From Oscillibacter sp. (GTDB lineage: Bacteria; Bacillota; Clostridia; Oscillospirales; Oscillospiraceae), in contig JAFXQV010000037.1 of the NCBI GenBank assembly GCA_017526785.1, forward strand, positions 1 through 40,541: a stretch of DNA of 40,541 nucleotides. Direction: 5' to 3'. The notes beneath the pieces are model-generated. The model was not told the origin of the DNA and did no database searches. It saw only the letters and a program-made list of their open reading frames with translations. Shown here in pieces: positions 1 to 40,541 of this stretch. Within the stretch, counting starts at the first letter, position 1. Each line of letters starts with the position of its first letter. The position numbers and the translations under genes are program-made.

Positions 1-2
1 AA

Positions 3-89
3 CGGGGAAACGGCATGAATAAGAGCCTGTTCCGGGGTTCAATTTTCGGCGTGATTTTGCCGATTCTCTACAGTTTCTTTCCGTCTTAA
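3..89 (+). CDS. 3' end of a possible small membrane protein (partial)
   Basis: An open frame enters from the left edge and stops with TAA at 87-89. The visible part has an internal ATG at 15 and ends in a hydrophobic run (GSIFGVILPILYSFFP), like a membrane segment followed at once by the stop. There is no clear ribosome binding site before the ATG at 15, so the frame more probably continues from outside the window. I do not recognise a family. It could also be chance open sequence. Confidence 0.3.
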   Translation, partial: RGNGMNKSLFRGSIFGVILPILYSFFPS

Positions 90-117
90 TCAAGGCTTCC
101 ATATTTTGGAAAATTCC

Positions 118-170
118 CCTACAAAAAAGTTATGCCGACTTCGCGTAGGTCGGTGTCAAGTTTTTGTAGG
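118..170. other. nested hairpin in repeat unit 1
   Basis: The outer arms CCTACAAAAA (from 118) and TTTTTGTAGG (to 170) are complementary. Inside them CCGAC (135-139) pairs with GTCGG (149-153) around a TTCGCG-containing loop. A CTTTTT run follows. It could act as a terminator for the gene ending at 89, or be a REP-like palindrome. Confidence 0.5.
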
Positions 171-307
171 ACTTTTTCCGAGCCGCCGCAAAGCGCATAT
201 TTTGCCAACGCCGCAAGGCAATTTTGGCGGGGATTCAAGGCGTATTTTTGATAGCACCACCCATTTCACGCCTATTCGTAATTTACAAAATATGGAAATT
301 AAAAAGT

Positions 308-366
308 CCTACAATTATTTTACGCCGACTTCGCGTAGTCGGTGTCAAGTTTGTGTAGGGCTTTTT
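308..366. other. nested hairpin in repeat unit 2
   Basis: CCTACA (308-313) pairs with TGTAGG (354-359), and CCGAC (325-329) pairs with GTCGG (338-342). It is preceded by AAAAAG and followed by CTTTTTT. Both arms are kept in both repeat copies although the spacer diverged, which suggests that the fold matters. Confidence 0.5.
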
Positions 367-613
367 TAGAGCCGCCGTAAAGCCATATTTTGACAGCGAC
401 GCCGCGCAATTTTCGGCGCGGATTCAAAGGGTATTTTCGAGTGCAAACGCACGTTTCGCGTCTGCTCAAAATTTCCATTATATGGAAGGTAAAAGTCCTG
501 CAATTATTTTATGTAAGCGTTTTTGCGATTTTGGATACACGCACAAAGAAAGCGCGTTTTTAAAGTTAAAAACTGTATCTTATGACTAAATTATGGAAAT
601 TCACAGATTTCTC

Positions 614-642
614 TTGCCGATGTCCGCCCCGTATGGTATACT
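614..642 (+). promoter_or_regulatory. sigma-A promoter of the esterase lipoprotein gene
   Basis: TTGCCG (614-619), a 17-bp spacer and TATACT (637-642) lie 35 bp upstream of the ATG at 677. AAGGAGGA (663-670) is the ribosome binding site. Further upstream, 511-526 carries a weak cre-like match (TGTAAGCG...) that could suggest catabolite control, but its right half does not fit. Confidence 0.75.
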
Positions 643-676
643 GAAGCCATACAGCGAAATATAAGGAGGAAACGCC

Positions 677-2074
677 ATGAAAAGAAAAACGCTGTTTCTG
701 TCGCTTGCGCTCGTGACGCTGGCGGCGCTTCTGGCGGCTTGCGGCGGCACGCAGACCGACGCCGAGCCGGAAGCCGGGGAAACGTCCGCCGAAACGCCGG
801 ACACCTACGAATGTCAGTTAATCGGCACGGTCACGGACGCCGGACAGGTCGTCAGCGCCCTGACCATCGACTTCGGCGAGGCCAAGAAGGTCACGGGCGT
901 GGACAACGACACGTTCACGGTTCACGCGACCGCTTCCACGGAGGCGTTCCGGGAGGGGACGGAACTGGAGAGCTTCGGCGATTACGACATTGACCGCGCC
1001 ATTGTCAAGGTCGAGGACGGGCAGAAGGTCACGCTTTATTTCGACGAATCGGAGGGCGCGACGCTGGCCTATACGTCCGGTTCCCGGAACTATCCCGCCG
1101 ACTTGACCTACACGGTTACGCAGAACAAGCCCGTAACGCTGACGGCGGCGGACGGCACGGTATTGCGGGAGGAATACACGGCGGAATACACATGCGACAA
1201 CTCCGTGCAGGACGCGGAGACCGCGAAATTTGAATCCGTCATCGTCCCCGGCGGAGTCAACTATCAGTTTTACGACGCGGGCGCGGACAAGCTGGTTGTC
1301 TGGTTCCACGGCAACGGGGAAGGCGACCTGTTGCAGTCCGGCAACAACGTCGCGCAGATGTTGGCGAATCGCGGCACCGTGGCATGGGCGTCGGACGAGT
1401 TCCAGACGATTTTAGGCGGCGCGTCCGTGATGGCGTTCCAAGCCCCCGATACGTGGTACTACGCGCAGAAGGACGGGCTTCTGGACAAGGTCGCCGATGA
1501 AATCAACGCCGTGATTGCGGAAAGTAGCATTAACCCGGCGAAAGTTCTGGTTTCCGGTTGTTCGGCGGGCGGCTACATGACAACGCGCATGATTATCGCC
1601 CACCCGGAACTGTTTCAGGCGGCGATGATTAGCTGTCCGGCCTACGACGTGGCGTCGGACAGGGGCGGCGAGACCCCCACGGATGAGGAATTGCAGGCCG
1701 TCAAAGCCTCTGGCGTCGCCGTGTGGCTCGTGCAGGGCGAGACGGACAGCGTGGTAGCCACCGACGCCTGCTCCAAGCGCCTGTTTGACATTCTGGCGGA
1801 CGGCGACACGCTGACGGAAACCGCCGTCAAGCAGGAACTGCCGGAAAATTCCGATTTCACCACGTATGAAACCGCCGACGGCAAATATAAGCTGTCCCTC
1901 TACGACACCACGGACGAGGACAAGTTACGCTTCGCGGAGGACTACGACCAAGACGGCGTTTTCAGTGAAGTGCAGTACAGCAGTCACTGGTCGTGGATTT
2001 ACACGTTAAAGAATAACCCGCAGTCGGCGGACGGCACGCATATCGTAAACTGGGCGGCCGGATTTGTAAGTTAA
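677..2074 (+). CDS. secreted lipoprotein esterase, alpha/beta-hydrolase fold
   Basis: A predicted lipid-anchored, extracytoplasmic serine hydrolase of 465 aa. Residues 1-21 are a lipoprotein signal peptide with lipobox LAAC (Cys22). Residues ~45-165 look like the beta-rich Ig-like N-terminal domain found on some bacterial esterases. The rest is an alpha/beta hydrolase: nucleophile elbow GCSAGG with Ser296, probable acid Asp357 (GETDS) and His437 (SSHWSW), in canonical order. The motif VVWFHGNGEG (~residues 208-217) would supply the oxyanion-hole segment. The relatives I have in mind are feruloyl/acetyl esterase- and prolyl-oligopeptidase-like hydrolases; the substrate cannot be read from sequence. 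The start is fixed by a strong ribosome binding site and promoter. It stands alone, with a 204-bp gap to glf. Confidence 0.85.
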   Translation: MKRKTLFLSLALVTLAALLAACGGTQTDAEPEAGETSAETPDTYECQLIGTVTDAGQVVSALTIDFGEAKKVTGVDNDTFTVHATASTEAFREGTELESFGDYDIDRAIVKVEDGQKVTLYFDESEGATLAYTSGSRNYPADLTYTVTQNKPVTLTAADGTVLREEYTAEYTCDNSVQDAETAKFESVIVPGGVNYQFYDAGADKLVVWFHGNGEGDLLQSGNNVAQMLANRGTVAWASDEFQTILGGASVMAFQAPDTWYYAQKDGLLDKVADEINAVIAESSINPAKVLVSGCSAGGYMTTRMIIAHPELFQAAMISCPAYDVASDRGGETPTDEELQAVKASGVAVWLVQGETDSVVATDACSKRLFDILADGDTLTETAVKQELPENSDFTTYETADGKYKLSLYDTTDEDKLRFAEDYDQDGVFSEVQYSSHWSWIYTLKNNPQSADGTHIVNWAAGFVS

Positions 2075-2204
2075 TACGGTACCGCAACCGGGTCACAAGG
2101 GCGTTTTGGCGGACAATATTGTTTCGGCACATTGCGGAGGGGACACTTTCTGAAAATGTCGTTCATGGAGGAACTTTTGTCTCTGACACTCAAAACGGGA
2201 AAAT

Positions 2205-2226
2205 ACCCACGACTTGCGCCGTGGGT
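2205..2226 (+). other. hairpin in the glf leader
   Basis: ACCCACG (2205-2211) pairs perfectly with CGTGGGT (2220-2226). There is no T-run, so it is not a standard terminator. It lies about 50 bp before the glf start and may affect leader folding. The rest of the gap 2075-2278 shows no clear promoter. Confidence 0.35.
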
Positions 2227-2278
2227 GTGCCGCAGGCGAAACATGGAATATGATATTTTTGGAAAGGATAACTATCAT

Positions 2279-3391
2279 ATGTACGATTATCTCATTGTGG
2301 GCGCGGGACTGTACGGGGCGGTATTCGCGCGCGAGGCCGCCGACAGCGGAAAGAGCGTCCTTGTCGTTGACAGGCGCCCCCACATCGCCGGGAACGTCTA
2401 CACGGAACAGGTCGAGGGTATCCACGTCCACAAGTACGGCGCGCATATCTTCCACACCAACAACAAAACTGTGTGGGATTACGTCAACCGTTTCGCAGTG
2501 TTCAACCGCTTCACCAACTCGCCCGTGGCGAACTACAAAGGAAAACTGTACTCCCTGCCGTTCAACATGTACACGTTCAATCAGATGTGGGGCGTCGTGA
2601 CGCCCGCCGAGGCCGCCGCCAAAATCGCCGAACAGCGGCGCGAAATCACCGGAGAGCCGCGCAATTTAGAGGAACAGGCCATTTCCCTTGTCGGGCGCGA
2701 CATCTACGAAACGCTTGTCCGAGGCTACACGGAAAAGCAGTGGGGGCGTGACTGCAAGGACTTGCCCGCGTTCATCATCCGGCGTCTTCCAGTGCGCCTT
2801 ACGTTTGACAACAACTACTTCAACGCGCTGTATCAGGGAATCCCCGTCGGCGGCTACACGAACTTTGTCGCCAACATGCTGGACGGTATCGAAGTCCGGC
2901 TGGACACGGATTACATGATACATCGCGGGGAGCTGTCGGAACTGGCGCGGAAAACCGTGTACACGGGGGCGATTGACGCCTATTTCGACTATTTCGCGGG
3001 CTGTCTGGAATACCGCTCTGTCCGCTTTGAGACGGAGCTACTGGACATCCCGAACTTTCAGGGAAACGCGGCCGTCAACTACACCGACCGGGAGACGCCG
3101 TGGACGCGTATCATTGAGCATAAATGGTTCGAGTTCGGGCGCGACGAGGCCGGGAACGAACTCCCGAAAACGGTTATCAGCCGGGAGTATTCGTCGGAGT
3201 GGAAGCCGGGCGACGAGCCATACTACCCCGTGAACGACGCGAAAAACGGCGCGCTGTACGCGCAGTACAAAGCGCTTGCCGATAAGGAACAGAATGTGAT
3301 ATTCGGCGGACGCTTGGGCGAGTACAAGTATTACGACATGGACCAAGTCATCGGCGCGGCGCTGGAACGCGCCCACGCGGAATTGGCATAA
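2279..3391 (+). CDS. glf: UDP-galactopyranose mutase
   Basis: A flavoenzyme that interconverts UDP-galactopyranose and UDP-galactofuranose, supplying galactofuranose for cell-surface glycans. The 370-aa product matches the family's usual length. It opens with the FAD-binding Rossmann motif VGAGLYGA (residues 7-14), followed by the family signatures KYGAHIFHT, FNRFTNSPVA, LPFNMYTF, YTEKQWG, PVGGYTNF, RIIEHKW and GGRLGEYKYYDM. I chose ATG 2279 because MYDYLIVGAG is the standard N-terminus and GGAAAGG (2261-2267) precedes it. The frame extends upstream to 2132 and an ATG at 2243 is possible, but that extension is not family-like. No glycosyltransferase genes accompany it here. Confidence 0.95.
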   Translation: MYDYLIVGAGLYGAVFAREAADSGKSVLVVDRRPHIAGNVYTEQVEGIHVHKYGAHIFHTNNKTVWDYVNRFAVFNRFTNSPVANYKGKLYSLPFNMYTFNQMWGVVTPAEAAAKIAEQRREITGEPRNLEEQAISLVGRDIYETLVRGYTEKQWGRDCKDLPAFIIRRLPVRLTFDNNYFNALYQGIPVGGYTNFVANMLDGIEVRLDTDYMIHRGELSELARKTVYTGAIDAYFDYFAGCLEYRSVRFETELLDIPNFQGNAAVNYTDRETPWTRIIEHKWFEFGRDEAGNELPKTVISREYSSEWKPGDEPYYPVNDAKNGALYAQYKALADKEQNVIFGGRLGEYKYYDMDQVIGAALERAHAELA

Positions 3392-3396
3392 GATTT

Positions 3397-3421
3397 CCCC
3401 CGGCGGAACTTCCGCCGGGGG
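3397..3421. terminator. bidirectional terminator between convergent genes
   Basis: CCCCCGGCGGAA (3397-3408) is the perfect complement of TTCCGCCGGGGG (3410-3421). The 12-bp GC-rich stem lies six bases after the glf stop and nine bases before the stop of the convergent hydrolase gene. Confidence 0.85.
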
Positions 3422-3429
3422 ATTGCCTG

Positions 3430-4065
3430 TCAGCCTTCTTGAGTTTTGGACGGTTCCACGTATTCGGGAACATAGACGCCGGACGGCATGTCTTTCGTGA
3501 TTTCCAAGGAGTTGCCGTGCAGTCTGTGGATGGAGGCGAACGGCCAGAGTTTCAGGAAGGATTCCACGTCGGCGAGATTGGGCATGCCGTAGGGCGGGTG
3601 GTAGTAGTGCATGGGTATCACGCAACGCGGACGGAGCGCCATACAGGCGGATTTCGCGCCCATGGCGTCAATCGTGTAATGGCCGCCCACGGGAATGAGC
3701 ATGACCGTCAGCGGGCCGATTTCCTGAACCTGTTCCAGCGTCAGATGGTGTCCCAAGTCGCCCATATGGGCAATCGTGATATCGTCGGCGCTGAAAACGT
3801 GGATAGCGTTTTCTCCGCGTTCGGCTCCCTCTTTGTCGTCGTGGAAGGTGCGAACCGTCCGGACGGCGAACGGGTTTCGCCAGCCTTTCCGGGGCGTGAC
3901 AACGTCCGTGGCGTTATGGTCGGAGTGCGCGTGGCTGCAGTAGACGCAGTCGGCCTTTAGGCGCAGGGGCGGATAGCCCGGCACGTCCTTGTAGGGGTCT
4001 ATGACGAGCTTGTAGGAATCGTGCTCCAGCATAAAGCAGGAATGCCCTAACCATGTCAGTTTCAA
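3430..4065 (-). CDS. metal-dependent hydrolase, metallo-beta-lactamase fold (UPF0173/UlaG-like)
   Basis: A 211-aa cytosolic hydrolase. The zinc-binding signature HAHSDH is at residues 45-50, with further metal ligands in MGDLGHH and GGHYTID, and CVIPMHYYHPP near the C-terminus. The N-terminus LTWLGHSCFMLE is typical of the UPF0173/YtkL branch related to L-ascorbate-6-phosphate lactonase UlaG. The true substrate is unknown. The start is TTG at 4065, spaced seven bases from GGAGGAGG. The promoter is not obvious, and the short gap (40 bp) to the DUF4349 gene upstream suggests co-transcription. Confidence 0.85.
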   Translation of the reverse strand: MKLTWLGHSCFMLEHDSYKLVIDPYKDVPGYPPLRLKADCVYCSHAHSDHNATDVVTPRKGWRNPFAVRTVRTFHDDKEGAERGENAIHVFSADDITIAHMGDLGHHLTLEQVQEIGPLTVMLIPVGGHYTIDAMGAKSACMALRPRCVIPMHYYHPPYGMPNLADVESFLKLWPFASIHRLHGNSLEITKDMPSGVYVPEYVEPSKTQEG

Positions 4066-4105
4066 AATATTTCCTCCTCCACATATGCCCGGTCAGTGCC
4101 GGGTG

Positions 4106-5197
4106 TTATTTCTGTTCCGGGGTGTTTTGCTCTTTCATCGGGGGTTCCGGATTCCCCGTGACAGGCTCTTTGGGTTGCTTCTCCTGCTTTTTCAGGCCGA
4201 TTCCGATTTTAGGAAGATGTACCGGACGCGGCGCGCCTCCCTGACGCTTTTCGCGGCGGCGGCGGTTGATTTTCACGACGATGACTACGATAATCGCAAT
4301 CAGCGCCAGCCACGGCCAACTGTACGCGAGCGACACCGTGATATCTTCCAGCCATTCGGCGAAGTCGGTCAGCCCCTCCACGAACGCGGACGCCAGCAGA
4401 CTGCCGTAGCTTTTCGGCGTCTCCGGGACGTTGGAGAAGCGGTAGACTTCCTCTAACGATACTTGGATGGTGGAGTAGTCCACCTGATTGTCGTAGTGGC
4501 GGAGGGTGCCGGAGAGGTCGTCAATGGCCTGTTCGGTCTCGGAAATGGCGGACTGTATCGTGATAATGTCCTCCATGCTGGTGGCCTTCTCCAAGAGCGC
4601 CTGAAGGCGCTGTAACTTGATATTCTGCGTTTTGAGGCGTCCGGCGGTGTCGTAGTAGCGCTCGCTGATGTCCTGCTGACTGATGTGGTGGCGGGTCTCG
4701 TGACAAAGTTTGCTGGCTTGGTCGAGGAACGTCTGGAAGTTGTTGACGGGTACGCGAATCGTGTAGTTCGCCCAGCGGCCACTCTCGCCGCGTTCGCCGG
4801 ATGTGCTGTCGGCGAAGTAGCCGCCCAGACGGTTCGTCAAGTCGGCTAAGGCGTCGGCGGTCTCCTGAAAGGTCGTGGTCTCCATGGTCAGTTCCGCCGT
4901 ACGAATCAGCTTTTGGGGACGCGCCTCCGTCGACGGCGACGGCGTGGGGCCGATGGCTTCCGGCGCGGCGGCGGATTTCGCGTTGTCTATGATGGTTCCC
5001 GCGACGTGGTACCCGTAATCGTTCCCGCCGTAGTAGGAATCGTAGTCGTCGGCCTCCCACATGGGTTCCTCCATGGGCATGGCCTCGTCGTAACTCCGCG
5101 AAGCGGCGTAGTTGCCGCCACTGGAACCGCCGCAGGCCGTCAGCGCCGTCAGCAGAAGCAGTACCGCGAACACAAGCGCGGCAAATTTCCGTTTCAT
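4106..5197 (-). CDS. DUF4349 lipoprotein with C-terminal membrane anchor
   Basis: A 363-aa envelope protein. The lipobox LTAC puts the lipidated Cys at residue 22. An acidic, Tyr/Ser/Pro-rich linker (to ~100) leads into a DUF4349 domain (RTAELTMETTTFQETADALADL, then LGGYFADS, TIRVPVNNF and a helical/coiled-coil section with LKTQNIKLQRLQALL). A transmembrane helix follows (WPWLALIAIIVVIVV), then a basic cytoplasmic tail. It is thus held at both ends, by lipid and by helix. I chose ATG 5197 because the lipoprotein signal begins there behind AAGGGGGA; an upstream in-frame extension to 5281 would add a non-signal basic segment. The function of DUF4349 is unknown to me. Confidence 0.85.
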   Translation of the reverse strand: MKRKFAALVFAVLLLLTALTACGGSSGGNYAASRSYDEAMPMEEPMWEADDYDSYYGGNDYGYHVAGTIIDNAKSAAAPEAIGPTPSPSTEARPQKLIRTAELTMETTTFQETADALADLTNRLGGYFADSTSGERGESGRWANYTIRVPVNNFQTFLDQASKLCHETRHHISQQDISERYYDTAGRLKTQNIKLQRLQALLEKATSMEDIITIQSAISETEQAIDDLSGTLRHYDNQVDYSTIQVSLEEVYRFSNVPETPKSYGSLLASAFVEGLTDFAEWLEDITVSLAYSWPWLALIAIIVVIVVKINRRRREKRQGGAPRPVHLPKIGIGLKKQEKQPKEPVTGNPEPPMKEQNTPEQK

Positions 5198-5277
5198 TGG
5201 TATTCCCCCTTTTCGCTTGCGGCGTGGCCGCGTTTGTCTGTTAGACGGAATTTCACGGAAAAAGTTCCGCTTTCCTG

Positions 5278-5874
5278 TCACGTCTCCCCGGCGCAGTGTT
5301 CCAAGAGATACGCCGTCAAGGCGTCTTTGCCGTCGCCCTTCTCGGCCGAAAAGGGAATCAAGGTATCCGCGTCGCGCAGTTGCAGCGTGTCCCGGATGAG
5401 TGTCAACGCGGGTTCGATTTCGCGTTTTTTGAGCTTGTCCAGCTTATTGGCCGCCACGGCGACCGGACAGCCGCTTTCGCGGAACCACCGGAACATGGTC
5501 ACGTCGTCGGCGGTGGGCTTGTGGCGGATGTCGACTATCAGGACGCCCGCCGCGATGCGTGACCCCTCGCGCCCGAAAAACTGCTCCATGAGGTTCGCCC
5601 AGCGGGCTTTCTCGTCCTTGGGGACTTTCGCGTAGCCGTAGCCCGGCAAATCGACCAAGTACAGCTTTTCGTCGACGAAAAAGTAATTTATCTGGCGCGT
5701 CTTGCCGGGGGACGCCCCCACGCGGGCAAGGTTTTTCCGCCCGGTCAGGCGGTTGATGACCGACGATTTCCCCACGTTCGAGCGTCCCGCGAATACCGCT
5801 TTGGGGAACGGGTCGCGCAGAAACTGTTCCGGCGACCCGGCGGAACGGACGTATTCCGCTGATTGAAACTGCAT
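5278..5874 (-). CDS. engB: ribosome biogenesis GTPase EngB/YsxC
   Basis: An essential TrmE-Era-Obg family GTPase needed for 50S subunit assembly. All G motifs are present: G1 GRSNVGKSS (residues 30-38), G2 within SPGKTRQ, G3 DLPGYG, G4 NKLDK and G5 SAEKG. The 198-aa length is normal. I place the start at ATG 5874 (MQFQSAEYV), seven bases after AAAGGA. A GTG at 5895 is also in frame, but it lies inside a direct repeat and has no ribosome binding site. It is the last gene of the tig-clpP-clpX-lon-engB cluster; its gap to lon is 46 bp. Confidence 0.95.
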   Translation of the reverse strand: MQFQSAEYVRSAGSPEQFLRDPFPKAVFAGRSNVGKSSVINRLTGRKNLARVGASPGKTRQINYFFVDEKLYLVDLPGYGYAKVPKDEKARWANLMEQFFGREGSRIAAGVLIVDIRHKPTADDVTMFRWFRESGCPVAVAANKLDKLKKREIEPALTLIRDTLQLRDADTLIPFSAEKGDGKDALTAYLLEHCAGET

Positions 5875-5891
5875 AACGGCGTCCTTTCTCT

Positions 5892-5937
5892 TCACGCTGA
5901 CGGCGCGTTACTGTACTTTGTCACGCTGACGGCGCGT
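5892..5937. repeat. 17-bp direct repeat spanning the lon stop codon
   Basis: TCACGCTGACGGCGCGT occurs at 5892-5908 and again at 5921-5937, a 29-bp period. The right copy contains the lon TGA (5923-5921 on the minus strand); the left copy lies in the leader of engB. This looks like a recent tandem duplication of the lon 3' end. Confidence 0.9.
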
Positions 5938-8377
5938 CTTTGGGACGCCGTACTTTTCGGCGCGTTTTCGGCATGCCGCCGACGCCCGAGAGCGATTCCG
6001 TGTCCGTGAGCGTCTCGCGCAGAGGCTCCGACGACGGACACAGCGCCGCCGCAAACACTTCGTCGACCGTCTCCACGGGGATGAACTGCAACGCCGCCCT
6101 TACGGTCTGGTCGATGTCCTCTAAATCCCGTACGTTGTCCTTGGGAATCAGCACCGTATGAATACCACAGCGTTTCGCGGCCATGGTCTTTTCTTTGAGG
6201 CCGCCGATGGGCAGGACGCGCCCGCGAAGCGTGACCTCTCCCGTCATGGCGATTCCGGCGCGGATACGCTGTCCCGTCAGCGCCGACAGCATGGCCGTTG
6301 TCACGGCGATTCCGGCCGACGGGCCGTCTTTCGGTACCGCGCCCTCCGGGAAGTGTACGTGGATGTCCTTGTTTTTGTAAAACTCCGCGTCAATGCCCAG
6401 CATGGCGGCGCGGCTCCGCAGACAGCTAAGCGCCGCCGACGCGGACTCCTTCATCACGTCGCCCAGATTGCCCGTCAGTTCCAATTTCCCGCCGCCCTCC
6501 ATGACGTTGACTTCCACTTCCAGAATCTCGCCGCCGGTCTCCGTCCACGCAAGGCCGTTCACGACGCCGATTTCCTCGCGGTCGGTACGCAGGGGCGGCG
6601 GATAGGGCTGGCAGTCCAGCAGTTTGGGCAGGTCGCTCTCCGCGACGACGAACCGCTTTGCGTCGCCCTGTAACAGATACATATCGGCCTTGCGGCAGAG
6701 CGCGGCCAAGCGCCGCTCTAATTGCCGTACGCCCGATTCCCGCGTGTAGTCGCGTATCACGGCGCGGATTACGTCGTCACCGACGCGGAGCATACTCTTT
6801 TTCAAACCGTGTTCGGCAAGCTGTTTCGGGAGTAAGTGCAGACGCGCAATTTGCAGCTTCTCCTCGTCCGTGTAACTCGATAACTGGATGACTTCCATAC
6901 GGTCAAGCAGGGGACGCGGAATCGTCTCCGTAGTGTTGGCCGTGGTGATGAACATCACATGACTGAGGTCGACGGGGATTTCAAGAAAGTGGTCGCGGAA
7001 CGCGTGATTTTGTTCGCTGTCCAGCGCCTCCAGAAGCGCGGAGGCGGGGTCTCCGTGATAATCGTTGCCTACTTTGTCGATTTCGTCCAGCAGAAGCAGG
7101 GGGTTCATAGAGCCGCCGCGCGTGATGGCCTCGATAATGCGGCCGGGCATGGCGCCTATGTAGGTTTTGCGGTGTCCGCGGATGTCGGCCTCGTCGCGGA
7201 CTCCGCCCAGCGACAGCCGCGCCAGCTTCCGGTTCAAGGCCTTCGCCACGGAAATGGCAATCGACGTTTTCCCGACGCCGGGCGGCCCCACCAGACACAG
7301 AATTTGCCCCTTGCTTGCGGGGTTCATCTGCCGCACGGCGATGGTCTCCAAAATGCGCTCCTTGACCTTTTCCAGCCCGAAATGGTCGCGTTCCAGCGTT
7401 TTCCGGGCGATATCCACGCTGACGCGCTCTTTCGTTTCGGTGTTCCACGGCACGTCGAGACAGGTTTCCAGATAGTTGTGGATGACGGACGCCTCCGCGC
7501 TCCCGTAGGACTGCCGGGAGAGTTTCTGTAACTCCTTCATGAGGTGAGTTTCCGATTCCTCGTCCAGCCCCAGCGCAAGAATTTTCTCCCGGTAGGCCTC
7601 GATTTCCTCCTCCTCGTCGCCACCTTCGCCGAGTTCGTGTTGCAGGACGCGGATTTGTGTCCGAAGTATCTGCTCACGGTGGTTCCGCGCCAGACTTTCC
7701 CGTACTTTCTGTTCCATTTCGCGCTCGAAGCCCAGCACGTTGCATTCCCGCGCCAGAATCGAGTTCAGACGCCGCAGGCGCGGGAACGGCGACATTTCCT
7801 CCAACACGCTTTGCTTGTCGGAATGCCGCATAGGGAGATTTTGCGCGATAAAGTCCGCTAAATAACCGGGGTCTTTACAGTCCATAATGGTGTTGGCGAT
7901 TTCCTCCGGGATGTTCCCGGACAGTTCCGCGTACTGCGCGAACAGGCTCATAGTCTGCCGAAGCAGTGCCTCCGTGCGGGGACTTTGCCGAAATGTCTCC
8001 GACACGGGCGGCTCGGGGAGTTCCTCGACGTTAGCCTGCAGAAACGGCTCCGACTGCCACAGACGCCGCAGACGCGCCCGGCACCGCCCCTCAATCATGA
8101 CGCGTACGGCGACGGGCGACAGGCGTAAAACTTGGCTGACGTGCGCCAACGTGCCGATTTCGTAGAGTTCCTTTTCTCCGGGGACTTCCACCCCGATTTC
8201 CCTTTGTGTGACTAAAAATATGGTCTGGTCGGTCTCCATGGCGCGTTCGAGCGCCGCCACGGAGATTCGACGCTCCATGTCAAATGTCAAGTTCATATGC
8301 GGGAAGACGGTCAATCCCCGCATGGCCAAAACCGGGACATTCCAAGTTGCCGATTCTACCGCTTCCATAGGCTTCAC
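5921..8377 (-). CDS. lon: ATP-dependent Lon protease
   Basis: An 818-aa AAA+ serine protease that degrades misfolded and regulatory proteins in the cytosol. Order of domains: N-terminal substrate-binding LON domain (~12-210), coiled coil (~215-310), AAA+ module with Walker A GPPGVGKT (364-371) and Walker B LLLLDEIDK, and a protease domain with the Ser687/Lys730 dyad (PKDGPSAG; GGLKEK). I chose the GTG start at 8377, just behind GGAAAGGA; ATG three codons later is an alternative. The C-terminus is Arg/Lys-rich (RRKVRRPK). It follows clpX by 108 bp and precedes engB, the order seen in many Clostridia and Bacilli. Confidence 0.95.
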   Translation of the reverse strand: MKPMEAVESATWNVPVLAMRGLTVFPHMNLTFDMERRISVAALERAMETDQTIFLVTQREIGVEVPGEKELYEIGTLAHVSQVLRLSPVAVRVMIEGRCRARLRRLWQSEPFLQANVEELPEPPVSETFRQSPRTEALLRQTMSLFAQYAELSGNIPEEIANTIMDCKDPGYLADFIAQNLPMRHSDKQSVLEEMSPFPRLRRLNSILARECNVLGFEREMEQKVRESLARNHREQILRTQIRVLQHELGEGGDEEEEIEAYREKILALGLDEESETHLMKELQKLSRQSYGSAEASVIHNYLETCLDVPWNTETKERVSVDIARKTLERDHFGLEKVKERILETIAVRQMNPASKGQILCLVGPPGVGKTSIAISVAKALNRKLARLSLGGVRDEADIRGHRKTYIGAMPGRIIEAITRGGSMNPLLLLDEIDKVGNDYHGDPASALLEALDSEQNHAFRDHFLEIPVDLSHVMFITTANTTETIPRPLLDRMEVIQLSSYTDEEKLQIARLHLLPKQLAEHGLKKSMLRVGDDVIRAVIRDYTRESGVRQLERRLAALCRKADMYLLQGDAKRFVVAESDLPKLLDCQPYPPPLRTDREEIGVVNGLAWTETGGEILEVEVNVMEGGGKLELTGNLGDVMKESASAALSCLRSRAAMLGIDAEFYKNKDIHVHFPEGAVPKDGPSAGIAVTTAMLSALTGQRIRAGIAMTGEVTLRGRVLPIGGLKEKTMAAKRCGIHTVLIPKDNVRDLEDIDQTVRAALQFIPVETVDEVFAAALCPSSEPLRETLTDTESLSGVGGMPKTRRKVRRPKDAPSA

Positions 8378-8485
8378 TCAATCCTTTCCGTCGCTTCCGT
8401 TACACGGTAAGCGCGCTGTCATGATAGATACGCCATACTGAAAACCGCCGAATGTCCGCTTGCCCGGCTCCGGCGGGCGTCCGGC

Positions 8486-9799
8486 TCAGGAAGCCGGGCG
8501 CGACGCCGCCTCGTTGATTTCCATATTATTTCCGGGACTGACTTTCAGCGTGTACCGGGGTTTGTTGGGGTCGTACGACAGCACGGGCGTTTCCGTACCC
8601 TCGACGGCCTCTTTGGTGATATGCACTTCCGAAATGGTCGGGTCGGATGGAATCTCGTACATTAGGTTGTTGAGGAGTGATTCCATGACCGCCCGGAGTC
8701 CGCGCGCGCCGATGTTGCGCTCCACGGCGCGGTCGGCGACGGCTTCCAGCGCTTCCGGCTCGAAGGTCAGTTTCACATTGTCGTAGCTCAGCAGTTTTTG
8801 GTACTGCTTGACAAGGGCGTTTTTGGGTTCCTGAAGAATCCGGACAAGCTCATCACGCCCAAGCGCGTCCAGCGCGGTGATGACCGGGAGGCGTCCGATA
8901 AGTTCCGGAATCAGGCCGTATTTCAGGATGTCGTGGGGCTGTACCTCGTGCATGATACGGCTTTCGGCCTGCTCGTGCCTGCCCTTGACGTTCGCGCCGA
9001 AGCCGATACTCTTTTGGTCAAGGCGGCGCTCAATGATTTTGTCGAGGCCGTCGAACGCTCCGCCGCAGATGAACAAAATATTTTTCGTGTCCATCTGGAT
9101 GAACTCTTGGTGCGGGTGCTTGCGTCCGCCCTGCGGCGGGACATTCGCTACCGTACCCTCCACCAGTTTCAAAAGCGACTGCTGGACGCCCTCGCCGGAC
9201 ACGTCCCGCGTAATGGACACGTTCTCGCTCTTGCGGGCGATTTTGTCGATTTCGTCCACGTAGATAATGCCGCGCTGTGCGCGTTCCACGTCGAAGTCGG
9301 CCGCCTGCACAAGCCGCGTGAGGATGTTTTCCACGTCGTCGCCGACGTAGCCGGCTTCCGTCAAGGTCGTGGCGTCGGCGATTGCAAAGGGGACTTCCAG
9401 CAGTTTCGCCAGCGTCTGGGCGAACAGCGTCTTTCCGGAACCTGTGGGGCCGAGCAAAAGAATGTTGCTCTTCTGCAGTTCCACGTCGTCCCCGCCGCCG
9501 AAAAAGATACGCTTATAGTGATTGTAGACCGCGACCGAAAGCGTGACCTTGGCCTCCTCCTGCCCGATAATATACTGGTCGAGATAGGCCTTGATTTCCT
9601 TCGGGACGGGGAGCTTTTCGGGCATGTCGTTCACGGACGGCGGGTCGGGTTCCCGGTAATTGTCGTCCAGAAGCCCCATGCAGAGGTGTACGCACTCATT
9701 GCAAATCCGTACGCCCGGCCCCTGAATCATGCGGTGAACCTGATGCTCACTCTTGCCGCAGAACGAACAGCGGTTCAGTTTTCTGCTATTATCACTCAT
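8486..9799 (-). CDS. clpX: ClpX, unfoldase subunit of the ClpXP protease
   Basis: A 437-aa AAA+ ATPase that recognises, unfolds and feeds substrates into ClpP. The N-terminal zinc-binding domain has Cys11/Cys14 and Cys33/Cys36. Walker A is GPTGSGKT (117-124), the pore loop GYVG (150-153), Walker B IIYVDEID (178-185), and the ClpP-docking IGF loop 265-267. Sensor and arginine-finger regions (RLPVI...; [10 protein letters not shown]) are intact. It lies 75 bp downstream of clpP, with a strong hairpin between the two. Confidence 0.97.
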
Positions 9800-9828
9800 G
9801 TTTCAGAACCTCGATAACCTGTTTGTTA

Positions 9829-9865
9829 ATGGGGGAACCGCGGAAACGGCTCCGCGATTCCCCAT
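9829..9865 (-). other. hairpin between clpP and clpX
   Basis: On the + strand ATGGGG...CCGCGG (9829-9843) is complementary to CCGCG...CCCCAT (9852-9865), with one bulged position. No T-run follows on the minus strand, so it is more likely an mRNA stabiliser or processing signal that sets the clpP:clpX ratio than a full terminator. Confidence 0.5.
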
Positions 9866-9874
9866 GTTGTGCGC

Positions 9875-10501
9875 TCAGTCCTGCTGGCCGGGTTCTTCCT
9901 GCCCGGACGGTTCCTGCTTTTTCTTGTTGGCGATAATCTTGTCAATCAGCCCGAAGCTCATGGCCTCCTCCGCGCTCATGAAATTGTCCCGCTCGCAGGC
10001 TTCCGTGACTTCCTCCAGAGACTTCCCGGTGTTCTCGGCCAGAATCTGGTTCATACGTTTCTTGATGGTCTCCAGCCGCTTCAGGTGAATGGCCATATCG
10101 GTAATCTGCCCCTGCGTCCCGGCCGACGGCTGGTGAATCATAATTTCGGCGTTGGGGAGCGCGATACGCTTGCCCTTGGTTCCGGCGGAGAGCAGGAACG
10201 CGCCCATGCTCGCCGCAAGCCCAACGCAAATCGTGGACACGTCACACTTGACATACTGCATGGTGTCGTAAATCGCCATGCCGTCCGTGACGGAGCCGCC
10301 GGGGCTGTTGATATAAAGCTGAATGTCCTTGTCGGGGTCCTGCGCTTCCAGATACAGCAACTGCGCCACGACTAAACTTGCCGTGGTGGCGTTGACCTCC
10401 TCGCCGAGAAAAATAATCCGGTCGTTCAGCAGGCGGGAGAAAATGTCATAGGAACGTTCCCCGCGGTTGGTCTGCTCTACTACATAGGGTACTAAACTCA
10501 A
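9875..10501 (-). CDS. clpP: ClpP, proteolytic subunit of Clp protease
   Basis: A self-compartmentalised serine peptidase. The catalytic triad is Ser98 (GLAASMG), His123 (MIHQPSAG) and Asp172 (RDNFM), one residue off the standard mature ClpP numbering. I chose the TTG at 10501 ([10 protein letters not shown]) because GGAGG lies eight bases upstream (10514-10510) and because typical homologues begin with LVPYVVEQ. An in-frame ATG at 10519 would add MMEVKV, but its codons are the ribosome binding site itself. The C-terminal tail after Lys-Lys-Lys is Glu/Gln-rich. It pairs with clpX downstream and tig upstream. Confidence 0.95.
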
Positions 10502-10568
10502 AACTTTTACCTCCATCATACATCCGCGAAACGGAAAGGGTATGAACGCCGCAGAACATCCGCGAATC

Positions 10569-11894
10569 TCAGGCCTCCGGGGAGGATTCGGCGGGAGTCT
10601 CTTCCGGTTTCGGTTCCGGCTCGAAGGCCGTCGCGCTGTCCGTCACAATGGCAATGGCCTTTTGTGTCAGAACTTGGTCGTTCATCTGCTCGGGCTTGAA
10701 ATATTTCTTAATGGATTCCTTATCCATGCCGGACTGTTCGGCCAGTTTCGCGTACTCGGCCTCCCTGTCCTCGTCGGTGACTTCCAAGTGTTCCTGCTCG
10801 ATAATGGCCGTGACAGCCAAGTCCATGCGTACCTGACGTACGGAGGGTTCCCGCGCGTCCTCCAACAGCTTTTCCTCACTGCCGCCCGTCATTTTCAGAT
10901 ACTGCTCATAGGTGAACCCCTGCTGATAGACCTGCCGTTTGAGATTGTCGACGAACTGCCGCGCCTGCCGCTCTACCAGCACGTCGGGAATGTCCGCCGT
11001 GATACCGTCGGCGACCTGATTCATCAGCTCATCCTCGAACTCGCGCTGCGCGGCGGCCTCGCGCTCCTCGGTAATCTGGCGGCGGAGGTCGGCGCGGAGT
11101 TCGTCCATGGTGTCGAACTCCGACACGTCTTTTGCAAACTCGTCGTCGATTTCGGGGACGTCCTTTTCCTTGACCTCGTGAACCTTGACCTTGAAGAGTA
11201 CGTCTTTTCCGGCCAGTTCGGGGGCGTAGTTCTCCGGGAAGGTGATGTTGAGCTCTCTTTCGTCTCCGGCTTTCGCGCCCAGCAACTGCTCCTCGAAGCC
11301 GGGGACGAAGCTCTCCGAACCGAGTTCGAGACTGTGGTTTTCGCCCTTGCCGCCCTCGAAGGGTTCGCCGTTCAGGAAGCCCTCGAAGTCAATCACGACC
11401 GTGTCGCCGTTCCGCGCCTCCCGCTCCACGCTGACAAGGCGCGTGTTGCGTTCGGACAGACGCTGTACGCGCTGTTCCACATCGGCGTCCGTGACCTTGA
11501 CGGGCATTTTCGGGGCGGAGAGGCCTTTGTACTGCCCGAGCGTGACTTCCGGGTAGACGGGGACAGTCGCCTTGAACGTGAAGCCCGCCGAAGAGGGTAC
11601 GCCGTCGAGTTCCACGGAGGGCATATCCAGCACCTTGAGTTCCTTTTCCTTGACGGCGGCCTCGTAGGCGTCGGGGAAGGCCTCGTTGATGGCCTCGTCG
11701 TAGAAGACTTCCCGGCCGTACATGGCCTCTATCATTTTACGGCTGGCCTTCCCTGGGCGGAATCCGGGTACGCGGTATTTCCGGCGGTTCTTCTTGTACG
11801 CTTTCTCTATTGCGGCGTCGAACTCGTCGGGGCCTACCTCAATCGTCAGCAACACCTGACTTTTTTCCTGCTTCTCACAGCTTTTGACGTTCAT
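10569..11894 (-). CDS. tig: trigger factor, ribosome-bound chaperone
   Basis: A 441-aa chaperone with peptidyl-prolyl isomerase activity that meets nascent chains at the ribosome exit tunnel. The ribosome-binding signature GFRPGKAS is at residues 44-51 (the usual form is GFRxGKxP; here Ala-Ser follows the Lys). The central FKBP-type domain runs ~150-245 ([29 protein letters not shown]), and the rest is the helical C-terminal domain with an acidic, Pro-rich end. Start ATG is preceded by AAGGAGGAAA. It is the first gene of the Clp/Lon cluster. Confidence 0.96.
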
Positions 11895-11943
11895 GTCGTG
11901 GTTTCCTCCTTGATATGTGAGTATGTCGCGGGGTTCGGGGGCT

Positions 11944-11949
11944 ATTCTA
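11944..11949 (-). promoter_or_regulatory. extended -10 promoter element of tig
   Basis: On the minus strand TGGTAGAAT gives a TGn-TAGAAT extended -10 about 50 bp before the tig start. The -35 region is poor. The flanking gap 11895-12014 shows no other clear signal. Confidence 0.45.
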
Positions 11950-12014
11950 CCAGACCGGAAAACAAATTACCAGTCCTTTTTGCGCAAAATACAGATTTTT
12001 TCTACTGTCGGGGT

Positions 12015-12701
12015 TCAGTCGCGGAGTTTGACGGGCGCGAAGCCCAGATAATCCGCCGAAATCAGGGAAAATGCGGTACCGTTCCGCGTCCCCTCAATGC
12101 GCCGCCGGATGGCGTACCCGTGCAGATGTCCGTAACAGCACTCCCGCACATGATAGCGTTCCAGCAGTTGGAGGATGTCGGGGCATTCGTAACCCGTGTA
12201 CAGGGGCGGGTAGTGCAGGAAGCACAGAATCGGATGTTCTCCGGCGGCTTTCAGGGACGCTTCCAGCCGGATAGTCTCGCGGCGCAACATTTTTTCGTTG
12301 TGGGGCTTGCGCTCCTCCTCGAAGAACCAGCCCCGCGTCCCGCACAGCGCGGCATCCCCGTAGAAAGCGCAGTTATTGTGGATAAAGTCCAGCGTCGTGA
12401 AGCCCTTTTCGTCGAAGAAGCGGCGCATTTTCGAGACGGTACCCCACCAGTAGTCGTGATTGCCCTTGACCAGCAGTTTCCGGCCGGGGAAGGCGTCCAG
12501 AAAGCGGAAATCGGCCTCGGCCTGTTCGAGCGTCATGCCCCAAGAGGTGTCCCCGTCTAAAATCAGAGTATCCTCCGGGCGGAGGCGCGACAGGCTCTCC
12601 GAAATCCGCTCCACGTACTGTTCCCACGCCGAGCCGAACACTTCCATAGATTTGTCGACGCCAAGGGAAAGGTGCAGGTCTCCGATAGCGTACAAGGCCA
12701 T
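12015..12701 (-). CDS. metallophosphoesterase (calcineurin-like)
   Basis: A 228-aa dinuclear-metal phosphoesterase. All signature blocks are present: GDLHL (residues 7-11), DGDTSWG, GNHDYWW, and GHLHG near the C-terminus. These supply the Asp/His/Asn metal ligands. The small single-domain form with YWW after GNHD is common in Firmicutes, but I cannot assign a substrate. It sits 36 bp after thrC on the same strand and is probably read with it. Confidence 0.85.
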   Translation of the reverse strand: MALYAIGDLHLSLGVDKSMEVFGSAWEQYVERISESLSRLRPEDTLILDGDTSWGMTLEQAEADFRFLDAFPGRKLLVKGNHDYWWGTVSKMRRFFDEKGFTTLDFIHNNCAFYGDAALCGTRGWFFEEERKPHNEKMLRRETIRLEASLKAAGEHPILCFLHYPPLYTGYECPDILQLLERYHVRECCYGHLHGYAIRRRIEGTRNGTAFSLISADYLGFAPVKLRD

Positions 12702-12737
12702 AACGTCCCCCTTACCGCCTCCCCCTGTTCGGAAGGC

Positions 12738-14225
12738 TTACCGCAAGAAATCGAGTACAACGCGTTCCATGTCCGACTTTTCGGCGGAGAGGTCGAAGCG
12801 GCGCTGTTTGCGCTTCAGCGCGGCAAGACGCGCCGGAATCGGCGTGCCGGTGGCGTCATGGAGCTGGTCTAACAACGCCGTCCCGGAGCCTTTGGGCGTC
12901 TGCCCGATGGCGTCGAGTACGTGGTCACAGAACTTGTACGGCGACGCCGTGGACGCGAATACCGACACGGTACGGTCTCCGGTGGCGGCGCGGTACTGTT
13001 CCAGCACCTCCGCCGCGACGGCGGTGTGCGTGTCGATGAGGTAGCCGTAGTCGCGCCAGTAGCGGCCGATGGTGGCGGACGTGCCGCGCTCGTCGCAGAA
13101 TCCGCCCCAGTATAACCCGTTCAGGGCGGCTTTGATACCCTCCGAGACCTGATATTTTCCGTCCCGCGACAGCGCCGCCATATAGCCCCTTACTTCCGCG
13201 TCGTTCTCCCCGGAGAGGTCGTAGAGAAGCCGTTCCAGATTCGACGAAACGAGAATGTCCATGGACGGGCTCATGGTCGTGTAAAATTCGCGGTTCCGGT
13301 CGTAGACGCCTGTCCGGAGAAAGTCCGTGAGGATGTTGTTCCGGTTGGACGCGCAAATCAGCCTGTTGACGGGAAGCCCCATACGCTTTGCGTAGTAGGC
13401 GGCCAAGATGTCGCCGAAATTCCCGGTAGGCACACAGAAATTAACTTTGTCGCCCATGGAAAGCACGCCGTCGCGGAGTAAATCGCAGTAGGCGGAGATA
13501 TAATAGACGATTTGCGGGAGAATGCGCCCCCAGTTGATGGAGTTCGCCGACGACAGAAAGACGCCGCGTTTTTCGAGTGTGTCCCGGATGGCGGTGTCAG
13601 AGAAAATCCGCTTTACGCCCGCCTGCGCGTCGTCAAAGTTGCCCACGACCGCGCAAACGCCGACATTGCCGCCCTCCTGCGTGACCATTTGCGCCTCTTG
13701 GATTTCCGACACGCCGTCTTTCGGGTAAAAGACCATAATGGACGTACGCGGCACATCGGCGAAGCCCTCCATAGCGGCCTTTCCGGTGTCGCCGGACGTG
13801 GCGACTAAAATGCACGCCGTTTTCTTTTCTCCGGTCTTGACCAACGCCGCCGACAGCAGGCGCGGCAACATCTGTAACGCCATGTCCTTAAAGGCCGACG
13901 TGGGGCCGTGCCAGAGTTCGAGGCAGTACGTGCTATCGTCGACTTTCCGCAAGGGCGCGGCGGCGGGAGTGTCGAAACGGTCAGCGCCGTACGCGCTCTC
14001 CGCGAAAGACAGCAGTTCCGCCTCCGGGTAGTCGTCCAGATACAGCGCCATCACCTTGGCGGCGCGTACCGGGTACGGCTCCGGAATCAGGCTCTTTATA
14101 AATGCCTCGTCCATGACGGGGATTGTCTCCGGGGTCAGCAGTCCGCCGTCACGCGAAAGCCCCATTTTAATCGCTTCCGCCGCGCTCAGCCGGATTTGTC
14201 TGTCACGCGTACTTAAATATTTCAT
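12738..14225 (-). CDS. thrC: threonine synthase
   Basis: A PLP enzyme that converts O-phospho-L-homoserine to L-threonine, the last step of threonine biosynthesis. The 495-aa product is of the longer class of threonine synthases. The PLP-lysine is Lys113 in HGPTSAFKDMALQ, and the N-terminus MKYLSTRD...GLSRDGGLLTPE is characteristic. Further family blocks are VATSGDTGKAAMEGF, SANSINWGRILPQIVYY and PTGNFGDILAAYYAKRMG. I chose ATG 14225 behind AGGAGGGCGGAG; the frame is open further upstream, but that stretch overlaps yraN and is its shadow. The gap to yraN is 17 bp. Confidence 0.96.
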   Translation of the reverse strand: MKYLSTRDRQIRLSAAEAIKMGLSRDGGLLTPETIPVMDEAFIKSLIPEPYPVRAAKVMALYLDDYPEAELLSFAESAYGADRFDTPAAAPLRKVDDSTYCLELWHGPTSAFKDMALQMLPRLLSAALVKTGEKKTACILVATSGDTGKAAMEGFADVPRTSIMVFYPKDGVSEIQEAQMVTQEGGNVGVCAVVGNFDDAQAGVKRIFSDTAIRDTLEKRGVFLSSANSINWGRILPQIVYYISAYCDLLRDGVLSMGDKVNFCVPTGNFGDILAAYYAKRMGLPVNRLICASNRNNILTDFLRTGVYDRNREFYTTMSPSMDILVSSNLERLLYDLSGENDAEVRGYMAALSRDGKYQVSEGIKAALNGLYWGGFCDERGTSATIGRYWRDYGYLIDTHTAVAAEVLEQYRAATGDRTVSVFASTASPYKFCDHVLDAIGQTPKGSGTALLDQLHDATGTPIPARLAALKRKQRRFDLSAEKSDMERVVLDFLR

Positions 14226-14242
14226 CTCTCCGCCCTCCTGTT

Positions 14243-14665
14243 TTACCGGAACGCGTCCGGGAGATAGTCCAGCTTGAAAAAACCGTCGGGGTCGGCGCGG
14301 ACTTCCGCCACATCGAACCGCGTCAGCGCGTCGGGGTCGTGTTCGCTGAGCCAGCATGACGCCGTTTTCCGGAGGCGTTCCCGCTTGCGCGCGTCCACGG
14401 CCTCCCGCCCCGACGCGAGACTGTCCCGCTTGCGCAGTTTCACCTCCACGAAGCACACCACGCCGGACGCGTCACGCGCTACCAAGTCCAACTCCCCGTA
14501 GCGGCAGCGCCATTGGCGTTCAAGAATCGTGAAGCCGCGCCCCGCCAGATACCGCGCCGTGATATCCTCCCCGATATCGCCCCGCGCCTTGCGGGTGTCG
14601 GACACGATACCCGGCGTTTCGCGCGTGTCGGAGACGGCAAGCCGCGTTTTGTGCGTGTCAGGCAT
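14243..14665 (-). CDS. YraN family protein (UPF0102, nuclease-like fold)
   Basis: A 140-aa protein whose core (from ~29: GDIGEDITARYLAGRGF, GELDLVARD, VVCFVEVKLR) matches UPF0102/YraN, a small family with a restriction-endonuclease-like fold. Its cellular role is not settled. The Glu/Asp/Glu-x-Lys set of the fold (GELD...EVK) is present. The first ~28 residues are an unusual extension made of three imperfect 10-residue repeats (PDTHKTRLAV, SDTRETPGIV, SDTRKARGDI). The ATG overlaps the rnhB stop codon, which supports this start and implies translational coupling; a GTG inside the third repeat is an alternative. Confidence 0.85.
   Translation of the reverse strand: MPDTHKTRLAVSDTRETPGIVSDTRKARGDIGEDITARYLAGRGFTILERQWRCRYGELDLVARDASGVVCFVEVKLRKRDSLASGREAVDARKRERLRKTASCWLSEHDPDALTRFDVAEVRADPDGFFKLDYLPDAFR
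14573..14662. repeat. three imperfect 30-bp tandem repeats inside yraN
   Basis: The 5' end of yraN encodes three consecutive 10-residue units sharing (P/S)DT(H/R). At DNA level GTGTCGGA/GTGTCGGACAC blocks recur at 30-bp intervals on the + strand. The reading frame is kept. Confidence 0.65.
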
Positions 14666-15293
14666 TGCGCCGCGCCTCCCACTTTTTCAGGTAACTTTTC
14701 CGGTGTTCGGGACACGCCCCGTATTTGTCCAGCATTTCATAATGGAGTTTCGTCCCGTAGCCCTTATGTTTCGCGAACCCGTACGCCGGATAGCGCTTAT
14801 CCAGTTCCGCTATCACGTACCTGTCGCGGCTGACTTTCGCCAGCACGGACGCCGCCGCGATGGACGCGCTTTTCCCGTCGCCGCCGACAATCAGTTTATG
14901 CGGCGTACGGATTGCCGCCGACTGTCCGCGGTCTCGATTGCCGTCAATCAGCGCGAAGTCGGGGCGAATCCGCAAGCCGTCAATCGCCATTTGCATGGCC
15001 TTCATGCGGGCGCTCAGAATGTCGGTGGCGTCAATCTCGGCGGCCTCGACACGCGCCACGCTCCACGCCCGCGCGGTACTGGTAATGATGTCGTACAGCG
15101 CCTCGCGGCGCTTCTCCGACAGCTTCTTGGAATCGTTCAGGCCGGGGATGTCGGCTCCGTCCGGGAGAACCACGGCGGCGGCGTACACTGCCCCCGCTAA
15201 CGGCCCCGCGCCCGCCTCGTCACACCCGCAGACGGTTTCATAACCCGCCGCCCGCGCCTCGCGCTCGTACGCGAACCAGTTGATTTCATCCAT
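14658..15293 (-). CDS. rnhB: ribonuclease HII
   Basis: Removes ribonucleotides and RNA primers from RNA-DNA hybrids. The 211-aa product has the metal-binding motif CDEAGAGPLAG (Asp25, Glu26), DSKKLSEKRRE, ALIDGN with the third Asp, and VLAKVSRDRYV; the end KKWE is the usual tail. Alanine replaces the common Arg in DEAGRGPLAG, a tolerated change. It lies between rbgA (10-bp gap) and yraN (8-bp overlap). RNase HI is encoded separately at 30307-30744. Confidence 0.96.
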   Translation of the reverse strand: MDEINWFAYEREARAAGYETVCGCDEAGAGPLAGAVYAAAVVLPDGADIPGLNDSKKLSEKRREALYDIITSTARAWSVARVEAAEIDATDILSARMKAMQMAIDGLRIRPDFALIDGNRDRGQSAAIRTPHKLIVGGDGKSASIAAASVLAKVSRDRYVIAELDKRYPAYGFAKHKGYGTKLHYEMLDKYGACPEHRKSYLKKWEARRNA

Positions 15294-15303
15294 AACGCAA
15301 GCC

Positions 15304-16176
15304 TCATTCGGGCGCTTCCAGCGTCAGGCGGCCTAACTTTCCGGCGCGGTACTCGTCCAGCAAAATCCGCGCCATACGTTCCGTGTCGATTTCGCCGCCC
15401 GAGACTAAAAAGCCGCGTTTGCGTCCGGCGGCCTCCAGAAGCCGGAAGCCGTACCCGATATCGGTTTCCGCGCCGTCGCGGGGCGGAATCTCCGCGAGTT
15501 TGTACGCCTCTTGTAAGCGTTCCGGCGCGATTGCCGCCATATACGCCATGAAGTGACACCCTAATGTCTCCGTGTCGAGTATCTCATCTTTGACCGCGCC
15601 CGTGAACGCCAAGTGTAATCCCACGGTTTCATCTCCGAATTTCGGCCACAAAATGCCGGGCGTGTCCAACAGTTCCAGTTGTTTGCCAATCGGCACCCAC
15701 TGTCCGGCACGGGTCACGCCGGGGCGGTCTTCGGCCTTCGCCACGTTCCGCCCCGCGACACGGTTGATAAACGTCGACTTGCCCACGTTCGGGATACCCA
15801 GTATCATCACGCGGACGACGCGCCCGGCCTGTCCCTTTTCGGCGTACGCTTTGAGCTTGCCGGAGAGCAGTCCGCGCACCGCCGACACGAATTTCCCCGC
15901 GCCGCGCCCGCTTTTCGCGTCCGTGGACAGCACCGCGTAGCCGTCGGCGCGGAACGCGTCGCCCCACTGCGCCGTCACGTCCGGGTCTGCCTGGTCGGCA
16001 CGGTTCAGGACTATCAGGCGCGGCTTCCCGGCCGTCAGTTCCGCCACGTCCGGGTTACGGCTCGAAACGGGGATTCTCGCGTCTAAAATCTCACACACGG
16101 CGTCGACCTGCCGCAGGCGTTCCGCAATGAGACGCCGCGTTTTCGCCATATGCCCCGGATACCACTGCACGTTCAT
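15304..16176 (-). CDS. rbgA: ribosome biogenesis GTPase RbgA (YlqF)
   Basis: A circularly permuted GTPase required for late 50S assembly. The N-terminal signature QWYPGHMAK is followed by motifs in permuted order: G4 NRAD (58-61), G1 GIPNVGKS (127-134), the G2 region (RPGVTR) and G3 DTPG. The C-terminal ~90 residues form the RNA-binding helical domain. The 290-aa length is normal. The ATG overlaps the lepB stop as ATGA, so translation is probably coupled. Confidence 0.96.
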   Translation of the reverse strand: MNVQWYPGHMAKTRRLIAERLRQVDAVCEILDARIPVSSRNPDVAELTAGKPRLIVLNRADQADPDVTAQWGDAFRADGYAVLSTDAKSGRGAGKFVSAVRGLLSGKLKAYAEKGQAGRVVRVMILGIPNVGKSTFINRVAGRNVAKAEDRPGVTRAGQWVPIGKQLELLDTPGILWPKFGDETVGLHLAFTGAVKDEILDTETLGCHFMAYMAAIAPERLQEAYKLAEIPPRDGAETDIGYGFRLLEAAGRKRGFLVSGGEIDTERMARILLDEYRAGKLGRLTLEAPE

Positions 16177-16775
16177 GACAGCGCGCCCACACGGGAAAAC
16201 TCCCGCGCTTTCGTCTCGGAATCGGAACCCGGGAACAGCAGGAACATCGCCCGCCCGATGACGTAACGCGTATCGACGGTTCCCAAGCGGCTGTGGCGGC
16301 TGTCGCTGGAATGGTTGCGGTTGTCGCCCATGACGAAAATACTGCCCTTCGGAACCGTCAGCGGGAACGCGGTACCCTCCTCCGCGTACGTCAGCTCGTT
16401 GATATACGGCTCGTCCAGCGCGAGGCCGTCCACGTAGACAACCCCGGCGCGGAAATCAATGTCGACCGTCTGCCCCTCCGTGGCGATAACGCGCTTGACA
16501 ATCGGATTGTCATCGAAAGTCTGCTTCCGCAGAATGACGATATCTTTATATTGATAGTCGTGGTAGAGCAGGGAACTCAACACAAGCAGTCTGTCGCCGT
16601 GCTGAAGCGTCGGGAGCATGGAGTGTCCGTCCACGCCAATCAGGCGCACGACGAACGTAAACAGCACGACCACCACCAGCACGGACGAAACAAGCGCCTG
16701 TATCCACTCGAACAAGTCCCGCACGGGGTCTTTGACCGCGCTTTTTTCGGATGGGTTCCGGATGGATTCCCCCAT
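16173..16775 (-). CDS. lepB: type I signal peptidase
   Basis: A membrane serine protease that removes signal peptides from exported proteins. The 200-aa protein has one N-terminal transmembrane segment (~25-45), nucleophile Ser52 in GHSMLPTL, general base Lys94 in VKRVIATEGQ, and box E GDNRNHSSDSRHSRLG. This is the short Gram-positive form. I chose ATG 16775 behind AGGAGGTGAAA; the frame is open far upstream, but only as an overlap with rplS. The position rplS-lepB-rbgA-rnhB is conserved in Clostridia. Confidence 0.96.
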   Translation of the reverse strand: MGESIRNPSEKSAVKDPVRDLFEWIQALVSSVLVVVVLFTFVVRLIGVDGHSMLPTLQHGDRLLVLSSLLYHDYQYKDIVILRKQTFDDNPIVKRVIATEGQTVDIDFRAGVVYVDGLALDEPYINELTYAEEGTAFPLTVPKGSIFVMGDNRNHSSDSRHSRLGTVDTRYVIGRAMFLLFPGSDSETKAREFSRVGALS

Positions 16776-16799
16776 AGTTTCACCTCCTGTTTCAAGAAA

Positions 16800-16822
16800 G
16801 AGAGAGGCTTGCGGCCTCTCTC
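16800..16822 (-). terminator. hairpin terminator after rplS
   Basis: GAGAGAGGC (16800-16808) pairs with GCCTCTCTC (16814-16822). On the minus strand it is followed by TTTCTTG, a weak T-tract. It probably gives partial termination between rplS and lepB. Confidence 0.7.
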
Positions 16823-16836
16823 CGTTTGGAAGCGAA

Positions 16837-17178
16837 TCAGAGCTTCTCCTTAATCTTGGCACGCTTGCCGACGCGTCCGCGCAGGTAGTAGAGCTTGGCG
16901 CGACGAACCACGCCGCGGCGGACAACCTGTATCGTGTCAATCGACGGGGAATGCAGCGGGAAGACCTTTTCCACGCCCACGCCGTACGAAATACGCCGTA
17001 CCGTGATAGTCTCGCCGATTCCGCCGTGCTTGCGGGCAATCACGATTCCCTCGAACACCTGAATCCGTTCGCGGGAACCCTCTTTGACTTTGACGTGTAC
17101 GCGTACGGTGTCGCCCACGGCGACCTTGGGGAGTTCCTTTTCGAGCGCCTCCCGGTTCAATTCCGCAATCAAGTCCAT
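16837..17178 (-). CDS. rplS: 50S ribosomal protein L19
   Basis: A structural protein at the 30S-50S interface. The 113-aa product has the family blocks [54 protein letters not shown] and RRAKLYYLR. The start is set by AAGGAGGATACC upstream. It heads the run of genes down to thrC and has its own promoter at 17255-17283. Confidence 0.98.
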
Positions 17179-17254
17179 AGGTTGGTATCCTCCTTGAGTT
17201 CATAGGCGTTCGTGCGGCGTCGCGCAGAGGACCGCCCTTTTCAAAAGCCCTCAA

Positions 17255-17283
17255 AGCGTACCACAGATTCCACAGAATTGCAA
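17255..17283 (-). promoter_or_regulatory. rplS promoter
   Basis: On the minus strand TTGCAA (17283-17278), a 17-bp spacer and TACGCT (17260-17255). The leader to the rplS start is about 70 nt. The remaining gap 17284-17387 holds only the terminator of the upstream operon. Confidence 0.75.
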
Positions 17284-17350
17284 GCATTTTTTTGTAGAAA
17301 ATGAAAAAGTACGCGTCCCGTGGCGCAGAGGGGTTCCGGAGTACGCGGCG

Positions 17351-17380
17351 CGGCCTGCCGGGATTGTTTCCGGCAGGCCG
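17351..17380 (-). terminator. hairpin after the BrxD-like ATPase operon
   Basis: CGGCCTGCCGG (17351-17361) and CCGGCAGGCCG (17370-17380) form a perfect 11-bp stem just past the stop at 17388. There is no T-run, so termination efficiency is uncertain. Confidence 0.65.
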
Positions 17381-17387
17381 GTCGCGG

Positions 17388-18590
17388 TTAATCATCCGAC
17401 CCCGGCGTGTCGTCGTCCTCGTCGAAGCTCTCCCGCCCAAGGGCGGCGATTTGGGTTTGTCCGGCCTGTCCGTACTGGTAGAGCTGGTCGAAAAACTCAA
17501 TGGCACCGCGGATTTTTGTCCGTAACAGATATCCTCCCGCCTCGGTCGCCTCGTAGACAGCCTCCGGGGAGACATCCGGCCGCCAGTCGTAGGCGCGGCC
17601 GTGAAAGTCCTGAATGTTCCGGAGGATGCCTATTGTCTCCGTCTTGTTGAGCGGCGCCAGTTCCGGGGCGTTCAGCATGGTTTGAAGCGTGGACTGGGCG
17701 GCGCGGAGGGATTCCGGGTCGTCGGAAAAGGCACTCTGCACATTGTCGAACTCGTGCTTTTTATCAATGACATCTTCCGCGAAGGACGAACTCAGGGCAA
17801 AGAGGGAAAATACCTTTTCCATACGGGCGGAGGGGTGTAAAAAGCACTGCATTTCCCGGTAACTCTTGGCGCGGGCGCGTTTGCCCATGCGCCCGACAAG
17901 CTCCGCCTCGTCAAACAGAATGACCCAGCCCTCACAGCCCAGCAGGCGGAACAGGTGACTGACAAAGGCGAAATAGTCCATCCAGTGGCGGCTTTTACTG
18001 AAAGTCTGATTGAACTTTGCCGACTTCCCGGTAATGCGCCGATAACTGCGCTTGATAAGCGCCCCGGAGACAAAATCCCCCTCCAAATCCGCCAAAAACA
18101 GGTTTCGCTCCTCGTCGTCCTGCGTACCCAGCAGAGCGTACAGAAGATAATAGAGCTTGTCTGTTTCCAGTTCCCGGGCGGCGTAGGCCAGCAAATCCCC
18201 GGCCGCACTGCTTCCGGCGCTGATGTCCTCCAGACGGGCGCGGAAACCGGGCTGTCCGGCGTTGGGCAGATACGTTCCCGCCATCAGCTTGCGGTAAAGC
18301 AGCCACGGCTTGTCCACGGGCGTTTCCTTGCCGAGAGAGACAAAGGACACGGCCATATTGGCCTCGAAAGCCATATTGAATGCCGTGTTGAGCAAATGCG
18401 TTTTCCCCTCGCCGTAGCGGCCAGTGATAATCATGCCGTCGGAGTGTCCGGTCTCCCGCACGGCGGCCATGCGCTCCCGGAGTTTTCTGGTCAGCGCCGG
18501 GCGCGCCTCTGAAAAATACTCGCCCACCGCCCGGGAGGGTACGCCGGAGCGCAACGCCTCAATGACGTGCAGGGCGTTGAAGTCAGACAT
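17388..18590 (-). CDS. P-loop ATPase, BREX BrxC/BrxD-like (DUF2791 type)
   Basis: A 400-aa predicted ATPase, third gene of a three-gene operon. Walker A is GRYGEGKT (57-64) and Walker B WVILFDEAE (222-230). The N-terminal HVIEALRSGVPSRAVGEYF and the DEAEL form of Walker B resemble the ATPases BrxD/BrxC of BREX phage-defence systems (DUF2791). The C-terminus is very acidic (EDDDTPGSDD). I chose ATG 18590, behind GGGGGGA and overlapping the upstream stop by 8 bp; the frame extends to 18713 only as overlap. None of PglX methylase, PglZ, BrxL or a Lon-like BREX partner is adjacent. The role, defence or other, is inference; the ATPase assignment is firm. Confidence 0.75.
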   Translation of the reverse strand: MSDFNALHVIEALRSGVPSRAVGEYFSEARPALTRKLRERMAAVRETGHSDGMIITGRYGEGKTHLLNTAFNMAFEANMAVSFVSLGKETPVDKPWLLYRKLMAGTYLPNAGQPGFRARLEDISAGSSAAGDLLAYAARELETDKLYYLLYALLGTQDDEERNLFLADLEGDFVSGALIKRSYRRITGKSAKFNQTFSKSRHWMDYFAFVSHLFRLLGCEGWVILFDEAELVGRMGKRARAKSYREMQCFLHPSARMEKVFSLFALSSSFAEDVIDKKHEFDNVQSAFSDDPESLRAAQSTLQTMLNAPELAPLNKTETIGILRNIQDFHGRAYDWRPDVSPEAVYEATEAGGYLLRTKIRGAIEFFDQLYQYGQAGQTQIAALGRESFDEDDDTPGSDD

Positions 18591-19803
18591 TCGCCGTCCC
18601 CCCTTCCAACATCGCGCGGTTGATGAGATAAGGCAGTCCCAGACTGCCGAAGCGCGAGCGTTCCGCCACATCCCGCACCGCTTCCGCGTCCAAGGGTGCC
18701 GCGTCCACGCCAAGACGGCGCAGTGCGTCGGACAGACGCCGGGACATGTTCAGTAACGCGGCCTCGTCGTAGGCCTCATCGGCGTAACGGTCCATGTCGA
18801 TGATGTCCGCGAAGCGGTTGAAGCGCGTGCTGACCACCTCGTTTTGAATGCGAAGCCACAGAGCCTGATAGGATTTCAGCCCGTAACTGTCATTGTCCAT
18901 GAGTTCCCGGTCGAAGCACAGAAGAAAGAGAATGTGCCGCATGCTGTCAATGTCGTCGATGAGCTGGCGGATACTCTCGTAACTGTCCTCGCGGCGGAGC
19001 TTTGTGTAGCGTCGGGGACTGTCGGCGGCGCGGTCGAGCAGGGTTTCCATGTCGTCGATAGTCACAAGGAGTCCGGGGCGGCCGCTGAGCCGCACAAGCT
19101 CCGAGAGAGAGCGCAACAAATGCCGGGCGTTGTAGCGGGTGATTCCCGACGGGGACAGCCCCAGCGCCCGCAGTTGGGAGAGCTTCACGCCCTTGTCCCC
19201 CCGCAGATAGGCCAGCAGGAGTTCCCGGTTTGACGGCTCCAGCACCGGGTGTCCCAGAACGGCTCCGGTGAGCAGGGAACAGCAGGCGGCGAAGCAGTTG
19301 TCCAGCAGGGGATTCCGGGTAAAGCAACGCCGCAGAGCCGCGCGGATTTCCCCTTTCGACAAAGCGTCGCCCTCGCCCTGTTCCGTGAGGTAGTCCATGA
19401 AGTTTCTGCCGTCCCCGACGGCCGCCGGGTCATAGCCCAGTTCCTGGATGATTTGCCGGGCGCAGTCGGACAGAAGCCGCTCAAAGCCGCACTGGCGGAA
19501 AATTTCCAGATACACTTCCCGGAAATCGTGCAGCCAGACATCCCGCGCCGAAAAACTCACGCACAGATAGCCCATGTCTTCCGCCCGGTTCCGCAGGCGG
19601 CGGGCAAGGTGGGTTTTCCCGCTTCCGGGGCGTCCGGTGATAAACTTAATCTTACTCCCGCCGAAGGGGATGTAATTCTCTAAATAGTGGAGCGCTATAA
19701 AATCTTCCAGCGAATCCAGACCGACACTGATTTCCGCCAGCGTCCCGGCGTCGGCCGGGACTTTCCCCAGCCGCAGACACTCCGCGTCCTTTGAGTAGCC
19801 CAT
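18583..19803 (-). CDS. second P-loop ATPase of the operon, BrxC/BrxD-like
   Basis: A 406-aa predicted ATPase. Walker A GRPGSGKT falls at residues 57-64, the same offset as in its downstream partner, and Walker B is LLVTIDD (245-251). The segment GGSKIKFITGRPGSGKTHLARRL, then GYLCVSFSARDVWLHDFREVY, follows the pattern of DUF2791 ATPases (Walker A, then a short helix, strand and leucine-rich helix). Cys-rich section CFAACC (~170-175) is of unknown meaning. The ATG at 19803 overlaps the preceding TGA (TGATG) and has GAGG seven bases upstream, so translation is coupled. The two ATPases are distant paralogues and may form a hetero-oligomer; that is inference. Confidence 0.7.
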   Translation of the reverse strand: MGYSKDAECLRLGKVPADAGTLAEISVGLDSLEDFIALHYLENYIPFGGSKIKFITGRPGSGKTHLARRLRNRAEDMGYLCVSFSARDVWLHDFREVYLEIFRQCGFERLLSDCARQIIQELGYDPAAVGDGRNFMDYLTEQGEGDALSKGEIRAALRRCFTRNPLLDNCFAACCSLLTGAVLGHPVLEPSNRELLLAYLRGDKGVKLSQLRALGLSPSGITRYNARHLLRSLSELVRLSGRPGLLVTIDDMETLLDRAADSPRRYTKLRREDSYESIRQLIDDIDSMRHILFLLCFDRELMDNDSYGLKSYQALWLRIQNEVVSTRFNRFADIIDMDRYADEAYDEAALLNMSRRLSDALRRLGVDAAPLDAEAVRDVAERSRFGSLGLPYLINRAMLEGGTANV

Positions 19804-20585
19804 CACGCTTCCTCACTCTGAAGCGGGCGCAGGGCGCTGATGAAGGATTCCACGCCGTTGCGGCTCAAAACACGAATCCCGCTGCCCTCCCGGCTGGTGC
19901 TGAACGTGTAACGCCGACCGTCTTTCGTAATCCAGCTCTCGGGGCCTTTCTCGTACAGCCGGGCAAGGTCGAAGGCGTAAGAGAGCATATCGTAGTCCTT
20001 TCTGGCGCGCGCCGTGGGTGCCAGACATTTATAGATTTTGGTCAGCGACTGCGCGCTTCCCTCGCGGGCGTTCGCGCGCAGACAGGCCACGGTATAGGCG
20101 TCCGCCAATTCCCCCATAAACGCGCTCTCCCGGAAAGGCGCGGCGTAAAGCCGCTCCTGCCTCTGCCGGATGGTCTCCGCCACATAGTCCGGGCGGCAAC
20201 TGGGCAGTTTTTTCTTATCCAGATAGACTTCCCCGCCGTCGGCAAGGATGCGGAGCTTGAAGGGGAACATTTCGTACACGCCCTTTTCCCCCTTGACATC
20301 AATGCCCTTTCCGGCGCAGGCCGCCAAGAGTTCCCGTGAAAAATCCCCGTCCGCGAGATAGGCACCCACGTCGAAGCCATCCAGCGTTTCCCGCGCCCCG
20401 GCTATGCGCTGGCGCAACTGTTCTTGTGCTTCCTCCAAAGCGGTCAGGTTTTTGCGCAGTTCGGCCAGATTGCCTGTTTCGGTATTTTTCTGCGCGGCCT
20501 TTTGCAGTCTGGCCACCGCGCCGGCGCTGTCCCGCAGACCCTTTTCCCACGGCTGTAACGCCTCGTATAATGCCTCATAGCCCAT
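19803..20585 (-). CDS. unknown protein with N-terminal coiled coil, first gene of the ATPase operon
   Basis: I do not recognise this 260-aa protein. Residues ~15-75 are rich in Ala, Glu, Gln and Leu in a heptad-like pattern, a likely coiled coil. A mixed alpha/beta section follows (VYEMFPFKLRILADGGEVYLDKKKL, residues ~105-130), then helices with ADAYTVACLRANAREG, and a C-terminal beta-like stretch (DGRRYTFSTSREGSGIRVLS). No catalytic motif, signal peptide or membrane segment is visible. The start ATG 20585 is supported by the promoter: the -10 element lies at 20628-20633, so the longer frame up to 20639 cannot be fully transcribed. Its place ahead of two ATPases suggests an adaptor or substrate-recognition subunit. 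Confidence 0.65.
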   Translation of the reverse strand: MGYEALYEALQPWEKGLRDSAGAVARLQKAAQKNTETGNLAELRKNLTALEEAQEQLRQRIAGARETLDGFDVGAYLADGDFSRELLAACAGKGIDVKGEKGVYEMFPFKLRILADGGEVYLDKKKLPSCRPDYVAETIRQRQERLYAAPFRESAFMGELADAYTVACLRANAREGSAQSLTKIYKCLAPTARARKDYDMLSYAFDLARLYEKGPESWITKDGRRYTFSTSREGSGIRVLSRNGVESFISALRPLQSEEA

Positions 20586-20627
20586 TGTGTGAATACCGCC
20601 TTTCGTCGTCGTTTGTATTTCGTGGAA

Positions 20628-20656
20628 ATTATAGCCCATTCGGCCGCCTCTGGCAA
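20628..20656 (-). promoter_or_regulatory. strong promoter of the three-gene ATPase operon
   Basis: On the minus strand TTGCCA (20656-20651), a 17-bp spacer and TATAAT (20633-20628), with a predicted start near 20621. It shows that the operon is transcribed on its own. Confidence 0.85.
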
Positions 20657-20934
20657 GAGTTTTCTTGCAATGATAAAATCAGCGGATTCCGCGCCGATTG
20701 GTCAAATTGACGAAAAAAGCCCTTGTTCTGGAGAAATTCTTCACGGAGTTGTTGACAGCATAAAAAACCACACAATTCCATAAAAACGTGACATTACCCC
20801 ATACAACAAAATTCTATGTTGCGATAAACTGTGAAAAGCGCGTCCTGTATCCCCGCGACGGGGTGACATTCGCGGCGCGTCCGTGCGGGTGCTGACGCCA
20901 ACAGTCAACGATATATTTATAAGGAGGAAGATAA
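20657..20934. other. intergenic region between divergent operons
   Basis: This AT-richer stretch separates the ATPase operon (-) from the sugar importer (+). A TTGACA lies at 20752-20757, but no good -10 stands 17 bp after it, so the importer promoter is unresolved. Near the importer gene AAGGAGGAAG (20921-20930) is a clear ribosome binding site. No ORF is supported. Confidence 0.5.
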
Positions 20935-22275
20935 ATGAACACCCGGAAGTTTCTTGCTCTTGTAATGGCGCTGATTATGGCGGCGTCGCTGGCCGCCTGC
21001 GGCGGTGGCGGCGGCGCTCCGTCCGGCGGCGACGCCTCTAATAACGCTGGCGGCGGTAGTTCCTCCGCCGGGCTTCAGGTCGCTATCTGGGACAATAACC
21101 AGCTCGCCGGACTGAAAGAAATCGCTGACGCGTGGTCGGCCGAGTCCGGCGTCCCCGTCACGATTAACGTCATTACGTGGGACAGCTACTGGACACTCCT
21201 CAGCTCCGGCGCGTCCGGCGGCACCATGCCCGACGTGTTCTGGATGCACTCCAACACCGCCCAGATGTACATGGAAAACGACCTGCTCCTCAATCTCGAC
21301 AGTTACATTGAGAATGACGAGAGTATCAGCCTTGACAACTACTACCCGGGCATTGTCAGCCTGTACAGCTCCAACGGCTCCCAGTACGCGATTCCCAAAG
21401 ACCATGACACTATCGCCCTGCTCTACAATCAGGCGCTGTTCGACAAGTACGGCGTGGAAGCCCCCACGGACGATTGGAGTTGGGATGACGTTTACGAGGC
21501 CGCGAAAGCCATTACAGAGGCAGGTTCCGCCGAAAACGTGTACGGCTTCGCTATGAACACGTCCAACAATCAGGACGGATGGTATAACCTCGTGTACGAT
21601 TACGGCGCTCAGGTCATCACCGACGACCACAAGGGTACGACTATCGGCTCCGCCGAGGGCAAGGCCGGCATGGAGATGATGCGCAAGATTCTGACAGTCG
21701 CCGCGCCTCAGCCCGTCGTCGCCGAAACGGGTACCGATTCCCTGTTTATGTCCAACCTCTGCGCCATGATTACGCAAGGCTCTTGGATGATTAACGCCTT
21801 CTACACCGCCGACGGCCACGACAATTACAAGTGGGCGCTCATGCCCTACGGCGACGCCAACGGTAACGGCCAGTGTGACCCCGGCGAGCGTCAGTCGTCC
21901 TACAACGGCCTTGGCTGGGCGGCCTCCGCTTCCACGTCCAACCCCGACGCCGCCTACAGCCTGATTTCCTACTTCTGCAACGAGGCCGGGCAGAAGAAGC
22001 AGGCCGAACTCGGCGTGACCATGGCGGCTATCCCCGGCATTTCCGACGCGTTCAGCGCGGCGTTCCCCGGAATGGACGTTTCCGCGTTCAACCGCATTGA
22101 AGAAGAGGGGACGCTGTTCTTCCGCCCCTACACCCGCAACACCACCGTGTGGGAGGACAAGATTCAGCAGGACGCCTTCCTTGCGGCGTGGCTCAACCCC
22201 GCCGACGAGGCCTTGATGGCGACCGCGTGCGACAACGCGCAGTCGATTATTGACGCCGCAATCGCCGCCGAGTAA
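20935..22275 (+). CDS. carbohydrate ABC transporter, substrate-binding lipoprotein
   Basis: A 446-aa extracellular solute-binding protein of family 1. The signal peptide ends in lipobox LAAC (Cys22), followed by a Gly/Ser-rich flexible linker (~23-46). The fold then starts with LQVAIWDNNQLAGLKEIADAWSAESGVPVTINVI. Typical pieces are GTMPDVFWMHSN, PKDHDTIALLYNQALFDKYGVEAPTDDWSWDDVYEAAK and MITQGSWMI. The ligand is probably an oligosaccharide. It is the first gene of a three-gene importer. Confidence 0.93.
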   Translation: MNTRKFLALVMALIMAASLAACGGGGGAPSGGDASNNAGGGSSSAGLQVAIWDNNQLAGLKEIADAWSAESGVPVTINVITWDSYWTLLSSGASGGTMPDVFWMHSNTAQMYMENDLLLNLDSYIENDESISLDNYYPGIVSLYSSNGSQYAIPKDHDTIALLYNQALFDKYGVEAPTDDWSWDDVYEAAKAITEAGSAENVYGFAMNTSNNQDGWYNLVYDYGAQVITDDHKGTTIGSAEGKAGMEMMRKILTVAAPQPVVAETGTDSLFMSNLCAMITQGSWMINAFYTADGHDNYKWALMPYGDANGNGQCDPGERQSSYNGLGWAASASTSNPDAAYSLISYFCNEAGQKKQAELGVTMAAIPGISDAFSAAFPGMDVSAFNRIEEEGTLFFRPYTRNTTVWEDKIQQDAFLAAWLNPADEALMATACDNAQSIIDAAIAAE

Positions 22276-22316
22276 CGCAACCGCTCCGGGCGGCTGTCAA
22301 TGCCGCCGTTTGATGT

Positions 22317-22353
22317 GCGGACGGGTCGCGCCGCGAAAGTCAGACCCGCCCGC
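22317..22353 (+). other. hairpin between binding-protein gene and permease genes
   Basis: GCGGACGGGTC (22317-22327) pairs with GACCCGCCCGC (22343-22353) with one A/C mismatch. No T-run follows. Such stem-loops often protect the upstream binding-protein message so that it accumulates above the permease message. Confidence 0.55.
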
Positions 22354-22409
22354 GCTGTCGCTTCTCAATGGTGTATGGTAGATACATAGCTGTGAAGGAG
22401 GAGTGCAAC

Positions 22410-23294
22410 TTGAAAAAAATGACGGCCGCCGAGAAAAACGCGGCAATCTGGGCGTGGGCGTTCATCACGCCGACCATGCTGGGGTTGATTGTGCTGAACT
22501 TCTACCCCATTTTCAACACCGTGTGGCAGTCGCTATGCAAGACCGGAGACTTCGGGCGCGGTAACACCTTTGTGGGACTTGCCAACTACGTTACGGTTCT
22601 GCAACAGTCCGAGACGTGGCAATCCCTGTGGAATACGGTTAAGTACGCGCTGATTGAGGTGCCGTTCGGCGTCGTGATTGCGCTGGTGCTGGCCGTGTTC
22701 CTGAACAAGAAACTGGCCGGAACGTCCGCCTACCGGACAATCTTCTTCCTGCCGATGGTCTGCGCCCCCGCCGCCGTCGCCATGGTCTGGCGCTGGCTCT
22801 ACAATCAGCAGTTCGGGCTTCTCAACAACATCTTCCATGCCAAAGTGGGCTGGATTAATGACCCCAAAATCGCGTGGGTGTCCATTGGCATTATCGGCGT
22901 GTGGTCGATTATCGGCTACAACATGGTGCTGTTCATCTCCGGCCTGCAGGAAATCCCCCACGACTACTACGAGGCCGCCGACATTGACGGCGCGACCGGA
23001 ATCCGGCAGTTCTTCTACATCACAATCCCCCTGCTCAGCCCCACGACGTTCTTTATTGTCCAGACCCGCTTAATCGGCGCGCTGACGGTGTTCGACCTGA
23101 TGTTTATGGTCATGGACAAGACGAACCAAGCCTTGAAACAGGTTCAGTCCGTGGTGTACCTGTTCTACCAGTACGCGTTCACGAACGGGAACCGGGGCTA
23201 CGGCGCGACACTCGTCATGGTTCTTCTCGTCTTTATTCTCATCATCACGTTCATTATGCAGAAGGCCGAGAAGAAACTGGTATTCTACAATTAA
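22410..23294 (+). CDS. carbohydrate ABC transporter permease, MalF/UgpA type
   Basis: A 294-aa inner-membrane protein with about six transmembrane helices. The cytoplasmic EAA loop that docks the ATPase reads EAADIDGATGIRQFFYITIPLLSP. The N-terminus WAFITPTMLGLIVLNFYPIFNTVWQS is typical of the first permease of such importers. I chose TTG 22410 (LKKMTAAEKN), eight bases behind AAGGAGGAG; a longer frame to 22368 starts before the ribosome binding site, and ATG 22419 is an alternative. Confidence 0.93.
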   Translation: MKKMTAAEKNAAIWAWAFITPTMLGLIVLNFYPIFNTVWQSLCKTGDFGRGNTFVGLANYVTVLQQSETWQSLWNTVKYALIEVPFGVVIALVLAVFLNKKLAGTSAYRTIFFLPMVCAPAAVAMVWRWLYNQQFGLLNNIFHAKVGWINDPKIAWVSIGIIGVWSIIGYNMVLFISGLQEIPHDYYEAADIDGATGIRQFFYITIPLLSPTTFFIVQTRLIGALTVFDLMFMVMDKTNQALKQVQSVVYLFYQYAFTNGNRGYGATLVMVLLVFILIITFIMQKAEKKLVFYN

Positions 23295-23312
23295 AGGGAG
23301 GGGGACTGCGTT

Positions 23313-24155
23313 ATGGAAAGCGCGCGCGCAAGAGACCGCATGAATAAAATCATCATGTACGTCATTCTCACCGTCATGGCGTTTATCATGATTGTTCCGT
23401 TCGCGTGGATGGTGCTGACGGCGGTCAAGACCAATCAGGAGGCCATTTCCGTTGACCCGTTCTACATCTTCCCCGCCCACGGCTGGCACTGGGAGAACTT
23501 CGCCACGGTCTGGACTTCCTACAACTTCCTCATTCTCTACAAAAACACGCTGTTGATGATTTTCTTCCGCGTGGTGTGCGCCTGTCTGACCGCCACAATG
23601 GCGGGTTACGCGTTCGGGCGGCTCAAATTCCCCGGCAAGACGTTTATGTTCTCTCTGGTACTCATCCAGATGATGGTACCCGGACAGATTTTCATCATCC
23701 CGCAGTATCTGATGGTGTCCAAGATGGGCATGCTCAACACGACTTTCGGCCTTGTCTTTCCGGGCATTGTGACGGCGTTTGGGACATACCTGTTAAAGAC
23801 GGGCTATCAGGGGCTGCCCCGTGACCTCGAAGAGGCCGCCAGTATTGACGGGTGCAATATCGGCCAACAGTTCCTGTTGATTATGATGCCGCTGACCCGT
23901 TCCTCGATGGTGTCACTGGGAATCTTTACGGCCGTGTTCGCGTTCAAGGACTTAATGTGGCCTATGATTGTCAACACGAACGCGCTGACAACCACGCTTT
24001 CGGCGGCGCTCTCCAAGATGGTCGGGCAGTATTCCAGCGACTACCCCGCCATGATGGCCGCCGCGACACTCGCCATACTGCCCATGGTCGTCATTTACGT
24101 GATTTTCCAAAAGCAGTTCGTGGAAGGTATCGCCACATCCGGCGGCAAGCTGTAA
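23313..24155 (+). CDS. carbohydrate ABC transporter permease, MalG/UgpE type
   Basis: A 280-aa inner-membrane protein with six predicted helices and the EAA loop EEAASIDGCNIGQQFLLIMMPLTR. Other family marks are IVPFAWMVLTAVKT, YAFGRLKFPGK and PGQIFIIPQYLMV. The ribosome binding site is AGGGAGGGGG. No nucleotide-binding subunit gene follows, so the importer must use an ATPase encoded elsewhere (a shared MsmX/UgpC-like ATPase is the usual solution). Confidence 0.94.
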   Translation: MESARARDRMNKIIMYVILTVMAFIMIVPFAWMVLTAVKTNQEAISVDPFYIFPAHGWHWENFATVWTSYNFLILYKNTLLMIFFRVVCACLTATMAGYAFGRLKFPGKTFMFSLVLIQMMVPGQIFIIPQYLMVSKMGMLNTTFGLVFPGIVTAFGTYLLKTGYQGLPRDLEEAASIDGCNIGQQFLLIMMPLTRSSMVSLGIFTAVFAFKDLMWPMIVNTNALTTTLSAALSKMVGQYSSDYPAMMAAATLAILPMVVIYVIFQKQFVEGIATSGGKL

Positions 24156-24190
24156 GCGTCCCTGTTCCACGAATGCCGTATCAATCGCAA

Positions 24191-24229
24191 CGCGTCCGGC
24201 TCCTCACGGGGTCGGACGCGCTGATTTTG
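24191..24229. terminator. bidirectional terminator after the importer operon
   Basis: CGCGTCCG (24191-24198) pairs with CGGACGCG (24213-24220). GATTTTGTT follows on the + strand. The gene on the other side ends at 24234, so the hairpin serves both convergent units. Confidence 0.75.
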
Positions 24230-24233
24230 TTCG

Positions 24234-26351
24234 TCATGCGCCCTCTCCGAAAGCCGCCGCCACGCGTCTGACCTCTTTCTCGGCGTGCAGGAACGCCTCG
24301 ACGATTTTTGGGTCAAAGTGACTGCCCGCGCCCTCGCGGATAATCCGCAAGGCCTTCTCAATCGGGAAGCCCTCCTTGTAGGAACGGCGCGACACCAGCG
24401 CGTCGAACACGTCGGCCACAGCCATGACACGCGCCGACAGCGGGATATCCTCCCCCGCCAGCCCGGACGGGTACCCGGTGCCGTCCCAGTGTTCGTGATG
24501 GAACGCCGCCAGATTCCGCGCCTCTTTCAGGTACTCGGAATCCGGGTCAATCTGCATGACTTTGGATATGATGTCCTGTCCGGCGGTAGTATGCTTTTTC
24601 ATCTCCTGAAACTCGATTTCGTTCAACTTTCCGGGCTTGTTCAGGATGGCGTCGGGGACGTGGATTTTCCCCATGTCGTGCAAGGGCGCGGCGCTGACGA
24701 CCTCCGCTATAAACTCGTTCGTGAGTGCTTCCGAGTAAATGCCGTCGCGCCTCATCTGCTTCAGTATGATTTCCGTGTAGGCGGCGGTCTTGCGCACATG
24801 GTCGCCCGTGTTCTGGTCGCGGCTCTCCACGAGGTCGGCGAGTGTCAGAATCAGTCCGCTTTGCATTCTGGCAATGGTTTCGGCCTTCTTCTGGGAGTCG
24901 GCGATGTATTCCATGGTGTCCCCGGCGGTTTTCAGGATTGCGTGGTAGAGGTTCTCGATTTCGTCCCCGGTGTGGATGTTGAGAGACTGCATAACTTCCA
25001 CATTTTCGGCGCGGGCTTCCTCGCTGTCATAGGCGAATGTCCCGGCGGCGTACGCAATGGCGTTGATGGGAGCAATCATCTGTTCCTCCGTCAGCCACAG
25101 CGTGACGCCCAATATCAGGAGAAAAGAGCCGAGAAAAAGGGAAAGCTGTTGCGCCAGAAAGCGTAATTCGTCACTGCGGAGCTTATCCATGGACGTGTCC
25201 GCCGCCGCGTAGCAGACACATTCCCCGGCGTCGTTGTAGACCGGCGTGTAGGCGGTCAGGAGCCAGCCGTAGAAGTCATTGGAGATAATGGGCTCAATCG
25301 GTTCCCCGGCGAGCAGGGCGGGGAGGTAGTCGTAAAACGACGGGTCAAAGGCCTGAATTTCGCCGGGGTCACTGCCGGGGGTGTCCTCGGTGTCCAAGTC
25401 GAACACCACATGACAGCCGTCCGGCAGAATCCGGTAGACGTACACATACTGAATATCGGGGGAACTGTTCCGGATTCGATAGAGCATGTTTTCCGTCTCG
25501 CGGTAGCCGGGGGCGTCGTCGCCCTCCTCCAGATAGCGGTCGACGGCGTCGGGGTCGATGGCCGACGCGGCCAACTCCGCCACGCCTTTTCCCAGTTTGG
25601 TATGCTGTTCCACCAAGGCCTGACGATAGAGCAGGAACGTGATAAAGGACGCCGAGAGCGCCAGCAACAGCACGGCAATGGAAATCATGAGCGCGATTTT
25701 GGTTCGCAGGGACAGGCCGCGCACAGACTTGCTTTTCGGCGCGGCCTTGCTTGTTGCCGAGTGCGAGCCGCGCCGAAGCGGAACGTCCAGCGCGTCTTCC
25801 AGACGGTAGGGGACAAAGCGCAGAGCAAGCAGAACAACCAATATCGTCAGCGCCTTGTCGGCAACGTCAATGGCGAAATCGGCGATAAGTTTCGCGGTGA
25901 ACGGGGAAAAGAAGCCGCTTTCGTAAATCCGCACGGCCAGCGCGCCGGACACGCCGCCTTCGATGTCGAACCCGTACAGCGCCCAGCCCATGACGGAACC
26001 CAGTCCCCCGCCCAGAAACGCCAGAACGAACACGAGCAGGAGCAGACCGGGCAATTTCCGGAAAAGCCCCTTTTGATAAAAGAACGTCGCGGTTCCGGCA
26101 ATCATCACGCTGGTGACGCAGTAAAACACGGAGATGGGGTCATAGGCGCTGTTGACGAGGTTCGAGAGGTAGCCCACCACGATTCCCGGCAGATAGCCCC
26201 CAACCGCGGCGACAAAGACCGTCCCTTGTGAATCCAGAAACAGCGGCAGACCCAGCCACGCCACAAGCCTTGCGCCGACTACATTAAACGCCACCCCCGC
26301 GAGGCAGAACAGTACCCACGGCATGACCTTTTTGATTTTTTGGCGCAACAT
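24234..26351 (-). CDS. membrane sensor with HD-GYP c-di-GMP phosphodiesterase domain
   Basis: A 705-aa signalling protein. The first ~185 residues hold about five hydrophobic segments (GGYLPGIVVGYLSNLVNS...DPISVFYCVTSVMIAGTATFFY) that resemble an ECF-transporter S-component-like membrane domain. A further helix (~218-238), an extracellular Cache-like sensor (~240-385) and another helix (WLTEEQ follows it) lead to a linker and the HD-GYP domain. The catalytic pair is His558-Asp559 (HDMGKIH), with HHEHWDGTGYPSGL (~615-628) and ADVFDALVSRR. It should hydrolyse c-di-GMP in response to an external signal. It is monocistronic, with its own promoter. Confidence 0.9.
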   Translation of the reverse strand: MLRQKIKKVMPWVLFCLAGVAFNVVGARLVAWLGLPLFLDSQGTVFVAAVGGYLPGIVVGYLSNLVNSAYDPISVFYCVTSVMIAGTATFFYQKGLFRKLPGLLLLVFVLAFLGGGLGSVMGWALYGFDIEGGVSGALAVRIYESGFFSPFTAKLIADFAIDVADKALTILVVLLALRFVPYRLEDALDVPLRRGSHSATSKAAPKSKSVRGLSLRTKIALMISIAVLLLALSASFITFLLYRQALVEQHTKLGKGVAELAASAIDPDAVDRYLEEGDDAPGYRETENMLYRIRNSSPDIQYVYVYRILPDGCHVVFDLDTEDTPGSDPGEIQAFDPSFYDYLPALLAGEPIEPIISNDFYGWLLTAYTPVYNDAGECVCYAAADTSMDKLRSDELRFLAQQLSLFLGSFLLILGVTLWLTEEQMIAPINAIAYAAGTFAYDSEEARAENVEVMQSLNIHTGDEIENLYHAILKTAGDTMEYIADSQKKAETIARMQSGLILTLADLVESRDQNTGDHVRKTAAYTEIILKQMRRDGIYSEALTNEFIAEVVSAAPLHDMGKIHVPDAILNKPGKLNEIEFQEMKKHTTAGQDIISKVMQIDPDSEYLKEARNLAAFHHEHWDGTGYPSGLAGEDIPLSARVMAVADVFDALVSRRSYKEGFPIEKALRIIREGAGSHFDPKIVEAFLHAEKEVRRVAAAFGEGA

Positions 26352-26393
26352 AATTCCCTCCTGTCACGTTTGATTTCCATGGACATGCACCGC

Positions 26394-26422
26394 ATTATAT
26401 CACACCGTATGGCCGGACGCAA
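26394..26422 (-). promoter_or_regulatory. promoter of the HD-GYP gene
   Basis: On the minus strand TTGCGT (26422-26417), 17 bp, then TATAAT (26399-26394) with a TG one base upstream (extended -10). It faces away from the uvrA promoter. Confidence 0.75.
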
Positions 26423-26453
26423 TCAATAAGATGAATAAAGAATCACGCGCCAC

Positions 26454-26482
26454 TTGACAAGGCGGGCGAAACACAGTATAAT
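26454..26482 (+). promoter_or_regulatory. consensus promoter of uvrA
   Basis: TTGACA (26454-26459), a 17-bp spacer and TATAAT (26477-26482), a full sigma-A consensus. The predicted start falls near 26489, inside the LexA-like operator. Confidence 0.9.
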
Positions 26483-26484
26483 TA

Positions 26485-26496
26485 GAACAGATGTTT
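26485..26496 (+). promoter_or_regulatory. LexA (DinR) operator-like SOS box at uvrA
   Basis: GAACAGATGTTT fits the Firmicute SOS box core GAACRNRYGTTY at every defined position. It begins two bases after the -10 element and covers the predicted transcription start, the expected position for a repressor site. Confidence 0.7.
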
Positions 26497-26525
26497 TATA
26501 ATTACGAACAATAAAGGAGTATCCC

Positions 26526-29354
26526 ATGCAAGACAAAATCATCGTCAAAGGCGCGCGCGTCAATAACCTGAAAAACCTTGATGTGACGATTCCCCGTGAC
26601 AAGCTGGTCGTCATGACGGGGCTTTCGGGTTCCGGCAAGTCCTCCCTCGCGTTCGATACCATTTACGCCGAAGGACAACGGCGTTATGTCGAAAGCCTGT
26701 CCTCCTACGCGAGAATGTTCCTCGGACAAATGGAAAAGCCCGACGTGGACTATATCGAAGGCCTCTCCCCGGCCATCTCCATTGACCAGAAGACCACCAG
26801 CAAAAATCCGCGTTCGACCGTCGGCACCGTTACCGAAATTTACGACTATTTACGCCTGCTGTGGGCGCGGGTGGGCGTCCCGCACTGCCCCAAGTGCGGG
26901 AAGGAAATCCGACAGCAGACCATAGACCAAATTATAGACCAGTTGCTCTCTCTCCCGGAGGGTACGCGGATACAGGTCATGTCCCCGGTCGTGCGCGGCA
27001 AAAAGGGCGAACACGCCAAAGTCTTTGACAGCGCCCGGCGTTCGGGCTATGTGCGCGTCCGCGTCGACGGCAACCTGTACAGTCTCGACGAAGAAATCAA
27101 GCTCGAAAAAAACAAAAAGCACAATGTCGAAATCGTGATTGACCGTCTCGTGATACGCCCCGACATCCGCCAGCGCCTGACCGACAGCGTGGAAACGGCG
27201 TCGGCGCAGTCGGGCGGACTGGTGATAGTCAACCTGCCGCGAGAGGAACAGAATTTGACCTTTTCGCAGAATTACGCCTGCGAGGACTGCGGCATTTCCA
27301 TTGAGGAACTCACGCCCCGGATGTTCTCGTTCAACAACCCGTACGGATTCTGCCCGGCCTGTACCGGACTGGGAAGCCAGTTGAAAGCCGACCCCGCGCT
27401 TATGATTCCGGACGAAAGCAAATCTATCGCCGACGGGGCGTTTGAAGTCAGCGGGTGGCGGAATATCAAGGCCGACGGTATCGCCCGGATGTACTTCGAG
27501 GCGCTGTCGGAGAAGTACCATTTTTCGCTTGACGCGCCGTGGCGGACACTCTCCGACGAGGCGAAACAAATTCTCCTGTACGGCACGGACGGCGAAAAGT
27601 TAGAGTTACACTACGACCAGCCACGCGGAAAGGGTGTGCTGTACCAGCCCTTTGAGGGAATCTGCAACAACGTCGAGCGGCGCTACCGCGAGACCCAGAG
27701 CGACGCCAGCAAGAACGAGTTAGAGGAACTTATGTCGGAGTGTCCCTGCCCGGTGTGCGGGGGGCGGCGACTGCGCAAGGAGGCCTTAGCCGTGACCGTG
27801 GGCGGACAGGATATCGACGCGTTCACGCGCCTGTCCGTGGGCGAGGAACTCGAACGCGTCCAGCGGTTGGAACTCTCCCCGCAACAGCACCGCATCGCCG
27901 ACCAAATTTTGAAGGAAATCCGGGCGCGGTTAGGCTTCCTGCAATCCGTGGGACTGGGCTATCTGACGCTGAGCCGTTCGGCCGGGACGCTCTCCGGCGG
28001 CGAAAGCCAGCGTATCCGGCTTGCGACGCAAATCGGTTCGTCCCTCATGGGCGTGCTGTATATTCTCGACGAGCCGTCCATTGGACTGCACCAGCGCGAC
28101 AACGACAAACTCCTTGCGACACTCCGCGACTTGCGCGACCTCGGGAATACGTTACTGGTCGTCGAACACGACGAGGACACCATGCGGGCGGCGGATTACC
28201 TCATAGACATTGGCCCCGGCGCGGGCGTACACGGCGGGGAAGTCGTCGCGGCGGGGACGCCCGAAGAGGTCATGAACAACCCCAACAGTCTGACGGGGCA
28301 ATACCTGTCGGGCGTACGCCGCATTCCGGTTCCCGAAACACGCCGCCCCGGCAACGGAAAATTTCTGCGCGTACTCGGCGCGGCGGAAAACAACCTCAAA
28401 CACATTGACGTGGCGTTTCCGCTGGGGCTGTTCACGGTCGTGACGGGCGTTTCGGGGAGCGGGAAGTCGTCGCTTGTGAACGAAATCCTGTTCAAGCGGC
28501 TGGGCGCTGACCTCATGCGGATGAAAGTCCGCCCCGGGCGCTGTGCCGGGATAGAGGGTATCGAACACCTCGACAAAGTCGTGAACATCGACCAAAGCCC
28601 GATAGGCCGTACGCCGCGTTCCAATCCGGCGACGTATACGGGACTTTTCAACGATATCCGGGATTTGTTCGCGTCCACGCCGGAGGCGAAAAGCCGCGGC
28701 TATCAAGCGGGGCGGTTCAGTTTCAACGTACGCGGCGGACGCTGTGAGGCCTGTTCCGGCGACGGCGTACTCAAAATCGAAATGCACTTCCTGCCGGACG
28801 TGTTTGTACCGTGCGAAGTCTGCCACGGCAAGCGCTACAACCGCGAGACGTTGGAAGTACGCTACAAGGGCAAGAACATTTCGGAAGTCCTTGACATGAC
28901 TGTAGACGAGGCGCTGCCGTTTTTCGAGACACTCCCGAAACTGCGGAACCGTCTGCAAACGCTACAGGATGTCGGCTTGGGCTATGTGAAACTCGGACAA
29001 CCGTCGACGGAACTTTCCGGCGGGGAGGCGCAACGCGTCAAACTGGCTACGGAACTGTCCAAACGCGCCACCGGGCGGACAATCTATATCTTGGACGAAC
29101 CCACGACCGGACTGCATACCGACGACGTACGGCGCTTGCTGGACGTGTTACAGCGTCTTGTGGACGCGGGCAACACGGTCGTGGTCATCGAACACAATTT
29201 AGACGTGATTAAGTGCGCGGATTACGTGATAGACCTTGGCCCCGAAGGCGGCGACGGCGGCGGGGAGATTGTCGCGACGGGAACCCCGGAAGAAGTCGCG
29301 GAGTGTGCGGACAGTTTCACCGGGCAGTATCTCCGGCGCGTGCTGGAACCATAA
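26526..29354 (+). CDS. uvrA: UvrA, damage-recognition ATPase of nucleotide excision repair
   Basis: A 942-aa ABC-type dimeric ATPase that loads UvrB on damaged DNA. It has two Walker A motifs, GLSGSGKS (32-39) and GVSGSGKSS (second half), two ABC signatures ([12 protein letters not shown] and [12 protein letters not shown]) and zinc-binding Cys pairs (CPKCG, CEDCG...[12 protein letters not shown]...CEVCHG). ATG 26526 has AAAGGAG eight bases upstream. uvrB is not adjacent. Regulation by SOS is suggested by the operator at 26485. Confidence 0.98.
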
Positions 29355-29383
29355 GCAAGCCCGTCAGCGTTGGGAAACATAAC

Positions 29384-29423
29384 AAAAGCGTCCTGTCCTC
29401 CGAACGGGGACGGGACGCTTTTT
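29384..29423 (+). terminator. intrinsic terminator of uvrA
   Basis: AAAAGCGTCC (29384-29393) pairs with GGACGCTTTT (29413-29422), with inner GTCC/GGAC pairs, ending in TTTTT. It also carries an A-run on the left, so it may serve the convergent DUF4160 gene ending at 29433. Confidence 0.85.
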
Positions 29424-29432
29424 GCCACATAA

Positions 29433-29711
29433 TCAGCAGAAATAAGCGACTTCACCAAAATGAGCGTGCCATTTTTCAATAATTTCCGCGCTTCTGGCTT
29501 CGATAATCTCCATAATATTCCGCAACGTTGTTGCGGGAATGCGGGAATTATTGTTGCACAGATAGCACTTTCCGGCGCGGGTAATCCAAATTTTCGTGGC
29601 GTGGGGTTGCGGCGTCCCCTGACAGACGTGTACATGTATCGGCTCTAACGGGTCGGATTCGTTCGACCAGAAAAAGACGTAGTAGGAGCCAATCTTAAAG
29701 ACCCGCGGCAT
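29433..29711 (-). CDS. DUF4160 domain protein
   Basis: A 92-aa protein. MPRVFKIGSYYVFFWSNESDPLEPIHVHV is the DUF4160 signature, continuing with KIWITRAGKC and an N-rich helix, LRNIMEIIEARSAEIIEKWHAHFG. The function of DUF4160 is unknown; it often sits next to other very small genes, and a toxin-antitoxin role has been suspected on context alone. ATG 29711 has AAGGCGG eight bases upstream. The start overlaps the preceding gene by 17 bp, so the two are translationally coupled. Confidence 0.85.
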   Translation of the reverse strand: MPRVFKIGSYYVFFWSNESDPLEPIHVHVCQGTPQPHATKIWITRAGKCYLCNNNSRIPATTLRNIMEIIEARSAEIIEKWHAHFGEVAYFC

Positions 29712-29964
29712 GTTCAAAACCGCCTTCCCGCGCAAAACGTAAAATCAAATGCGCCGTGGACTGCACGACTTCCGAATAGCGGTCAATGTCCGCCTGTGAG
29801 AAGCCGTACACGTCCTCCCACACATAGCCGGGGAGCCAGCATATCGCGTGATGGAAGCAGTCTTTGGCATTGGGCTTTTCGATGTAGACTTTCACCCGCC
29901 CGTCCGGGTACATTTCAGAATGGACAATTTCCGTGTCGTCGTCCAGCGTCAGAAACGGGTACAT
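29695..29964 (-). CDS. small protein of unknown function coupled to DUF4160
   Basis: An 89-aa product (MYPFLTLDDDTEIVHSEM...), with a strand-rich N-terminus (GRVKVYIEKP) and a helical C-terminus (SQADIDRYSEVVQSTAHLILRFAREGG). I do not recognise a family with certainty. The context recalls DUF4160/DUF2442 pairs, but the DUF2442 signature is not clear. ATG 29964 (or TTG 29967) is preceded by AAAGGGGG. An alternative in-frame ATG at 30039 falls exactly on the predicted transcription start and would give a leaderless 114-aa product. Confidence 0.6.
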   Translation of the reverse strand: MYPFLTLDDDTEIVHSEMYPDGRVKVYIEKPNAKDCFHHAICWLPGYVWEDVYGFSQADIDRYSEVVQSTAHLILRFAREGGFEHAAGL

Positions 29965-30045
29965 CAACGCGAAAGCCCCCTTTACGAAGCAACAAACTGT
30001 GAATCCCTCATAGGGAAGGTACGCCGCCGCTTGTGGCATGGTGAA

Positions 30046-30074
30046 ATTATAGCCGCCTTTCCGTGACCTGTCAA
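30046..30074 (-). promoter_or_regulatory. consensus promoter of the small DUF4160 operon
   Basis: On the minus strand TTGACA (30074-30069), 17 bp, TATAAT (30051-30046). The predicted +1 is 30039, which is the A of an in-frame ATG. Confidence 0.9.
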
Positions 30075-30121
30075 GGCTTTTGCCGCAAAGCGCATACGCC
30101 CCACTACAATTTGAATCCGGC

Positions 30122-30161
30122 AAAAAGCGACAGACGGAACCCGGCTGGGGTTCCGCCTGCC
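30122..30161 (-). terminator. intrinsic terminator downstream of rnhA
   Basis: On the minus strand a 14-bp stem (30161-30148 with 30142-30129; two G-U pairs) is followed by GC and TTTTT (30126-30122). An outer CTACAAT/ATTGTAG pair (30104-30110, 30165-30171) encloses it. It ends the gyrB-to-rnhA transcript. Confidence 0.85.
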
Positions 30162-30258
30162 TGTATTGTAGAAGGAGGGAGAAAACGCATCGGGCTGGGA
30201 GTGACCCTTTGCATGCTTGACAGTATAGCGGGGAAATTTTGCGAGAATATGACCGACC

Positions 30259-30308
30259 TGTGAACAAACTGTAAATTCCGCCCGGACTTTGTGAACAGAC
30301 TGTAAATT
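30259..30308. repeat. 19-bp direct repeat spanning the rnhA stop region
   Basis: TGTGAACARACTGTAAATT occurs at 30259-30277 and 30290-30308 (one A/G difference), a 31-bp period. The right copy reaches the rnhA stop codon at 30307-30309. Confidence 0.9.
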
Positions 30309-30744
30309 AGCGGAATTTCCGGCTTTCGGCCACGGCCAGTTGGTCACAACGGTTGTTGTAGGGGTTGTCGGCGTGGCCGCGCACCCAGTGACAGCGCACG
30401 TCGTGGACTTCCGCGAGACTCAGAAGCGTCTCCCACAAGTCGGGATTCAGCGCGGCGTCGGACTTGTTGCGCTTCCAGCCGTTGCGACGCCAGCGCGCCG
30501 CCCAGCCCTTTTCCAGCGCGTCCAAAACGTAGCGGCTGTCCGAGTACAGTTCCACCGTGCAAGGCTCTTTGAGCGCCGAGAGCGCGGATATTATCGCGGT
30601 CAACTCCATGCGGTTGTTGGTCGTGGACGGTTCGCCGCCGGACAACTCCCGCCTGTGTTCGCCGTACATCAGAATAGCCGCCCAGCCGCCCGGCCCCGGA
30701 TTCCCCGAACACGCGCCGTCTGTGTAGACTGTAACGGATTTCAT
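30307..30744 (-). CDS. rnhA: ribonuclease HI
   Basis: Degrades the RNA strand of RNA-DNA hybrids. The 145-aa product has all catalytic residues: Asp9 (YTDGACSGNPGPGG), Glu in NNRMELTA, Asp in YSDSRYV and Asp in HADNPYNNRCD. WVRGH is the usual basic/His loop. I chose ATG 30744, which overlaps the RDD gene stop as ATGA; upstream extension is overlap only. No clear ribosome binding site is needed with such coupling. Confidence 0.96.
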   Translation of the reverse strand: MKSVTVYTDGACSGNPGPGGWAAILMYGEHRRELSGGEPSTTNNRMELTAIISALSALKEPCTVELYSDSRYVLDALEKGWAARWRRNGWKRNKSDAALNPDLWETLLSLAEVHDVRCHWVRGHADNPYNNRCDQLAVAESRKFR

Positions 30745-31223
30745 GTCGGCGCGTCCACGTCGTCGACGCGTTCCGGCCTTCTGTACTCGTACGGCGTACG
30801 TATGGCGTAGACAACGCGGGTGTCGGAAATGCGGTCGTGCAGGGCGCGTTTCTCGCGGTCGGGGATTATCATAAAGTAGCCAATCAGCAACAGTGTCATG
30901 GACAGGTAGCGCCCGAAGACCTCCCGGAGAACCGTCTGCCAAAGCGTCAAGTGTCCGGGTTTGGCGCTGACGACTTCCAGTTTGAGTATCATTTTCCCGA
31001 CGGTCGCGCCCTGAGACCACGTCATGGCGATAAAGTAGAGCGTGGGCAGAACATAGTTCGCGATATCGAGCGGGGAGTAGTGGAAGAATACCGCCCGCGT
31101 CAAGACGCCGCCCGTGAAGCGGAACGCTTGGATAATCGCCATTGGCACGGATATCACGAGCATGTCGAGCAGCCACGCGAAGAAGCGTACCGCGAACCCG
31201 GCGTAACAGACATTATCCCGCAT
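30741..31223 (-). CDS. RDD family membrane protein
   Basis: A 160-aa membrane protein with about three hydrophobic segments. The family's Arg and Asp-Asp positions appear in FAVRFFAWLLDMLVI and in DRISDTRVV; GATVGKMILKLEVV is the conserved middle block. RDD proteins are proposed transporters of small ions or solutes, but no substrate can be assigned. The start overlaps the sppA stop by 11 bp and the end overlaps rnhA. Confidence 0.9.
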   Translation of the reverse strand: MRDNVCYAGFAVRFFAWLLDMLVISVPMAIIQAFRFTGGVLTRAVFFHYSPLDIANYVLPTLYFIAMTWSQGATVGKMILKLEVVSAKPGHLTLWQTVLREVFGRYLSMTLLLIGYFMIIPDREKRALHDRISDTRVVYAIRTPYEYRRPERVDDVDAPT

Positions 31224-32229
31224 AGTACATCAACGCCCCATTTCTCTTGTCGGCGGTGAGTTCCCGGAAGAGCTCAAGGTCGGATTTCGGACGGAGCGCG
31301 GCGGCGCGGGAAAACAGTACCGTGAACAGATTCGACGACGCCCGCGCCGGGACATAGATTTCGGCGTCCGGTTCGAGACCCGCCTTTTCCAGAATGGCCT
31401 TGAAGGCGTCTTCCTCTCCGGCGATATGGTCAATCAGGCCGTTATTCAGTGCCTGCTGTGCGGTGTAAATGCGCCCGTCGGCGAGTTCAAGCACTCTTTC
31501 GCGTTCGAGTTTGCGTCCGGCGGCCACGATGTCCACGAACTGCGCGTAGGGTTCATTGACCATCGACTGGAAAATAGCGCGCTGTTCGTCGGTCATGGCC
31601 ACCCACGCCGAACCCATGGCCTTATTACGCCCGGATGTAATGTCGACTTCCTTGACGCCGACTTTCTCGGACAGGCCTTCATAGTTCAACAGGGAAATAA
31701 TGACGCCGATAGAACCCGTCCACGCGTTCCGGTTGGCGTAGATTTCGTCCGCGGCCATGGAGATATAATAGCCGCCGGAACAGGCTTCTGTGGCGAAGTA
31801 GGCGTAAATCGGGCGCGACGTTTTCTCCCGGTACTGCATGAGTTTCAAATACAGTTCGTCGCTCTCGTAGACCTTGCCGCCGGGGCTGTCGACATAGAGC
31901 AGAATGCCCTTGTTCTGGTCATCGTCCATGAGCGCGTCCACGAGTTCCATATACAAAGTGTGGTCGTAGCCGCTGGAGATTGCGAAGGGGTCGCTGGACG
32001 AGGGCATGATAGTGCCTGTCACATCGATTCGGGCGAGGAAGGGCTGTGACGGAAAGTCGCTGAAGTCAATGTCCGCGCCGGAGTTCAGGAGCGTGGAGAG
32101 GCCGCCGACGGATTCCACACGCGTCACGAGACTGTCATTGACCGTGGAAGCCGAGCGGACGCCCAAATAGCCCGTTGCGGCGAACAGGGCGATTGCCGCT
32201 ACAACTGCGGCGAATTGCTTGAAGTTCAT
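31213..32229 (-). CDS. sppA: signal peptide peptidase SppA (S49 family)
   Basis: A 338-aa membrane-anchored serine protease that digests leftover signal peptides. One N-terminal transmembrane helix (~6-24) is followed by the S49 fold: LLYVDSPGGKVYESDELY, nucleophile Ser in ATEACSGGYYISMAADEI, and the downstream NAWTGSIGVI...KVGVKEVDITSGRNKAMGS with the general-base Lys region. This is the short single-domain form. ATG 32229 has GGAGGAA upstream; an in-frame ATG at 32244 lies in front of that ribosome binding site. Confidence 0.94.
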   Translation of the reverse strand: MNFKQFAAVVAAIALFAATGYLGVRSASTVNDSLVTRVESVGGLSTLLNSGADIDFSDFPSQPFLARIDVTGTIMPSSSDPFAISSGYDHTLYMELVDALMDDDQNKGILLYVDSPGGKVYESDELYLKLMQYREKTSRPIYAYFATEACSGGYYISMAADEIYANRNAWTGSIGVIISLLNYEGLSEKVGVKEVDITSGRNKAMGSAWVAMTDEQRAIFQSMVNEPYAQFVDIVAAGRKLERERVLELADGRIYTAQQALNNGLIDHIAGEEDAFKAILEKAGLEPDAEIYVPARASSNLFTVLFSRAAALRPKSDLELFRELTADKRNGALMYYAG

Positions 32230-32288
32230 AAAAAATTCCTCCATAACGGGAAATCCCCCTCCCTTGGGGCGGGAAAGGGCTTCCCGGC

Positions 32289-34808
32289 TTATTCTTCGCG
32301 GGGAATGTCCGCAGAGACGGGCGGGAGTTCCTCCGGGGGGTCGAGTTCCGATGACGCCAGCGCCATGGAAATCAACTGGTCGCCGTCCTCCCGGAAACGC
32401 ATCACAATAACGCCCTGCGTGGCGCGTCCGGCGGTCTTGATACGCTGTACGGCTGTACGGAGCAAGTTTCCATTGCGGGACATCAGAAGCACGTCTTCCG
32501 AACCGTCCACAACGCGCACACCGACAATTTTGCCCGTCTTTTCGGTCACGGCGTAGTTGCGGACGCCGGAGCCGCCACGCGCCGTCAAGCGGTAGTCCTC
32601 CACGGGGGAACGCTTGCCGAAGCCGTTTTCCGTGACGGAAAGCACGGTCATACCCGGCGGGGCGCAGTCCGCGCCTACAACGTAATCCCCCTCCCGGAGC
32701 TTGATACCGCGCACGCCGACGGCGGTTCGCCCCATCGGCCGCACTTCCGATTCCGGGAAACACACGGCCTGTCCGTCGTGGGAGGCAATCAGCAGGTTTT
32801 GATTCCCGTCCGTCTCGCGGACAGCTATCAGGCGGTCGCCCTCGTCTAAAACCAGTGCGCGGATACCGTGATTGCGCACATTGCGGAGCGTCTCCACTGG
32901 CAGGCGCTTTACCGTGCCGTTGCGCGTGGCCATGAACAGGAAACGGCAGTGCAGGTCGTCGACGTTCTTTGTGTGAATCATGGTCTGCACGCGTTCGCCG
33001 GGTTCCACGGGCAGGATATTCACGACGGCGGCACCCTTGGCGGCCTTGCCGGATTCGGGTATCTGGTAGCCCTTCTTGCGGTAGACCTTGCCCGTGTCGG
33101 TGAAGAAGAAAATAAAGTCATGGGTGGACGCCGTGAAAACGTCCGTCACAACGTCTTCTTCCCGGGTCGTGATTCCGCGCCGTCCCATGCCGCCGCGAGA
33201 TTGTCCGGCGTACTCGCTGACGGGCGTCCGCTTGATGTACCCCGCTTCCGTCAGCGTGAAGACGCACTCTTCCTCTTCGATTAAATCCTCAATGTCAAGG
33301 TCGTCCTCCACATCCTGTATCTCGGTCATACGGTCGTCGCCGAACCGCCCCGAAATGGCAATCAGTTCTTCCTTGAGAATCCGCCGTACGAGTGCCGGGT
33401 CAGCCAATACGCGTTGGAAATAGTCAATCTGTTCTTCCAGTTCCTGATACTCGGTTTCGAGCTTCTCGCGGTTCAGGCCTTGCAGGGAAATCAGACGCAT
33501 GTCACAAATGGCTTGCGCCTGTACTTCGTCAAGCCGGAAGCGCTCCATTAAGTTGTCACGGGCGTTGTCGTAACTGCTCCGGATAATGCGGATTACCTCG
33601 TCAATGTTGCCCTGCGCGACGAGTAAGCCTTCCAACAGGTGCGCGCGTTCCTGCGCCTTGGCCAAGTCGTGGCGCGTCCGGCGCGTGATGACTTCCTCCT
33701 GAAACGTCAAATACTCGTCGATGATGTGCCGCAAGGACAAAATCCGAGGCTGTTTCTGGTTGTCGACCAGCGCCAGCAGAATGACCGCGAAACTTGACTG
33801 TAGCGCTGTCTGCGCGAACAGGCGATTTAACACCACCTGCGGATTGGCGTCCTTTTTGAGTTCGATAACGATTCTCATGCCGTTGCGGTCGGTCTCGTCG
33901 CGCAAGTCGGAAATGCCGTCCAGACGCTTGTCTTTGACCTGTTCGGCGATGTTGCGTATGAGTTGCCGCTTGTTGACCTGATACGGAAGCTCCGTAATGA
34001 CAATCCGGGTGCGGTCGCGCCCGAACTCCTCGAACTCATGCCGGGCGCGGATGAGAATCCGGCCGCGTCCGGTGGCGTAGGCGGCGCGGATTCCGCTCCG
34101 CCCCATGATGATTCCGCGCGTGGGGAAGTCGGGGCCTTTGATGTGCTGCATGAGGTCGGAGAGCGTGGCGTCGGGGTTGTCGAGTACGCAGACACACGCC
34201 CCGATAACTTCCCGCAAGTTGTGCGGCGGAATGTTCGTCGCCATGCCCACGGCGATTCCCGATGAGCCGTTTACCAGCAGATTCGGGAAGCGTGCCGGGA
34301 GTACGCGCGGCTCTTTGCGGTTTTCGTCAAAGTTGGGGTCCCAGTCGACGGTATCGCGGTCGATGTCGCGGAGCATTTCGTTCGAGATTTTGGAAAGGCG
34401 TGCTTCGGTGTAACGGTAGGCGGCGGGCGGGTCGCCGTCCACGGAGCCAAAGTTTCCGTGGCCGTCCACGAGCATGTATCTCATGGAGAAATCCTGCGCG
34501 AGCCGCACCATGGCGTCATAAACCGACGCGTCCCCGTGGGGGTGGTACTTGCCGAGAACTTCGCCGACGGTCGTCGCGGACTTGCGAAACGGCTTGTCAG
34601 AGGTCAGCCCATCCTCGTACATCGCGTACAGAATCCGGCGGTGTACGGGCTTCAAGCCGTCCCGGACATCGGGCAGAGCGCGGCCTACAATGACGCTCAT
34701 GGCATACTCAATGTAGGATTTTTCCATCTCGTCCACCAGCCGGGACTCCGTAATGACTTGATTGGGGAACGAAATGTCCTCCGGTTGATAGTCTCTGTTA
34801 TGCGCCAT
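32289..34808 (-). CDS. gyrA: DNA gyrase subunit A
   Basis: The DNA-breakage subunit of the type IIA topoisomerase that introduces negative supercoils. The 839-aa product has catalytic Tyr133 ([10 protein letters not shown]), the quinolone-resistance region [20 protein letters not shown] (from His89), [17 protein letters not shown], and a six-bladed C-terminal domain. The GyrA box is degenerate (QSRGGMG for QRRGGKG). Ala94 occupies the place of E. coli Ser83. AAGGAGAC precedes the ATG. It is separated from gyrB by two small membrane-protein genes. Confidence 0.96.
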
Positions 34809-34829
34809 TGTTGAAGTCTCCTTGCATGG

Positions 34830-35120
34830 TCAGGACAGTTTCTCCGAGAGCAAGTCTAAAATCTTCTGGTCCCGGATATCGAGAAACGCGTGTCCGCAGC
34901 AGACACACAAAAGCATGGTACCCATGGAATAGGAAAACCAGCTCTTGCGCGACGCCGCAGAGCAGAGCGTCAGCAGGCCAAGAACGCCCGCCACCGCGCT
35001 GAACGCCGCCAGAGGCCGTACACGCCGGAAAAACTCAATTTGGGCGCGTTGCTTTTCGGCGTTCACGGCGGAATGGAGCAGACGCCCCAGCAAATCCTTC
35101 GGGGCTTTCAAAATGTTCAT
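34830..35120 (-). CDS. small two-helix membrane protein of unknown function
   Basis: A 96-aa protein. A basic amphipathic N-terminus (LKAPKDLLGRLLHSAVNAEKQRAQIEFFRRVRP) precedes two hydrophobic segments (LAAFSAVAGVLGLLTLC and FSYSMGTMLLCVCCGHAFL) and an acidic/basic tail. I do not recognise a family. The ATG overlaps the preceding stop (ATGA) and AGGAGGAGG lies just upstream, so it is translationally coupled. Its presence between gyrB and gyrA may be operon economy only. Confidence 0.7.
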   Translation of the reverse strand: MNILKAPKDLLGRLLHSAVNAEKQRAQIEFFRRVRPLAAFSAVAGVLGLLTLCSAASRKSWFSYSMGTMLLCVCCGHAFLDIRDQKILDLLSEKLS

Positions 35121-35407
35121 TCCGCCTCCTCCTCTACGGGCGCGGCCTCTTCGGTGTTGGTATCGGCGGCGGGGACTTCCTCCGCGCTGTCTCCTTCTTC
35201 CTCTTCCTCGTCCTCGTCGAGTTCGGTTTCCTCGCCCGTGAGCCACTCGTAGGCCGACAGGCACAGAAGCACGACACTGCCCAGCGCGGTGAGCAATCCC
35301 AGCGCCACGGAGAGCGTTTTCCGCTTCCGGGTACCGTTGGCCAGTTCGGCACTGCCGATGAAAAGTCCTGTAATGCCGACAATGAATTTTACAAAGCAAT
35401 CAGACAT
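35117..35407 (-). CDS. small membrane protein with long acidic tail
   Basis: A 96-aa protein of unknown function. Two hydrophobic segments (FVKFIVGITGLFIGSAELA, and SVALGLLTALGSVVLLCLSAYEWL) are joined by a basic turn (NGTRKRKTL). The last ~38 residues are almost all acidic (EETELDEDEEEEEGDS...EEEAE). AGGAGG precedes the ATG. It follows gyrB by 67 bp and overlaps the next small membrane gene, suggesting that the two products act together. Confidence 0.75.
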   Translation of the reverse strand: MSDCFVKFIVGITGLFIGSAELANGTRKRKTLSVALGLLTALGSVVLLCLSAYEWLTGEETELDEDEEEEEGDSAEEVPAADTNTEEAAPVEEEAE

Positions 35408-35474
35408 GGGGAAAACCTCCTAAAAAATATGGAAAGTATAGCGAACCGCGCCGGAGCGCGGAAAGCGGACGGCG

Positions 35475-37403
35475 TCAGATATCAATATTGACCGCGTACA
35501 TGGCGTTCCGTTCAATCCATTCCTTGCGCGGCTCGACCTGTTCGCCCATCAGGATTGTAAACACCTCGTCGGCGCGTACGGCGTCATCCAAGGTGATACG
35601 GCGCAGAGAACGGCGTTCGGGGTCCATGGTGGTTTCCCAGAGTTCGTGGGGGTCCATCTCGCCGAGGCCTTTAAAGCGGTTGATTTCCACTTTCGTGTTG
35701 GGATTGCCGCCGCGCAGTTCGGCGCTTACGCGGTCGCGTTCGGCGTCGGAGTAGGCCACGCGGACGGTCTTCCCGCGCGTGAGCTTGTAGAGCGGCGGCA
35801 CCGCCGAGTAGACATAGCCGCGTTCAATCAGAGGCCGCATGTAGCGGAAAAAGAACGTCAGAAGCAGTGTCCGGATATGCGCGCCGTCCACGTCGGCGTC
35901 CGCCATGATGATGATTTTGTGGTAGCGGAGCTTGTCAATGTTGAACTCGCCGCCGATACCCGCGCCCAGCGCGACTATCATGGGGTAGAGTTTGTCGTTG
36001 CCGTAAATCTTATCGGCGCGCGCCTTCTCGACGTTGAGCATTTTTCCCCACATGGACAAAATCGCCTGAAAGCGGGAGTCGCGCCCCTGAATCGCCGACC
36101 CGGCGGCGGAATCGCCCTCTACAATGTAGATTTCGCACAGGGACGGGTCACGCTCGTTGCAGTCCTGTAACTTGTCGGGCATTTGCCCGGATTCAAGGCC
36201 GGTCTTGCGGCGGATAGATTCCCGCGCCTTTTTGGCGGCCTCGCGGGCGCGGCTGGCGGTCATGGCCTTGTCGACGATTGCCCGCGCCGTCTGCGGGTTC
36301 TCCTCCAGAAATGTTTCCAGCTTTTCGGACACCATCGCGTTGACAAGCGTCCGGATTTCGGAATTGCCGAGTTTGGACTTTGTCTGCCCCTCAAACTGGG
36401 CTTCGGTCAATTTCACGGATATGACACATGTCAGACCTTCGCGGCAGTCCTCGCCGGACACCTTCTCGTCGTCTTTCAGCAGTTTCATTTTGTGTCCGTA
36501 CGCGTTCAGGACGGACGTTAGAGCGCGCTTGAAGCCTTCCTCGTGCATGCCGCCTTCGGGCGTGTGGACGTTGTTTGCGAAAGAGAAAATGGTCTCGTTG
36601 TAGCCGTCGTGGTACTGCATGGCGATTTCGGCCACGGAGTCCCCGCGCTGGGCGGTCATGTAGATGACTTCCGGGTGCAGCGGGTCACGGTTCTTGTTCA
36701 GCCACGTCACGAACTCCCGGATTCCGCCCCGGTAGCACATGGAATGCTCCTGTTCGACACCCGGACGGGCGTCCACCGTGCGAATTTGAAGCCCGGCCGT
36801 TAAAAACGCTTCCTCTCTCATGCGCGTGCGGAGAATGTCGTAATCGTAGACGGTATCCTCGAAGATTTCGGGGTCGGGCTTGAATGTGACGGTTGTCCCC
36901 GTGCGGTCGGTCTCGCCGACGACCGTCAGCGGCTCGACGACTTCCCCGCGCCGGAACTTCATTTCGTAAATGCGGCCGTCGCGGTGTACCTGCACGGTCA
37001 GCCACTCCGAAAGCGCGTTGACGACCGACGCGCCGACGCCGTGGAGGCCGCCGGAGACCTTGTAGCCGCCGCCGCCGAACTTGCCCCCGGCGTGCAGGAC
37101 GGTGTAGACGACTTCCAGCGCGGGGCGTCCGGTCTGGGCTTGGATGTCGACGGGGATTCCGCGCCCGTTGTCGGTGACGGTAATCGTGTCGCCGTCGTTG
37201 ATTCGGACGAGAATTTCCGTGCAGAACCCGGCCAGCGCCTCGTCCACGCAGTTGTCCACGATTTCATAGACAAGGTGGTGCAGGCCGCTCGACGACGTAG
37301 AGCCGATATACATGCCGGGACGTTTCCGGACAGCTTGGAGGCCTTCGAGAACCTGAATTTCCGAGGCGTCATAAGTGGTTGACGGGGCGTTTGTGACTTC
37401 CAT
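35475..37403 (-). CDS. gyrB: DNA gyrase subunit B
   Basis: The ATPase subunit of gyrase, 642 aa. The GHKL ATPase blocks are EIVDNCVDEALAG, DNGRGIPV and HAGGKFGGGGYKVSGGLHGVGASVVNALS; the TOPRIM domain has EIYIVEGDSAAGSA and ADADVDGAHIRTLLLTFFFR; the C-terminus has INRFKGLGEMDPHELWETTMDP. The TOPRIM core reads EGDSAAGSAIQGRD...SMWGKMLNVEKA rather than the commoner EGDSAGGSAKQGRD...PLRGKILNVEKA. ATG 37403 is eight bases behind AAAGGA; the open frame to 37475 starts before the promoter P2. Confidence 0.95.
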   Translation of the reverse strand: MEVTNAPSTTYDASEIQVLEGLQAVRKRPGMYIGSTSSSGLHHLVYEIVDNCVDEALAGFCTEILVRINDGDTITVTDNGRGIPVDIQAQTGRPALEVVYTVLHAGGKFGGGGYKVSGGLHGVGASVVNALSEWLTVQVHRDGRIYEMKFRRGEVVEPLTVVGETDRTGTTVTFKPDPEIFEDTVYDYDILRTRMREEAFLTAGLQIRTVDARPGVEQEHSMCYRGGIREFVTWLNKNRDPLHPEVIYMTAQRGDSVAEIAMQYHDGYNETIFSFANNVHTPEGGMHEEGFKRALTSVLNAYGHKMKLLKDDEKVSGEDCREGLTCVISVKLTEAQFEGQTKSKLGNSEIRTLVNAMVSEKLETFLEENPQTARAIVDKAMTASRAREAAKKARESIRRKTGLESGQMPDKLQDCNERDPSLCEIYIVEGDSAAGSAIQGRDSRFQAILSMWGKMLNVEKARADKIYGNDKLYPMIVALGAGIGGEFNIDKLRYHKIIIMADADVDGAHIRTLLLTFFFRYMRPLIERGYVYSAVPPLYKLTRGKTVRVAYSDAERDRVSAELRGGNPNTKVEINRFKGLGEMDPHELWETTMDPERRSLRRITLDDAVRADEVFTILMGEQVEPRKEWIERNAMYAVNIDI

Positions 37404-37448
37404 TGTGGAGTTCCTTTCTACGGACGGCGGAGCGTTTGTATCATGGTC

Positions 37449-37477
37449 ATTGTACCACACTTTCCGGGAAAACAAAA
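37449..37477 (-). promoter_or_regulatory. gyrB promoter P2 (proximal)
   Basis: On the minus strand TTTTGT (37477-37472), 17 bp, TACAAT (37454-37449). Its -10 is good and its -35 weak. Confidence 0.5.
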
Positions 37478-37551
37478 GCGTATTTTACGATTTAACGCAA
37501 AAATTTTGAGCGCCGAAAAAAATGCTGCCGCCACCGTGATTCAATGCCCCT

Positions 37552-37580
37552 ATTATACATGAAAACCGGGCAAATGTAAA
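37552..37580 (-). promoter_or_regulatory. gyrB promoter P1 (distal)
   Basis: On the minus strand TTTACA (37580-37575), 17 bp, TATAAT (37557-37552). It gives a leader of about 145 nt before gyrB that includes P2. Confidence 0.75.
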
Positions 37581-37614
37581 TAACGTCCGCAAATATTTTG
37601 TGCAACAGGAAATG

Positions 37615-38937
37615 TCACAGTTCGGGCATGGCGTCGGGTTCCGGCCAGTCGCCGGAGGGTTCGGCGGCGCGTTCGAGGCTCGGGAGCGTCAGCACAAGGC
37701 GTATCGCCCACGGCGGCATTGTCACCGATAACGGCGGCTCGTCCAGCAGTACAAACGCCGTCTCGTACGGCGGGCGCTTCGACGGATACACGCCCATGCC
37801 GTCCGTGAAGTACACCAGCCCCCGTAGACTGTGGAACGCGCCCTCTTTCCGCAATTTCTCCACGTACTCGAACACCGGACGAAAGTCCGTAGCGCTCCCG
37901 CCCGATAACCGGAACTGTTCCATACATGCTTTCAGTTCGTCCAGACTGTGTATCGGCGTGTCGGCGCGGATACGGTCGTCACACTGCAGAACGCGGATGT
38001 TGACTTTCCGGGTGAAAGTCCCCGTACTCCGCAAAATGGCATACGTACAAGCCAGAAATTCCCGCACGAGTTCGCCGGATGTCGACATGGACGTGTCGAC
38101 GGCTATGACAAAGTCCTCAATGCGGCGCTCCTCGCGGGTCTCGACGGGTTCCACCAGCGGCAGATTCCCGTAGAGCCGCAGTCCGTACGTGTAAAACACG
38201 GGGTCGAACGCGTTGCCGTCAAGCGACACCACCTCGCGCGGCACCGCGAAGCGTCGCAGAAACGCCCGGTAGTCGATATCGTCCCGCACCGCCGCCTTGA
38301 CCTGTTCCAACACGGTCTCGCCGCCCGTGGCCTGTCCGGCAAGGACAGTTTCCATAGCGGTCTGTGTCTTTTCGGAAAGCTCTTTCCAGCGCTCATCCTG
38401 TTTCGCAGCGCTGTCGCGCTCCCAAAGGTCGTGTTCGTCGACAAAGAACTGTCTCCGCAGTGCGCCTAACTCGAACTCCGACAGGTTCCGGCGCAACAGG
38501 TGACGGTAAATGCCTTCCGCGGTAAGCACTCTCATGTCCCGCTGACACTCGCCGTAAAACTTGCGCCGCGCGGGGGCTTGCGCCGTCCGCAGACAGGCAT
38601 AGTCCAGCGTGTCCAGCACGCTTTCCACCGCCGCGTCACAGGCCAAGTCCCACAGTTCCGCGACCTTCCCGCGACGCTTGCCAACGTGCCGTAACATGCA
38701 GTGTAACACGATATGCAGATAAGCCCGGTTGACCAAAACCGGGCTTCTTAAATAGCGGTCAGCCAGATAGGCGGCGTCATAGCGCAACGTCGCGCCGTCC
38801 GTGGCGAGCGACAGCGTGTCGCCGGGCGTGAACGACAACGCGCACAGCGCCGCGTCGAGATACGGCAGATTCATATACAGTTCGTTCCGCGCCGAAAACA
38901 ACAGTTCTTCCCCGACAGATTCCAAAGTCTGTTCCAT
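37615..38937 (-). CDS. VWA-like protein with putative metallopeptidase domain (DUF2201 type)
   Basis: A 440-aa protein. The N-terminal half resembles the putative metallopeptidase region of the DUF2201 family, with AYLHIVLHCMLRHV (His75, His79, His84); the Glu of an HExxH motif is absent, so catalysis is doubtful. The C-terminal half is a von Willebrand A-like domain with the metal-site motif DTSMS (Asp281 onward), later SGGSATDF and YFTDGMG. Such proteins usually work with a MoxR-type AAA+ ATPase as chaperone or remodelling partner; none is encoded next to it. The ATG has GAGGG upstream and follows the LRR gene by 10 bp. Confidence 0.85.
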   Translation of the reverse strand: MEQTLESVGEELLFSARNELYMNLPYLDAALCALSFTPGDTLSLATDGATLRYDAAYLADRYLRSPVLVNRAYLHIVLHCMLRHVGKRRGKVAELWDLACDAAVESVLDTLDYACLRTAQAPARRKFYGECQRDMRVLTAEGIYRHLLRRNLSEFELGALRRQFFVDEHDLWERDSAAKQDERWKELSEKTQTAMETVLAGQATGGETVLEQVKAAVRDDIDYRAFLRRFAVPREVVSLDGNAFDPVFYTYGLRLYGNLPLVEPVETREERRIEDFVIAVDTSMSTSGELVREFLACTYAILRSTGTFTRKVNIRVLQCDDRIRADTPIHSLDELKACMEQFRLSGGSATDFRPVFEYVEKLRKEGAFHSLRGLVYFTDGMGVYPSKRPPYETAFVLLDEPPLSVTMPPWAIRLVLTLPSLERAAEPSGDWPEPDAMPEL

Positions 38938-38947
38938 AATTCCCTCA

Positions 38948-39919
38948 TTACAGCGCGAAGCGCGACCTGTCCCGCCCGGGAAAACGTTTGCGCTGTTCGT
39001 CCAGCAGGAATGCGACCGCTTCCGTTTGCCCCCGTTCGCGGGCGGCCGCGCACGCGTCCGACAGCGCGTCGCGGCCGGGCGACGTACGCCGTACCAGAAA
39101 CGCGAGTCCGGCGCTGTCACGCGCCGACAACAGCCACGCCGCGACCTCCCGGAAATGTTCGCCCAGAAACGCCGTATAGGCTTCACGGGCGGCACCGGAC
39201 AGCCTCTCCGGGTACCGTACGCGCCACCACGCCAGACGGCACGCGGTATCCGCGTCCATGACCACGCACGACTTACGCCAGAGCGCGTCGTACTCCGAAA
39301 AATTCAGGCGGCGCTCCCGGAAACAGTGATGATACGGGTATCCGACGCCCTCTATCACGTAATCGAAGTGATGAGCCGGGCAGTTTTCCTCGTAGCTCTC
39401 GCGGAACTCCGGGAAAATCAGCCGGAACAGGGGGACAGACACCGTACGCGATACGGTAATGTCAAGTTCCCGGTTCAGTTCCCCGGCGAAGTACGCCAGC
39501 GCGCCGCCGTCGGCGTCCGGCCGCACAATCTCCACGCGTTCCAGCGAACGGCAGTTGACCAGTACGCCGCTCCCCCAGCGCGTCACGCCGTCCCACAGGC
39601 ACAGCCGCGACAGGGCGCGGCAGTTGTAGAGCGCGTAATCGCCCACGCGGCGCAGTCCGGGCGGGAGTTGTAACACTTCCAGCGCTTGATTGTCCCACGC
39701 GCCCGCGCCCGTGCCGCACTCGATACGCACCTGTTCCCCCGCGACTTCCGGCGCGTCCGGCGACATCGCGCGCGCACCCAGCCCGACGACCGGAACGCCC
39801 CACAGCGTTTCCGGCAACGCCGCCCGCGTGTCGCACGTCCGACAGCGCAGGAGCGTTACGCCGTCGGGGTCACGCCGCGCCGTCAGTGTCCAGTTGCTTT
39901 CCCCGTTGAACGTCTCCAC
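38948..39919 (-). CDS. leucine-rich-repeat protein paired with the VWA protein
   Basis: A 323-aa cytosolic protein. Residues ~80-135 form BspA-like leucine-rich repeats (PPGLRRVGDYALYNCRALSRL; VLVNCRSLERVEI). The N-terminus has a CxxC (RCRTCDTRA). The C-terminus (~240-310) has ankyrin-like helical pairs (AAWLLSARDSAGLAFLVRR, SDACAAARERGQTEAVAFLLDE). No enzyme motif is visible. The start is GTG at 39919 behind AAGGAGG. It is the first gene of a two-gene operon with the VWA protein and may recruit its target. Confidence 0.8.
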   Translation of the reverse strand: METFNGESNWTLTARRDPDGVTLLRCRTCDTRAALPETLWGVPVVGLGARAMSPDAPEVAGEQVRIECGTGAGAWDNQALEVLQLPPGLRRVGDYALYNCRALSRLCLWDGVTRWGSGVLVNCRSLERVEIVRPDADGGALAYFAGELNRELDITVSRTVSVPLFRLIFPEFRESYEENCPAHHFDYVIEGVGYPYHHCFRERRLNFSEYDALWRKSCVVMDADTACRLAWWRVRYPERLSGAAREAYTAFLGEHFREVAAWLLSARDSAGLAFLVRRTSPGRDALSDACAAARERGQTEAVAFLLDEQRKRFPGRDRSRFAL

Positions 39920-39948
39920 GCGCCGCCTCCTTGTCCATTTTCAGGGCA

Positions 39949-39977
39949 ATGATACCACGCCGCGCCGCGAAAATCAA
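39949..39977 (-). promoter_or_regulatory. promoter of the LRR-VWA operon
   Basis: On the minus strand TTGATT (39977-39972), 17 bp, TATCAT (39954-39949), about 30 bp before the GTG start. Confidence 0.75.
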
Positions 39978-40084
39978 CCGCCCCGCAAAAAACGACGGAT
40001 TCTTTGCAAAATTCGTCCCCGTCGCGCAGAAAAAAGCCCCGCCGCGTGGCAGGGAAAAATTTTGTGAAATTTTGTCGGAAGGTC

Positions 40085-40113
40085 TTGCAAAAGGGAAAGT
40101 TATCTGGTATACT
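40085..40113 (+). promoter_or_regulatory. promoter of a putative small RNA
   Basis: TTGCAA (40085-40090), 17 bp, TATACT (40108-40113), with a predicted start at about 40120. No ORF with a ribosome binding site follows. Confidence 0.75.
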
Positions 40114-40119
40114 GTCATT

Positions 40120-40374
40120 AGGGAACACAGGAGACGAGAAGCGGCAGACCGCATTGTGTGCCACCACGTTGCGGTCTCATGCAGAGTGTTCAGCCCACTC
40201 AACACAGCGGACGAAAGTCCGCGCCACAAGCCTTATTATACCCTTTTTCAGACTTTCTCCGCAATCCCGGGAAAGTTATTTGGTAGTTTGCGTAGGGGGA
40301 ATAGTAGGGTTTTATTGGCGACGCTTTGAATTTTTCGGGCGGTGTTGAGTTTATGCGCTCAACACCGTCTTTTG
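40120..40374 (+). ncRNA. putative structured small RNA of unknown class
   Basis: Between a good promoter and an intrinsic terminator lie ~250 bp without a convincing ORF but with perfect stems: AGACCGCA/TGCGGTCT (40146-40153, 40170-40177), GTGTT/AACAC (40186-40190, 40201-40205) and GCGGAC-GAAA-GTCCGC (40207-40222, a GNRA-type loop). AGGG at 40120 can pair with CCCT at 40241-40244 just before TTTTT, so a shorter ~125-nt transcript is also possible. It does not match the conserved cores of RNase P, SRP or tmRNA that I checked by eye. Confidence 0.5.
40340..40374 (+). terminator. intrinsic terminator
   Basis: CGGTGTTGAG (40340-40349) pairs perfectly with CTCAACACCG (40358-40367), an eight-base loop between, followed by TCTTTTGTGTTT. 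Confidence 0.85.
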
Positions 40375-40474
40375 TGTTTCTGACAGCGGCTGTCCGGGGA
40401 GAAGTTTGAAACAACACAATAGCCGAGATGCCCCGAAAAAGAGCGCAATAACAAGACCACCGGAAAGGCGGTTC

Positions 40475-40496
40475 AAAAAGCGGGCTTGAATAAGCC
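40475..40496 (-). terminator. terminator of the right-edge minus-strand gene
   Basis: On the minus strand GGCTT-ATTC-AAGCC (40496-40483) is followed by CGC and TTTTT (40479-40475). It adjoins the stop codon at 40497-40499. The stretch 40375-40470 holds a small hairpin (40382-40394) and no supported gene. Confidence 0.5.
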
Positions 40497-40541
40497 TCAG
40501 CCGGACTCAGCGACTAAATCATCTTTGAAGATGTAGCCCCT
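40497..40541 (-). CDS. 3' end of a minus-strand gene (partial)
   Basis: Fourteen codons (RGYIFKDDLVAESG) and TGA are open to the right edge. The following stem-loop with T-run supports a genuine gene end. The fragment is too short to assign a family. Confidence 0.35.
   Translation of the reverse strand, partial: RGYIFKDDLVAESG

Follow-up and report, generated by a model that had tools for sequence, protein, structure and literature searches.

The DpnII system of S. pneumoniae comprises DpnM, DpnA, and DpnII, and DpnA is not found in all members of the type. Genomes that encode restriction systems may come to lack the words those systems recognize: avoidance of the recognition sites of 'orthodox' Type II restriction-modification (R-M) systems, including traces left by lost systems, is known (Rusinov et al. 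2015, PMC4687349). That work counts a word as avoided at a ratio threshold of 0.78, and reports GATC as underrepresented in 38 of the 42 genomes with methyl-directed enzymes. The case described here, in the genome of an Oscillibacter sp. (G000), is in kind a case of known restriction-site avoidance. As in that survey, a palindromic word is underrepresented where the genome encodes a system to match, the word goes on being avoided in relatives that lack the system, and avoided words outnumber annotated systems. It is unlike those cases, compared without the paper's per-genome extremes, in that the loss is nearly complete and takes in about 14 words together; its completeness and breadth are notable and its degree extreme. 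No comparable purge in Oscillibacter was found in the literature consulted, mostly the beginnings of abstracts, and one may still exist in print.

The window, by which we mean the whole stretch of 40,541 bases that was analyzed, has a GC content of 58.8%, near the 58% estimated by eye in a first-pass annotation. It contains no GATC, where trimer frequencies predict 108.8 and base composition 148.5 (the annotation had supposed about 150). The claim that the word is missing throughout, even from gyrA, gyrB, uvrA, and lon, survived the count, and NCBIfam models identified all four genes (Table 1), one of which, gyrB, served to place G000 and its relatives. Tetramers of the same composition are indeed abundant (GTAC 179, CATG 183, TCGA 178, ACGT 156), and GATATC, also said to be frequent, occurs 16 times. 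Counting against a Markov model beyond the window, a check the annotation had proposed, extends the result to the rest of the genome: 20 further stretches (L081-L100, 365,908 of 2,343,329 bases; 406,449 with the window) hold 5 GATC as against 901 expected. Probing all of G000 with an 8-mer made up of GATC and four G/C gives 5 matches, whereas two other genomes of the genus give 2175 and 2001. Of the five GATC that remain in L081-L100, one is in a phage integrase gene, one in the gene of a KAP-type ATPase, one in rbfA, one in a small HTH regulator, and one in a short ORF that has no Pfam match. Ribosomal RNA was considered as an explanation for these sites and rejected, since none was found in the five stretches examined. 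Two contig ends of G000 carry a RAGATH-18 RNA, with equal scores.

Table 1. Positions of the features discussed (window coordinates unless a locus is named)
Feature	Position	Strand	Basis or remark
Whole window	1..40541	.	GATC 0, CTAG 0; several further restriction-type words absent or nearly so (Markov counts)
lon (endopeptidase La), core gene without GATC	5921..8377	-	NCBIfam TIGR00763
uvrA, core gene without GATC	26526..29354	+	NCBIfam PRK00349.1/TIGR00630
gyrA, core gene without GATC	32289..34808	-	NCBIfam TIGR01063
gyrB, core gene without GATC	35475..37475	-	NCBIfam TIGR01059
DpnII-family endonuclease	L101:572-1426 (contig C18, outside window)	-	PF04556 1.5e-101
D12 methyltransferase	L101:1441-2280 (contig C18, outside window)	-	PF02086 1.3e-54, TIGR00571
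YhdJ-family methyltransferase and Type II endonuclease	L102:288-2424		PRK11524 above cut-off; neighboring PADLOC REase_II match
EcoRV-family endonuclease beside D12 methyltransferase, G222	L124:1360-3053		
EcoRV-family endonuclease adjoining D12 methyltransferase, G024	L305:1303-3300		
D12 methyltransferase, then 176-aa protein, G008	L304:1282-3009		PD-(D/E)XK match (176-aa protein)
RAGATH-18 RNA, G000	L095:23-94		
RAGATH-18 RNA, G000	L096:30-101		

Within genes, the word is escaped at the level of codons. In 239 ORFs of the G000 sample, isoleucine following a codon that ends in G is never encoded by ATC (0/1378, as compared with 2299/3940 elsewhere), its codons having shifted to ATT (1082) and ATA (296). 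Likewise, aspartate preceding C is encoded by GAT in 2 of 852 cases, as compared with 1222 of 5917 elsewhere, the shift being to GAC. In a relative with normal GATC, G243, the same contexts give ATC in 168/285 and GAT in 71/228, and another relative, G218, is intermediate (35/185 and 29/196). The target of avoidance is the four-base word, which is escaped through any synonymous change available.

The first-pass annotation took the loss to be specific to GATC, and this does not hold. CTAG is also absent from the window (29.3 expected), and about 14 words in all, GATC among them, have been purged (Table 2). In the window alone, the observed and expected counts are 0/11 for CACGTG, 0/10 for TTCGAA, 0/7 for AAGCTT, 3/69 for CCWGG, 5/60 for GDGCHC, 3/42 for GGCGCC, and 1/17 for GACGTC. 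The pattern CTMKAG, from a greedy list, is not included in Table 2, since those of its members that could be tested may belong to other patterns. Other words are at normal levels in G000: GATATC (111/115), CGTACG (261/281), and ACGCGT (248/264).

Table 2. Words purged from 406,449 bases of G000
Word	Observed/expected
GATC	5/1016
CTAG	4/286
CCWGG	30/736
GGNCC	191/1640
GDGCHC	41/585
GGCGCC	13/404
GACGTC	9/158
CACGTG	1/93
TTCGAA	1/80
AAGCTT	0/60
AGTACT	1/56
CAGCTG	1/55
GTTAAC	0/21
ATGCAT	0/18

Over the same 406,449 bases, both strands considered, 6-mers free of GATC and CTAG were compared with expectation. Eight of the 52 testable palindromes stand at 5% of expectation or less, as against 2 of 3792 non-palindromes, and those two are GGGCAC and its complement, members of GDGCHC, which we take to be the target of SduI. 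Avoidance is thus confined to restriction-type words, rather than following composition, and targets that are word-specific, palindrome-bound, and sometimes degenerate point to restriction. CTAG (4 in L081-L100, 224 expected) is widely rare in the family, 0/55 even in G243 with its normal GATC, so the loss of CTAG has to be treated separately. In other Oscillospiraceae, GGCC is strongly depleted (1/57 in L017, 30/124 in L048, and 44/149 in L049).

The best named GyrB matches to G000 come from Oscillibacter and other Oscillospiraceae genomes of gut metagenomes, many from ruminants. Among 80 GyrB-related loci, L001, L002, and L064 hold no GATC, and L003, at 86% GyrB identity, holds 112 where 111 are expected; L001, L002, and L003 are apparently contigs of G262, G219, and G243 and so are not independent of those genomes. 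When the 8-mer probe is applied to 86 genomes of the genus, the distribution is bimodal: six genomes have 4 to 31 matches, and the remaining 80 have at least 781. G000 belongs to a clade of seven, of which six (G000, G217, G219, G222, G261, and G262) are GATC-null and G218 is not. By GyrB, G000 is matched best by the other five null genomes and by G218 (91-99%, G261 through two fragments), apart from one short G240 fragment at 90%. In the tree, all of the seven but G261 form a clade with support of 100/99, its inner order open. When 103 samples, none shorter than 15,000 bases, are ranked by palindrome ratio, all six null members fall within the lowest 11. Their purged sets differ in part: CYCGRG is purged in both G217 (0/69) and G222, CGCGCG is missing from G217 (0/88) and GATATC from G222 (0/12), and G262 is likewise short of further restriction-type words. 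No purged words were found in G082, a member of the genus outside the clade.

A search of the genome for GATC-specific restriction or Dam-like genes, also proposed in the annotation, led to a DpnII-type pair on contig C18, where a D12 methyltransferase lies 14 bases upstream of a DpnII-family endonuclease. The endonuclease matches positions 2-276 of the 278 in its profile and keeps 52/52 near-invariant columns. The methyltransferase keeps 35/36; it is the only one of the D12 family found by profile search of the whole genome, and its closest solved relative is DpnM (2dpm). The annotation had suspected pressure from a Sau3AI/DpnII-like endonuclease cutting GATC, and of these the DpnII side has its gene, beside a D12 methyltransferase; on the Sau3AI side, the MutH/Sau3AI family (PF02976) has no match in G000 and one in the 40 genomes searched, which is not GATC-null. 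In its PF04556 endonuclease and its D12 methyltransferase nearest DpnM, the locus is like the S. pneumoniae system. Unlike that system, no DpnA-like gene adjoins the pair in G000, G217, or G262, though G082 has one. In G000 no second, DpnA-like methyltransferase lies between or beside the two genes, and its remaining N6/N4 methyltransferases are located elsewhere.

Two features of the pair were considered as causes of the purge and set aside. The three null carriers lack DpnA and G082 has it, but in the wider class sample there is no clear association: GATC stands at 0.09-0.82 of expectation in 18 carriers whose D12 gene has no clear DpnA beside it (G450 has a possible partial one) and at 0.39-0.86 in 7 carriers with a neighboring DpnA (G082 included), 8 further DpnII carriers not being classable. 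The methyltransferase has DSPY in place of DPPY, which might have meant weak protection, but G082 (0.86 of expectation) and G565 (0.70) also carry DSPY.

Within the genus, DpnII is found in G000, G217, G262, and, outside the clade, G082. Three of these four carriers are GATC-null, as compared with 3/82 of the other genomes (Fisher test, 0.0008, a value that overstates independence, since the three null carriers are all in one clade). G082 has a DpnII endonuclease and two methyltransferases, yet its GATC is near normal (174/203). Genome profile searches gave no DpnII match in the null genomes G219, G222, and G261, nor in three members of the family that are null or nearly so (G006, G015, G027), and no D12 match in the genome of L064. 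G006 (L182, L183), from an unrelated genus of the family, has CATG at 0/30 and GATC at 1/67 and neither a D12 nor a DpnII match. In the class sample, DpnII occurs in 33/391 genomes. None of the 32 carriers other than G000, four of which (G456, G539, G598, G661) have only partial or broken matches, is at GATC zero in its genome sample, the ratios running from 0.09 to 1.37 of expectation; the near-zero GATC of G000 is exceptional even among DpnII carriers. In G008, a genome with few GATC, a D12 methyltransferase is followed by a small protein with a nuclease-type match (Table 1), possibly another GATC-type pair.

The exception within the clade, G218, carries a methyltransferase next to the same neighbor as in G262, a germination protease gene (recognized by Pfam in G262 and by eye in G218). 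G262 has a DpnII endonuclease at this locus; G218 has none there, and no DpnII match was found anywhere in its genome. GATC in G218 is at 87/179, about half of expectation. In aligned genes, none of 35 GATC sites of G243 is also GATC in G218, as compared with 8/47 for the normal pair G243 and G082 (Fisher test, 0.0095). In gyrA and gyrB, G218 keeps 4 of 71 old GATC sites, where normal genomes average 24%, but 7 of its 9 GATC sit where at least four normal genomes have GATC too. The site data lean towards loss followed by regain, over incomplete loss, and the matter is not settled. G262 and G218 present one locus with and without the endonuclease, a pair that could make the rates of site loss and return measurable.

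Besides the methyltransferase of the DpnII-type pair, G000 has two N6/N4 methyltransferases, one in L102 and another whose surroundings, judged by eye, are phage-like. L102 resembles a YhdJ-family methyltransferase with a Type II endonuclease: it has both matches (the endonuclease has none in Pfam), and ATGCAT, presumably the YhdJ target, is nearly missing, 0/18 in the sample and a single occurrence in 46 kb beyond it. To judge from its family and the missing word, the L102 pair probably accounts for the loss of ATGCAT. The EcoRV-family gene of G222, in a genome without the GATATC that is normal in G000, makes a second match of gene and word. A similar gene arrangement occurs in G024, on a stretch too short to judge GATATC. 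For purged words other than GATC and ATGCAT, no candidate emerged from a partial search (profiles PF02086, PF01555, PF04556, PF02976, and TIGR00571 over the whole genome, a cytosine-5 motif over about 17% of it). A scan of 298 ORFs of at least 130 aa from the sample for methyltransferase motifs turned up nothing except the positive control, L102, which a stricter version of the scan missed, and a further 46 kb yielded L102 and one weak NPPF match.

With the absence of GATC, the gene pair, and the codon-level escape all established, the missing GATC is quite likely the result of restriction-site avoidance driven by the resident DpnII-type pair. The endonuclease would cut any GATC left unmethylated and the D12 methyltransferase would protect the word; occasional self-cutting may then be the force that, over many generations, favors GATC-free genomes, with synonymous changes removing sites in whichever reading frame they fall. 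Against this stand the null genomes without a DpnII match (G219, G222, G261) and the near-normal carrier G082. Perhaps, then, another GATC-directed nuclease, clade-wide and outside the DpnII and MutH/Sau3AI families, drove the purge, the DpnII pair being incidental. The same three null genomes would be explained, as would G006, G015, G027, and L064 elsewhere in the family, but a fitting gene pair does exist in G000, G217, and G262, metagenome assemblies 88-96% complete can miss a gene pair, and a recently lost pair would leave an identical trace. We consider such a nuclease unlikely.

The remaining alternatives seem to us less probable still. GATC might be disfavored by a methyl-dependent enzyme of the DpnI kind, or through the part of Dam biology that involves SeqA and MutH, in keeping with the underrepresentation in genomes with methyl-directed enzymes cited above (PMC4687349); with no MutH-family match in G000, and a resident D12 methyltransferase that, by reasoning, would conflict with a DpnI in the same genome, this is very improbable. 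Methylation might itself mutate GATC away, a mutational rather than selective loss. As this would predict, no tetramers of the window are more over-represented than AATC and GATT, each a single transition away from GATC, but the escapes are of several kinds (both ATT and ATA for isoleucine, GAC for aspartate) and G218, with its methyltransferase, still has half of its expected GATC, so that a mutational origin is scarcely to be credited. That the genomes are metagenome assemblies raises the thought that assembly or library preparation drops GATC. The chance of this is close to negligible: records from different studies show the loss (L001 and L002, the apparent contigs of G262 and G219), genes continue as open frames with context-dependent codon choice, and close relatives from the same type of data are normal (L003).

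Avoidance driven by the DpnII-type pair concerns one word. Since GATC is one of about 14 purged restriction-type words, the lineage seemingly is, or once was, under several such systems. The loss of the other words may come from systems since lost, from systems not seen here, or from pressure outside the genome. There is some small chance that the words are kept out together, mostly without a resident enzyme, because DNA of the lineage makes regular passage through cells with many different restriction systems, or mixes with such cells; if so, the community's restriction enzymes could be read off from the missing words. Several words are missing clade-wide without a known enzyme, and what keeps them away is a testable question. 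If restriction-site avoidance is the right explanation, missing words in uncultured genomes record the restriction enzymes a lineage has met, and that record would extend to degenerate targets, such as GDGCHC in G000 and CYCGRG in G217 and G222.
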